A DNA stretch of 64,000 nucleotides. Origin: Paramacrobiotus metropolitanus (lineage: Eukaryota; Tardigrada; Eutardigrada; Parachela; Macrobiotidae). Location: positions 558,001 through 622,000 of the forward strand of contig NW_026570305.1 of assembly GCF_019649055.1 (NCBI RefSeq), read 5' to 3'. The notes under the pieces were generated by a model. That model was not told the DNA's origin. It did not search any database and saw only the letters and a list, made by a program, of their open reading frames with translations. The translations under genes were made by a program, and so were the position numbers. Positions 1 to 64,000 of the stretch are shown piece by piece. The first letter of the stretch is position 1, and every line of letters starts with the position of its first letter.

Positions 1-15
1 CTTTCTGCTACTTAC

Positions 16-290
16 TCTGTTAACGTGCGGCTATCGATGTTGCGCAGCTGGATGTCGCGATCCGCTGATTCTTTGTAGTCCGACGTGAACATGGTGAGGA
101 AGTACGTGCTGTGCGCACTCAGCACAATGCGATGACAGGGAATACCAGCGGCCGCCTCTTCTGCACCTTTGAGGAACACATCACACAGGATCCCCATCGT
201 CTGCAAACTACGTAATCGGCCCACGAATCCATCCATGCCGCTGCGAGGGTTGCCGGGTTCTGCTGGCAACGGAGAATCCCCTGAAGACAT
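16..290 (-). CDS. BTB/POZ (kelch-like) protein, 5' exon, partial
   Basis: The minus strand encodes the N-terminal half of a BTB/POZ domain: CDVFLKG, then CHRIVLSAHSTYF, then MFTSDYKES and IQLRNID. This is the pattern of kelch-like substrate adaptors for CUL3 ubiquitin ligases, where BTB mediates dimerisation and cullin binding. The exon runs into a strong donor (GTAAGT, read from 15 downward) in phase 2, so the remaining BTB, BACK and any kelch repeats lie outside the window. I chose the Met at 290 because the 43 residues upstream in frame look like untranslated sequence; a later Met at 236 is also possible. Only about 92 residues are visible, so kelch-like versus plain BTB cannot be decided. 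Confidence 0.8.
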
Positions 291-419
291 GGTGGGTCCC
301 CGTCGGGTATGTGGGTTAGGGAAGTGGAATACTGTGGGAAGGCTCGCGCCTGTGGCTAACGGAGAGACGGTAAGAATCGGGCTAACAATGAGCTCTCTAC
401 AGTAAGAAATTACAGTCAC

Positions 420-1690
420 TGTATGACTGGAAGATTTACATTATACCTTCATACACCAGGTACACCCAACCTGACAGCTTATCAAAATTGATTAATTTTG
501 GGTCGACAGACTGCAACAAAATACGAATTGAAATTAATGTCAAACGTTTGGATATTGTATACCAGAACGATATTGTGCTGAATTCAGCCTGTATAGCTTC
601 AGACGGCTAAATCAGCTTAATCCAATTGGGTGACAGCCATTGCGAGACGCCCGATTAATTATCTGCGCTTAAGCAAGGCGAATTAAATAAGTTTTCACCT
701 TTCTGATTCCCTGAAAAAGGCGTGGCTAAATTTAAGCCGATTTCGGCCGGAGGCTCAAAGCTGACAATGAAACTCAAGCAGCGTATGTACTGTGTACTCG
801 TATTATCTTAGCCGACCCGAAGGCCAGCGGAACACTGCGCCCGCCGGATCACAACTTATTGCATGCACTATTCTCGCAGTACAGTGGTAGTATGTCTCGC
901 AGTTCTCTGTAGTATGTACCCTTGTCAGATATGGATTTACTGATATCACTTTTCGTTGTATTATTGACATTTCCATCTTGTTTATGTATTATGGCGAAAT
1001 TGCGTTAACTGTGAACTGAATATTAAAACAGTTAGCGAGAAAAGTGAAGTCAAATCCGTGGAAAATTTCCTGTACGCTTTGATTCAACGTGATTCAGTTG
1101 CCGCCGGCAATTTGCAGACGGAGTGCTATAAAACTGCATTTTCTTTCGATCAATAGTGTTGGCGATCTGCCGGTTTTTTTCTATAAGAATACGTACTTTC
1201 TTTTCCGCTGTTTTCGTTAGCCATCCGAACCGAACAACTTGTCCATCGCCATAAAAAAGACGGTAATAAGTAAAGAAACTGATTTTATTCGCCCCAATAC
1301 ATAAATAAAAAACCGTTTTTAAACTTTACGTCTACATATCTGCACGCCGATCCGATATTTCCGAACATTAGCGTAAATTTAAACCCGACACTTTTACATA
1401 CATGTTCTGAAACGTACCGCCGGTACCGGTACACCGTACACAAGTATAAGTCCCCAATATGTACACGATGATGTCACTGGTATCACACCCTTAAACAACT
1501 TTCTGATAAATTTTTAATCGCTTTTGTTGAAGTTTTATAATAACTGAAGTTGAACCGTGACCGTAAATTTAAATACCGAGGGTCAATCCTGTTAGAAGCC
1601 ATTTCCTTGTCCCATATCGGCTCGTGTGACGTATCGTTTTACAAAATCAGCGTCCTGTATACACAAATTGTCAACCTTAGCACTTTCACG
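420..1690. other. intergenic stretch
   Basis: No coding exon supported. AT-rich sequence between the BTB gene (minus) and the Gly/Pro-rich gene (plus), presumably including the BTB promoter. ORFs here are short and lack family signals. Confidence 0.5.
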
Positions 1691-1694
1691 CGGA

Positions 1695-1900
1695 CCGCGT
1701 TATGGAAAATTCACACAGTCAATACGCGGCACAGCATGTATGTGGTTGTTGTTCAAATATTCAATCGACTGCAGGTCTATGCAAATGGCGGACTGATTAA
1801 CACTGTTTAATTTACCAAGTAAAAAAGCCATACAGGAATGACTGGCCTGTTTCGAATAGAATAATGGATTTTCTATATAAACTCTGAAACTGCATTCTCG
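1695..1900 (+). promoter_or_regulatory. core promoter and upstream block of the 2035 gene, shared with the 9547 gene
   Basis: A TATATAA box lies at 1874-1880, followed by CTCTGAAACTGCATTC. An octamer ATGCAAAT sits at 1779-1786, 95 bp upstream of the TATA box. A further block (about 1695-1746) matches the sequence around 9790-9839 in inverted orientation. The same elements in the same order and spacing precede the paralogue on the minus strand, which supports a functional promoter inherited by duplication. Confidence 0.65.
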
Positions 1901-1988
1901 GCTAAACACTTACCATGACATTGGATTAGGCTAAATAGCTGCATTCTCGGCTAAACACTTACCATGACATTGGATTAGGCTAAATAGC
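1891..1988. repeat. 49-bp tandem duplication, two copies
   Basis: Two essentially identical 49-bp units (1891-1939 and 1940-1988) lie between the TATA box and the start codon of the 2035 gene. The paralogue at 9547 has a single copy, so its TATA-to-ATG distance is shorter by about the same length (118 versus 161 bp). This is a duplication in the 5' leader. Confidence 0.85.
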
Positions 1989-2034
1989 TGACTGCTTAAG
2001 GGCCTAGTATGTCATTCTAATAGTGACCTTTAAC

Positions 2035-2774
2035 ATGCGCAGTTTGTTTATTATTGCTACGGTCACTTTTGCCACTGTACGATCGGTAAGTCAGTAAAAC
2101 TAATTACATACTGGAGTTTATGCCAGGCATTGAATTCATGCGTAAAATGTGGCTTCAAACATAAACTGATAGCTAGCGCTGCTCTTTAGACATCTGCTGC
2201 GTGCTCGTGTAATTGTTGGGATGGATCGCGTGGACAACGTGGACAAGGCACCAGCGGACAGTACTCCAGCTCTGCCAATTCCGGATACCCATCCAGTTCG
2301 AGCGGCTATCCATCCCCCAGCGCAAGCGCACCCGCCGGATATCCCTCATCAGCCAGCAACACTGGAAGCAGTCCTGCCACTGCATCCTCCCCACCTGGCT
2401 ACCCACCAGGCTATCCTTCCGCTGCATCCTCCCCACCAGGCTACCCTCCAGGCTATTTTTCCGCATCCTCCCCAGCAGGCTATCCGGATTATGGCAGCTA
2501 TTATGCCTCTGATGCAGCCAGCGCCAGTAGGAACGCGGCTGCGAATACGCCGACGGCAGCGTCTAGCGCCGCGGCTTCAACATCAAGCAACCCTGCAGCT
2601 GCGGCGACCTCCAACGCTCAACCGTCAGCTGCCACCAGCCGCTCCAGCCTGCCCCAGTCCCCACTACAGCTAATCAGCTACGCTAGTAATCCGGTACCTG
2701 CAGGTCCTAGTCAACCACGTGGCTCGCCAGCGCGGTTGGCAGCGCAAGGATTGCAGAGGGCGAATCGCGGGTGA
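2035..2774 (+). CDS. secreted Gly/Pro/Tyr/Ala/Ser-rich low-complexity protein (paralogue A)
   Basis: Two exons: 2035-2085 and 2190-2774. Exon 1 is 51 bp and encodes a signal peptide (MRSLFIIATVTFATVRS) ending at GTAAGT in phase 0; exon 2 starts after CTCTTTAG in phase 0. The mature part begins with a Cys-rich patch (CSCNCW), then GQ/GYP repeats (PPGYP, PGYF, AGYP), an Ala/Ser/Asn-rich region and a conserved end (GSPARLAAQGL). The reading frame has no internal Met, and a misleading ATG frame overlaps it at 2221. The 211-residue product resembles structural or adhesive secreted proteins in composition only; function is unknown. Its close paralogue is the minus-strand gene at 8597-9547. Confidence 0.75.
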
Positions 2775-3688
2775 AAAGAGCTATTTATATAATTTTACTT
2801 TTTTAACGTAAACCGACTCTTTCTTTGCTTTCTTGTCTATCCAAAAGATGTTATAAAATTAGTACTGCGCATGTGAGTCCTGAATGTTATGAAATTAGTA
2901 TATTCCATTCATATTCATATTTCCATATGAATATGAAACAAATTAATAAGCGGTAGAACGTAGAACCAGAAAGTGCAAATCGCAGCACGATTAGAAAACT
3001 GGAAAAGGTGGTACTAAATTCTAATATACAGTCATGTATCGGTTATTTTCGGTTTTTTCCTGAACCATTGTTCCTAAGTTTAGGCTACTTAGCGATATCA
3101 CCCATTACAAAAGCTACTTTACTGTGCCTTTCTCGCCGCTTATTGGCTGTTGTATTCATGAAGATCACAATTTTAATTTCTGTACCTTTCACCGACCACA
3201 TCCCACAGCCAGAATTATCTTAGTTTTGCTGCAACCTTGCCCAAAATTTTGCTAGTTGTTTCTTGTCCTTTTCTTCTTGCACATCAGCTTGCTGTGTGTA
3301 CTGTATACTTGCTATTAAACTCTTGCGATGACCTTGTGTTATGCTGCTTAACCGCAAGGGGATATCTGTGCGTTATCAGCCGGGAGAAAGGTTAGTCAGC
3401 TTCCGGCCAGCCTCACTGACGACCGTGCCGCGTGTTTTGCAAATAAATTTTAGCTACTGGTGTTAGCTGGTAATTTTAGCTGTGGTGCCAAGTGAATTCC
3501 GCACTTTTTCGTACAGCATTCTCCACAAGCGCTGTATGGACGGCTTTAGCGTTCAGTGAGTTCACTGTCTTAGACAGTGAACAGGCTTTTGAACTTACTG
3601 AACGAGCGAATGCAGTAATTCATATTCAGTAGTACAGGCGGGTACGTAAAACCAGTTCGAGCCAGCAATTAAATAATACGTACAATGT
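2775..3688. other. intergenic stretch
   Basis: Downstream flank of the 2035 gene. I see no supported exon or repeat. Confidence 0.5.
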
Positions 3689-3842
3689 AGGACGAAATGG
3701 TCGCATAGCCCCATACCCAGCATTCTGTACGCAAGCGGTGCAGTGCACTTGTACGAAACGGATATTTTGAACACAGTCGTACAGTGCACTGCGCTGCATA
3801 CGTACTGAATGTGGAGATGTTGGGTATGCGACCATTTTGTCC
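3689..3842. mobile_element. short foldback element (candidate MITE)
   Basis: The two ends are inverted copies: AGGACGAAATGGTCGCATA at 3689 and the reverse complement of TATGCGACCATTTTGTCCT ending at 3842. Inner segments also pair (GCAGTGCACTTGTACGA with TCGTACAGTGCACTGC). The whole 154-bp unit can fold into one imperfect hairpin. It has no coding capacity. Confidence 0.65.
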
Positions 3843-4029
3843 TAAGCTGTAATACAGTCAGCATATTTTTTAAACTTATATTGTAAAAATGAATTTTTTA
3901 TTGGATTCAACTCTTGAAATCTTGTCAGAAAGCCGTTGTGAAGCAGTAACAGTTTTTAAAGTGAGCAGAGCTCGGTTCTCTGCTACTGGCAGCCAGACGC
4001 TGTTCAGCGCGTTCAGCGAACGGTGAACC

Positions 4030-4218
4030 GTGATATACGGCAATAAGCAGGGCGCTATCCACTGGAAACTGAGAAACGGCTGAAAAAGGCGCCGATGGGG
4101 GAATCGAACCCCGGCTACGTCGTTAGATCCGCGTAGGCAGTACCACTGCACCACGGCGCAATACGTTGAAATCCCTTTGAAAGATTTTGTCGCTTTACGT
4201 GAGCCGCTTCGCCTCACA
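4030..4218 (-). repeat. tRNA-derived repeat (SINE-like), copy 1
   Basis: The minus strand of 4088-4159 has a tRNA-like 72-nt core with a perfect B box (GGTTCGATTCC), an A-box-like TGGTGCAGTGG, complementary ends (GCGCCG with CGGCGC) and a T run just downstream. The anticodon stem CTACG/CGTAG would close a 12-nt loop and the acceptor seventh pair is mismatched, so a normal tRNA is doubtful. Flanks on both sides of the core are repeated in copy 2 (4453-4640), which points to a tRNA-derived repeat. An intron-bearing or degenerate tRNA gene is the alternative. Confidence 0.6.
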
Positions 4219-4452
4219 CCCCTTTGCAGCTTTCGCTACGTCCTCGTAGCGAGACTAAGCGATCCTTTTTAAGCGGCGGCTCCGGCTCACCGCATCCTCC
4301 TAAGCGGTTGCAATTACCGCATCCTTTTATTCGTTTTTTCTTTATTCGTTTAGGCGGCTTCCCGATAACCGCTCCCGGCTCGTTCTCGTTTCCAGTGCGG
4401 CTTTCGTCCGCAGGGATGTAGAGGCACACTAACGCACTAGGCCCAACTCAAC

Positions 4453-4640
4453 CATGATACTGCAAATAAGCAGGCGCTATCCACTGGAACTGAAACGGCT
4501 GAAAAAAGGCGCCGATGGGGAATCGAACCCCGGCTACGTCGTTAGATCCGCGTAGGCAGTACCACTGCACCACGTGCAATACGTTGAAATCCTTTGAAAG
4601 ATTTTGTCGCTTTACGTGAGCCGCTTCTCGCCTCACTTTA
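4453..4640 (-). repeat. tRNA-derived repeat (SINE-like), copy 2
   Basis: Second copy of the preceding element with several small indels. Its 5' acceptor strand is broken (GCACG in place of GCGCCG), while the T arm pairs better than in copy 1. The core lies at 4508-4578, followed by the same flank (TTTGAAAGATTTTGTCGC region). The two copies are 420 bp apart in the same orientation. Confidence 0.6.
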
Positions 4641-5519
4641 CGTGAGCCGCTGTAGATGAACACGCTTTACGAAATGGTGCGGAATTCACTTGGCACCACA
4701 GTATGTGTCTTTGATGCTTAAACCGGTTTTGTACAGTTGCTACAAGCCGTGTGACATGTTCGACCTGAACTGCTTTTTTTCGATGACAAACAATTTTCTA
4801 AGCCAGCCGAATAGAGAGACAACTGCACATCGTGCAAATTCTTTGGTACATTTTCATAGATTCCGGCAGATTCTCGTGATCATAGTTACCTACATCAAAA
4901 GCCGGTTATGGCACTATGGCGGTTATAGCGTTGTTAAAAAGTGGTGAGGGATTTCCCGCTCAATTATAGCACAGGTTGTAAAACAAACAGGCGTGGCGGG
5001 TGCGACATCGACTGATTATGGTCGTCTGTACAGAGCTAATGCTTGGACGGAAAAACGCCCCCGATTTCATAAGCTGCATTCCTGAATGCAGGAATGTTAA
5101 AAATCTTGACACTGTGCTTAGAAAGTAACAGCTGCGCTTGGAGTGATCCTTAAAAAAAGTTGTGCAAGTGGAGACTGCGCATTTGTCGCAGAGGTAAAAG
5201 ATGTATGATATATGCACCACCAAAGAGATCGCAATCGTTTCCGCGACGGAAGTGATGCACCATTATTTCGGCAAAACATCACCGAGAACCTGCAGCAGTT
5301 TCAATCCGCTAAGAACATTATCAGTCTTGTAATCAGCGGACGTGCAAACAGCCAGTGCGCAAAATCTGGTACCACCTTCCAGGCTAGGCTGCATACATGC
5401 AAGTAGTGCAAGTGATCCATGTCGTATTCCACAATATCAATAAAAATTATACTATACCCGCTTTGGAGCGTACATGATTTATTTACGTTTTGTAAGCAGT
5501 AGCAGTAATGTCTTTTCCG
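4641..5519. other. upstream region of astacin 1
   Basis: No exon supported. A short block, GGAAGTGATGCACC at 5248-5261, is conserved about 270 bp upstream of both astacin genes (second copy 20107-20120) and may be a promoter element. Confidence 0.5.
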
Positions 5520-7055
5520 ATGTACCTCACGATATTATGGTTTTCTACCGTCATTCCGGTACTGCGCGGAAGTAATGTTTCGGTGCCTACAGGTACGTTT
5601 CTACAGGTCAAATGACAGTCAAATTGCAAATCCGCATTCACAACAGCGTTGAAATGCCTCTTAGTTATTTATCATCTCACTGAGCCCAGTTTTTAATCTC
5701 ACAAAGACTGGAGAAGCATGTTCAACGAGAGGATCCTGGAGACCGCCGAACTGCAGATGAGTGATGGTACGTTCTATCCCGACGACATAATTGGGGATAG
5801 CGGCGATTCCGATGGACGACATAGTCAGCATGCCGCAATTAAACGGACGGGTCTTCTTCTGGAGCATAACTACTGGCTGAATAACGGGAGAAACATACCA
5901 TATGAAATACGGAATTTCGGTACGTTAGAGTTACGTTGAAATCCTTTTTGCGTTTAGCTAAGAAGCCTCCTGACGAAGGCGCATCTTGTAGGGGCAAATG
6001 AGCGACTTCGGATACAAGAAGCACTGCGATTTATTGAACGCCGCACTTTGCACTGCATAACCTTTAAACACCGTGCCAGCACTGCGAATGAATCAGAATA
6101 TATCGTATTTATGCCGACAAGAAGAGGGTAAGACCATAAAACGAATTACTGAATAATTATGTAAGCATTGTGGCTTTTTCACAGGTGCCAAGCAGACGTC
6201 GGACGGGTGCCTGGATTTAGTACTCGAGTGTTTTTGAGCACCGATTGCTTCACCTCCATGGGAATAATCCTGCATGAGATCCTCCACGCTCTAGGCATGT
6301 TTCACGAGCAGAACCGACCAGACCGCGACGAGCACATTGACATCTTCCCCAAGCACATCGTACCGGAAATGCAGGCCAATTTTCAGATCTTGCCTAATAT
6401 GTCCGTGCACGGGACCAAGTACGACGTCGAATCAATAATGCATTACGGAGCACTAGATTTCGCGGTGTCCTCTGCACAACCGGCCATATTGCCCAAACGG
6501 CACGCTCCACTGATGGGTCAGCGGCGCACTTTAACACACTTGGATGTGGCCAAGTTGCAGAACGCGTACAAATGTGAGTGGCCTGATCCGGGCGACGATC
6601 GACTGAAAGGGCCGTATTCTTCCACCAGTTTAACCTCGACGACTACGACGACTTCTCTAAGCAGTACGTTGAGCATGACTTCGACTCTGCCGAGTGAAAA
6701 TGCTGCTCTCAGTGCTCTGCGGAGCAGTGAAGTTCTCCTTCCCGTAAACGACACGGATACGTTCTCTAGTACCATAGAACGAATTTCTACAATACGTAGC
6801 CAGTTATCACAAAATGACGAATTTTCAAGGACCTTTTCGAGGTCTAACAGATTACTGGCAGACTTCATAACTCCAGCCGTTACAAATAACTTGGGTACTT
6901 CAGCTATGCAAGTAAAAGCCCTGGTTCCTTTACCCTACCCAACGAGACAGCAACTGTGGAGCCATTCCCCGAATTTTCCTCCGAACCGATCAGCGCTGAA
7001 CAATGCGCTCTGCAGTTTACCTCCAGTCATATATGAGCACCCTTGTATACATTAG
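5520..7055 (+). CDS. astacin-family zinc metalloprotease 1
   Basis: Four exons fit by phase: 5520-5592, 5707-5919, 5992-6127 and 6185-7055, giving about 430 residues. It begins with a signal peptide (MYLTILWFSTVIPVLRG), then a prodomain, then the mature boundary region with RTGLLLEHNYW and IPYEI. The zinc site HEILHALGMFHEQNRPDRD (His 171, 175, 181) and the Met-turn SIMHYG are intact, so the catalytic domain should be active as a secreted endopeptidase (M12A). The domain ends near AYKCEWPDP and is followed by a Ser/Thr-rich tail. The ORF then runs into a frame-shifted relic of the LRR module of its paralogue (20392-23909); the LDLa and Ig exons are missing. The catalytic part looks functional, the C-terminus truncated. 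Confidence 0.75.
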
Positions 7056-7776
7056 AAAAGTGTGAAAGCGCAATGGGACTTGATATCATTTGCGGACGCT
7101 TACGAACGCCATCAAGGACGCTTCGGCGCCTGAGTGTGTTGCTATCCTTACCCCCATTGAGACCGGTGCGGGTGTCTTTGTACGACGGCGATCACGTGGC
7201 CTTTGATAATCTCGCGCCAGTTCGCACCCAGGTCGTCGTATTCCAGTTGAACAAATGTCTTTCGGACCGTGCATTGAGTAAGATAACACAGTTGGGCTTT
7301 GCCAATTTGCTGGATGTATGGTTTCGCGGCTGCACCGGATTACTGTATATGTTAGAAAAGCCGATTTCAGCGAATCACCTCGGTTGAAAGTGATCATGTT
7401 CGGGAATTCAACCATCCAGTCGCTGGAAAGGGATACGTTTACCGATCTTCCGGATTTACGGCTGTTGTCGCTGGAGACGGATTTCTACGCCATGACCACC
7501 TTTAGTTGGCGGGTACGTGATTACCTGAACCAGCTGCACTGTGAATGTTCTTTTCACTGGTATCGACAATGGTGGCGCACTAATACCCGGCTGCTGCGCA
7601 AAGCGGCTGATCACGAAGTGTACCGAATAGCTAATTCCTGGGGAAATGGTGCCAAACGACCCGAGCAGGTTTTTCTGCCGGTGGATTGCGAAGACAATCC
7701 GCTTCCTTCCGGTACTTATGCCATCGATTTCACACAGACGGAGTTTTCACTGCATGAACCGGCTTGCGAGTGACAA
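6960..7776 (+). pseudogene. decayed LRR/LRRCT module of astacin 1
   Basis: Translation in changing frames matches the last exon of astacin 2: FPEFSSEPISAEQCALQFT near 6970, then a TGA stop, then LRRLSVLLSLPPLRPVR near 7120, a 5-bp insertion near 7345 that shifts frame, and finally DFSESPRLKVIMFGNSTIQ with the C-terminal cap LHCECSFHWYRQWWR to a stop at about 7773. At least one stop and two frame changes break the module relative to the paralogue. No introns that restore the frame were found, apart from an implausible 35-nt one. It is best read as a relic attached to the 3' end of astacin 1. Confidence 0.7.
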
Positions 7777-8596
7777 AACTGCTTGCCCAATCAACTAACA
7801 TTTACCTAGATAAGATACTAAAACTACCAAGGTTTTTGTCCGCAGTTGTGTCGATAATGATGCAGAATTTAGCAGTTACGGTAATGTGTTCAACATCGTG
7901 CATGTTATAGAGTTTACTCAGAGTTTAGTGTACGCGATTCTTACGTGTTGCGATCCACGCATTCGGACCAAGCTTAAAGCTTATAAGCATTTTACCATGA
8001 ACTCCGGATGCGATTACCTTTGGTAGCAGTGGTATTAGACAGCAGATATGACATTTAATAATAATTTCAGCAAATTTGTGTGTTCTCAACAACTTTGCTT
8101 TGAATAGAGTTTTCTTCGTTGCGATCGGCGTTGATTATCTGCACAATTACAACGTCTAGAAAAACGTGCCTAAATAGATCAGTTCACCTTTCACATACTT
8201 TGTACACAGGATTGTTCGTGTATGTGAATCTTAAAACTTTATTTAAAGTGGTTTGATATATACGCGGGAAATGGGCGCACTACCATGGACGCTCGATTAG
8301 GCACTCAATAAAGAAAACTTTAGGTCCAACTGAGATCGCGCTGCTTATGCAAATAAGTACCTAATTATAAAGATAAGTAACAACGGCAGCCGGTTGTCGC
8401 TGCGTTGAAAATTCCGGTACCAAGAAGACTGCTAAAACGCTATACCACCGGCGCCAATGACGCAAAATCTGCTGCTGTACAAAATAGAGATTACTGATTT
8501 CACGGGGTAATGCGGCTATACAATCCTTGTACGCTCCGGTTGTCTATGACAAGTCAATCTACAGTAAGTCTACGAGTAGTCGACAGATTTACTTCA
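7777..8596. other. intergenic stretch between astacin 1 and the Gly-rich gene
   Basis: AT-rich with no supported exon. The two genes are convergent, so this holds both 3' ends. Confidence 0.5.
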
Positions 8597-9547
8597 TCAT
8601 TGCAGTTGAATGGGTGATTGACCCCCGGCAGCGCTTTGCAGCAGCCCCTGCGCGGCCAGCCGACTCGGTGATCCACGCTGTTGATTCGCTGCCGAACGGG
8701 CTGCAGCAGCCGGATAGTTGGCGTTCCGGGCTGCCGATGGCAGGGCGGAGAAGGCCGTGACAGCGGGGGGTGTATTAGGGGTGCCGCTTTGGGAGGAGCT
8801 GCCGATCCACACTCCCTGGGGCGTCTGGACCGCAGTGGGGGCATTTGGTGCACTGGCGGTGCCTGTACCGTAGTCAGGGTAGGCGGGGTAGTCATTGGAG
8901 GGGGCCGCGGGGGCGGGGTAGCCAGCAGCGGTGGCGCCGGAAGCAGGGTATCCAGCGATAGGAGTGCCGACGATGACGGGACCAGACGACTGGAATCCGC
9001 CATTATTTCTGCATCCTCTATATCCGCCAAAGTTTCCCGAGTATCCGCCGTTGGTTGGCCCACGGTACGGTCCGTTACCACCTTGCCCGCGGAATCCATT
9101 ACCACCCGGACCACGAAATCCGTTGCCTCCCTGTCCGCGGAATCCATTGGAACTTTGTCCGCGGTTGCCATTGCCACCTGGTCCACGATTCCAGCAGTCA
9201 CCGACAGCAGCACCCTAGACAAAAGAGTAATACAAGTTATACAACCTTGTATAAACTTTAGGCTCTGGCTTATTACCGGCCGCATTAGCAAGCAAAAGTT
9301 TTTCTATAAGTTAAGAAGATCTATTTATGTTATTGGCTTTTTACAGTACTTCCCGTCGACGCGGTATATGGAACTGACCAATAAAAAGCCGACTTTTCTT
9401 GTACCCAGTCATAGTTTTTTTAAATTTAAACATCTAACCAACAGGCGACGTACTTGTAATTCTAATGTAAATTACAGTTCTGTGTTAACTTACCGACGAC
9501 TCACTGGCAACAACAACGATAATAATAAGAATCAAAGAGCCGAGCAT
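8597..9547 (-). CDS. secreted Gly/Asn/Arg-rich low-complexity protein (paralogue B)
   Basis: Two exons on the minus strand: 9547-9494 (54 bp, signal peptide MLGSLILIIIVVVASESS, ends at GTAAGT in phase 0) and 9214-8597 (starts after TGTCTAG, phase 0). The mature protein starts with GDCWNRG, has tandem GGNGFRG(Q/P) heptad-like repeats, a GYP/AGYPA segment, and ends with GSPSRLAAQGL and a Gln-rich tail; about 223 residues. Exon layout, N-terminal Cys-Trp and the RLAAQGL block match the gene at 2035-2774. The antisense strand also has long ORFs, which are shadows of the repeats. Structural or adhesive secretion is a guess from composition only. Confidence 0.75.
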
Positions 9548-9639
9548 CTTAAGAAAGGTCACAGGACACCTTAACGAACCGTCAGTCAACCGAAAGGAAC
9601 TGTGAACTATTGCTACCACTAGTACTGCCACGCTCATCT

Positions 9640-9839
9640 GCGAATGCAGTTTCAAGGTTTATATAGAAGGCCAGCCTTTTCGAAACCGTCCAGTCATCCT
9701 TTATAAAGTATTTCCGTGGAACATCACTCCGCAGCAGCTAATCAGAAAGCCATTTGCATAAAATGATAAACCTGCACTTGTTTGAATACAAACCACATAC
9801 TACACCGTGCATTGACTGTGTGAATTTTCCATAACGCGG
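9640..9839 (-). promoter_or_regulatory. core promoter and upstream block of the 9547 gene
   Basis: Reading the minus strand, ATGCAAAT (9759-9752), then TATATAA (9665-9659), then CTTGAAACTGCATTC. Octamer-to-TATA spacing is 94 bp, versus 95 bp in the plus-strand paralogue. A conserved distal block lies at 9790-9839. Confidence 0.65.
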
Positions 9840-10251
9840 TCGGTGTGAAAGTGCTAGAGTTGGCACTTCGTGTAAAGCGCACGTTAGTGACTTAGTAAAG
9901 CGATATGTCACATGTGCCGATATGGGGCGTAGAGAGGTAACTGGTGACTAGATTGTGTTTGCCCATAATTCAAACTTCAAAGTACCCACCATCAGTTTTT
10001 TATGTAAAGTTGTTAATGTGATACAAAAACTGATTATACAGTGGTTTAATGACGAGCTATCAGTGCCACCTGGAATTGCTGTATCGTGACTGGTTTCGTC
10101 AGTTTTGACATTTCTGCGAGGCAATCAGAATAGAAGCTGCAGATACGTCATACATGTCAATTGTTGTAAGTACTTTGCGAAACATCAGTTGGAACCTCGG
10201 AAACGTACGTACGACTTCAAGCAACGCGCGTAGCACGAAAAATACGTACGC

Positions 10252-11842
10252 TCAAAGTGCCTCCCGGCTACAGCCAACCGGGTTTAATTCCATATTTTCT
10301 TGTGGGGTAGCGTTATGTCTTCTATGTGTTCCGCGGCGAGGATAAAGGCCAAGGAAAACCAGCCTATCCAAACATATTTTCTTCAGTTGAATTCTGTACT
10401 GGCCGTTGACCGCAAAGAAAAACACCTATCAAAGACAACCAGTTATAATAAGAATAAAAATTAGTGTTAAGGAAAATGGCCCGGTACATAGCGTCAAAAA
10501 TGGGATACATATGCTAAAACTTTCGCTTTCGCGCGCTCCGAATCACGTTTTTGTAATACTTTATGTCATTCTTAAGCTAAATGATTTATATACATTGTTC
10601 TGAAAACCGTATGCGCGCGCAACATCCGGTTGCCGAGATATAGCGTACTAAAATGGGTGGAAAGTATAAATGCATTGGTGTGTACCAAAAGTCTGGTTAT
10701 TACCCGATTTTCTTGAAACGTTGCTGCAAAGACACACGCACACGGTTTTCAGAACAATGTATACAAATAATTTACCTTTAGAATGACATAAAGTATTACG
10801 AAAAAGTGATTTGGAGTGCGCGAAAGCCAAAGTTTTAGCGTATTTATCCCATTTTTGACACCATGTACCGGCCATTTCTCTTAACTCATCAAGTGCCGTT
10901 GAAGTGAATTGTAGATTACAGTTTCATTAATTGGCTTACCGGGCTGGCAGCGTATGCCAACACCTGGGCGGTCTTCGTGCACAATAACCAGCGTATCTCC
11001 GTGTTCCACCATTCCGCGTAAAACATAACCAGAATCGCCGGTGGCAGTGTGCAAATGCAGTACCAGATAAACGATAAACACAACGCCTTGGTAATACGCA
11101 GCCGGCGCTGTAGCATGCGATTCTGAGGGAGATCACCGCCAGCCATACTCTGTCGCCGGTTCGATACCTTGGTCAGTTCTACCACGACGAACAAAATAGA
11201 GTATATAACGAACATCACTCCCAGCGGCAGATACGTGCCGATCGTCCCAATAAGCGAGACGGTGGCGCCGTCTTTATGGACCCATCCGCAGCCACCCGAC
11301 TGCAGACGTCCGTGGGTTAATCCCGCGGAATACAGTGGGGGAATGTTGCATCCAATCGCAACACACAGGACACATATTGGGACGATTATGGCGTACCGCT
11401 GTGACTGAAACTTCTTGCTCCAGAACGGCGCGACGATGGCGAAGAAGCGGTTAACAGACAGAGCCATTCCTGTCCAGCTTCCAGCATGAATAACGACGAT
11501 TAAGGCGAAACTGGCTGGAATGCAGTGGTAGATGAATTCTCTATGTATCTGGGTAAGATAGATAGGGACGTTGATCATTGGATTTGCGATTAAACAGAAG
11601 GCGAGATCGATAGTTAATGACTGGAGAATCAGCCGGCCGGAGAATGTGGTGAGTTTGCGAAGTTTTGACATGGTCATCATTAGCAGGACGATCATTACGG
11701 CACCGATAAGGCCGATAATCAACTGCGATGTGATCCAGATTGTAAGTTCGGATGGGGTTACGGTGCTGTTCCATACGGGTGATGGACAGCATGCATTCCA
11801 CATTCCACTGACGGGAATTATGCGATATGTACAGGTGTACAC
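10252..11842 (-). CDS. rhodopsin-class G-protein-coupled receptor 1
   Basis: Two exons: 11842-10940 and 10425-10252, about 358 residues. Seven hydrophobic helices can be counted, starting with IIGLIGAVMIVLLM (TM1), FSGRLILQSLTIDLAF (TM2) and ending with a TM7 split by the intron. Helix 7 reads SP at the splice and continues VFFFAVNGQYR in the last exon, standing for the NPxxY-helix 8 region. The DRY site is replaced by VNRFFAIVAP. Donor GTAAGC and acceptor TTTGATAG are both phase 0. The start could be either of two nearby Mets (11842 or 11803). A GPCR of unknown ligand; a fragment is duplicated at 19376-19690, and the intron carries a large foldback. Confidence 0.75.
10465..10887. mobile_element. 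foldback element inside the GPCR 1 intron
   Basis: Two arms of about 150 bp (10465-10617 and 10733-10887) are imperfect inverted copies, sharing for example TGTCAAAAATGGGATA-type and TTGTTCTGAAAACCG segments. They flank a loop of about 115 bp. No ORF of note. It is a candidate non-autonomous DNA transposon. Confidence 0.7.
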
Positions 11843-11961
11843 AAAATTTACCGGTATCTTATAAAATTCCCTCGCACTATACTCGTGCCCAAGCGTAAGC
11901 GATCGTTTGAAATAACGCCGGTAATACAGTAATCGAAAAGGCTTCTGCGTTATGAAGACGA

Positions 11962-12153
11962 TTATGCGCTAGTAAGACTTATTCCGTCAAGAAAATATAT
12001 TTGTTGTTTGTTAGAAAACCAGCAGCCATAAACTGTGTTAAGCAGGGTGAGAACAAATGAGGAATTACTGCCAGTTGGATGATTGCCGTTACGGTCCTTT
12101 ACCTTGGTGTCACGCAAAGCAAATCTCAAAATCAGAGAAACAAGGATCATCAT
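11962..12153 (-). other. conserved small ORF segment upstream of GPCR 1
   Basis: The minus strand encodes MMILVSLILRFALRDTKVK and then NHPTGSN. A related frame occurs at 19685-19497 (SLILRTASRDTKIK, NPTGSN) next to the GPCR fragment. Substitutions keep the frame, so it may be a coding or 5' exon, but I could not place a splice partner. Confidence 0.35.
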
Positions 12154-12841
12154 AGCAGAAACCGTACCTTAAGCCGGCAATCCATAGTGCCTCAGGCATC
12201 TGTATGATTATCCACATTGTACAGTTTTACACCATCATCAAGAAATTGAATACTGATATTACCCGCAGCTTAATCTGCAAGAGTGCGTAGTAGCATGTGA
12301 AGATGTCAAATCAACGGATCCATTTACCCAATCGAACAGCAGCACCCCTGTGTATGTCAATCAGCTGTAAGTCTACGGATAGCGCTTGGTTTCATCTAGG
12401 AACCGAATTGTGCTGGCAATTAACTTATTTACGCAGCGCTCAATACTTTTGTAAAGGTCCTTTACAAAAGGAAAAAGGCTAACACGCGGCATTATCACGG
12501 AGACCTGCACAATTGGGCAAGCGCCGTATTAAGCGATTTCTTGTCTATCAAATTGCCAATAAAATGTGACTCACAGGCAAACGACAAAATTCTGGTAAGG
12601 CTAAGAAAGTGTAGTCACCACTTTGTAGTTTTTGGGCATGCCTTATTAAAAGCCGTATTTTTATAGCAAATTAATGTCTTCTAAGCATCGAGCTCTAGAA
12701 TAATGTCGCAGAACGTCCAGTAACATTAGAGCAATGTACAGCACTCGAAATAAGCATAATATAGATCTGTACATTTCTGTATACCGCATAAATTAAAAAC
12801 AGATATTTTTTTAGATTCAAGCTGATGTAGCAGCAGTTTTC
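12154..12841. other. intergenic stretch
   Basis: Nothing recognisable between the small conserved segment and the 3' end of the Ly6-like gene. Confidence 0.45.
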
Positions 12842-15800
12842 TCATAGGAAAAAAACGGGGAATCGCGGTTTTGCGGTCTGGCTGTTAGGCTTGGCAGTGT
12901 CCGGGGCCATAATCTCTACCACCACATTGCCGGTCACGAAACCCAGGTTGAATTTTTTCACCGTAGAATGCGAAGCAGCTGCTGCCACGACATCCGACGT
13001 TCGGAAGGGATTGATCTCCGGACTGTTGCACCTCTGCGCATCGCATCGGAAACAGTCGAGAACGGTCGTGATGTCCTGTGTACCCGGCAGCGTTTTCTTT
13101 TCGTTTCTGCGGCACTTGTCCATGTCCAGCAGCCTCTCGCGATAAGACAAGTTGTGTACCCGACTGCACCCAAACGAAACGAATACTTCCTCATTGACTG
13201 TTAACCAACCAAAAAATTAGTACGGTGACATTGGACTTCACCTTAATTATACAGTGCTTAGTTTTAACTGTCAGCACCAAAAAGCAAAATTTTCAGAAAA
13301 ATGCGCAATTATTCTTTTGCATTTACTTGATCCAGGAATATTTCAAAAGACTTACTTGAGAACACTTGCCTCCAACATTCCCCGTCGCAGTGCTGGTATT
13401 CTAGCGTGCCGGCGTAAACGAAGTCTTCTAATTTTACAGAGGGAGCGAAATCGCTAAGTCTGATCGGTGTACTGCACTGAGGCGATCCATCATGTGGATG
13501 CTTGCAGACCAAACAATCCCCTGTTGTAAAAATACGATATGAGTATTGCTTACTGCGAAGTGCAGCATTAGTCTAAAAGACACTTTTGCCACGGTATAAA
13601 GGAGTACTGGTACTGAATGATATGTTACCAAAGTACATGAGTATTTGTCACAACAAAGTTACCAAAGTACATGATTATTTGTCACAAATTTTCTATAAAA
13701 GTGAAAGAATTGTACTGAATACACAGCTCAGCCGATCACGGAAATGGGCGGCCTAATCACGCAGAACACTTCGTCTAAGTTAGCCGATGCTGGTGCTGTT
13801 GCCATGGCTGAGGCGGCGTTCCCGCGTTGGATGTCAATGCTAATCCGTTGGCGCAGATACTTGATTGGATTCAGAGGGACGCAGGAATCCGGGTATTGCG
13901 ACACACGACACGCCCCCCTTTCTAGTAGTCTCTCTGTTACAGTTATCTGTGTGTGGTTGAATTGGTATAAATTGGGAAATGTTGAACGCTAACGTGTGTC
14001 ACTTGCGTCGTAAAATTTTTTTTATGCCGGTATTTCGTATACCGACTGTGTAGCAGTACTTCTGAATAGTAGTTTCGTGACCTTTAGCATTTACGCGCCA
14101 TCATGATTTCGAGCGTCGTTTTGCTGACAACTTGCAGTTGTTTTTGAGGTATAACTTGCAATAATTCGGTATGTCTGCATTTCTTTATGCTTGCATCGGG
14201 TGTGTATCGGCTGATTATGTCGGACCAGTTAGTAAGAAGAAGTTGGATCGCATGAATCGGCAACACGTCAAACGCAGCATTGTTATGTGGAACGAAAAAC
14301 TGCCTATAACCGGAAGATGGAAGCGAGACAGGCTTTGGATCACTGCATATATTTTGCTCAGCCTTGTGGACGCAGGTTTGTGGTTCATGCCAATTTGGCG
14401 GAATTCCGCTAAACCTTCGCATCCCGACGACGCGAATGTCAAACCCGCCCAGGAGTTTTTGTCTGCTGCCGACACATTTTCTTTACCACTGGATGATGCC
14501 ACAATTATTGCCACTGCACGCATTTTTTTCGGAATTGACTGCTCAAACCTTGCTGGGGAGATCGTCGCGCCACCTTTTACTCCGAAAGCCGGTAAACCGG
14601 TACCCCCTTTAAACATGACCTGTATGATGTTCTTGGAGAGTTACTTCTGTCTGTTTCCTACCTAAATTTTCTTTTGACCCGGATTCATAGTCTTCGCTTA
14701 GTTGGCCTGTAATAACTGAGTCGCTACCGCTTTTGCTGCCATGACCTGTTTGCTTCCAACATTCCGGATCCTCGACCCTATTGTATTGTGCATCATTCGC
14801 TTGGCTTTGAACAGTTCTTCACTTGCGGAACTGCCCTTTTGCGGTTGACCTGTGGAAATCCCACATCTATTGGAAAATTACGTTTTCGTTTTGCCCTAAT
14901 TCGTAGGATGCGATAGGAATTCCATTGCTTCCTGCTGTATGTATAAATTTTGCAGTGTGTGCTTTCCTACTGCAAGATGTGAATTCCAACAAAGGATCAC
15001 TTCATCTTCCAGTTTTGCACTACTATGTCACGTTCACCTTGTATAGCATCGTTTTCGTGGTTGCCATTATTTTGTCTTATTGTCGTTGCCATAGGATGCG
15101 ACAGGAATTCCGTCGCTACCTGTTTTTTGTACACGATTCTTCGATTGCGGACATTTATTTTGTGAGCCGCGCAGTGCTTGGCGTGATTTCCGCCGGAGCA
15201 GCACTTTGATTATTAGCAGCATTCAGTGAACATTCAGCCGTGGATTTAGGTCAGTCTGTGGAATCCCCAGACAAACTGAAATCGTTCGTCTGCCTTGCCT
15301 TATTGCCGTCGGATGCACAGGACTTCTTTGCAACCGGCTTTATTATACTTTTCGTGCAAACTCTTGTACTTCGCTCGGTGGACTACCGCCCTAAGCCGTA
15401 CTGATTTGCTATTGGTGTGGATAACTTAATTCGTAAATTATTTCGTGGATGCGCAGGGATGTGCGGAATCCCGCACCTCACTAGTCGCGCTCATGTAACT
15501 GTTCCCTTGAATCCAGGGAATCAGTCTTCATAACCGCTGCAACGGATCCTATTAACTGTCGTCATCATCACGCCGCATCGGATCATCTACTGTGTTTTTT
15601 TTTCGTGTTTTCGTCTGGGTTTTTTTGGGCTTGGGGCCGGTTCCGGCCATGTTCGGCATAACTGCCCAAAGGAAGTAAATTCCGATCCCACCTTTGGTGT
15701 TCTCGCGTGGCGTGTAGGAGCAATTGATTGGATTCAGAGGGACGCAGGAATCCGGGTATTGCGACACACGACACGCCCCCTTTCTAGTAGTCTCTCTGTT

Positions 15801-16442
15801 ACAGTTATCTGTGTGTGGTTGAATTGGTATAAATTGGGAAATGTTGAACGCTAACGTGTGTCACTTGCGTCGTAAAATTTTTTCTGTTTTTGTTGTCTTT
15901 GTGATGGCTTGGGGCCGGTTCCGGCCATGTTCGGCATAACTGCCCAAAGGAAGTAATTCCGATCCCACCTTTGGTGTTCTCGCGTGGCGTGTAGGAGCAA
16001 TTGATTGGATTCAGAGGGACGCAGGAATCCGGGTATTGCGACACACGACACGCCCCCCTTTCTAGTAGTCTCTCTGTTACAGTTATCTGTGTGTGGTTGA
16101 ATTGGTATAAATTGGGAAATGTTGAACGCTAACGTGTGTCACTTGCGTCGTAAAATTTTTTCTGTTTTTGTTGTCTTTGTGATGGCTTGGGGCCGGTTCC
16201 GGCCATGTTCGGCATAACTGCCCAAAGGAAGTAAATTCCGATCCCACCTTTGGTGTTCTCGCGTGGCGTGTAGGAGCAATTGAGAGCATTTGAGACTCGG
16301 ATTATTTTAATGAACGAGCCGATATATAACGACTACAGTACTGCATCTGACCGTTAACATGCAGCGGCAGGATTATTAAAACAGCTCCAAAAAGCAGGAT
16401 TACGAAGGAATGACCACTCCAACGCTGTTTATTTGAATGCAT
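12842..16442 (-). CDS. Ly6/uPAR-like three-finger protein 1 (intron 1 enlarged by insertion)
   Basis: Three exons on the minus strand: 16442-16352, 13520-13356 and 13197-12842. Exon 1 is 91 bp and encodes a signal peptide (FVILLFGAVLIILPLHVNG core), the same length and phase (1) as in the paralogue at 25417. Exon 2 carries CLVCKHPHDGSPQC and CDGECWRQVF; exon 3 carries FGCSR, MDKCRRNEKK and the LDCFRCDAQRCN ending typical of Ly6 three-finger domains. About 203 residues in total, with a hydrophilic C-terminal extension rather than an obvious GPI signal. Intron 1 is 2.8 kb against 97 bp in the paralogue because of the repeat insertion. The exon 1 donor (GTCAGA) is weak, so splicing is the main doubt. 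Confidence 0.65.
13624..13690. repeat. 34-bp tandem duplication
   Basis: Two units beginning GTTACCAAAGTACATGA start at 13624 and 13658. They lie within intron 1 of the Ly6-like gene 1, at the edge of the inserted block. Confidence 0.8.
14171..14665 (+). CDS. hypothetical ORF within the insertion
   Basis: Open frame of 164 codons containing MNRQHVKRSIVMWNEK, RDRLWITAYILLSLVDAG and PLDDATIIATARIFFG. I recognise no domain. It lies inside the repeat-rich insertion, so if real it probably belongs to the element rather than the host. No clear splice sites or paralogue in the window; it could be a chance ORF. Confidence 0.25.
   Translation: MSAFLYACIGCVSADYVGPVSKKKLDRMNRQHVKRSIVMWNEKLPITGRWKRDRLWITAYILLSLVDAGLWFMPIWRNSAKPSHPDDANVKPAQEFLSAADTFSLPLDDATIIATARIFFGIDCSNLAGEIVAPPFTPKAGKPVPPLNMTCMMFLESYFCLFPT
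15635..16284. repeat. 278-bp tandem repeat, about 2.3 copies
   Basis: The mark GGCCGGTTCCGGCC recurs at 15635, 15913 and 16191, a strict 278-bp period. Each unit joins the GGCCGG segment to the TTGATTGGATTCAG segment and the TTTTTCTGTTTTTGTTGTC spacer. Confidence 0.85.
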
Positions 16443-17371
16443 TTCTAAACAATTAAATCACCAAGATTTTGTTTAGCCATGAGCAGTGCCGGTATCTGTC
16501 AGCGGCAATAACGGTACTTATTAGATGAGTATGACTGCGGCTGAACTTTATATGCGGTATTACTATTATGGATATTGTAGCTGTGCGAAAAACCTGTGTA
16601 CAAGTACACGTTGTGATTGTACGCAAATGCAAATTGTTCCGCAACAAATTTAATGTAGATTTGTTGAATGCTCGATTTTTCGCACTGTGGCGATCCCACT
16701 GATTGACAATTCATTTTGCTTCAGTACACGCTTCAGTTCAGTTGTTAGTTATTGTGTGCAGAGTTCAGTCGCTGCAGTACTGGCTTTTTTACGGACAAAT
16801 TCGTTCCACATCACTCATCAGCACTTTAAGGTCGTGGGCGTTAATTTGACAATTTCACCATCGATTCACCAGCACATTTAGAGTAGGTACATCTTTTACT
16901 GTTTACTCTGTGCGTTCGTTGGTTATCAGACAGTAAAATTATTTATCTGCTAATATTATTAGATTTCTGTTGTTTTTTTTGTAAAGCGGTTAAACGCTTT
17001 CAGGGTTGTCAAATCATTAAATTTTCTTAGCTCTTGCTTTGGTAAGAACGTCAATGGCTCAACATATAAAGTCTTCGCGAATCATTGTTCTCGGAAATAA
17101 AAACGAATGTGATGGCTTTCTGTGGTAACGGTATTCAGCAGAGCCTGGCTTTTAATTTTCCTGTAGGTTTTTTCTTCAGTTTATTTCATAATGGAAACAT
17201 TTCGCAAGTAACACAGATCTCACTCATCTCAGTTCTTTCGTTGGTATCATTTTCCAGGATAATACCGAGTCATAGAAAATACGGCAAAAAATGTCAAAAA
17301 CGCAGGAAAATCGTCTTTATTCCACCTGAGGTACAACTTAAATTTGTAATAATAGAAAACATCAACATTTT
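16443..17371. other. upstream flank of Ly6 gene 1
   Basis: About 16500-16750 resembles 25570-25760, the flank upstream of Ly6 gene 2 (shared GCAAATGCA...TTGTTC and CAATTCA...TTTGC motifs). This supports the exon 1 assignment at 16442. No other gene seen. Confidence 0.5.
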
Positions 17372-18292
17372 TTACAACATCAGAATTTCATTGAACTTTT
17401 CTGCGCCTTCCATCGTTCCCATAACCGACGCCGCGTTGCCGCGCTGAATCTCCAGTGACAATCTTTGGCGTAGAAATTCATGAGAACGGGCTTCCCCCGT
17501 GTGTTGCTCGAGTCGTTTGCCCAGTGCTTTGATGATGGCGATAGCGGATGGCCCCCAAGGGCCCATTGTTTCGAAAGCTATCGGTGCAAAGATGTATCTG
17601 CCACTTAGATACAAATAAAGCCGGGATTTCTTTTCTTCCGCTTCCAACGCCGCTGCACTTGCGTTAGCTGCCGTAGACTTGACGTGGGAAGGCGCAACCG
17701 TGTCGACACAAGTGACGTCCCATGCCAAGCACATCCCTCTCTGCCAGGCGAAGGTTATGCAGCCATCAGGACGTCGTTCGGACGTATGCGATGTGCCACG
17801 CGGCTCCAGTTTTGCCAGAATCCCAGCTGACACAAGAGATCGGCACACGATGCTGTTCAGCCCGCCGTGTCGTGGATGTCTACCAGCAGAGAATGTACAA
17901 GACAGACCATGGTGCCCGTATTTATCGACATGTTTTTGGCACTTCATACAATCGTGAGGCTCACATATTGCAACTCCCAATCTTAGCCCTACGGATATTT
18001 TAAGAGTATCGTCGTCCAGAAGGTTGCCAATGTGAGCAGAGGGTAACGCATTTAACCAGATTCAAGCCTCTGGCCTTGACTGTGCAAGAAGTCGGGCTTT
18101 ATTAACTTCATCGTCACGGTAAACTTCCAACAGCGTAGACAGGGAAACGTTACATAGCGGCATATCCCAAATCTTTTGTTGCTTTCGAAAGTTTGGTTCC
18201 GGCAGATCAGGTAGGCAGGCGTTCTTTTTCCACAAAACAAGAGCTTCAGGGAATTCCATAGCAGCATGACCGGGCAGCAATGAGGCTAACAA
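17372..18292 (-). mobile_element. retroelement ORF, C-terminal domain, decayed
   Basis: One minus-strand frame runs for about 306 codons with a single in-frame TGA at 18064-18062. It contains a KIWD...LLAQSR segment, LNALPSAHIGNLLDDDTLK, a Cys/His cluster (CEPHDCMKC then HVDKYGHHGLSC), RRPDG, and AWDVTCVDTVAPSH, ending QRGNAASVMGTM. I recall this RPDG/WDxTCxDT block as the C-terminal, restriction-nuclease-like part of invertebrate retroelement polyproteins; the subclass is uncertain. No reverse transcriptase core is present upstream, so it is a truncated, degenerate copy. Confidence 0.7.
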
Positions 18293-18330
18293 ATCGGATA
18301 CGGAGTGAATCGAAGCCAGAAAGGCTGGGA

Positions 18331-18364
18331 GCTAAACACAGCGAAACACAGCTAAACACAGCGA
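18331..18364. repeat. short tandem repeat (CTAAACACAGCGAAACACAG)
   Basis: A 20-bp unit repeated about 1.7 times at the 5' edge of the retroelement fragment. Confidence 0.7.
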
Positions 18365-18882
18365 GGCCTAAGTCCTGTAGGTTGTATTCTGTTTACCAAC
18401 GGCGTTCTTGAGTGCCATGCAATCGTGTGAAACCCGTTTCCCAAATTTCGATGTACATACAGTATTTTGTGCCGTTCACAAAACGACATACTTTTATCTT
18501 CAAATTGCAGTATCGTGTTTCAAAATCTGCTCGAGCACTGTTAAAAATTAAAGTCGATCTTGATTAGGATGGGAATAATATTATACTGAAGTGCAAAAGC
18601 CGTGCTTCAAGAAAGTTGTACTGTAATGGCAGGTTCTTCGAAATTCAGAGCGAGGGCCTAAGTTAAGTTTTTTCGTTCTTGTATTAATTTTTGCATAAAG
18701 CGAAAACAGCTACTAACTGAAGCAGCCCACAGCTTCTCAATCAAAAGCCATAAGCAGTTGTATAAAATGATCACAATTAATAACTTACAATACAGCTAAA
18801 CACCTCGCAAATACATATGCAGAACTTGCATCACAATAGCAGCAAAAATTAAGGAAATTATTTGAAATTGTTAATTTTGTAT
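18365..18882. other. duplicated 3' flank of a Ly6-like gene
   Basis: Segments around 18520-18660 resemble 26370-26500 (AAATTAAAGTCG, TTCTTCGAAATTCA-GAGCGAGG-type matches), each located downstream of a Ly6-like exon 3. Marks the edge of a segmental duplication. Confidence 0.5.
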
Positions 18883-19268
18883 TCATGGCAGGATGATGTT
18901 CAGTGTCAGGTTACCGGTAACGCCATCTAGACTGACTGGATAGATGGCCGGTATTTTTCTTTCCAGTGGACGTTGTTTTGATAGCCGGTGCAGTGGGTTT
19001 ACGCCAGGAGTTGGGCGCTCCCGGCACCGGACTGTTTTTGGTGGGACCATTGCAGAAGTCCTAGTCGAACTCCTACAAGCAGTCGACCACCTTGATCCGA
19101 CCGCCTTTGTTCGCGGAGGCGGGACTGTCCGTCCATCCGCACTTATCCATGTCCAGTCCGTAGGGGGCGTATTCCACACCGGCGCATCCGAAGGAGACGT
19201 ACTGGATTTGGCCGTACACTGCAAATACTCTCTCCTTGTTCAGTGTATTGATTTTTACAATCAGTGAT
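18883..19268 (-). pseudogene. Ly6-like pseudogene (exon 3 only)
   Basis: Close to exon 3 of the gene at 26800: YGQIQYVSFGCAGVEYAPYG and LDMDKCGWTDSPAS are preserved. After VVDCL the frame meets TAG, and a second TAG follows where the functional copy has CDEDFC. A one-base insertion near the end shifts the last part (IYPVSLDGVTGNLTLN) out of frame. Exons 1 and 2 are absent; a tRNA-derived repeat fragment and a GPCR fragment follow directly upstream. A dead, 5'-truncated copy. Confidence 0.8.
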
Positions 19269-19316
19269 ACCATCCAGAGTTTACTCCAACGTTCTAAGTT
19301 TAGGCTGCTTAGTGAT

Positions 19317-19375
19317 CTAAGCAGGGCGCAATCCGAGGGAAACCGAGAAACGGCTGAAAAAGGCGCCGATGGGCC
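19317..19375 (-). repeat. fragment of the tRNA-derived repeat
   Basis: Contains GAAACGGCTGAAAAAGGCGC as in the copies at 4030 and 4453, then breaks off at GATGGG inside the T arm. It sits exactly between the Ly6 pseudogene and the GPCR fragment, i.e. at a duplication junction. Confidence 0.65.
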
Positions 19376-19690
19376 TTGGTCAATTCTTCCACGACGAGCA
19401 AAACGGAGTATATAACGAACATCACTCCAAGGGGCAGGTACGTGCCAATCGTCCCCACAAGCATTACGTCGGTAAGAAGTTTAGAAAATTTATTTGTTAT
19501 TCATCAGAACACCAGCAACCATAAACTGTGCGACGGTGGAACGCTGCGTACAATGTTGAATTTAGTAAGAGGACAGGCAAGAAATTACTGCCAGTTGGAT
19601 TAGGACCGCTGCGTTCCTTTATCTTGGTGTCACGCGAAGCAGTTCTTAAAATAAGCGAAACAATACTAATCAGGAAAGCAGCCATACGGT
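19376..19690 (-). pseudogene. GPCR 1 fragment and upstream segment
   Basis: 19376-19465 matches 11165-11255 inside the GPCR 1 exon (TM5 region), and 19480-19690 matches 11985-12155 upstream of it. The 0.7 kb in between is deleted, as is the rest of the receptor. It is a non-functional remnant of a duplicated GPCR locus. Confidence 0.7.
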
Positions 19691-20391
19691 ACAGGCCGCC
19701 AACCTACCCGTATAATGCCAGTAGGCATCTTTATCCCCTCTGCACACATAGTGTACAGAGTATAGGGATAAATAAAGTTTCAAAAGGAGTAAAAGCACGC
19801 CAATCAATCCAGACGTCTGAAGTTCATTTATTTTGTACCAATCCTCTTCCAGTAAAACGCTTAGCGCCTTCCATTTTTCTACGATTTTATTACAGTTGTA
19901 TACTGATCAGCAGCTGCCCTAGCAGTGCTGCACCGCTTTTACGATAATGCGGCAAATGTTGCGCTAAACATTTCTCATAAAGCCCACTGGTAGCTGAAGA
20001 GCGTTCAAAGCGTACAGAGTATGGTGTGTGCCGATCAATGAGTGTTGCCTTTAAACCAATAATTAGCGTGAGCGATCTACAAGAAGATAGTTATCACTTC
20101 CACGGCGGAAGTGATGCACCGTTTTCTTTGGCAGCGGGCAGCTTTTTTCCTCTGCTAATAAAAGTAGTCTTGTATGCTTTCAACTTTCATTGGTGCGAAC
20201 GTGCGATCAAGCGGTCCAGTGGGTTTATTAGCATTAATAATTACGTTCAGCATATCTTCTAATATTCGGATGACTAGCCTATAAAACCGTCTGCTCCTTG
20301 TAACGCTTACCCGAAAGGCGAGAGACATAATACGAGTATATGCAGTACGCGCTTTAAGAGCGTTCGTAATCTGCGGCATCTCTTGCAAAAT
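19691..20391. other. upstream region of astacin 2
   Basis: Holds GGAAGTGATGCACC at 20107-20120, shared with astacin 1 at nearly the same distance from exon 1, here as part of an inverted repeat ATCACTTCC/GGAAGTGAT. No exon seen. Confidence 0.5.
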
Positions 20392-23300
20392 ATGGGTTTT
20401 TGTTTTCTTCCCGATAATGCGCGGAAGCAACGTTTCACTGCCTCCAGGTAACGCAATCACTAGATCAGCCTGATCGTGAGCTGACGTAAGGGATTGACGA
20501 AAAAAGCTGCATACTTTTGATATTTGATACATACAGCCTGGTTCTTAATTTCTTTAAGACTGGAGAAATATGTTCAACGAGAAATCTTGGCAACAGCGGA
20601 GCACCAAATAAGCAGCGACGTCTTCTATCCCGATGACATTATTGGAGACAGTGGCGATTTGGATGGACGCCACAGTTTGCATGCAGCAATTAAAAGAACG
20701 GGTCTTCTCCTAGAGCATAACTACTGGCCGAATAACGGCAAGAACATACCATATGGAATTCGGAATTTTGGTGAGTGGAATTGTGATGTTTTTGTGTATC
20801 CCTCGCTAAGGGTTGTGGCAGAAATGCCTTAGTGTCATTGATAACGTGACAGGTCAAAATGAGCAGCGCCGAATAGAAGAAGCACTGCGATTCATTGAAA
20901 GACGCACATCGAACTGCATAACCTTTAAATACCGTGTTGATGGATCCAATGAATCGGAGTATATTGAATTTACACCCACAAGAAGAGGGTAAGGCACTTA
21001 TGGTTGATGATAATTTTATTTCCATAACGCGATAACAATCTCAAGGTTCAGTTTCAAATAAACATAACAGCATTTTCAACAGTACCAATAACATTATGTT
21101 TAGCGTAAGATTTAACTTATGGTTAGCTTAAGTAAGTCTTTTTGCATTCCGTAGTGCCAAATTGTGAGCAACACTTTAAAAAATGGCTGGGTATCGATGC
21201 ACGTACATGCATTACTGTGCCTGTTCCCATAGATTTCGATTATAATTGAAACTGCAGGATGAGTATACATTCCAAATTCTTACGCTAAGCTACAACTTTT
21301 CTTGTACTGTATATGCCATGTGTTTTCACACTGCCACTATCTGATGCACATAATGTTCAAACGTTTACTGTATCTCTGAAGAAAAAAAATTATTAATACG
21401 TGCTACACTTTTGCCCATTAAATTTTCATACTCGCTTAATTCGCAGATGCCAAGCAGACGTGGGACGAATACCCGGATTTATTACCAGAGTACACTTGAG
21501 TGCAGATTGCTTCAGCTCAATGGGAATAATCCTGCACGAAATCCTCCACACTCTGGGCATGTTTCACGAACAAAACCGACCAGATCGCGACGATCACGTG
21601 GAAATCTTCCCGGAACACATTATGCCGAACATGCAGATAAATTTCGATATCTTACCCAACATGTCCGTGCACGGTACCAAGTACGATATCGAATCGATAA
21701 TGCACTATGGACCTTTGGACTTCGCTATCTCCCGGCAAAAAGCGACCATATTACCGAAACGTCACGCTCCACTGATGGGTCAGCGCCGTAGTCTGACACA
21801 TCTCGACGTGGCAAAGCTGCAGAACGCCTACAAATGTGCCTGGCCTGATCCGGATGGGACTCTGACAGAACCTACCAGTTCCACTGTATCGTTCAGCAAG
21901 CCGTTTCAAAGTGGCAGTTCAAACAACACAACCGCTACTCTAACCGATACACAAAAAGTTCTACCGAATAGTGAGAGTGCTTTCGTAATTCTAACCAAGG
22001 GCACCTCGTCAAAGGTCGTTTCGAAGCCAGGATTTGGCAGTAATTCCGTTAAAGCCCGTAATGACTCGTATACCCCATATTTGACGACGAGAGCAAAAGA
22101 AGCGAAAGCACGGCCTACTCCTACTTTGCGCGAAACTACAGAGGGATCCGTTACAACGACCACCCAGCATCACCACGGTATTCGAGTAAGTTGACGAAAA
22201 TTATTATGCATTGATATGCGAAATTTAAAATTATCTAGCGATCTCGATCGCACCAATTTAGCGATAATGTAAAGTGGTGTAATGCAACTAGGCCCACCAC
22301 TGCAGAAAAATCCGGGAATAATGCTGGGCACTAAGCATACTACGGCACATATTATGCCGGACATTAAGGATCTTAGGCCGATTCTGACGCTAACACATAG
22401 TTTTTGAAGTGTCCTGATATTACTCAATACCAGAGTAACTTTATTCAGTTTTAAGGAGTGCACCAATGCGGAATACGAATGCAACAATCACAAGTGCATT
22501 AATATGACCTATGCCTGTGACGGATATAATGACTGTGGTGACGATAGCGATGAAGCGTTTTGTCAAGATTTTTTCAGGGAGCATCTCACTTATTCTGTCC
22601 TCAAACGGCGTCGGCGTCCTCTGATTAGTACAGAAGCGGGTAAATATGAGCTTAGGGAGCAAGCTACACATGAATCAGTTTTATTGGGCAGTCCTGTCAC
22701 CATAAAGTGTATTCTTACGTGGGGCGACGTAAACGACATCAAGTTTATCTGGCGCTTTAATGGAGAAGACATCGTTCCATCCGCAGAAAAGACCATGCTC
22801 ACCACCGGGACAGATTATCTACTGAAGATCGCAGCTTTTCAGCTGACAGACCAGGGAGCTTATACGTGCGAATGGCGCCATGCAGTGAACACGGACATTC
22901 ATTGGCCGAGTGTTCGCTTGACAGTTCATGGTGGGTCGAATTTGACAATTAAGTATTACAGTTACATATAAGTGATATAACCTTGTTTTGAACTCGTCAA
23001 TCTTACGTAGTAATATACAGTCCGTCGACTAAAATAATTTCGTCGATAAATAGTCTTTGGAGTTATTTTTTGCATTTTTCAGAAAACAGTGACGAACGGT
23101 TTCCCCGATTTTCCTCCGAAGCGATTAGCGCCGAACAATGCGCGCTACAATTTACCGCCGATAACGTATGCCGCCCGTGGTACAAACAGTCCGAATGCAG
23201 TCGGCGAGTCGAGGGTCTTGATTTTAACTGCGGATTGCCAGTTGCAGCGCAAACGCTATTACGTCTAAGTGTGGCGTTATCCGAACCTCCGTTGCGACCA

Positions 23301-23909
23301 GTGCGGCTCACTTTGTTCGATGGAGACCATGTGACCTTTAATAATTTCATGGCAATTCGAACGCAGGTTGTGATTTTCTATTTAAGTAAGTGCGCTTCCG
23401 ACCGAACAACGAGTAAGCTGGCACATTTGCGGTTCTCCAGTCTGCTGGACGTATGGTTTGTTCGCTGCACCGAGTTATTCATTAGAAAAGCCGATTTCAG
23501 CGATTCTCGTCGGCTAAGAATCATCATGTTTTCAAATTCCACCATCCGTTCGCTGGAGAAGAATACTTTTACCGATCTTCCGGATTTGCGATTGCTCTCG
23601 CTGGAGGCCTTTGCTGATTTTTCGGCGGTTAACACTTTTATTCGGCGAAATCTTGATTGCGTTAACCGTCTGCATTGTGAGTGTTCGTTTCACTGGTTTC
23701 GTCAATGGTGGCGCTATAATCCGCGGTTGCTGCGCAGGACGAATCTTCACGAAGTGTACCTTATTCCTGAGTCTTGGGGAAATGGCGCTATGCGCTCCGA
23801 GCAAATTTATTTGCCAGTGGATTGCGCTGACCGCCCGTCTCCATATAACTCGTATTCCGTCGATTTCAGAGAAACAATGTTCTCACGTAATGAGCCGACT
23901 TGTGAGTAA
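20392..23909 (+). CDS. astacin-LDLa-Ig-LRR metalloprotease (astacin 2)
   Basis: Six exons join in phase: 20392-20447, 20559-20770, 20853-20988, 21447-22185, 22456-22930, 23083-23909; about 814 residues. Order: prodomain, astacin catalytic domain with HEILHTLGMFHEQNRPDRD (His 165, 169, 175) and Met-turn SIMHYG, a Ser/Thr-rich linker, an LDLR class A module (CINMTYACDGYNDCGDDSDE), an Ig-like domain (VTIKC ... GAYTCEW), and a leucine-rich segment (IIMFSNSTIRSLEKNTF, LPDLRLLSL) capped by LHCECSFHWFRQWW. It should be a secreted or pericellular protease with binding modules. Oddity: the ATG used by astacin 1 is lost and exon 2 has a 1-bp deletion; only the frame starting at 20392 stays open, and it lacks a good signal peptide. 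Either the start is elsewhere or secretion is compromised. Confidence 0.75.
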
Positions 23910-24361
23910 AAGGTTGATAAAGATGAACCTCGAAAGGAAAATAGCCGGTTTACATTTTTCCTTACTTTTTTGTGGGTTATAAATGAATGAGGAAACAGAT
24001 GAAATCAAAAATTCACTATAAAAAGATACGTCGCACATGTATTTTGCTGTTTGGTTGCGGGTTTTCTTATAAAAAGTAACTTTCCGGGGTGACAGTTGTG
24101 CCATCTAATTAGCTCGTCGGGATTTCGCCGCATTATAATAAGGGATCACCATTCCACTATTTTGACAGCTTTTATTGTAACATAAAAGTTTTCTTAGACG
24201 AGAATTCCCGAAAATTATACGAGTAGCGTTAAAAAACACCGAAGCTCGATAAATATCAAAATTCTCGCAAACATAAGGGACACATGGATTTGCTTCCGAG
24301 TAGATTCTAGCAAGTGTACGACAGTAGTTTAAAATATCCCAAGGAATCACAGGTTCCGTGG
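23910..24361. other. intergenic stretch between astacin 2 and Ly6 gene 2
   Basis: Convergent 3' ends; nothing else recognisable. Confidence 0.45.
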
Positions 24362-25417
24362 TCAGCTGGTCGATTTGGAAGCATCTGGTGCCATGACTTC
24401 TACCACCACATTACCGGTCACAAAACCCAGATTAAACTTTTTTACTGCCGAATGGGAAGCTGACGCCGCAATGACATCCGACGTCCGGAAGGGATTGATC
24501 TCCGGGCTGTTACATTTGTCGCCATCGCATCGAAAACAGTCGAGAACGGTCAGGATATCCTGTGTCCCGGACAATGCTTTCTTTTCATTTCTGCGGCAGT
24601 TGTCCATTTCTAGTTGTTTATCCCCATAATAATATCCTCGACTGCATCCAAACGAAACAAATGCTTCCTCATTAACTGTCAATCAACGACAAATGCTGCA
24701 TTAAGTTTGCTCATGTTAGGCAGCAGATTTTCAACCACTTGGAGTTAGTAGATAGAACACTGTTCGAACTATCTGTACAGTACTTGGATTTAGTAATCTG
24801 AAAAAATTCAGTCAGCACAAATGCTTATACGTACAGTATATATCCGAAGAAATTTAGGAGTAGTAAAAGCATGACCATCTCGCGTACGACACGTGACCAG
24901 CAACTTAGATATATATGTTTTTTCGTATTCGCGGGCATCTCGTTGGTACGAAAGGTCAAATTAACAAGGAAGTTAGCGGAACTACATTACCAATGCAGTT
25001 ACGTTGTTCCGTACCGATGTGAAAAAACAAGGAAACATAACAAATATATATAACGCACTTGTGAAGACTTGTCTTCCGCATCCACCTCTGCAGTCCCGAT
25101 ACTCTGTTAGTGTGCCAGCTTGGACAAGGTCCGCTACCTTGACAGAAGGTGCAAAATCAGTCAGCCTGATGGGTGTCTCGCATTGAGGCGATCCAGTTTT
25201 TGGATGATTGCAGGTTAAACATTGGGTTGCTGCAAAAATACGTCAGTAAATATTACAGTATAATACTTCTACTGCATAACTGCGCAGGCTCAGAGCATGG
25301 TACAAAAACCGTAAGGTACGCCTCACCGTTAGCACACAGTGGCTGGATCGTTAAAAACGCTCCTAGCCAAAAGTATACGAAGAGAAAATCACTTCGCGAT
25401 CGCACAGTTGGAAGCAT
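24362..25417 (-). CDS. Ly6/uPAR-like three-finger protein 2
   Basis: Three exons: 25417-25327 (91 bp, signal peptide with FLFVYFWLGAFLTIQPLCA), 25229-25059 and 24675-24362, all joined in phase 1; about 191 residues. Exon 2 holds QCLTCNHPKTGSPQC and CRGGCGRQVF; exon 3 holds FGCSRGYYYG, EMDNCRRNEKK and LDCFRCDGDKCN, the closing CxxC-CN signature of Ly6 domains. The C-terminal region (KKFNLGFVTGNVVVEVMAP) is nearly identical to protein 1 and has no obvious GPI signal. Donors are GTGAGG and GTGCGT. Likely a secreted or membrane-associated adaptor; partner unknown. Confidence 0.8.
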
Positions 25418-26799
25418 TTTCGGAAACTACAAAGTACACAAGATGAGATTACCAAGATCTCCACAAGAAAGCCAAAGGTACCGATGGCTGTTTGTCGCAA
25501 TAATAACATTGAGGCACGATGGGTATAACGGAGACCGGGCTTTATATGTAACTACATAATACTAGTCGCATACTCATTTGTACGAAAGCAACTACATAAC
25601 GGGCACGCTCTGATCATACGCAAATGCAGGTTGTTCGGCAATCATTTTAGGTTTGTTATGCAAGATCTTAATGTGAATCTGTGTGGAATTCTGATATTTT
25701 GCAATTCACTTTGCGCAAGCGCGGCGCATCCATGTAGTTGTCAATTGTTGTGCGCAGGAGATGGCGTAATCCTGGATTCGCTACTTGGTTTACGGATGGA
25801 TTCGCTCACACCATTCTGACATAAGCAACTATTCTTCAAGCTCGTGCTACGTGTACTAATTACCTGTATTTAATAAATGTATTTATTTTAAGGCAGAAGT
25901 TTTTAGAGCGTTTTTTGCTGTTGGACCGTATTTTCGTTGATTAATTAGCAGTGGCCATTGAAAACAGAAGGTGCGTCAGCTTCAAACCGTTTTGGTGGAG
26001 TAAACATAATCCATCGTTTTTGGTTCTGGTTAGTTTAAGTTACTTGTGTTATTAATTGCTGCCGCAAGAATTAAACGGCGCAACCGAAGCCTGTGCGAAT
26101 ACGCACTTTTGTTTTCTAAAATAAGTAAATGTACTGATCCTTGTTGCGGTATTTAACAGGGCTGTCGATGGACAATGCGCGCCTAGCCAGCGCCATCATA
26201 AAAAAGCTTACGGATAACTTGTCTTTTTTTTACCACGAACATTCAGCACATTCTTGAATAATGCTAGCGTACTACCTAATTCTCATTTTGCAAATTTTCA
26301 TATACGAGTAGATACAATGTGCGTTGTCACGTTTTTACGACATTCGGATCTTCCTAAGTGTGTTTCGAAATCGTCACCTCGAAGCCTGGAGAAAATTAAA
26401 GTCGGACTTACTCGGGATGTAATTATACTACCACCGAATTGTGCTTTGAGTTACGATCAAAGAAACCAGGTTCTTTGAAATTCAAAGCGAGGCCCAACGA
26501 AATGAACCGGTGCTATGACTAAAATTCAATAAACACCCACAAATACAAAGTACAATTGTAACGAAATGGACTCTGCAGAAATTTTTTCATAATGTTATCA
26601 TTTGCTGGGAAAAAGCATAACACTTTACTAAAGCAGCATACGATTTCTTAACCGCGTGTCATAAACGAATTACTTAGGCTGGGCGCAATCAACACAACTT
26701 GCAAATTAAACCCGCATTAAAATAACACACGCAGAAACAGTATAAAAAGCAAAAGCCTCGCAACGCACTGCAGTACGCTCAGAGTGAATAATTGTGCAC
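25418..26799. other. upstream flank of Ly6 gene 2 and 3' flank of Ly6 gene 3
   Basis: 25570-25760 resembles 16500-16750 and 26370-26500 resembles 18520-18660, so both edges are duplicated flanks. No extra gene seen. Confidence 0.5.
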
Positions 26800-27731
26800 T
26801 CATGGCAGTGTCAGATCCAACGTCAGGTTACCCGTAACGCCCTCCAAATTAATCGGGTAGATAGCCTGCCGTTTCTTTCCAGTGGACGTTGTTTTGATAG
26901 CCGGTGCAGCGGGTTTCCGCCAGGAGTTGGGCGCACCAGGCACCGGGCTGTTTTTGGTCGGATCGTTGCAGAAATCCTCATCGCAGTACAAACAGTCAAC
27001 CACTTTGATCCGACCGCTTTTGTTCGTGGAGGCGGGACTGTCTGTCCATCCGCACTTATCCATGTCCAGTCCGTAGGGGGCGTACTCCACACCGGCGCAT
27101 CCGAAGGAGACGTACTGGATTTGGCCGTACACTGAAAATACACACTCCTGGTTCAGTGTGCTTACTTTTAGTGATACCATCAAATTTCACGCATGTAAGG
27201 TTTATGTGTACGTACTCTGTAAAAGTACGTTTAACTGTCATTGAAAAACAGCAAAATTTTAAAACAGTAATCAGAAAAATATTGTTAATTATGTTAAGGT
27301 CACCGTTATTATTTTACTCTGTTGTTCAAATATTTTGGCAAATTAAGAGCCGTTTTCCTTATCAGTAATTTGCAAGTGCGGAATAAAATGTTTGGCAGAA
27401 AACGGAGTACTACGCAGTTTTAAAGATCTATAGAATTGTGCTTGCCTGAGTACACTTGTTGGGCGCATCCACGGTCGCAGCGCTGGTCAACAGTCAACGA
27501 CACAATATTAGCGCCGGGTGCTGACACGTCCGACAGTTTAATGGGATCTTCGCATTCCGGTGATTCCTTGCTGGAGACACAGGTTCGGCACCAGATCTGG
27601 TTGCCGGCTATGCAAAACATACAGTTAATGGAAAAACCAATTGGATAACAAACCTTCGCAACACCTCACTTACCGTCGGCACTATGAATGTACAGCATAC
27701 ATCCCACAATAAAAGCTGCCAGAAGACGCAT
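26800..27731 (-). CDS. Ly6/uPAR-like three-finger protein 3
   Basis: Three exons: 27731-27674 (signal peptide MRLLAAFIVGCMLYIHSADG), 27607-27446 and 27164-26800, all phase 1; about 194 residues. Exon 2 has WCRTCVSSKESPEC and CDRGCAQQVY; exon 3 has SFGCAGVEYAPYGLDMDKCG and VDCLYCDEDFCND, a clear Ly6 ending. A Pro/Lys-rich stretch and GNLTLDLTLP follow. Intron 2 begins with GC (CAG|GCAAGC) instead of GT, the usual form of a GC-AG intron. It is more distant from proteins 1 and 2, which share their C-terminus. The pseudogene at 18883 derives from this subtype. Confidence 0.8.
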
Positions 27732-29031
27732 TTTATTAACCGCACTCGAAATCGACTAGATGAAAGTGCGAATTTACACAATACAGAATTGAGGAACTGG
27801 CTTCTATTTATGTGGAAATGAAAGTAGTTGCCGGATACTCAGTTCACGTACCAGAATAACAATGCTATGTCAGATTCTGTTGACGACATAATAGGGACAT
27901 TCGAACTTATTTCGAAGCTCTCATCCATAAATATATTTTGCATGATGTAACCCGAATCAAGCCTTGTTTTCGTGTTTATATGCTTTCAGCATCACAAACA
28001 TTCCTGTGGAAAATAACAGATGCTCAGTTGTGTAATTGATCACAGTGCTTAGTGCCTGCAAACTAAGCATGTTGAAAATGCGCTAGAATTGTTTATCCCG
28101 GTCACATACGTAAGCCATACGTCCTTCAATCCTGCAGAACGTTTAAAGCTAACCGCATCGCTGCATTTTGTACATCATGCAAATCATTCTTACAATTGTG
28201 CCGTTAAATTATCTCCACAGCATTAGTAAATAATTGTGTTTTAGGAACGCAGTATCGTAACCCCGAAACGGGCAACGTACAAATATTAGCGAAAACCGGT
28301 TTCATGAGTGAACAGCTGTATTTGCTGTAAATCGCATGCGAGTCGGAGAGTACATGTTTACATGTCTCTGTGCAGCATTTACAAGGTATCGAGTGCATTC
28401 ACGATCACACACTCAACGAACAAATTAACTTTAGGAAGTTTAGAGTAAGGTAGAAACATTTGGACCCGGCTGCATCCCTGAGGAGATAATTAGTACCATC
28501 ATTAATTTCGCGAACAATAGTGCCTATAATGGATACAAAATGCAGTAATAATAATTATTATTAATTACTGACTGTGCAGTGCTGCAGAAAACTTGGTATA
28601 TGCAATTCATTTATACTGTACACAGCGGTATATACTGCAATATCTACCGTATTTGAAATATATGCTGTATTTGCAAATTGCAATAATATAATTACACTGC
28701 ATATAGACAGACTATATGTACTTTTCCAAACAGAAGTGCTTTCTTATGATCGATTGCTTGTGCGATCAAAGTTAACTTAACAGCCAGTACAATAGCAAAA
28801 GCCGGTGTAATCACAAAGCCACAGGCGTAATAAGCAATTAGAATTGTTGTCATCAAGGCATTCTTGCAACAAGCTGGTAAACCCCGTAAATATACCGTGT
28901 CCTCCGATTGTGAAATTCCTCCGATTACTAACTGTCAATTGTTCCTGTCTGATTTATTTCTTGCTGATACTAATGCATAATATTAACCACGTAAAACTGC
29001 CTAATCCCACAATATCTTCCTCAAGACTTTC
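27732..29031. other. intergenic stretch
   Basis: Divergent promoter region of Ly6 gene 3 and GPCR 2. An AT palindrome (AATAATAATTATTATT) lies near 28547. No exon supported. Confidence 0.5.
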
Positions 29032-31129
29032 ATGGACAATAGTAGTGGCCTATGTGTGGACCCAAGTAATTTATGTTTGCCTAATTCGTCAAATTTTAAT
29101 GAGAGTGCCGATCTGGATCTGAAGTTTACCCAGGAGGATATCGATTTATCGCTGCTTTTTGGCAACTTCTCCTACCTGGTACTGCTCGTAGTGTGCTCCG
29201 TGGGCAACAGCTTGAATTTCCTCGTCTTAACCAACAGCCGACGGAAGTGGAAATCCTCTGCTTGGTGCTACATGCTAGGCACGAGCACTGCCGATCTTGC
29301 AGCCATGTACGAGTATCTTTATCTGAAAAAAAACCATAACTATTTGTTATTTTTACGTTGGTTGTGCCTATACTACATGTATTTTACAAACTGCGGCTAA
29401 GTAAGACCGTCAGTGCATAATAATCGCAGCACCATTATCGAGTTTCCTGTGTGTGTGGCTGAATATTTTTTTCTGGTACCTCTTGTTGGACGATTATTGT
29501 GGGTTTGCAATTATGCTCGTGCATTAATAATTTGTGCAAAATGGCGGCCATAGTTATGCACGCATCTTTTTATAGATGGATGGGTTTTCCGTATTTCCTA
29601 TGGAATCTCGCCGAGCAATACAGGCTCCCGCTTTCTGCACAGAACAATGAGCCCCTCATTACCTTGCTTACGGGAGTGACAGGTTGGGGCGAGGCAGCCT
29701 GCATGCGCTTATCTGACTGGTACATACAGATACATTTGTTATTCGACTTTTAGTGTCTAAATACGGTCATAATCACTGCCAAATTTTTAGTGCAAGTTAG
29801 CTGACGTAGCGCGTTTCATATGAGGCAAGGTGTACAAAACGTCTGATTTTTATGACGATGTTAAACACAATATAGGGCGAAATATCGAAGCATTCGTACT
29901 CTGACATTTCGGTTTTTATGACACCGCACCACAAAAATGAGCACGATGATTGGATTATTTTTCTTCGTCGTCTTAGGATACTGGTGGCGTTCTCTTGGGA
30001 AAGACTGCTCATCATCATCAGTCCGTTCCGCTTTGATTTCTTGCAGCGGGTGAGAACAGCACGGACCATCGTTTTGACGTTGTTCTCTTTCTCAGTATTA
30101 TTTGGCGTTTACATCGTTGTGCAGCATTCCGTATACTACGCTAATCAACAGTATGACTTCTCCACGCCACTGGACAACGCGGCTTGGCTTACATCATGGG
30201 GGCGTGTCTACAATACCGCGCAGGTACCATCTATGAGTTGTAGCGGTACGATGACCATTGGGTGCTGTGAACACCCCCTGCACGATTGGGCTGCGATGAA
30301 CAACCGGCTAAATTTAAGCCGTTTGCATTTAGAGTCATTTTAGACTGTGATGACAGTAGCGTTGCGAGCTACGGCTAACCGGCTGTTCATCGCAGCCCAA
30401 TCGTGCAGGGGGTGTTCACAGCACCCAGTGGTCCTCGTATTGCTCTAAAAAGGCGCTACAAAGGATAGTCAATACATACATATGCAGTATGTGTTGCAGG
30501 TATTTGTGCAGCTGCTGACCTTCTTCCTCGTTTTGCTCCCTAGCATCGTCTTAATAATTTTCATTCGCCGACGCCGCAGCGCCGCCATAAATCGATCAAA
30601 GGTCAAACCAGCGGTACCGCGTGCCGCTCTGGACACCGGCGAATTCTGCATTCATCCGAAAACAATGCGACACCATGTCGGAATTAATGTCATTCTACTA
30701 AGCAGCGCTGCATTGTACCTGATCACGAGATTCCCCCACATTGTCTTCCTCTGCATATTCCGTCTGGCGCAGCAGTTCGAATCCGATCAAACGGTGGAGT
30801 ACTTTGTCGCGCCGATTATCTACGTCATTATGTATTTGGGCTACTCGTTGACCTTTTTCATCTACATCTCCATGCACCGACTGTATCGGGAGCGGTTTAT
30901 TAAGCTGATTGTTGATCCCCTGCGAGCGCGGTCGAACGAATACATCAGCCGCAGTGGAGGTGGCTGGAAGGACTGGATGATCAGTTTTATGACTGGTCAG
31001 TCGATATCAGCGGCGGCAGCTACCGCATCGGTTACAAGCAACACTTACATTCCAATGAAATCAGTGCAGAAGATTTCTGGCCGGATTAGTCTTTCGCGCC
31101 GTGAACGCCTTCGAGCCACTACAATGTAA
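29032..31129 (+). CDS. rhodopsin-class G-protein-coupled receptor 2
   Basis: Four exons fit in phase: 29032-29312, 29576-29719, 29977-30223 and 30500-31129, giving 433 residues. The N-terminus has N-glycosylation-type sites (NSS, NFS). TM1 is SYLVLLVVCSVGNSLNFLVL with the conserved Asn; TM2 has STADLAAMYE; the TM3 Cys is in AACMRLSDW; the DRY site reads ERL in FSWERLLIIISPFRF. TM5 begins VFVQLLTFFLVLLPSIVLII, followed by an Arg-rich third loop; TM7 is LGYSLTFFIYISMHRLYRERF. This is close to peptide-receptor-like class A GPCRs of invertebrates, ligand unknown. Intron 3 carries a 48-bp inverted repeat. Confidence 0.82.
30255..30430. repeat. inverted repeat, 48-bp arms, in intron 3 of GPCR 2
   Basis: 30255-30302 and 30383-30430 are reverse complements with one mismatch, separated by 80 bp. 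Both arms contain the ACACCCCCTGCACGATTGGG segment. In pre-mRNA it would form a long stem just before exon 4. Confidence 0.9.
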
Positions 31130-32294
31130 ATAAACAAAACAAGCTCTATAATTATGAGAGACTGCCATTTTGTTATCATTCTTAAAGCCACTATATGGAG
31201 GTACGATCCCAGACTGAGTGCAGTTAAATACTTTTTACGATTGCCTAAACCGCTGAATTTTTGAAAATTGCTCGGACCATGGGATACAATAATGTGCTCA
31301 TCGTTCCGAGCCGTAAACAACACGATATAACCAATTTTCGTATAGAAGTACCCACAATAAGAAAACTTTATCATTTTTTCAAAGTTTCAACCCTTGCAGG
31401 AACTTACTATAGCTATAGTAACACTATAGTCACACTATAGTAAGTACTTGACCCTTGTCAACTGCACTAAATGAAAAATAAACAAGCAAGAATAAAAGTC
31501 CAGAATAACAAAAACAGACTCACGTGTGGCAGATAGGCAGTAATTACAAATTACAGCACCATGTACTAACTAGTACTGCATAACAGTGTATAAACTAACA
31601 CAACGTCGCCGGTAGCAAGGTCAACCGCCGCATGCTGCAGAATGCAAACTGCAATCGCTGTAACCAAAGTACCCTTCACCAGGGGTGGCTGCTAAATGCT
31701 AACACGCATGGTGAATGGTGGTTCCGTATTGAAAATTCAGAATTTTCGTTACAATTATAATTATACTTTCAAGTTTCGTATATTTTAAACGTTTCATAAT
31801 ATATTTTAAAAGTTTTTAACGTTACCCGGTTAACCAGTACCAACTCACTTCGGATACGAGTATTTCAAACGTTTGATGTATGTAGATTTGAGCGCCAAAT
31901 TTCTTTCAGTTATTGTTTACGTTATTTATTGAAACGACGGCCAGGCAAATTATTACAAGGTAAAATTGAGCCATCACGGTGGTAATCGCTTTAATTATTC
32001 ACAGTAACGGCTAGGATCCGTCCAGTGTGGTAAATGGAACAACAATGCGGTATAAGAATCTGTTTATCTTTGCTTTACCGTGTTTAAGCTAGTTTACCGT
32101 GTAAGAAATACTAAGCATAGCATCGTCAAAATAAAGCTTCTGGACTTCGGTCATTATCAAATGGATTAAGATCGCTGATTACAATCATGTGGCTACAACG
32201 ATTAACAGGTGGCTGAGCTTGACAAATTAAGCACGAAGGTGAAACCTTAAACCTCAGAAAACTTAAAGAGCGTAAACATCCTAAGAAACAAAAC
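31130..32294. other. intergenic stretch with a CTATAG palindrome
   Basis: 31402-31445 is a nested palindrome of ACTTACTATAG and CTATAGTAAGT ends with two further CTATAG copies inside. Otherwise AT-rich without exons. Confidence 0.55.
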
Positions 32295-32475
32295 AATGAA
32301 ACACGAAACACACGAAACGCGTGAAACAAACGAAATACATGAAACACAGGAAACGCATGAAACGCATGAAACGCAAAAAAAACACATGAAACACGTGAAA
32401 AATATGAAACACATGAAACGCATGAAACACATGAAACAACTAAAACACACGAAACGCATGAAACAGATGAAACAA
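32295..32475. repeat. minisatellite, 9-bp GAAACACAT-type unit
   Basis: About 20 degenerate copies of GAAAC(A/G)CAT or GAAACACGT-like 9-mers in a row. The array gives an open frame of HET and HMK triplets because 9 is a multiple of 3, but there is no sign that it is coding. Confidence 0.85.
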
Positions 32476-32858
32476 TGTGGAATGGATACGCCTTTACAAA
32501 GGTGGTGCTATAAAATTAACGGTAAATTTGCACTTTTTCCGTCAGACAGGCAGCTGCATTTATTCGCCGGTATCAAGCAAAGTAATGTCCCAACAACCAG
32601 AAAAACAACAACGATAAAACTGGACCAAGCAATATACACCATCGATGCTGACAAAGTCGCCAGTAAGCGCCGATGCACATTGAAAATTTGTACACATTAT
32701 ACACATTCACTTAATGAATATCTATAAATTATAAAACAATATCTGTATTGTACATGTGTCTGCGGTAACGGTTAACGATATGGATTATGCAAGACGTATA
32801 TAAATAAAATTATTTTCATTTCCTGTATTCGTTCGGATCGAGCCGGCTATGAGCCAGG
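32476..32858. other. 3' flank of G1
   Basis: Segments such as TTGTACACATTATACA and GTAACGGTTAACGA recur downstream of G3 (54430-54560) and, more weakly, G2 (36670-36760). No exon. Confidence 0.5.
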
Positions 32859-33396
32859 TTATTCCAGTTTGGTCACTTTGACGCGGATTTTCTGTCCAGT
32901 GCAGTCAGCCTCATACTGCTGTTCGGCGCCGCCAGCCTGTAACAGCAGAGAACTTAAGAATAAAAGCGGCGATTAGCAACCCACCCATACTAATTTTATC
33001 AATATCAACTGCTCAATTTGGCTATGTAATAGAGCACTTATACATGTCCTGTACACTTAATTGCAGTCAAAGTAACAATTTTATGTTGCTCACCCGATGA
33101 TTGACTCGCATAGTGTTATCCACCATATGAATACTTCGTGGTCCACTGCCGGCCGTGATCTCCCAGATGTACTTTTCTTCCGTCAAACTGTTCTTCAGAT
33201 CTCGGTCAATCTGTTCGCTGATCAGGGACAGACTGGATTCGGATGTAGCGTGGTTGGAGCACGCTGCTTCGCTGGCGCTGTTGACTTTGTCGAAGACGCC
33301 GGGGTTCATCTTGCCGCTGGCGTCCTGGTTAACGGTAAATACGGCATGGATACCGGAAACTGTAAGCAGTACCGTCAATAACAGAACGGAAATCAT
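32859..33396 (-). CDS. G1: small secreted protein, family G
   Basis: Two exons: 33396-33094 and 32936-32859, joined in phase 0; 126 residues. Signal peptide MISVLLLTVLLTVSGIHA, then FTVNQDASGKMNPGVFDKVN, a helical part with one Cys (AACSNH), the segment YIWEIT, and MVDNTMRVNHR at the splice. The last exon carries QQYEADCTGQKIRVKVTKLE. The two Cys could form a single disulphide. The start at 33396 is chosen by alignment with G3; an upstream Met at 33435 exists. I do not recognise the family: a helix followed by beta strands recalls small folds such as cystatin or dynein light chain, but no diagnostic motif is present. Confidence 0.75.
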
Positions 33397-33861
33397 GTTT
33401 GCGAGAAAAATTATACAAACAAACCTTCGGAACACGCCGCACAGTGAACCAGCGCGTGTACATTTACGGTAGCGGAACTATTCCGTATGGGAAAATTCGC
33501 TTTATCTTGCTACGGATCTCAGTGGTTAATCGAACGTACTGCAGAGTGCAGACGCTATGAGCCTTGATTGGAAACCATTCTGAGCCATTTGCCGTTATAC
33601 AGTCTCCTCTCGGTATTAATTACATGTAGGTATATATCAAAAGACGCCGTAAACGAAGGCAGTTCGAATACATATGAGTGGACCGAAAATATTAAGTAAT
33701 TACGTACATGTACATATAACTAATAGCCTACACCGTATAGTTATAAAAGCAAATCACAATTCTTCGTTAGTTATTTTCGGCATTTTAAAATATAAGAGCT
33801 GGCCAACAAAATATCTATGCTCTCCTCATTTAATATTCCGATTCTAAAAACTTTTTGCAGA
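33397..33861. other. stretch between G1 and F1
   Basis: Promoter side of G1 and 3' end of F1. Nothing else recognised. Confidence 0.45.
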
Positions 33862-34305
33862 TTAAAGATTTTTTCTGCAGAAATAAAGAATTTTGTTCCG
33901 TTATACGACACCTTATCTAGCCGGAATTATACAGATGCTATAGCTTTTTTTATCGATAACTTACTCCTGAAACGTTCCGTCACGACCTACTTCTAGCAAT
34001 CGGCTATCACAATGCACAAACAAGCAATACAACCACAATAACGGCTTCCGTTTATCAGAGCTACCGATACTTAACCGTACAGAGTATACACGCTATCGAT
34101 AGGTCACTTGCTTACTTTCATTTTCGTGTCCATTGGTATGTTCATCATCGATGGCTCGACCCATCACAGCGTAAACCACCTGAAAAGGTCAGAAGCAAGT
34201 CTTTATCATCGATCGATACATTCGGATAAACGGATTTTAAATATTCCCACTTACCAGTGACTGTACCGCGGAAGCGAGGAAAATAGCTGCGGACAAATTA
34301 GCCAT
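33862..34305 (-). CDS. F1: small secreted peptide precursor, family F
   Basis: Exon 1 (34305-34255, 51 bp) encodes the signal peptide MANLSAAIFLASAVQSL and ends at GTAAGT in phase 0. Exon 2 (34179-34116) starts after TTTTCAG and gives VVYAVMGRAIDDEHTNGHEN. Two tiny exons (33992-33965 and 33874-33862) continue in phase and end KVGRDGTFQEKNL, for 51 residues in all. Exons 1 and 2 are well supported by the paralogous F2 copy; exons 3 and 4 rest on splice sites (GTAAGT, TTTCTGCAG) only. Function unknown; it sits beside G1 as in the duplicated block. Confidence 0.55.
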
Positions 34306-35027
34306 AGTTGCGGAGAATTAAAAAGAAGGAACTGTGGAATTCAGTTGAAATTAAAAGTTGGGGAGGTAGTGTGATTTATTTTTGAGCCAACAGAAGCTTA
34401 AATAGTCAATTTAACGCCCTACTCCGGCACTCAAGTTGATATTGGTTTGCAATCCGAGAAATTATTCTACCATGTTTAGGCGAAACCGTTCGGCAAGTGC
34501 AACCACTTCAGAATCATCAGCGGTTGGTTCGACATTCAAGCCGATTACAGTAATTTATGCAGTTTATCCTTAATGCGAGGAGCATGGTAAAACTGTTAAC
34601 ACTGCATTTATTAAGTGCATTCCGAAATCTGTCTCGAAATTCACTACACGGAAAACAATGGTGCTGGAATTGGTTTGTAAGTACTGCAAGCTTCTACCAA
34701 GTATTCAAGCCTGGCAGTCGTTAACGGAAACGCTGCGTTTGTTTTGCTTACTATATCAGACGGTAGAATAATAAGTACAAACACAGCGCCCCCACTAACG
34801 ACAACCAGACAGAGAAAACATGTGGATGCTTTTTTTAATTTTTCAAATTTTTATTTACATAGTGCGACCGCGCCGGATACATACTGTATTTCCGTTATTT
34901 GGGTGGCTGTATATTGCCCATTCATGTTTAAGTTGTTGGTTTACCGCTAGTTAAGCGAATTCTGCAGTCCATGGCACAAAAAGGTTTGATTGGGATTTCT
35001 TTATGGGTTAATCATTAATGAAAGTAC
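34306..35027. other. upstream region of F1, duplicated upstream of F2
   Basis: 34310-34720 matches 42660-43300 closely (for example AATTATTCTACCATGTTTAG and GGAGCATGGTAAAACTG), except for a 200-bp insertion in the second copy. A TATTTAAG core promoter lies near 34410 on the minus strand. Confidence 0.65.
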
Positions 35028-35187
35028 CAAGCTTTATTTTTGTGATCAGTACATAGACGGGAAGATCTACCGCAACAATGATTTCCTCTGAATGCTTGAA
35101 GATTTTTTGTCCAGTCGATGGTAGAGTTTCGATCACGTCGAGCAGGAAACCTGTCCGTTCAGTGACATAAAGATTTGAATGTAACAG
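35028..35187 (-). pseudogene. F3-like pseudogene, last exon only
   Basis: The minus strand reads LLHSNLYVTERTGFLLDVIE, then TLPSTGQKIF and EEIIVAVDLPV, corresponding to the last exon of F3 (LLQSHVAARTSFLSSENE, TLPQTGRKTS, EEIVITVDSPV). Exons 1 and 2 are deleted: the sequence passes directly to the region matching the far upstream flank of F3 (35200-35380 with 44730-44890). It marks the same gene order as in the second block. Confidence 0.7.
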
Positions 35188-36739
35188 CTAACGGAAGGGA
35201 AACCGGCAAGCCGTGGTACTGGTTTCAGAAAACCGGCACCACTTTGAAATCGCAGTTAAATTTCTTTACTGATCGCACTTCTTTATCGAAAGATAGAGGT
35301 TGTAAAATAGCTGCAGCCGCTTTTGAGACATGTATGTGATTCACTTTCAAATGCAAATCGTGCACAAAGAAAATTAATTTTAATACAGTTTTACCATTTC
35401 ACCTCTAATGCTAAAAACATTTTACCTATGATTAATGTATCATTATTGAATAAATTTTACCCAGTCTTTTCCGACCTTTTAAACCTTCTGGGTTCTTTGT
35501 TGCATTTCTGGCGTAATTAGATTATTATAGTCGTGATTTTTCCAGCGGCGGAAATCGTGATATCAAGAAATACATTCGGATCCATAACTCAAATATAGTT
35601 CATTCAGCACGTGGTTAAAACATTTCTCTTAAAAATTTAGCGCAGCAATACATTACGATAGAAAATATATTTTTTAATTACAACATGGAGGCCTGTTTTA
35701 ACCAGGGTGTCTAAAAACAGTTCAGTTAAATCCGAAAAGGGTGTCTATAATAAACGGGGTGCGGAAAAAATGGGTGGCTGACTGGCTGTAAAAAACAGGG
35801 GCGTAAGGGGTGGCTGTAGTGTCACCCTACTAAATAACTCTTCAATTCTGGGCGTTTTTGAATTTTGCTACAATTTACAGATTCGGAGCGAAGGGCTCAG
35901 CACTCTTTTTTTTTATCCAAACAAAACTAATAAACCGGTCAGCTCAATAAGTGCCAATAATGTAAATTACAATTCTGATGAAAAGATGAAGTACCTATAC
36001 AAAAGCATAGTCATGCGAGTACAACTGTGACAGAATGTACGTACTCGTATACCCGAAAAGAGCACTGTGAGTCATGCAACGATTGCGGATTTTCAAAGAC
36101 CATTATTATTTTATAACTGTACGATGCCACATTTTTTTTTCTTTTTCTCTTGTCAGACCAGCGCCGCTCTACAATAGTGAAGGCTACTGACGTAGCCACG
36201 TCAGTAGTCTGACCAGTAATTTATTTATGCTAGAAAGCAGTGCAAAAAGGTGTTCGGAAATGCGTGAAAGTTCTCGTACACACTCACGAAATTTGCGCCG
36301 ATTACCGGCACACTTTTCTTAACAGTAAATGTGCATCTTTTCTAGTAGAATGTCAGTCGCCTGCAATTTCAGGCGGCACCTAGCGAGTGTAGAGCATCTA
36401 CCAAATTTAACATAAGATATTTTAGCAGAACGTCGCAGTTTCGCATAATCTTTGTAAATTTTTAATGTTTGGAAGTTAAAATATTTACTGCTAACATGCA
36501 AGAACGATCGCATGCCACATCGCAAGCAATTTAATTAGTTATTAGGTTTCCATTCGCCAGTAACAAACGAACTATTGTACAAACAATCATAAACAACAAC
36601 AATGATAAAACTGGATTGGCCCAACCTAAATAATCAACGCTCTCCGAGTCCCCAGTAAAGGTTAATACAACAAATATCTGTATCATACGAGTTATCTACC
36701 GTAACGGTTGACAATATGGATTTGCAGGACATGCATAAG
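35188..36739. other. spacer between the duplicated blocks
   Basis: AT-rich, no supported exon. The stretch 35200-35380 is the duplicated F3 upstream flank. Otherwise nothing seen. Confidence 0.5.
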
Positions 36740-37276
36740 TTAAAACTGATTTTCGGCTCTTGTTTCGGAACCAGCCGCATAGGAATCGGATGATTCCAGC
36801 TGGGTCACCTTGATGCCGATCTTTTGGCCACCGCAGTCAGCCTCGTACATTTGTGCGTCGCCGCCAGCCTGTAATAGTCAAGAAAATTGAAAACGTAACA
36901 GTTTGTCAGTGGTGCTTAGTAAAGTACAGTATTGCAGCTTCTTTCAACATTAATTGATCACTTTTACTGTAACTGGAATCAGAACATTTATAATGCTGAC
37001 CCGATGGTTGCGTCGCTCGGTATTATCCACCATGTGTATACGATGCGGTTCCCAGCCAACAACGATTCGCCAGATGTACTTGTCTTCCGTCAAACTGCTC
37101 TTCAAATCCCGGTCAATCTGTTCGCTGATCAGGGACAGACTAGATTCGGATGTGGCGTGGTTGGAGCACGCTGATTCGCTGGCGCTGTTGACTTTTTCGA
37201 AGACGACGGGGTTCATCTTGCCGCTGGCATCCCGGTTAACCGTAAATTTTTCAATGCTAGGAACTGTAAGATACAA
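36740..37276 (-). pseudogene. G2: family G copy with lost signal peptide
   Basis: Exons 37276-37001 and 36868-36740 encode FTVNRDASGKMNPVVFEKVN, AACSNH-like ACSNHATSES, YIWRIV, and a last exon with MYEADCGGQKIGIKVTQLE plus an 18-residue extension. Compared with G1 and G3, the initiator ATG position reads GTG and the signal peptide region contains a TAG and TGA in the ancestral frame, so only a short non-hydrophobic start (MYLTVPSIEK) remains. The donor is a weak GTCAGC. Probably a pseudogene, though the body of the protein is intact. Confidence 0.65.
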
Positions 37277-37762
37277 CGCCTATTTTCGAATGGAATGCAC
37301 TTTTATTGGAAAAATTGTAGAAATAAACCGAAAGCGTTATTGCCAACATCAACTGTCAGCGTAGTACCGTAGATATCATGTAAATACTACGGGTAGGAAA
37401 ATGTACCGAACTGCGGATTAGTAGACCGGAACGCAGTGCAGTTGTACAGTACCATCCTTGCATGCATGAGTTACTCGTAAATTGCGCGCAGAAGGCGTAA
37501 ATGAGAAAAATCAGAGAAAGCTTTCTCTTATCTGTCATTGTAGAAAGAGAAACGCAATATTATACGACGCGTAATCTAGCAAGGATTATGTGTGCTCTAG
37601 CGTTTTCACGGATAACTATTCTTTAAAAGTTCCATCACGACCTCTTCTAGCAAGCGGCTACCAAAACTGAAAAAAAACTACAACCGCTACAACGGCTTCC
37701 ATGTACCGAGATACCTATCGGTGTAGCCCGTTGTCATACCTACTGATAGGTGACTCGCTTAC
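37277..37762. other. stretch between G2 and F2 exon 2
   Basis: Contains the counterpart of F1 exon 3 at about 37650-37680, where one base is missing and the donor GTAAG is lost. Nothing else recognised. Confidence 0.5.
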
Positions 37763-37869
37763 CTTCGTTTTCCCTTGCTTCATTGATAATTCGGCCCATT
37801 ACAGCGTAAACCATCTGAAAAGGTCACCAGGTTTTCGTTATCGATCAATATCAAGGAAATAGATCTATA

Positions 37870-39641
37870 TTATGATCGGCCGCCCCGTGGAACTTGGCTA
37901 GAAAAAACCGCCAAGCAAATTAAAAAACCGATTTCACCATTAAACTCAGCATGTCCCAAAAGGGTCCCACATGCATTTTGTTTTCAAAAATATCTGCTCT
38001 GGACCGTCGCTCGGATGCCGGTACCGGTACAGGCATCAGTTCAAGGTGACCTTGAAAGACATTTTACATAAAACACTTGCGTGGAGCAGCTAACATTCAA
38101 ATGCAGAGCATGTAGTGTAATAAAAAAAAACTGTAATTTTTCCGAATACACTCCGAAAAATTTTTCAGCTTTGTCACGCTTCAACAAAATGCTCTAAAGC
38201 GAACGGGAAAGCGCTTTTGCACTGGAACTGTTTAGCTTTTTCGCGTTCTTATACATTGTTCTCTGTGCAATGTGTGCATTACAAAACACTTAAAAATTAA
38301 CTTAAAAACCAAAGAAGTTGTCGGGTTCGGTGTAAAACGATCTTAGTACTCATATTACGGTATGCTCACGCGTCTATATGCAAATTTGGGATAAGATATC
38401 GAATCATAATAAGACTTTTGAATGCCACCTGATGCATTTATTTTAAACATTTTAAAATTTTATTCTCCTTATATCTCATAAAGAATTTTCATATAAAGTA
38501 CAAATCCTTTGGCTAGAGGGTGAAATTATGAAAGCTATGAAACTAAAAAAGCGTTTGAGGGTGCGAGAGCGAAAGTTTGCGAACGTATTGCTTATACTTA
38601 CCTGCATAGTTCCTTTACATATTAGGTATAGAAAGCGAAATCGCACTTCGTCCACTCGGTGGTAGAAAACAGGCAATGTCTAACCATAGTTTGCGAAAAC
38701 TAAAATTTGCGAGTTAAGTTTTAGACTAAAGTTTGCGAAAACTTTCGCTTTCTAAACTTAGAAAGCGAAAGTTTACTGACCGTGAGTTTTCCTATGCAGT
38801 GAAAAACTCACTGACCGGACCGGCATATGAGAACAAAGTTCTTCAGCTTTCGAATGAACAGAACCGCACAAGGGTTACACTATCCACTAACCAGACCTAC
38901 TGAGTTACAGGAAATATACTGACCGTCGATCAGGCCTGTAGAGTGAACGGAAGCTAAAGTTTTAGGGAAGGGATATTATCTTAGTGTTAGTGGCGTAGAC
39001 CAGATAAGAGCAGAACCGTTATCAGTGTTCAGCACAACGCTAATGCACCAGCTGTCAAACGGACAGAACTGTGCAGAAGCTGCCATGTCTAAATAAAGGA
39101 ACGGTCGCCATTGTCCGAGATCCTCAATTTACCACCGGCCTTACCTCCCCTTACCACAAACAGTGTGACCGCGAGGGCTGGTTTTATTTGTTGGTGGCTA
39201 TTGCCAATACACAAAAAATGTTAACTACCTAGTACCGGGTAGAACGACATCCCGTGTAAATGCAATCGCCATTAGATGCTTAAAATCTCTGTCAAAAAAT
39301 TTTTTTGGGAACAGTTATCCGGAAACAATCGAAATTGAGAAAGAGCCAACCCAAAGGCCATATATATCAGTGCTTAGGTATCACTAATTAGGGCTGCTGC
39401 GTAAACGGAAATTACAGGACCCTCTATTGCTGTTACTAATGTTCAGTGAGTAGGACAACGTAATCTCTGTTGCTCGTTATCACTACATACTTCTTGCTGC
39501 CGACTGAATCAAGAATAAAAAAATTATCAAAAAATCAAAAAATCACACTACTAGAGAACGAGTACTGTATCTACCGACCAAACCTACTGATTACTGAACA
39601 AAGGATATTATTGTCCTCGATCAAAATTGGTTTCCACGTAC
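37870..39641. other. left part of the F2 insertion
   Basis: Non-coding as far as I can see. Degenerate repeats of GAAAGCGAAAGTTTGCGAA-type lie at 38550-38780, including a perfect hairpin (38739-38774). May belong to the inserted element or be an older insertion. Confidence 0.45.
38739..38774. repeat. perfect hairpin, 17-bp arms
   Basis: AAACTTTCGCTTTCTAA and its exact complement are separated by only two bases. Confidence 0.9.
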
Positions 39642-40148
39642 CAGTTATTAAAAGTAGCGAAGCAGAATTATTAGAAACTTAGCACCGCTGACCGCTCTCC
39701 GATTATTAGTCGTGCTATCTAACTATTTTGTTTCACATAAAACGAACCGCTCAGCTATATAATGCTGTTTCCTGATTAAAGCAAGGTAACTGAAGCTACG
39801 AACAGCGCCTAATCATACAAAATGTAAAAATATACACACAAACCAGGCTTCAGAAATAAATGAACAAGGATTATTTTTCAAGGAATTGAATGCAGACCAC
39901 AAGAGCATCTGAGGCGAAGCCGAAGATGACGGGAAAGATTATGCCAATAATCTGCATATTATTGGACCTGGTGATGGTGGGTGGAGCGCTGTGGTCTGTC
40001 CTGTCTGTTCAGTGGTTTGATGGTCAATGGTCAGCGTGTACTATATATAGCTGTTCGCAGTGTATGCACCCACACTTGGCACTGCGTCCGGCAATGATGA
40101 AGTTTAGATTTTTTTCTAATTTTGGTTAATCCCATATCTGTTTACGCC

Positions 40149-41333
40149 ATGGTAGTGCCAGCGTCAAAGTCCGCTTTGCGTAAGCTTAGCGTTCAGAAGT
40201 TGAGGGAACTGTGTGTTGAATTAGATATTTCTCATGGGGATACCGACGGCAAGAACGCACTTTTGCAGCTTCTAGAGCCTCGGATGTTCCCTGTGGATGA
40301 CACCAATTCTATTGCCAAAGTGGTTGTGGAACTGAAGTTGGACAGGAAATGCCAGAGTGAACTGGAAGCCGAAGGGATATCCAGCAAGTCTGCCCTGTTG
40401 TGCCTTGGAGAATCTTCCAAGTTCCCCAGTAACCTGGATATTGTAAGCCGTGAAGGAGTTCGTTGCATCCTGGAGCGATTCATCCGTGCCGAGAACAGCG
40501 GCCGCGGTCGGGAAAAGCCACCCAAGCCAATTCCCTATTTCCGCGAAGCCAGCCCACCGCACGGCAGTCCTGGCCAGCGTGCAGTCAAAGGTCACGCCGA
40601 CCGCAAAGAGGTCAATCTTCCCCGCAGCAGTGCTACCGCGGGTGAGTATGATAATCTGAAGCCGGCATGCTTGCACCGCTCTGTTTTAGTCATTTCAATT
40701 GAGAGTGATAAGTCTGAGTTTATGGCCAAAAGTTTTAACTGCTTCCCAACGGAAGCACGTAAACTGCAGAGGCCGCATGAGCTGGCGTGCCCTAAACCAG
40801 GGTCGAAAAGCAAGCATGTTTCTCCTCTTGATCTTTCACTGGATGAGTTTTCCGTTCACAGCTGGCGAACAGCGGTTAAATTGTGCAAAACTCTGTCTGG
40901 ACAGTATGCAGAGACGCTCCTGGAGCATCTCGAATATAACGAATACTTGGCTTCTATGCGTTGTAATTTTACGGATGAGGCTGTTCTTGAATTTGACACC
41001 GACTTTCGACATTCTGCTGAGAACGAAGGGTTTTCGTTAAATGATTACCAAGCACGAAATACTGTCAGTTCCAAGCATTTTCATGCGATTAATCGCCGAA
41101 CAGAGCATGGCGCCGATCAAAGCGACAAAGGTCAGCCTTTTCGCGGTCGCAGTGGCGCCAAAATGTCCCGCTATAAGTTTGCATGCTGCTTTGCCTTTCA
41201 AGAAGGCAACTGCTCTCGGTCATCTGCTTCCTGCTATTATTCGCACGTCTGTGGTGAATGCGGGAAACGCGGGCATGGCTATCATGGCCACCGAGACTCA
41301 GGAGCTGCGAGCCCTACTGACACTGATAATTAA
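40149..41333 (+). CDS. gag-like protein with SAP-like and zinc-knuckle motifs
   Basis: About 394 residues from the Met at 40149 (a Met at 40122 is also in frame). Near the N-terminus, LRKLSVQKLRELCVELDISH resembles a SAP or LAP2-like helix pair. The middle is polar and basic with no recognised domain. The C-terminus has a Cys/His cluster, CCFAFQEGNC then CYYSHVCGECGKRGHGYHGH, as in nucleic-acid-binding retroelement gag proteins; I recall similar clusters in DIRS/Ngaro-type elements, but this is from memory. The ORF is intact, consistent with a young element. Confidence 0.6.
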   Translation: MVVPASKSALRKLSVQKLRELCVELDISHGDTDGKNALLQLLEPRMFPVDDTNSIAKVVVELKLDRKCQSELEAEGISSKSALLCLGESSKFPSNLDIVSREGVRCILERFIRAENSGRGREKPPKPIPYFREASPPHGSPGQRAVKGHADRKEVNLPRSSATAGEYDNLKPACLHRSVLVISIESDKSEFMAKSFNCFPTEARKLQRPHELACPKPGSKSKHVSPLDLSLDEFSVHSWRTAVKLCKTLSGQYAETLLEHLEYNEYLASMRCNFTDEAVLEFDTDFRHSAENEGFSLNDYQARNTVSSKHFHAINRRTEHGADQSDKGQPFRGRSGAKMSRYKFACCFAFQEGNCSRSSASCYYSHVCGECGKRGHGYHGHRDSGAASPTDTDN

Positions 41334-41521
41334 TTTAGCTTGTCTTAATTACTTTGGCAGTGCAGACTCAACGGGTCTGCGTCGCCCTTTTTATTTGGCT
41401 CTGTATTGTGGTCTGACTAGGAATTTTTATTACTGGGTCATCGTGTAATTGCGCGCTAGTAGCGCATATTGTAATTTGCAGTGTGTCCCCATTTGATTAT
41501 CTGGTGTTCTTGGAATTTTAA

Positions 41522-41570
41522 TTATTGCATTGCTTCGGCGACGCATTATTGCATTGCTTCGGCGACGCAT
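41522..41570. repeat. 24-bp tandem duplication
   Basis: ATTATTGCATTGCTTCGGCG is followed by ACGC and then repeated directly, in the non-coding 3' part of the retroelement. Confidence 0.8.
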
Positions 41571-42654
41571 TGTGTCTTATCGTTTATTCTGAATGTGGGT
41601 TAGAAGCATTTTTGCTTTTGTTGTGCGTTTTGACATGTGAGGCAAACCCTGTTTTCACAGGCTTCTCTTTGGGAAAGTGGGACAGCTCCTGCTAACCTTT
41701 GCGGAGAAAGACCTCTTTATATGTGCAGAATAATAACCCGCCAGATTTACCAAACAAGTGATATCAATATCTTTTGCATTATTCATTTACTGGAGTCATT
41801 ATTTCTCAAGCCGACTAAAAGCAGTGTTCTACATTGTCGCAGTTTGGCATAATGCCTTATTTACCACCGGCTTCGGAAAATACGCATAAACTATATTAGC
41901 TGCCGCGCATATCCTTAATTAAAATTTCGCTGTAATACATTTTCTGCTTGGCGCTACTTTAATTATTTTTCTATAATGTCTTATAAGGCTTTCATTAAGT
42001 TCATTGGCGATAAAGTGATCCACACTTTTAAGTCTTAACGAAATTTAAGTGTGACCTTTCGGTTTCTGTCTATTTGTAATCCGCCTTGACACAGTTTTCA
42101 CTGTGTGGCAGTACGTCAATGTCTTGTGGATTTCCGCCGTAACCACGCGCAAGGTTCCTGATTTTTTGGTTGCTCCAACTTGCCTCGCCATCGGAATATC
42201 TGGATCATAATCGACTTACCCACCTGTTTGTGTTGTGTTTTTCTACTCTTGGGGGTTTGGAGGTTGTTCCCGCAGTTATTAAAAAGTAGCGAAGCAGAAT
42301 TATTAGAAACTTAGCACCGCTGACCGCTCTCCGATTATTAGTCGTGCTATCTAACTATTTTGTTTCACATAAAACGAACCGCTCAGCTATATAATGCTGT
42401 TTCCTGATTAAAGCAAGGTAACTGAAGCTACGAACAGCGCCTAATCATACAAAATGTAAAAATATACACACAAACCAGGCTTCAGAAATAAATGAACAAG
42501 GATTATTTTTCAAGGAATTGAATGCAGACCACAAGAGCATCTGAGGCGAAGCCGAAGATGACTCTTGTAATAGGATAAAGCAATATTTAGCTTTACCACT
42601 TACCAGTGAATGTACCGCGGCAGCAAAGGAAATGGTTGCAGACAAACTGGTCAT

Positions 42655-43990
42655 AACTGCGGTGAAGAAAAAAGAGTTAACTCCAGGATTCGGCTGCAAA
42701 TAATGGTTGGGAATGTATAGTGTAATTTATTTCTTAACCATTCGGGCTTAAATAGTCAGTTTGCCGCTTTAATCAAGCTCTCGAGTTTGCAGTCCGAGAA
42801 ATTATTCTACCATGTTTAGGCGAACTGTTCGACAACCACTTCAAAATCATCAGCGGATGGTTCGACATTCATGCCGATTACAGAATATCTGCATTTTCTC
42901 CTAAAAGTAAGGAGCATGGTAAAACTGAAACGCTGCATTTGTGGAGTGTATTCTGAAATTGTCTGGAAATTCACTACACGGAATTGAAGACAATGGTGCT
43001 GGAGGTTGCTGGAACGAGTCTGTACTCTGTATTTATATACAGTAATACAGTTAGTAAGCCTCTTCGAATGTACGTTTTTATTCGGCTTCGGCCAGCATAC
43101 ATAATAAATCGCCTGCGCAGGTTTACACTAATTAAAAGCATCAAATTTTTAAACATTAAAAAAACATCCAAAATCGTTAGTGTCACGCATGATCTTAGGA
43201 CGTGCGTTAAGTGAACCCAAAACAGCTGCTGCATTTCCACGGACTACTTCGAATATTCAAGTCTGGTTGTCGTTAATGGAGATACTGCGATTAAGTTGCT
43301 TAAGTGGCTTTACATCGCATATTAAATTTATATCATTCCTGTATAACATACTGGCCTATTGTACGGCGTGTTACAGTAAATTCTACAGTTCATGACACTG
43401 GATACAGAAAGAATGTTTGAGTTTTTTAGATTAACATACATGATTGTGGTGGCTTTGATTAGCGTGAACAAGATTTTGTCAGCACAGATTTTTTTATTTG
43501 TTTTTATTTTAACGTGGTTTTCGTAAACGGACATGGTGTGGTTACGGATAACGATTTATTAATCGAAAAGCACGAGCAGAGGAAAAAGACTGCACCAGAG
43601 TACACAGTAGCATCGTAAAACAATAAGCGTTGCAAATCCCTTCGAATGTCTGTATTGCATCGCATCTGTACAGTACATGTTTTATTAAATCCGGTTATGT
43701 AATAATTATTTTTAATATTAATGCAGCCATACATTCTACATACAATTTGCATAGTCTACATACAAGAATCTTTTTGCGCGTGTTGGTTCATTTGCTCACG
43801 AATCGGATAAGATGTTTGCCCCAGAAAACTGGCCCCCTAACATTGGGGTGCGTGAGTGGATGTTTGCCCCCAAGGAGGGTCAGCAGTCTATTTTTACTGT
43901 TTAAATTTTCAATCATTTTAGTTAGTTTCTACCAGCGCAAGCTTATTTTTATGTGAACTGGCCATTGCCGAATTAAAAGTATTTGCATAG
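42655..43990. other. upstream region of F2 and 3' flank of F3
   Basis: 42660-43300 corresponds to 34310-34720 upstream of F1, with an extra 200 bp at about 43018-43222. The minus strand has a TATTTAAGCCCG core promoter near 42750. No additional gene seen. Confidence 0.55.
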
Positions 43991-44511
43991 TCAATAGAAT
44001 AACTTCATCAACGACAACGGTATTAAGAGAAAGCTCCTATAAGAAATACAGCTTCGGCTTATTGACGCTTTTGACTGGACGGGTGAATCCACCGTGATAA
44101 CGATTTCCTCCCATTCCCGGGAAGTTTTTCGGCCGGTTTGTGGAAGAGTCTCGTTCTCGCTGGACAGGAAACTTGTCCGTGCGGCGACATGTGATTGCAA
44201 CAACTCCATCATTCTTTCTTTAGTTTCAGCCATAAAGCGAATGGATTTCTGTAAAAATCTGTTTTATGCAGCAGACAAAAATTAAGGCGGAATGTACCGA
44301 AAGAAGTGTGCATACCTCCATTGTTTGGCTTGCATGTGCGATGGCTTCTTGGATTCTTTCACTTAGCCCACCGTAAGCCACCTTGAAAAGAAGAACACAT
44401 TTCATGCATATTGAAAATAATAAAATAATAAAAAAACACAACAGCATCATTTTCACTCACCGATGGGAACGCTACGATGGCAAGAATGAGAACGAAAGAT
44501 GTGGAATGCAT
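43991..44511 (-). CDS. F3: small secreted protein, family F
   Basis: Three exons in phase 0: 44511-44461 (51 bp, signal peptide MHSTSFVLILAIVAFPS), 44381-44316 (VAYGGLSERIQEAIAHASQ) and 44248-43991; 124 residues. The last exon gives KSIRFMAETKERMMELLQSH, then SSENETLPQTG, EWEEIVITVDSPV and a hydrophobic end. Splice signals are GTGAGT, TTTTCAAG, GTATGC and TTTTTACAG. The opening VAYG of exon 2 follows the family pattern, but the C-terminal half differs from F4-F7 and lacks an R-V-x-R site. Unknown function; a truncated copy lies at 35028. Confidence 0.65.
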
Positions 44512-45476
44512 CGTCAAAGGTTGGAGCGTCCGAAATGTTAGCGTTCAGTTTATATGCAGTTTGAGAACTGTATGGGAATAGTTGGCATTGATCTGACCAA
44601 TAAAGTCACGAATAGTTGGGACTTTTATTGCGCATTTACTTCGAGATTTGTACAATGATTTGTTTGGTTTACTTCTCTACTTGGAGCTGGTAAGATCGTT
44701 GTTCCGATTAACTGATTGCGAGCTTTTGAAACCGGTACCGGCAGCCCCTCGAAATTATAGTTAAAAATTTTTGATGATCGCGCATCTTTGTTGAAATGTG
44801 GAGCTGGTAAAATAGCTGCAGTTGCTTTTCATGTGTGTATGTACTTATTTTCCAAAGAAATGCAAAGACGGAGTTCTACGAACTTTAAAATGCAAATCAC
44901 GTATGAAGTACTATTGAGCAGAGGCTACTAAACCGTACGAACGTACGTTGTTGTATTTACGAGAATATATACAACTTCTTCAATCACGCGTCGATACTGC
45001 TGACGTCGCCAATTTTATTCAACACGTGTGCCTTTTTCGAGCCGTCATTTCCGTTACAGTTTTCATCAACAAACACAGTCTGGTCGATTGTTGTGCTTTT
45101 TTGATTTCCCGAAGGATTTACGGCTGCGGAATAGCTCTTCCTTTCTTACAACGAGAGCTTGTAAATTTTTAATACAATCTATATTCAAAACCGGAGCCAC
45201 AGTTATCAGTTCTCAGTCTAGTTTTCTTTTGTCGATAAAAAATAAATCAGACAGCTGTTCTTCGCTATTACGTAAGTGTATCACATAATCGTTATGAAAA
45301 ACAGTGGTCGGCGTCAGTTTCCCTAAATGCCAATATAAATTCATAGTTCGGAGAAAGGCTACAGTAAACAAAAACACGCCCAAAAGGCCAAAATTACGGC
45401 ATTGAACGTACAAGAACGCAAAAAGGTGCTGTACATTAGCGGCATTACAGACATTGATTACAACTTGCAATCACCA
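44512..45476. other. stretch between F3 and G4
   Basis: 44720-44900 is the flank duplicated at 35200-35380. Nothing else recognised. Confidence 0.5.
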
Positions 45477-46063
45477 TCAATCTGCAAGCGCCTTGACTTT
45501 CGTGACCTTTAAGGTAACGTCGAAACCGGGCTGGCATTCAGCTTGGTAAATTTGTTCAGTTCCAACTTTCTGCAATATAATTTAAGCCCGTTTTGATCCC
45601 ATACGAGTAAATATTTTGTTCGCCTTAATCTTACAGCTTACATTATAACAAACCCCTAACGAACAAACACTGTGTCAAGTTTTATCCGATAGCTTACATC
45701 ATAGCGAAACCAGCGTGCCGTGTTATCCAGCCCAGACTCTGCCCGTGCACTGACGAAGCTCCCTTCCCAGATGTGTTCCGACACGCCTAGACGCCGCATT
45801 AGATCCTTATCCACGTCATTGCTGACCATAGACGCCGGGCTGAAGGACATAAAGCCTTTGGCTTCCATGCGCTTGGAAGCGTTGACTGTTTGGTCGAAAT
45901 CGGAGCAGGCTTCGGCGACGGAGCCGTTAACCATACGGAAGACATCCGCAGACATCTGCTGACCGGTCTGTGGTTTGACGATCAGCTGTCGGGCCTGAAC
46001 AGTAAAAAGCACTGTAAACGCCGCGACAATGATCCCCAAACCCATTTTGTTAAAATTCGACAT
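45477..46063 (-). CDS. G4: small secreted protein, family G
   Basis: Two exons: 46063-45698 and 45569-45477 (93 bp), joined in phase 0; 152 residues. Signal peptide core GLGIIVAAFTVLFTVQA, then MSADVFRMVNGSVAEACSDF, DVDKDLMRRLGVSEHIWEG, a domain longer than in G1, and a last exon with EQIYQAECQPGFDVTLKVTK. Donor GTAAGC, acceptor ATATTGCAG. The two conserved Cys (ACSDF, QAEC) are kept. A Met six residues in may be the true start. Confidence 0.75.
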
Positions 46064-46620
46064 TATTCAAAATACCGATATGATTCAACAATACAAGCAT
46101 GCAAACGCTAAACCGCAATATGAATGTTATCAGAAGACAGCAAATTAAAAATGTTCGAATGTTCAGCGTCGCGCAAAAGAATGGTACCGATATATGGTAC
46201 AAGGAAATTGCTGTAATTCAAGAAAGAAAATTGCTGTAAAACAGCTCTGCACTATTAAATACCAGATGTTAGTTAAACGTATGACGGGTACATCGTATTT
46301 TGTTATCCGCGTTATGATAGCCTGTTCTCTACATACGGAAACTGCCGTTGCCGGCTAAATAATAATAATAACATGAAATCTTTTGCTCTGATCAAAGTTA
46401 GAATGGTCAATGTACCAAAGCGCGCCACAGTCAAGACATGTAATAAAAACGAAAACAATTTCCTGGCCAAAGATCGTCAATTCGGCATTCATAGTAAATT
46501 TTTAGCGGAATCACCCATTATTCCAGTAATCCAGTATACGTTTGTAAAGAATTAAAATGCATGACGTTATAGTCGGCTTGTATATTCCCACTCTCTGTGC
46601 GATAATCGCGCAAGCCTTAA

Positions 46621-46684
46621 GAAAATGAGGCAAAAATGTACGAACCGAACGGAAGTTCGGTTCGTACATTTTTGCCTCATTTTC
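46621..46684. repeat. perfect 30-bp hairpin with GGAA loop
   Basis: 30-bp arms (46621-46650 and 46655-46684) are exact complements around a 4-nt loop. Directly adjacent is a tandem duplication of ACTCATGTGTATAGTATT-like sequence (46684-46720). Confidence 0.95.
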
Positions 46685-46950
46685 TCATGTGTATAGTATT
46701 TACTCATGTGTATAGTATTCTATAATTCCAAGTATTTTCCAAATAGAATCACTCAGTCCTCATTTTTGTAACATCTTCCAGTTCTAGTTGCAGTCTAACC
46801 GCTTTACAAAGATGTGGTCTGTGAGAGCCAATGTCACAAAATTTAGTCCTTTTTGGTTTTCACCGGATATAAAACGAAAACGGATGGAGGACTGTCGATA
46901 AGCGCAACAGTAATATGCATTCGGTTTCGACGCTCCGGCACATTTTTCAC

Positions 46951-47049
46951 TCACTTGCGTTGTAAAAACGCGTGAACTTTGGCGACTTTTACGGTTGCAT
47001 TGAAACCAGGCTGGTATGCAGCTTTGTCTATTTCTTCAGATCCAGTTGT
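46951..47049 (-). pseudogene. orphan last exon of family G
   Basis: After a TGTTTCAG acceptor the frame reads TTGSEEIDKAAYQPGFNATV and KVAKVHAF to a stop, 33 codons. It resembles the last exon of G4 (EQIYQAECQPGFDVTLKV), but the conserved Cys is replaced by Tyr and no matching first exon lies within reach upstream. Likely a relic. Confidence 0.6.
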
Positions 47050-47724
47050 CTGAAACATTCACGTAACCATCCCATATTGATGTACGGCTTGGGTCCTTGG
47101 GTGTACTACTTTAGTGCGAATACATGGATTTTTACGTTTGAAGTTTACCAGTTGGTTGTTGCCTATACGCCGTTTAATGACGTCGACGCTGTTTTGTGTT
47201 TGCTAATTCGCCCATGTAAGAACGAAATAGTGGTCATCCGTACTGGTTAGAGAAATTAGTCTTGACTGGAATTTCGTTGTGAATTGCAATTTTTGGTTGT
47301 AGATTACGTCATGAGCGCTCTCGGTGTCTTCTGCTAGTAGAGAAAACATAAGTGAGTGTACCTACCGGAAGTTACAATCTATCTGGATAAGAACATCATC
47401 CAGATTTTATTCGTTCACATGTACAAGTACATGTACATGTGATATGAGCTATATAGATATTTAGTTTGTTGATTACTGGTAAACCGGTTTACTATGTACA
47501 TAGTAAGTGGTCTATATATTTGGCATAAGAAGTACTCTAGTTCATATTCCTATTTTTCATTTAGGCTTCACAGCGGTATATTGATCTTCTAAATGTTTCG
47601 ATAGCCATAACATTATCAAATCACTTATAAAAGTGTTGTTACCGACAGATGAGGCATATAGCTTTTTTTAAAGTAAATTAAGTATTTGTTTAGAACATAT
47701 CAAATGTACATTTTCCGATTAAGA
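47050..47724. other. intergenic stretch
   Basis: Contains a palindromic ACATGTACAAGTACATGT-type patch near 47415. No gene seen. Confidence 0.45.
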
Positions 47725-48200
47725 GCTCCGCCTTCACGATTATTCGCCGTTGTGTTTCGCTGTTTCTGGATCCGATCTGTATTCGAACAGCACAGGTGCC
47801 TGATTTTTCGAAGTTATTTCGCGTCGAGGTTTATAAGGCCCATCGCGGTGGTAGCGCTACCGCCCGCACGCAGCACTTCTGGGTTGTGGACCGGATCGCT
47901 GCCAATGTGCGCGGGAGCGCGCGTAGCTGGGACTGTCAGCCAGCTCTGCTACCATGTAACGTGGGGCCTTATGGGCGCCCACGTACCTTCGACGGCGAAA
48001 CAGCGGAGAACCCGGATTGAGGCTTTAATGCCGAAATCTAAGGTGCGCACCGTGGCGCAGCAAACACCGACTAATGAGATCGGATCCTACAGCCAGCGCA
48101 GCTGTGCTGTAGGTCCGTCAAACACCACAGAAATGTGTGGGATGGAAATCCCCAGAAACAGCGAAACACAACGGCGAATGGCCAATCGTGAAGGCGGAGC
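47725..48200. mobile_element. 476-bp element with about 48-bp terminal inverted repeats
   Basis: Left end GCTCCGCCTTCACGATT...TTCGCCGTTGTGTTTCGCTG and right end are reverse complements with small gaps (47725-47772 and 48153-48200). An ORF crosses the element but starts outside it and has no recognisable domain. Fits a non-autonomous DNA transposon (MITE). A target-site duplication is not clear beyond a possible TA. Confidence 0.65.
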
Positions 48201-48442
48201 TATCGGCCTTCACACTAGCGGTATTTGTAAATCTCACAATAAGCGGGTCTCAGTAAATCTAACTGATATTCAGGAAAAAATCATTTCCATGATTTCAGCA
48301 CGGTTTCGAGTGTTATTTTATACAGCGAATTAGAAATAAACAATCTAGATGACTATCGTTTTCGCAAAATATTAATGTTTTTGACGCGTACTTTATTTGA
48401 ACGCAGTCGATAACTACTTCAATAACACCATAATATATTATA

Positions 48443-49006
48443 TCAAGGTTCACAAGAATCGCAACCGTATCCTAGCATGTCAGGCGTGATGTACTCTCTG
48501 GGTGCGTGTATCCTGGTGATCGTCAGGGTTATACTAAAACGTCCCTCGCACTCCGCTTCAAACGTGGCTTCCACTCCCGTTGTCTAGAACAACCAACGAA
48601 TCACCTTTAGCCTTAATAGTTAAGCATTAGCGAAAAATTTTAATTTTTCATCAGCCTTTTGCTTTCGTATGGAAAAAAGCGGACAATATTTGCTTCGGAT
48701 ATCGCCCTGACTCATGTGCTTTGCTGATATGCTCCTCCCAAAAATATTCAGTAGCGCTCAAACCATTATTCAGTCCCCTATCTACTTTTTCGGCGAGCGG
48801 GACATCTGCTTCATTGGGTAGCTTTTGGCATAATTGACAAGGTTCTCGTAATCGGAGCAGACACCGATGACGGTTTTATTGACACTGTCGAAATCGTAAG
48901 TCGGCAGCTGGTTGCCGGTGTTTTCTTTAATGATCAACGTAGCATTTATGAGCGAAAAGACAGCCAGGACGGCCATAGTACTCCTCACCACACACTTTGC
49001 CGGCAT
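48443..49006 (-). pseudogene. G7: family G copy with a frameshift
   Basis: Exon 1 (from 49006 or 48976) gives a signal peptide MAVLAVFSLINA, then TLIIKENTGNQ, DFDSVNKTVIGVCSDYENL. A one-base change follows: the ancestral frame resumes as LAEKVDRGLNNGL and EYFWEEHISK in another frame. The last exon (48583-48443, after TTGTTCTAG) reads TTGVEATFEAECEGRFSITL with a longer tail. I could not place the donor of exon 1. Probably inactive unless the shift is an assembly error. Confidence 0.55.
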
Positions 49007-50213
49007 TTTCTGCACAGTATACAGTAGAAAATACAAAACTGTATACATACAGTACATTGGCTTGGAAACCGTTTGTGGGCGCAACATCCGGTGGGGGTTC
49101 ATAAATTCCAAATTCCAGAAGCTTAAACGCACTGAGGTGTTCGAAAAGTCTCATTATCAATGACCTTCTTTAAATTTTTTACAAAAACGGACATTAGCAT
49201 GAAGATCGTTTTTGTGCTAAATCAGATTTCCCCTATTTTTTCCAAAATTTAAAATAACGTTTAAAATTCATGTAGCGGCACACTTCCTACGTACGCGTGT
49301 GGAACGGGTTAACAATGAGTCAGTGACAAATAATGCAGAAACTGAGATGAAACACCTGCTTCAGGCTCAAAAATGAGCAGTTATTTGAAGTTCAAATACC
49401 ACTCCTTACACGCCAACTGGTTATCCACAAGTACAATAATCAGTTACGTATTCTAATAATGCCAAAATATTATTACTACTGCTTTACGTACATTATTACT
49501 ACTACTTTACTTTACTACTTACTACCTGCTACTTTGTATTATTGAAAGGTCACTAGAGCATTTACGAATGTAAAAACGTGCTCGTACAGCTGTGCATGTG
49601 AGAAAAGCACTGATCCTCTCGCCAACTTGGCAATTCTAGATGTGCGAGTTCCTCTCCGTACGGGTACACCAGAAATGCAGTTGTCCGGCTGATTTGCTTA
49701 ACTGCAGTGGTAAATTGCAGTGCCAAGTACTGCTGCAAGTGCCAGGTACTGCAATTCGCTGGCTTTGATCACGCTGAGAAATACCAAATTCCAAAGCAAG
49801 CGATTGCATAGTATATACAGTAGCTGCTGTGTTAATCGCTGTTGTTGGACGTTGGAGTTGGCTTGGACGCTGTTGTTTATGAGGCCTCCCACTTAGCACT
49901 CGGATGGTAACATGTCTTCTTCGCTCCGGAGGTCTCAACTGTCTATCGAGAGTACTATACTATTGAGACCTGATTGATCGGTTGTTGGGTTTGAATAGAC
50001 TGCTTCGATGTTCTGAGCGGGAAGGTCACGGCCCCTTATAACGGGCTTTGGGTTTCTCATTAACATTGGCGAAAATGGTGTAAAAGAAATAATAAAGCTT
50101 ACCGTGTTTGTAATACGTAATACAGTGTTTGAGAGAACGCTACATACGACAAAATGCTGACAGTAGCATAGCAATAATTATGCCGAAACCGCAAAGCGAA
50201 CTTTGTGGTTCTA
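49007..50213. other. intergenic stretch
   Basis: A TTACTACTACTTTACT-type simple sequence lies at 49480-49530. No exon supported. Confidence 0.45.
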
Positions 50214-51122
50214 TCATAATGCTTTTACTTAGTTGTGACCAAAGTTGTATTGTTAGGCGCTTTAAAACACGGCCCAAGGCCCGAAACTGCAGATTTTGAG
50301 TGTCCCTGTACCCCTTGCCGAGCGTAAAACGCATGCAAACCGAAAAAAATCGAAACCACAACTTAGCTGTGTGCAGGGGTTCTCTGTACCTCTCTTAAGC
50401 TGCCGATCTCAGAACCCAGCAAACTGGAATTCCGTGTACAAACAACAGGAATTAGAAAAAAAACTGTTGAAATGATTCTATTAAAAGTAATATTAATTTT
50501 TAGTATTATTTGTCGTGCTCTAGACTGTAAAAAGTATCTAACTTGCGGTGCAGTTTAATTTTCTCGTTAATTTGACCATAGCTAATCGCAGAAGTTATCT
50601 CTGCCATGCAGTGCGAACTGCGATTGGAGCTGAACGATCTGACATGCCAAATGCGTAATTTCAGATTTGGCGATCTTCTCGTGAAAGTTCATTTTGTTGT
50701 AATTTGATTGTTACTAGTATTTGTTTTGAAACTGATATTTCATTTGCACCTTTTTATTTCCTTCTGAAAGCTACAGATTAAGGAGAAACCAAGTGCTCAG
50801 CGTACGGCAGGTTATCTGCGTGGGTTGGAACAATTCGTAAATCGTGTGTCCACCAATGGCAGTCTTTGGCAATGCGGATTGGCTGTACTGAGCTACTCGG
50901 ATTGCTAATAGAGTAATCCAAGCGTAACTTGCACGCTCCTTGTAGTTCACACGCACGCAGACCCTGTAAGCTGCACGCTCCGCCTTCCTGTTTAAGATAC
51001 GTTTGCGCAAGGCGTAAGATTACGTCATCACACTACCCGCCTGGCGTAGCTGGGTTTTGGGGCCGTTTTCGATATTAATAGTTTGGTCACAACCAGTAAA
51101 AGCATTATGGTTCTATCATTCT
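50214..51122. mobile_element. candidate foldback element, about 0.9 kb
   Basis: The ends 50214-50293 and 51037-51122 are imperfect inverted copies sharing ATAATGCTTTTACT, GTTGTGACCAAA and the ACGGCCC region. The inside has no recognised coding region. Confidence 0.5.
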
Positions 51123-51483
51123 GTAAATAGTGTTTGTTAATCGTATGGGAGAACGTATTGTCAATGTCGCGCAGCGACTCCCGAATTCTTTTTTCTTTTG
51201 TGAGTAGCAGTTTTCTTGTTGGCCTCCTTTGTCAGGTTGGAATTCCATAAGCGGTCATTTTTATTTAAAACTGACTGAAATTACGCATAGGCAAACTCTA
51301 GGGATATTTATCGTAGCGCAGCACAGAGAACGTACTAGTACAGTACAGATACAAAACAGCGAAAAATATTGCCACGATGCGAATTGGTAACTATGTTAGC
51401 TGGACTTATTTCCTTTTACAGATGTTAATCGTGTCCGGTTATCGGGTTATGATTAACGAAGACATAGGAGACTGGGGGGAAAC
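51123..51483. other. 3' flank of F4
   Basis: Nothing recognisable. Confidence 0.4.
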
Positions 51484-51823
51484 CTATCCTGGGCCGCCTG
51501 GACGCCAGCGATTGATTTGATAAAGGGGTGGATGAGGGCCACCTTGAACTGTCCGTTTTGTAGTAACAGGCGCAGTCTGTGTGGCGGTGACTTCAGGTTG
51601 ACCGCTCGAAGCGGCTGTTTCGCTGCCGGTAGTGGGATCGATCGGAGTATCAAATGGTTTAAAGTCCTTGTCATCAACGGCATCCTCGGCGTAAACCACC
51701 TATTAATTACATATATGATATACGTAAAGGTTGAAATTTTGGCTGATATCGTTAACAAAAAAGAACGCTTACCAACGCCAGTGCAGCAAAAACGACGATG
51801 AGGCCGATACGTGAGGACTTCAT
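51484..51823 (-). CDS. F4: small secreted peptide precursor, family F
   Basis: Exon 1 (51823-51773, 51 bp) encodes MKSSRIGLIVVFAALAL and ends at GTAAGC in phase 0. Exon 2 (51699-51484, 216 bp) opens VVYAEDAVDDKDFKPFDTPI, an acidic pro-like part, then a Thr-rich region with TTKR and the end VQGGPHPPLYQINRWRPGGPG. It totals 88 residues. The basic KR before a Gly/Pro-rich tail recalls the processing site of F5-F7. Upstream, 52051-52112 carries the family F regulatory module. Function unknown; an antimicrobial-type or signalling peptide would be a guess. Confidence 0.7.
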
Positions 51824-53548
51824 GGTGCCGGAAACTGAAAAACGTGCGTTAAAGGACAAAAGTGTTTAATTACGAAACCTTGCGATAACCGAATTGTGAG
51901 TTTTCCTGTGAAGCAACACGGCCTTAAGTAGGTAAAACTTTCCCTTAGTCTGCTTGCATCATCGCATTTCACACACTTGAGCTTTAATTCCAAGATTTCC
52001 GAGCGCAGGAATTCATGGTCTAGTCATAATTCAAGAGGAATACGAGTAAATGGTGCGACATTCACGCTGATAACGCTGATTTTTCATGAAGTGGCAGGCT
52101 GGTAAAATTGTAGTTGATAGCATTTTTATGTAGTTCGGGAAAACCTTCCTGTAATTTTTTCTTGTAAATTTTAGAAAATGATATAACCAATGTTGTTTAC
52201 TTGATAATGGAAATATACTACAGAACATGCTGAAAATACATATACACGTGTCTTTGATTTTGTTAGCAAGTAGCTCATCCACGTTCATCTTAAAAATTAA
52301 TATTCCCTGTTTTTTTCCCATTTAAAATACAAATCGCAGGAGTACATCCTGCAGTTTCTGCTTAATATTTCTTTAATCATTGCTACAGCAGCCTCATAGT
52401 GTGTACTGACCGTCTCCCCGTCGAAGGAAAGAGTGATTCGTCTGCCTGACCTTTTTATAAGAGCATAACAGAAATCACTGAGAACATTTTTGAAGACGCC
52501 TTCCTCCCAATATGCAAGCGATGTCTTGACTTCCGGTTTACGATTAATGTACCAGTACGTACATATTTTATCAACAAAAATTTAATACAAATACAGTAAT
52601 CTTATTATCGCTCTCAGAGCGGGCAGCATCGAAGTTCACGGGGAAACGCGGCATCCGTCTTGGGAACCTTCGGCCGATTTAGATGTTCCATGTACGAGTA
52701 ATTCGGCCGCCTGTTTTCGCTGTTTGTTGATGCCGTGTGGGTTCTGTTTGAAATGTTTATTTGACATAACTAACTGTACATGGCAGTAAAATACTTACTG
52801 TATTTACACAACACCTGCTGTATTTACAATAAGAGCCACAAAAATGTCCGGGTGCGCGCAGAATATTCGACGGCTTTTTTGAACTTCAAAGAAGCCGCGT
52901 GCTACTTTTTACGGCTTCCGCCATTTTGGTGGCTCTTAAACTTGTGTAAATACAGTATTTTATGCTCTCCACTCTATATTTAGGTTACGCTCTCTGAAAA
53001 TAAATTGTTATATTTTTTAGCTTTCCGTGTAAGTGCTGATTCCAGTAATCGTAAGTATGATTCGTAACCAGTATAATTTGGGCCACATACTCTGTACTCC
53101 AGTTCTGGTTGCCAGAATCTGAGTCAGCTTAACTGTGCGCTTCCTCCAGTACGTGGTGGTGGCCTTACCGGTAAAAACGTGGTAGCGTTGCCGGCAAAAA
53201 CAATAATTTCCTTCCTGGCACTTCAAAGTTTTGCCGGTTCGAGATTTTTACCAGCCACGTTGCTCCGGAAAACGAGCCGCTACGGCATGATGCCTCGTCG
53301 AAATACTTCGGTAAATTTTTCCGTGTCAACATTTTAAGAAGTTTCCCGGGAAAAAAACTGATGAGTACTTACTGCTTAGTGCTCGAATGGCTTTTGCGTT
53401 AGCCTGCGTCAACACAAGCCAGCTGTACAATCCAGCGAAACTTCCAGTATTTAAGCCGCGGCTGCTTAGAATAGACCTCATCAAGCAATTTTCCAATCTC
53501 CATAAACCTGATTTTAAGTGAAACTCACAACGTCTTCCTAAAACAGTC
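51824..53548. other. divergent upstream region of F4 and F5
   Basis: F4 (minus) and F5 (plus) are head to head. The shared module lies at 52051-52112; TATTTAAGCCGC before F5 is at 53447-53458. No other exon found. Confidence 0.55.
52051..52112 (-). promoter_or_regulatory. family F upstream module, F4 copy
   Basis: On the minus strand: TTTTACCAGCC, CACTT, CAGCGTTATCAGCG, AATGTCGCACCA. Same order as before F6, F7 and F8. Confidence 0.6.
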
Positions 53549-54060
53549 ATGAAGGTCACGTTTTTTATCGCCATGGCTCTCGCAGTCACTGTGCTATCAT
53601 TGGTGAGTAATTCCCGTATTTTAAGTGTCAGACTAATCCTGAAGCAGAGAATCAGTGTTGCTCTGATGCGGGGTAATGCTGCTTGTGTTCAGGAAACGTT
53701 TTGTATCGGTAAGAGGCTTGATGAAGTGTATTATGTGTTAAAATGATGTAACGCGTGATTTTCTGTTTGACAATTATTGTTAATTTGAATAACCCAATAA
53801 AAAGATACCATCAGATTATCATAATGTCATGTGGTTTCTTTTAGGAGATCCATTCGGTAGCGGGTGATAAGGCGCACGATTCCAGTGAAAGCCACGCCGT
53901 TATTAGCGAAAATTCCCCCTTAAACTCCTCTGTCCCCAACGGTGCCGTCGCCTCGCAGCATGGAGCGATTAAGTCTGGTAACAGCCGAGTTGTACGGTCC
54001 GATACTGGTTACCACCCACACCCCCCTAAAGCACCGCACAATAAGTACTGCCGTGGCTGA
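53549..54060 (+). CDS. F5: small secreted peptide precursor, family F
   Basis: Exon 1 (53549-53602, 54 bp) encodes MKVTFFIAMALAVTVLSL and ends at GTGAGT in phase 0. Exon 2 (53845-54060, 216 bp, after TTTCTTTTAG) has no internal Met: EIHSVAGDKAHDSSESHAVI, a Ser/Asn-rich stretch, NSRVVRSDTG, then HPHPPKAPHNKYCRG to the stop; 89 residues in all. RVVR is a furin-type site, which would free a 21-residue or so His/Pro-rich peptide with one Cys. A TATTTAAG box lies about 100 bp upstream. Exon 2 has the same length as in F4. Confidence 0.7.
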
Positions 54061-54603
54061 AGCGGTCGTATCGAAACACCGCCTGGCTGGCTCGCGGCGC
54101 TGCCATTTTCTTTTGAAATGACCGGCGTCGCGCTATTCGAATTTCTCGAGCATTTTTAGCCTTCCTGGTTCTGCTTTAAGATGCAGATTTTGTACAATTT
54201 AATATACCACTGCCGCACTGCGCATTTATGTAACTAGCTTAAGTCAACTATCGAGAATGCAAGCATCGCCCAATAAATACTTGTAAACCGTAAAATATCC
54301 CCATACGACGAATTATAACAGACTAACTGGAACTTTACTGTGCCAAAAATTACAAGTAAGAATACACCAACGATCAAACTGGACCGAGATACGTTACTAA
54401 CGCTGGCCGAGTCGCCAGCAAGCGTCGATGCACAATGGTAATTTGTACACATTATACAAATTCACTTAATGACAAACCATAAGGCGGTATTTGTATTGTA
54501 CGAATATCAACTGTAACGGTTAACGACATGGATTTCACCAGATGTATATAAATAAAATTATTTTTCTTTTCTGCATTCGTTTCCGAGCCGGCTGTGAACC
54601 AGG
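54061..54603. other. 3' flanks of F5 and G3
   Basis: Convergent ends. 54405-54590 matches the 3' flank of G1 (32650-32850). Confidence 0.5.
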
Positions 54604-55098
54604 TTATTCCAGTTTTGTCACCTTGACGCTGATCTTCTGTCCACTGCAGTCAGCCTCATAAAGCTGTTCGGGACCAGCAGCCTGCATCATGTTTTTAACA
54701 CTTGCGGTTAATACGTACAGTATTTCGACTTCTCTACTAAACAATCTTCTTAACCGTAGTCTTCTTAAGTATTTATGATGCTCATTGCTCACCCGTCGAT
54801 TGAACCGCAAAGAGTTATCCACCATGTGAATGTTGCCAGATGTACTTGTTTCAGCCGTGATCTCCCAGGTGTACTTGTTTTCTGTCAAACTGATCTTCAG
54901 ATCGCTGTCAATCTGTTCGCTCATCAAGGACAGACTGGATTCGGAGGTGGCGTGGTTAGTGCACGCTGATTCGCTGGCGCTGTTGACTTTGTCGAAGACG
55001 TCGGGGCTCATCTTGCCGCTGGTGTCCTGGTTAACGGTAAATGCGGCATGGATGCCGGGAACTGCAAAGAATACGGTCAGAAACAGAATGGAATACAT
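54604..55098 (-). CDS. G3: small secreted protein, family G
   Basis: Exons 55098-54793 and 54681-54604 (78 bp), phase 0; 127 residues after splicing. Signal peptide MYSILFLTVFFAVPGIHA, FTVNQDTSGKMSPDVFDKVN, ACTNHATSES, YTWEIT, MVDNSLRFNRR at the splice, then QLYEADCSGQKISVKVTKLE. The 111-nt intron (GTGAGC...ATGCAG) has a length divisible by three and no stop, so an unspliced mRNA would still encode a 164-residue protein. Closest relative is G1. Confidence 0.78.
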   Translation of the reverse strand: MYSILFLTVFFAVPGIHAAFTVNQDTSGKMSPDVFDKVNSASESACTNHATSESSLSLMSEQIDSDLKISLTENKYTWEITAETSTSGNIHMVDNSLRFNRRVSNEHHKYLRRLRLRRLFSREVEILYVLTASVKNMMQAAGPEQLYEADCSGQKISVKVTKLE

Positions 55099-56203
55099 GC
55101 TTGCAGGAAAGGTTGTGGAAATAAACCAAATACGCTACTGACAAATTAACTGTAAAATTGTCAGTTCAGTACAAAGTGAAAGCGAGTGTACTTTTGCTTT
55201 TCCGGGAACCCAGTACACCAGTACACGGTACATAAGTGCATGTATATTTTAATTTACAGTAGCGCAACTAACTGGCACGTATGGGAAAATTCGCAAAACT
55301 GTTTTATCTTGCTGCAGATCGCCTAGATGAGAGCGATAAACTGAGCTTACAGAAGACGATACATGGGTCTTGAAAAGAAAAGCCTTTCGCTTTTGTACAG
55401 TATCGGTATTAGGTTTTAAACGGTAACCCGACGCCTCGGTATTAATTACCCCTGCATACTAAATAAAAAGTCACCGTTAACGAGACAATCAGAGGACGCA
55501 CACGAGTGAACCAACAGTGCTCGTAATAATTATTATTTACAGTTACAGATTGTACATGTAAATATTGCTACAGCGTACGATTATAAGAGCCTACTAACAG
55601 CGTTCCCGCACCCCGGTAACGTACCGCACAAATACTACTGCCGTGGCCGAAGTGTCGCGTCACAACACGGCATCTGGCTGCCTCGCGTCGCATACATAGA
55701 ACCTTTTTGTAATGATTGGCGGATGAAGTACCCGAACTTCTTTAGTACTCTTATTTTGTGCGATATATTTTTTGACAGTGCTTTAAAGTGCACAATTTGT
55801 AAAATACACTGCCGCACTGCGTGTTTATTTAGTAACTAACCGTAAATTAACCATCGCGAATGCAAGCGTCGCCCAATAATTACATGTAAAATGGAAACGA
55901 TTCCCAAAACAACAGGTTATAACAGATTAACTGGAATTTTACCGCATCTTGTTTGGAAATGTAGCGACAAAATCTGTACTATAAAAATCGTAATACGGTT
56001 CCCGACCGTTTTACTATAATCAAAAGCGTTTCCCACGTTTTTTAAGGGTATTTCCTACTTTTTAAATTATTCCAGCATTCCTGGTAATGGTTGTGCTAAC
56101 ATCGGCGCTTCACAAAATGTATCACAAATATGTCAACACAACACAACAAACAATAACTGATAAACCGGGTTTCTCTCCTTAATACATCATCAATTTTCTT
56201 CCT
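55099..56203. other. intergenic stretch
   Basis: 55590-55690 resembles 54030-54110 (GCACAATAAGTACTGCCGTGGC- and CGGC-TGGCT-like matches), a remnant of the F5 3' end including its last codons. No intact gene. Confidence 0.5.
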
Positions 56204-56747
56204 TCACTCTTGTTTGATCTTGAGGACCTTTATTGTGATCTTAGTCTTTCCAAATCCATTGCAGTCGGCTTCGTATACTTGTGCCGGTCCAATTTGCTAC
56301 GAAAACCATAACATCACGTTAATAACGAGTTCGAGTAAGTTAGTACAGTGCCATAAGGCATATCATGGATGCCTCAGTTCTGCTTTATGAAATCTTTTAC
56401 GTAAAGTTTCTACGTAGTTTTTAATTCGCAAATACCTTGAAACTGCGCTGACGTTGCGAGTTGTCCCGGATTTCTTGTTTTCCTTTATCATCCCTGACAG
56501 TGGCGATAAATGCGAAATTTGAAAGATTCAGCTTCGGTGTCAGATTACTGTTGATGGCATCGACTAAGGCATTCAGTGGTTGCACTTTGGGCTTGGTAGC
56601 GGTAAAATCCGAGCATGCTCTCTGCGCAGCGGCGTTGACCTTCGTAAAGATGGCTTTCTCCATCTTACTACTGGCTTTCTCGTTTAGCACCAGTGCGGCA
56701 TTGGTCACCGCCAAAACAACAGCCGATAAAACTAAAAACGTGTACAT
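56204..56747 (-). CDS. G5: small secreted protein, family G
   Basis: Exons 56747-56436 and 56296-56204 (93 bp), phase 0; 134 residues. Signal peptide MYTFLVLSAVVLAVTNA, ALVLNEKASSKMEKAIFTKV, ACSDFTATK, a helical NALVDAINSNLTPKL, FAFIATVRD in place of the Trp-Glu segment, DNSQRQRSFK at the splice, and QVYEADCNGFGKTKITIKVL. Donor GTATTT is weaker than in the others. A TATAAATA box lies on the minus strand near 56850. Confidence 0.75.
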
Positions 56748-57620
56748 TTTTGTGTCAGAAAAATTACTGTGAAGCAGTTAATTTTGTTACTAAATACGGT
56801 TGCAAGGTTTCTGCAGATATTGCAGTATGTCGCCTGAGTCGCGCGGTATTTATACATAGTTGAAGACCTTGTTGTTATGAACGCAGCTGTGTCTATATGT
56901 ATTTTTCACAAATTGACGATCTCGGCGCAACAACAGACGGCGTATTGCGCTTTTTCAACAACATTGTTCGAATTCATTCTTAAGACTGCTTTTTGCCTCT
57001 GGCGCATAAAACGCGCAAACAAATGACAACAACAACCGACAACCGTAAAACATATCGGCAAAATGTCACAACAATCAATGACAACATCGGATAATTAAGC
57101 ACGTCTATTTAATCAGCATTCGGTAACAATTAAATCTTTTTGCGGTTAGCGTTATTGTTTAAGTGAGCAAGCTTGCGTACCGTACACATGTTGTCTAAAC
57201 CTAAGATTTTTTTTAATTAAATAACAACATGTGCCTTCGGCCAATCGCTAAATCAGACCATGATGTTGTGCTCTGCAGTTTCATTTGTGTGGAAAACACA
57301 AGACAGTAATTTCTTCGAACCGACGCTGTGCAATCTGCACTAGCAATATGTTCCAGTAAGTGATCAGGTCCAAGCAAGCGAACTGACTGTACAATACCGC
57401 GAACGATTGTATCGTATGATTCGTATCCGCCATAGCATTACTTTACCGTCAATCCAAACGTTACGAAATGTGATTCACTACTCACGATCCCGCGTAGCTT
57501 TAAAAAATCACTTTTTTAAACGAGGCTTTCTAAAAGCTATGTACTTCTGATCTAGGTATTACGCTTTACGCATTTTAAAAGAACAGCTTTTTGCAGTTAC
57601 CGGCATATTTTCACAAAAAC
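56748..57620. other. divergent promoter region of G5 and G6
   Basis: G5 (minus) and G6 (plus) are head to head. No exon found in between. Confidence 0.45.
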
Positions 57621-58169
57621 ATGCGTGCTCCATTAGCATTTTTACTGTTAACGATGTGCCTATTCACCGCACATTCGGCACTGGTCGTCAATAACAAAGG
57701 CCGAAATCGCATGGACCAAAGCGTTTTTAACACGGTCAACGCTGCCATTGATAAAGGCTGCTCGGCGTACACGACGTTTGTCAACAGTCCGGGTATGCGC
57801 AGGGACGGATGGAAGTACAACATGTTGGGCCCGCTGAACTGGATATTCGGGGAGTTCATTTCCGCTCTGAATGGCCACTTCGGGCATGATCCCTACGCTT
57901 GGGAAGTTACCACCAAAAGCGGCAATGAAACTGCAACATGGGATAATTTTCAGCGTCAGCGGGAATACAAGGTACGTGTCGAACGGCTCTGTGATATTTT
58001 GTGTAATGTACGTCAGTTATTCAAAATGGCGTATTTCGTGTCTAGCACAAGCTTACATTATTTTTCTTCTTTACAGCGCGATGGCCCGGAACAAATGTAT
58101 CAAGCTGTATGCAACAATAAGTTTCACGTTACAGTAAAAGTTGTTAGAGTGTCATATGATTCGAAGTGA
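57621..58169 (+). CDS. G6: small secreted protein, family G
   Basis: Exons 57621-57971 and 58077-58169 (93 bp), phase 0; 147 residues. Signal peptide MRAPLAFLLLTMCLFTAHSA, LVVNNKGRNRMDQSVFNTVN, GCSAYTTF, a longer middle (PLNWIFGEFISALNGHFGHD), YAWEVTTKSGN, WDNFQRQREYK at the splice, then EQMYQAVCNNKFHVTVKVV. The 105-nt intron (GTACGT...TTTACAG) is again a multiple of three without a stop, so retention keeps the frame. The Met at 57621 is preferred over 57591 because it starts the hydrophobic core. Confidence 0.78.
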   Translation: MRAPLAFLLLTMCLFTAHSALVVNNKGRNRMDQSVFNTVNAAIDKGCSAYTTFVNSPGMRRDGWKYNMLGPLNWIFGEFISALNGHFGHDPYAWEVTTKSGNETATWDNFQRQREYKVRVERLCDILCNVRQLFKMAYFVSSTSLHYFSSLQRDGPEQMYQAVCNNKFHVTVKVVRVSYDSK

Positions 58170-59042
58170 CAGTATTCGTTTCAGCAGGATCTGCAGCGGC
58201 AGTTGTTGAGTCATGTTATGATTAAATTCAAAATTAAATAATAATGGAGTATTTGCTGTACAATAATCAGGAAATCTTCGTTTATCCATGGTCTGAAACT
58301 GTCAGTTTTGTTTCATATATGTACGTACAACAGTTGAATATAGTGACTAGTATACTGTATTAAAGTCAATGGAATAGCGACTTATGGGATATTCACTACC
58401 AAAAGAGCATTGGTTGATCGCGAAGAGGTCAAGACGCTTCATAAGCAAGTTTAATATTTGGTAGAAATACAGTTCGTGGTTGCGACGTCGTGCATGTATG
58501 ACGTAATACAGATATGCCATGTGTGCATAAACGAAAATGTAAAAATGCCGCACAAAACGAGTGTCAAATTCTGTTTTGCAAATACAGTTTGACCCAAATT
58601 TAGTACCATAGAGAATTAGGGATGATCGAACTATACAGTTGTTATTACGGTATTTGCTCTTGGTTTTTGTGATTCAGAGGTGAAATAGCTTAACAGGCGC
58701 TTGAACCTTTGGGCACCATTCAACGGTACAGAAGATTTATTTTGTGGATGCGATAAACATGACTGGCTTAATAACCTGCCGATATACATACATGACTTAC
58801 ATGAGGAAAAAATAACATTTGGCTGACTCATCAGTCTGCAGTCTTCGGCGAATGTAACAGTATATACTTCGAGTATTCATTTAAGCAAAGCTGACTTTGC
58901 TAAACTGTAGTTAACAGATTCTATGACCAATGGATGAAGCAAACAACTCTTATAGTTAGATGAAAAACGAAGGCTTATCGAAAGGAACACATGAACAGTG
59001 CCTTCGGTTGCCAGGTTGATGGTGGACTTACGACTTTTGCTC
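58170..59042. other. 3' flanks of G6 and F6
   Basis: Convergent ends; nothing recognised. Confidence 0.45.
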
Positions 59043-59468
59043 CTACTTAGTCGGAATGTTAGGATTTCTGTTGCCACTGAAACCATCACCCGGATGTCTG
59101 GGACCTGCTGGACCGCGGCCCGGTCTTCCAGCGGCCCCACTGCCTGGATTCGGGCGTGGCTTGCTGCCACCACCAGGACTAGAATTCCGTCTTCGCACGC
59201 GAGATAGAGCAGGCGATCCAGACTGCGCACTGTGTCCACCAGATGGTCCGACTGCATCGTCCAAAGTGGCTGCCCCGTGGTCCTGAGCCGAAAGGTCACC
59301 TGCTACTTCTTCTCGCCTCTCCTTACCAGCGTCAGTGCCCATGGCGGCGTAAGCCATCTGATAAAGGTCAACAGACATGTTTATACAACTACCGGCAATG
59401 AATGTGAGAACACTTACCAGGGACAGAACAGCGGCGGTCACAATCATGGCGGTAGAAGCGAACTTCAT
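59043..59468 (-). CDS. F6: secreted Gly/Pro-rich peptide precursor, family F
   Basis: Exon 1 (59468-59418, 51 bp) is MKFASTAMIVTAAVLSL with GTAAGT in phase 0. Exon 2 (59357-59043) opens MAYAAMGTDAGKERREEVAG, continues with an acidic/Ser-rich pro-region, then SRVRRRN and a Gly/Pro/Arg-rich tail (GRPGRGPAGPRHPG). 121 residues. The RVRR site fits furin-type cleavage to release a basic Gly/Pro-rich peptide, a composition seen in glycine-rich antimicrobial peptides, but function is inferred only. The 60-bp intron is conserved with F7. It is divergently arranged with F7 and shares its upstream module. Confidence 0.8.
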   Translation of the reverse strand: MKFASTAMIVTAAVLSLVSVLTFIAGSCINMSVDLYQMAYAAMGTDAGKERREEVAGDLSAQDHGAATLDDAVGPSGGHSAQSGSPALSRVRRRNSSPGGGSKPRPNPGSGAAGRPGRGPAGPRHPGDGFSGNRNPNIPTK

Positions 59469-59685
59469 GGCTGTGGAGATAGTTAAGAAAACGTTCGTTA
59501 ATAGGTGGGAAAGTACTGTACTTTTGACTTTGGAAAACTGAATTGTGAATTTGACAGTGATACCACGCCGGCTTAAATAGGGATTTTGCTTAGGTCTTTT
59601 AGTCTGATCGCCCACTTGAGTTGGATGATTTCCTAGCACAGGAATTCTTGATGAAGCAGTTTAAGAGGAATTTTGAGAAATATCA

Positions 59686-59752
59686 GTATGTAGTGCCGGC
59701 ATTTACGCTGATAATGCTGGTTTGTCTGTAAGTGCTCGGCTGGTAAATTTGT
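59686..59752 (-). promoter_or_regulatory. family F upstream module, F6 copy
   Basis: On the minus strand: TTTACCAGCCGAGCACTTAC, AGACA, CAGCATTATCAGCG, AAATGCCGGCACTACATAC. Confidence 0.65.
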
Positions 59753-60890
59753 ACTGCTTGCGCTTTTAATGTGGTTCTGGAAAACTGCGAGCATGCGATG
59801 CATAGTTTCTGGAACTTCGCGAATAAAGCCGAAAATTGTTTATCGTAGTGCCGGTCTCCTAATACTGCTCCTAATAAATGCTGCAAAAATCTAGGGACGC
59901 GTGAATTCCTTGAGCTTTGGAAATTCTGTTGAGGTTTCTCCTCTCAAAGTGTAGTTCCTACATATTAAGCCATGTGTGATGCCGAAACGCCGAAACGCAT
60001 TGCCGAAGCGATAAAACATTGTTATTATTGACAAATTATTACAAAATTTACACAGTTTTAACCGGACACGGTTTTATCAATATTACACTGTACATGGGAC
60101 TTTGTCGTTGCCTTCAGGGAGTCCGTCAAGTGAATCTTAGAAATTTCATTTTATTTTCAAGCAGGTGCAATACACTCGCCATTTGCAGTAATTTTATTAT
60201 GAAAGTATCGTTTGACTAGCGTTTCAAATGACGATAGTGCTGTCTTCGGTTGTGCAGTGAATTTGTTTCGCGAACGCTTTCGATTAAACTATAGTTATTC
60301 CAATAGATTAATAACTATAGATTAATCGAACAATACAAATAACTTATTTGTATTGTTAGTTTTCGTCCTGTTTTGTGTTAGCTTTTTTCCTGGTATGCAT
60401 CTACATAAACGCATACATGCATCTCTTCTCGGGAAGCATTTTTGAAATGTCGACAATAAGTGTTTTGGGGAATATACGATATCTTTGGCTGGCAAAGTGT
60501 CGCATTAGCACGTTTTAGAGTGTTAACTAAGAAACGTTTGTTTTAGATAGCCTGCAAGGAAATTAAGCAGCAGGATCCTTAGCTTCTGTATAATTGTAAT
60601 ATAAGGAGAAACATTAGCATCCACCATTCGGTCGCACATGGGTTAACTTGAAAGCTCCTCTTCAGGACCGCAAAGCGAAAACACGGATAGAATCATTAAA
60701 GAGTGAGCGACTTCTGAATGTCAAGGTTTTGCAGGATTTATTATAAGCATAACAGCTAATTATAAAAGTGTTTATTTGTGCTGCATCGCAATATAGATAT
60801 TACGTTAAACAGTATTTGGCTGCAAAACTTCCAAAAATTATCCATTGCATGATCGCAGTTTTCCCGAACTACATTAAAAACGCAACAGCC

Positions 60891-60955
60891 ACAATTTTAC
60901 CAGCCGGGCACTTCAGACAAGTCAGCAGAATCAGCAAGAATGTCGGCACCACATA
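60891..60955 (+). promoter_or_regulatory. family F upstream module, F7 copy
   Basis: ACAATTTTACCAGCCGGGCA, CTTCAGACAAGTCAGCAGAA, TCAGCAAGAATGTCGGCACC. About 210-270 bp before the F7 ATG. Confidence 0.65.
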
Positions 60956-61162
60956 CAGGTTTTTTCTTTTAACTACTTCAACAAGAATTCCTGTGCGTGG
61001 AAATCGTCTAGCTCAGGTCCGCCATCAGACTAAACAGACCGACAGACAATCCGTATTTAAGCCTGCATCGTATCGCAAAGAAACTCACAATTCAATTTTC
61101 TAAAGTCAAAAAACCCTTTCACTAACGTACCAAAAGAACGATTTCCAGTTATTTCTGCAACC

Positions 61163-61645
61163 ATGAAGTTCACTCCTACTGCCATCATTGTGGCTGTTGC
61201 TGTCCTGTCGCTAGTAAGTGCTCCTACAATGGTTCCTGGTAACTGTAGAAATGAATCTGTTGACCTTTGTTAGATGACCTATGCCGCCATGGGCAATGAC
61301 ACCAGCAACGAGAAGCCAGCGAAAGCAGCAGGTGACCTTTCGATTCCGGATAACGGAGCGGTTGCTTCGGACGCCAACGATCAATCTGATGGCAACGGTG
61401 CAAAATCGGAGCCTGTTGTATCACGTGTGCGAAGGCATGGGGCAGGAGGTGGCGGAGGAGGTGGGGCAAGAGGTGGCGGAAAAGCTAGCGGAGGCAGCGG
61501 TAGGGGCTCTCAGGGAACTGGTGGGCATCAGAACGCGAAACCAGCTGGTGCGAAAGCTGTGCAAGGACATTCGTCCGATAAGAAGGGATCCAATGGTTTT
61601 AATGACGGCAGACAAACAGGAGTCGCGTGGGGCAATGCAGGATAA
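61163..61645 (+). CDS. F7: secreted Gly-rich peptide precursor, family F
   Basis: Exon 1 (61163-61213, 51 bp) is MKFTPTAIIVAVAVLSL ending at GTAAGT in phase 0; exon 2 (61274-61645, after TTTGTTAG) opens MTYAAMGNDTSNEKPAKAAG. An acidic pro-region leads to SRVRRHG, then a strongly Gly-rich basic tail (GGGGGGGARGGGKASGG, KKGSNGFNDGRQTG). 140 residues. Paralogue of F6 in exon structure, pro-region (GDLS, NGA) and site. Probable secretion and proteolytic release of the tail; an antimicrobial or cuticle/adhesive role is possible but not shown. Confidence 0.82.
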
Positions 61646-62439
61646 GTGGACTTTCAGGTTTCCCAGCTGCCATATCGGTCGTGATTTTCTTTCTGGTTAG
61701 CATAATATGATTTCCTATCTAATTTACATGTAGTTTGCTTTGTCTCTTGGCTACAGACCCACTAACTAAAGTTTGCGCAAATAATTTATCTGGTTTAAAA
61801 AATATATTTCATACAATCGCAGAAGATTTTTTAGCTTGGATGTTATTCTTACAGTTTGAATACACCATACCGCACTGTGTAACGGCGGTTTTTAATGTCA
61901 GTCGTAATCACTGAATTTACAAAGTAATAATAATCAACTAGCCTGTACAGTGAATTTCATCGCAAACTGAAGGACACCACACAAATAATACACCATTGAA
62001 CGAACATTGAACAGGTATGCTTGAGGAACAAAATATGCAAATTTCCATTTTTAAATTTTCCAAGCAGGGCATCGAAATGACAACAACGACTGTCAACGTA
62101 TTTGCCGCAGCGCTTTCTCCGAAGAAAGTCTCGAGTGTTTCCTCAAGATTGGGGCGGCAACGGTACGCTACCTATTTACCGGTAAAAATGCACATATTAA
62201 TTTTACCGGTAAAAATGCACATATTAATTTTTAAGCATCACACGCGTATCCAGGTCAGCAATCCACAAAGAATAACGGTTTTGCCAGCCATTGTACTGAC
62301 TGTAGTGTGTACACCCACTGTACCCTGTACAGCGAACATGACAGCATGAATGGCTGGTGAAATACTCGACAAAGTTTCTAAAAATTGCCCATCGCGTGAT
62401 CACGGTTTCACCGAACCACGTAGAAAGCGCTGCAAATAC
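61646..62439. other. intergenic stretch with a 27-bp tandem duplication
   Basis: Two copies of TTACCGGTAAAAATGCACAT plus TAATTTT lie at about 62177-62231. No gene seen. Confidence 0.55.
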
Positions 62440-62930
62440 AGTTTTACCAGCCGAACGGTTATGGACAGGTCTTGCATTCTCAGCGCAAATGTCGGCACCA
62501 CACACTGGCATTCCCTCTTAACTTGTACTTCATAAAATACTGCTGTGCTCGAAAATCACCTAACTCAAGTGGGCAGTCACGTTGGCGATCAGGCTTACAA
62601 ATCAGTCGAAAAGCCACATTTAGGCCTCCATTGTAACGCAAACAAATTCACGATTCTGCTTTCTGGAACCTGAAACTCTTTTTCTCACGCACTATACGTA
62701 CGAGCGCTTTCTTACTTTTTATGTAATCATAAAGTTTGACCCTTCCGGGGAATCTGGGCATACAGTTCTACGACGCGTACGAAGAGATATGGTGGATTCA
62801 GTATGCTCTGGAAGCTCAAGCGGTGGGAAGTCTTCACGTCACTCTCCGACCGTCTACAGCGTCAAAAAATTGGTTTTAATGGCGGCAAGCAGCATCGCAT
62901 TTGTCTCTAAGAGGATAAGTCGCAAAACCA
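62440..62930 (+). pseudogene. F8: family F remnant with conserved upstream module
   Basis: 62440-62505 carries the family module (TTTTACCAGCCGAAC, TCAGCGCAAATGTCGGCACC) and the following flank matches that of F7 up to about 62680. Where the signal peptide exon should be, none is readable. A short match to the F7 3' end (GGTTTTAATGGCGGCAAGCA against the NGFNDGRQ codons) lies near 62875. The gene body is deleted or decayed. Confidence 0.55.
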
Positions 62931-63235
62931 CCACTATTTCGGTCATCTGATCTCACACTTCGTGTGTGGACACGCACGCAGTGACATCAGATGCCCGATT
63001 TAGACTGGAATATGGGTTTTTACATTAAAATACGGTTGTCCAACAGTTTAAGTAACTTGCTTCGCCTCTTGGCTGTAACACCAGTTACTGTTGATTTCAG
63101 TTTCAGGCTTTCAGCCAAATTATTTGCTCTGCAGCAGAGCAGATAATTTTGCTGAAACTGAAATTTTTAAAGGTATTTTTTAGCTAGATAATTAACGTAA
63201 TATTATGCTATTCCCAGTCTAAGTAAACCGGCTAC
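62931..63235. repeat. inverted repeats after F8
   Basis: CATCTGATCTCACAC pairs imperfectly with AGTGACATCAGATG (62945-62993), and 63095-63163 is a long near-perfect palindrome (TTTCAGTTTCAG... to ...CTGAAACTGAAA) centred on GCTCTGCAGCAGAGC. Confidence 0.75.
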
Positions 63236-64000
63236 ATGCGTGGGGACAGGACCTTATCCCATATCGCAGCAACATCCGTGCGAGCTCAAGTGGCGGCGGC
63301 GGCACAGGCCAAGCCGAATAAGGTGATTAATTGTCCGAATATCCCGCAGGACTTCCAATTCTGTCTATTCAGCCTCCGGCATTTATAACCATTGGACCTT
63401 CTGGACCGGGAGCTACCCGCTTCCGTTAAGGGAAAACAACTTGACCGGGAACTAATCTGGATCAACTGTACTCTGTTTTTATACTGCCTGCTACTGTCGA
63501 TTTCTAATTTTGCACTGCGTGATGTGCCTCTGCATAATATTCGGACGTTAAGGTAATGAAAAATAAAGGGCTGTAAACCGGCGGTTTCGAAGCCAGTCAT
63601 GATGTACAATCGCGTGCTATATCGACCACAAAGACACTACAGAGTACAGAAACATTATTGTTCCATTGGTTCACACAAATGTCAATTAACAATAATCGCG
63701 TATCTTGATCATCCCTAATACGCTTTCACGAAAACAGGTGAACAACAAATCGAAACCTGAAAGAGTTTTTTGTTTACCCATGCAAACAAGTTTCTGCCGT
63801 GCACTGTCCTAGGGTTAAAGGGCATTCTGATACTGATCAACCATCTCCAAGATTACTCGGTAGTACGGAATGTACGAGAATGTACTCGTACAACACAAAC
63901 GTACCGCAGTGCCATGCCGCGTTGCACGTTTTTCAAATAGCGACATTGCGATCAAAAATTTTAATCATGCATGAGTTATGGTCGCTGCCTGTATAACGTT
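63236..64000. other. right end of window, unassigned
   Basis: A 54-codon ORF from 63236 (MRGDRTLSHIAATSVRAQVA start) and an overlapping Ser/Gly-rich frame are open, but neither has a paralogue or splice support. Nothing else recognised. Confidence 0.35.

Follow-up and report, generated by a model that had tools for sequence, protein, structure and literature searches.

Gene content of the cluster

The window analysed here, a stretch of 64,000 nucleotides (G000:C85:558001-622000) of a eukaryotic genome of 169.8 Mb, contains within positions 32859-58169 eight loci of a family of small two-exon genes, hereinafter family G, of which five are intact, the three broken ones being Gb, Ge and an orphan exon:

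Ga, 32859..33396, minus strand: intact; exon 1 33396-33094, intron of 157 nt, exon 2 32936-32859; 126 aa
Gb, 36740..37252, minus strand: no start codon or signal peptide; exon-1-like segment 37252-37001, exon 2 36868-36740
Gd, 45477..46063, minus strand: intact; exon 1 46063-45698, intron of 128 nt, exon 2 45569-45477; 152 aa
Orphan last exon (TTGSEEIDKAAYQPGFNATVKVAKVHAFLQRK), 46951..47049, minus strand: 99 bp, second cysteine replaced, exon 1 absent; profile E 0.012
Ge, 48443..49006, minus strand: frameshifted, the frame breaking near 48815; exon 2 48583-48443
Gf, 54604..55098, minus strand: intact; exon 1 55098-54793, intron of 111 nt, exon 2 54681-54604; 127 aa
Gg, 56204..56747, minus strand: intact; exon 1 56747-56436, intron of 139 nt, exon 2 56296-56204; 134 aa
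Gh, 57621..58169, plus strand, opposite to the others: intact; exon 1 57621-57971, intron of 105 nt, exon 2 58077-58169; 147 aa

A profile built from the five intact genes recovers all eight loci in the six-frame translation of the window, with E values from 1e-53 to 0.012. The preliminary description of this DNA had counted at least six readable members; five are intact, because the 5' end of Gb, the mature part and last exon of which are open, lacks both the ATG and the signal peptide. The other elements of the gene layout that it had reported are all found, namely a frameshifted copy (Ge), an isolated last exon with no exon 1 (46951-47049, minus strand), a phase 0 intron near the end of the gene and a last exon of 78-141 bp. 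In Ga, Gd, Gf, Gg and Gh, the introns are all of the GT..AG type, in phase 0 and 105-157 nt long, and the last exon measures 78 bp in Ga and Gf, 93 bp in Gd, Gg and Gh, 99 bp in the orphan, 129 bp in Gb and 141 bp in Ge.

Two of these introns, those of Gf (54682-54792, 111 nt) and Gh (57972-58076, 105 nt), are multiples of three and free of stop codons, so that translation of the unspliced mRNA would still give a full-length protein, now containing an insert. The chance of an intron staying open, given its composition, is 0.03 for Gf and 0.12 for Gh; an extra exon shared by the two genes is unsupported, the encoded peptides being unrelated (P 0.7). The similarity between Ga and Gf extends into their 3' flanks (32647-32833 and 54402-54581, 78-84% identity), and the duplication behind this pair therefore took in downstream DNA.

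Other features of the window

Between family members lie two direct repeats of 281 bp (39650-39930 and 42282-42562) that are 100% identical and enclose an open reading frame of 403 aa (40122-41333, plus strand), the C-terminus of which is zinc-knuckle-like and for which Pfam gives no match; the arrangement looks like a very recent mobile insertion. Just outside the cluster, the segments 59258-59481 and 61150-61373 form an inverted, related pair (74%). Elsewhere in the window, there is a tandem family of small Cys-rich proteins (12842-13169, 18883-19224, 24362-24682 and 26800-27183, minus strand) with the motif CFRCDxDxCN, which is reminiscent of Ly6/three-finger domains; the two members searched against Pfam (24362-24682 and 26800-27183) had no match. 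An astacin protease gene is present in two tandem copies (6168-7773 and 21400-23909, plus strand), followed by apparent LDL-receptor-A, Ig and leucine-rich-repeat exons, as judged from the domains searched in the second copy, and a single-exon rhodopsin-type GPCR similar to nematode Srx chemoreceptors maps to 10916-11842 on the minus strand.

A second cluster

Family G also occurs outside the window, in a second cluster on contig C55. A whole-genome search with Gf gives a weak match on that contig, where both exons fit the family profile, and the 40 kb surrounding the match contain, besides an orphan exon, four more divergent genes that are intact (C55a-d). The C55 genes possess the signal peptide, the phase 0 intron, the short last exon and the two-cysteine plan, as in the window. 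Further searches of the genome, performed exon by exon and not exhaustive, found only these two clusters, and there are no more members on either side of the window cluster, as far as 538001 in one direction and the contig end in the other. Matches on contigs C1 and C40 (E 5-6) were rejected given that the second exon is absent and the family profile is not matched. A search for lipocalin/FABP genes in this genome gave a single, ordinary FABP gene.

Features of the encoded proteins

The nine intact members in the genome (five in the window and four on C55) share a strict plan. Each begins with a hydrophobic core (Kyte-Doolittle values over 10 residues of 2.3-3.6, versus at most 1.9 elsewhere in the protein) that is followed by a small-x-small, A-x-A-like end, and these signal-peptide-like N-termini, as suspected before, suggest that family G proteins are secreted. 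The mature part of all nine contains exactly two cysteines in homologous columns, one at the end of helix 1 (ACS or ACT) and the other in the last exon (Y-x-A-x-C); both had been noticed in the preliminary description, and the two invariant residues, which are Cys46 and Cys114 in Gf, may form a disulfide. The Y-x-W-E segment, which was said to be usual, is less regular: Ga, Gf and Gh have it, Gd and Gb carry degenerate forms (HIWE and YIWR, respectively), and Gg, with FAFI, lacks it.

Sequence comparison with known families

Neither Pfam nor NCBIfam has a curated family that reaches its cut-off with any member or consensus, and a search of PDB sequences with the five-gene profile and consensus gives no significant match. 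Thus, the earlier characterization of these genes as an unnamed family, clustered and encoding small secreted proteins in two exons, is borne out. The secreted AID/APOBEC-like deaminase family SNAD2 (PF18745; cut-off 25 bits) matches Gh alone, at 18.7 bits, with no match for the other members or the consensus, and was rejected; its zinc motifs (HxE and PCxxC) are lacking in the mature proteins, which have two single cysteines and no CxxC. Neither Dynein_light (PF01221; gathering cut-off 29.1 bits) nor Tctex-1 (PF03645; cut-off 22.8 bits) matches the nine members or the consensus sequences at E 10, and for this reason we do not file family G as a member of either.

Profile-profile comparison with hhalign gives a best match to the LC8 group of dynein light chains, represented mostly by sequences from the same genome, with P 0.0007-0.0018 and scores of 23-25, at a reported probability of only 6-26%. 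As a control, 100 column-shuffled LC8 profiles yielded a maximum score of 15.9 under a strict output parser; a score of 130.9 obtained earlier with a column-shuffled control is attributed to faulty parsing. The comparison profiles included human DYNLL1, DYNLT1, DYNLT3 and cystatin sequences. Sub-profiles made from the window genes only and from the C55 genes only agree in aligning to the same helices and the Trp strand of LC8, each with P about 0.005. In the LC8 alignment, the invariant Met of the family falls on the Met of the ADMSEEM helix cap, and Y-x-W-E falls on PTWHC.

Intron position

The canonical LC8 gene of this genome (C113) has 195 coding bases and a 75-bp last exon, separated by a phase 0 intron that follows NFGSY; in a second dynein light chain gene (C54), the intron occupies the same place. 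In family G, the phase 0 intron lies just before the same hairpin, and the last exon is of 78 bp in Ga and Gf (AAGPEQLYEADCSGQKISVKVTKLE in Gf), the match to the LC8 intron place being exact only when one residue is gapped. Several divergent dynein light chain genes with differing intron places are also encoded in the genome (L047 on G000:C54, L050 on G000:C40, L051 on G000:C77 and L049 on G000:C49) and could serve as intermediates in a tree of the family.

Predicted fold and competing origins

AlphaFold models were built from the contiguous read-through of the in-frame intron, with 11 short alignment rows. The Gf model (pLDDT 79.1, pTM 0.70) has the order beta-alpha-alpha-beta-beta-(intron)-beta-beta, and the Gh model (pLDDT 77.8) the same order with an extra short helix in the long loop. 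Against the PDB, LC8 chains align with the Gf model over 77-81 of 84-86 residues at Z 7.3-7.8 and are tied with unrelated ribosomal S3 domains (Z 7-8); for the Gh model, no match is clear, with ribosomal S3 (Z 6.8) and DYNLT1 (6.1) tied at the top. The fold evidence is therefore supportive rather than decisive. Three folds had been suggested for this family; of these, the dynein-light-chain fold fits best by both hhalign and AlphaFold, the cystatin fold is disfavoured and a new fold is unsupported. We consider it likely that family G adopts a dynein-light-chain fold in the general sense, and probably not a new one.

The evidence as a whole leads us to propose, at a probability of about 0.5, that family G is a lineage-specific secreted family descended from an LC8-type dynein light chain gene. 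The strongest competing view is that no homology to dynein light chains exists, and that a lineage-specific family converged on an arrangement of two helices and four strands. The ribosomal S3 domains, which score as high as LC8 with one model and lead the list with the other, speak for convergence, and so does the fact that no curated family was matched; yet under such a scenario it would be a coincidence that the genome's own LC8 gene agrees with family G in the place and phase of the intron and in the length of the last exon, and that the two independent sub-profiles lead to a single LC8 alignment. We regard convergence as unlikely, without taking it lightly.

The same fold could have been reached by another route, family G being a secreted relative of Tctex-1 (DYNLT) rather than of LC8. 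The structural comparison points in this direction: Tctex-1 chains are the best matches of the Gf model (Z 9.6-8.5 versus 7.3-7.8 for LC8), with DYNLT1/Tctex-1 at the top (9.6, 9.3 and 9.0; best rmsd 3.5 over 90 residues), and a Foldseek search with this model, which returns nothing below E 0.001, places a Tctex1 chain first (E 0.014, probability 0.99). However, the profile match is weaker (P 0.03 versus 0.001 for LC8), and the two Tctex genes found in this genome have no intron at the family G place, the one on C20 being a single exon and the one on C39 having a phase 2 intron before the first strand. Furthermore, the N-terminal strand of the family is included in the LC8-type structural alignments, whereas most of the Tctex ones begin at residue 10. 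Structure thus favours Tctex-1, and sequence and intron favour LC8; taken together, these observations make a Tctex-1 ancestry improbable.

A divergent family of cystatins, that is, protease inhibitors, might be considered given that family G proteins are small and apparently secreted, with a hairpin encoded by a short last exon, as is the case for type-2 cystatins. Against this stand a profile P of 0.39, the lack of a match to the Pfam cystatin family (PF00031), the two helices predicted before the sheet, and the only cystatin match in the genome, which is an ordinary stefin-like exon; on the profile comparison and the helix count, we reject cystatins as a very remote prospect.

In the preliminary description, the low identity between distant members had been taken as a sign of fast evolution. 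For the close pairs (among Ga, Gf and Gb), dN/dS is 0.33-0.41, with a value of 0.33 for the mature part of Gb against Ga and Gf, so that members of family G are under purifying selection; rapid positive evolution is unsupported, and the divergence is better read as the result of old duplications accompanied by constraint. Together with the signal-like N-termini and the two fixed cysteines, these values imply that the family is constrained despite the three broken loci. The idea that the cluster is decaying and no longer yields a functional product, which Gb, Ge and the orphan exon might suggest, is scarcely credible in view of this constraint and of the intact frames and splice sites in five window genes and four C55 genes.

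A scenario for descent from LC8

Descent from LC8 would involve a short chain of events. The ancestral gene would have had two coding exons, the first (A) encoding the helices and the first strands and the second (B), of 75-78 bp, encoding the last hairpin, with a phase 0 intron in between. This gene would have gained a signal peptide and two cysteines, one in helix 1 and the other in the first strand encoded by exon 2, which could form a disulfide outside the cell, and would then have been amplified into at least two clusters, the beta-alpha-alpha-beta4 fold being kept in the mature protein. We put forward more tentatively the fuller version of this scenario, under which a dynein light chain, made extracellular by a signal peptide and a disulfide, was amplified into several paralogue clusters that acquired new extracellular ligands.

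The last hairpin of LC8 is hydrophobic on both sides; one face packs on the helices, and the other makes the dimer and the peptide groove. The corresponding hairpin of family G has one hydrophobic face (Y, A, C, I, V, V) and one polar face (E, D, K, S, K). If it is the hydrophobic face that packs on the helices, the exon-2 cysteine would lie against helix 1, beside the other invariant cysteine, and a disulfide would follow, as expected outside the cell. With E, D, K and S on the groove side, the dimer of LC8 and its groove for TQT peptides have probably been lost. The partners of LC8 bind in grooves at the dimer interface, and the monomer has no such grooves (PMC3995210). Family G is thus probably not an LC8-type dimer. 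Its proteins might instead act as small, stable, disulfide-clamped extracellular binding domains, with ligands that differ among the paralogues, although such a binding role is doubtful.

LC8 is among the most conserved hub proteins of eukaryotes, and no secreted branch of the LC8/Tctex fold is known to us; in the literature library searched, no paper links tardigrades with secreted dynein light chains, nor did any paper stand out as dealing with secreted LC8 families. If correct, the descent of family G from LC8 would imply that the fold is able to move out of the cytosol and to diversify as a secreted, disulfide-bonded, multi-copy derivative, and would account for a set of otherwise nameless secreted proteins.

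Comparison with known systems

With the cystatins (PF00031), family G has in common small size, secretion and a hairpin encoded by the last exon, but cystatins have one helix where family G has two, and no profile match connects them. Tctex-1/DYNLT (PF03645) provides the highest structural Z score for the Gf model (9.6) and differs in its weaker profile match, in its gene structure in this genome and in being cytosolic. LC8/DYNLL (PF01221) is cytosolic too, and family G differs from it in the signal peptide, the two extra cysteines, the loop longer by about 10 residues between the first two strands of the sheet, the polar groove face and the absence of similarity at the Pfam level. What family G shares with LC8 is the best profile match, the predicted order of elements, the [DKRQ]-M helix cap, the aromatic strand after helix 2, the phase 0 intron ahead of the last hairpin and the length of the last exon, 24-25 residues.
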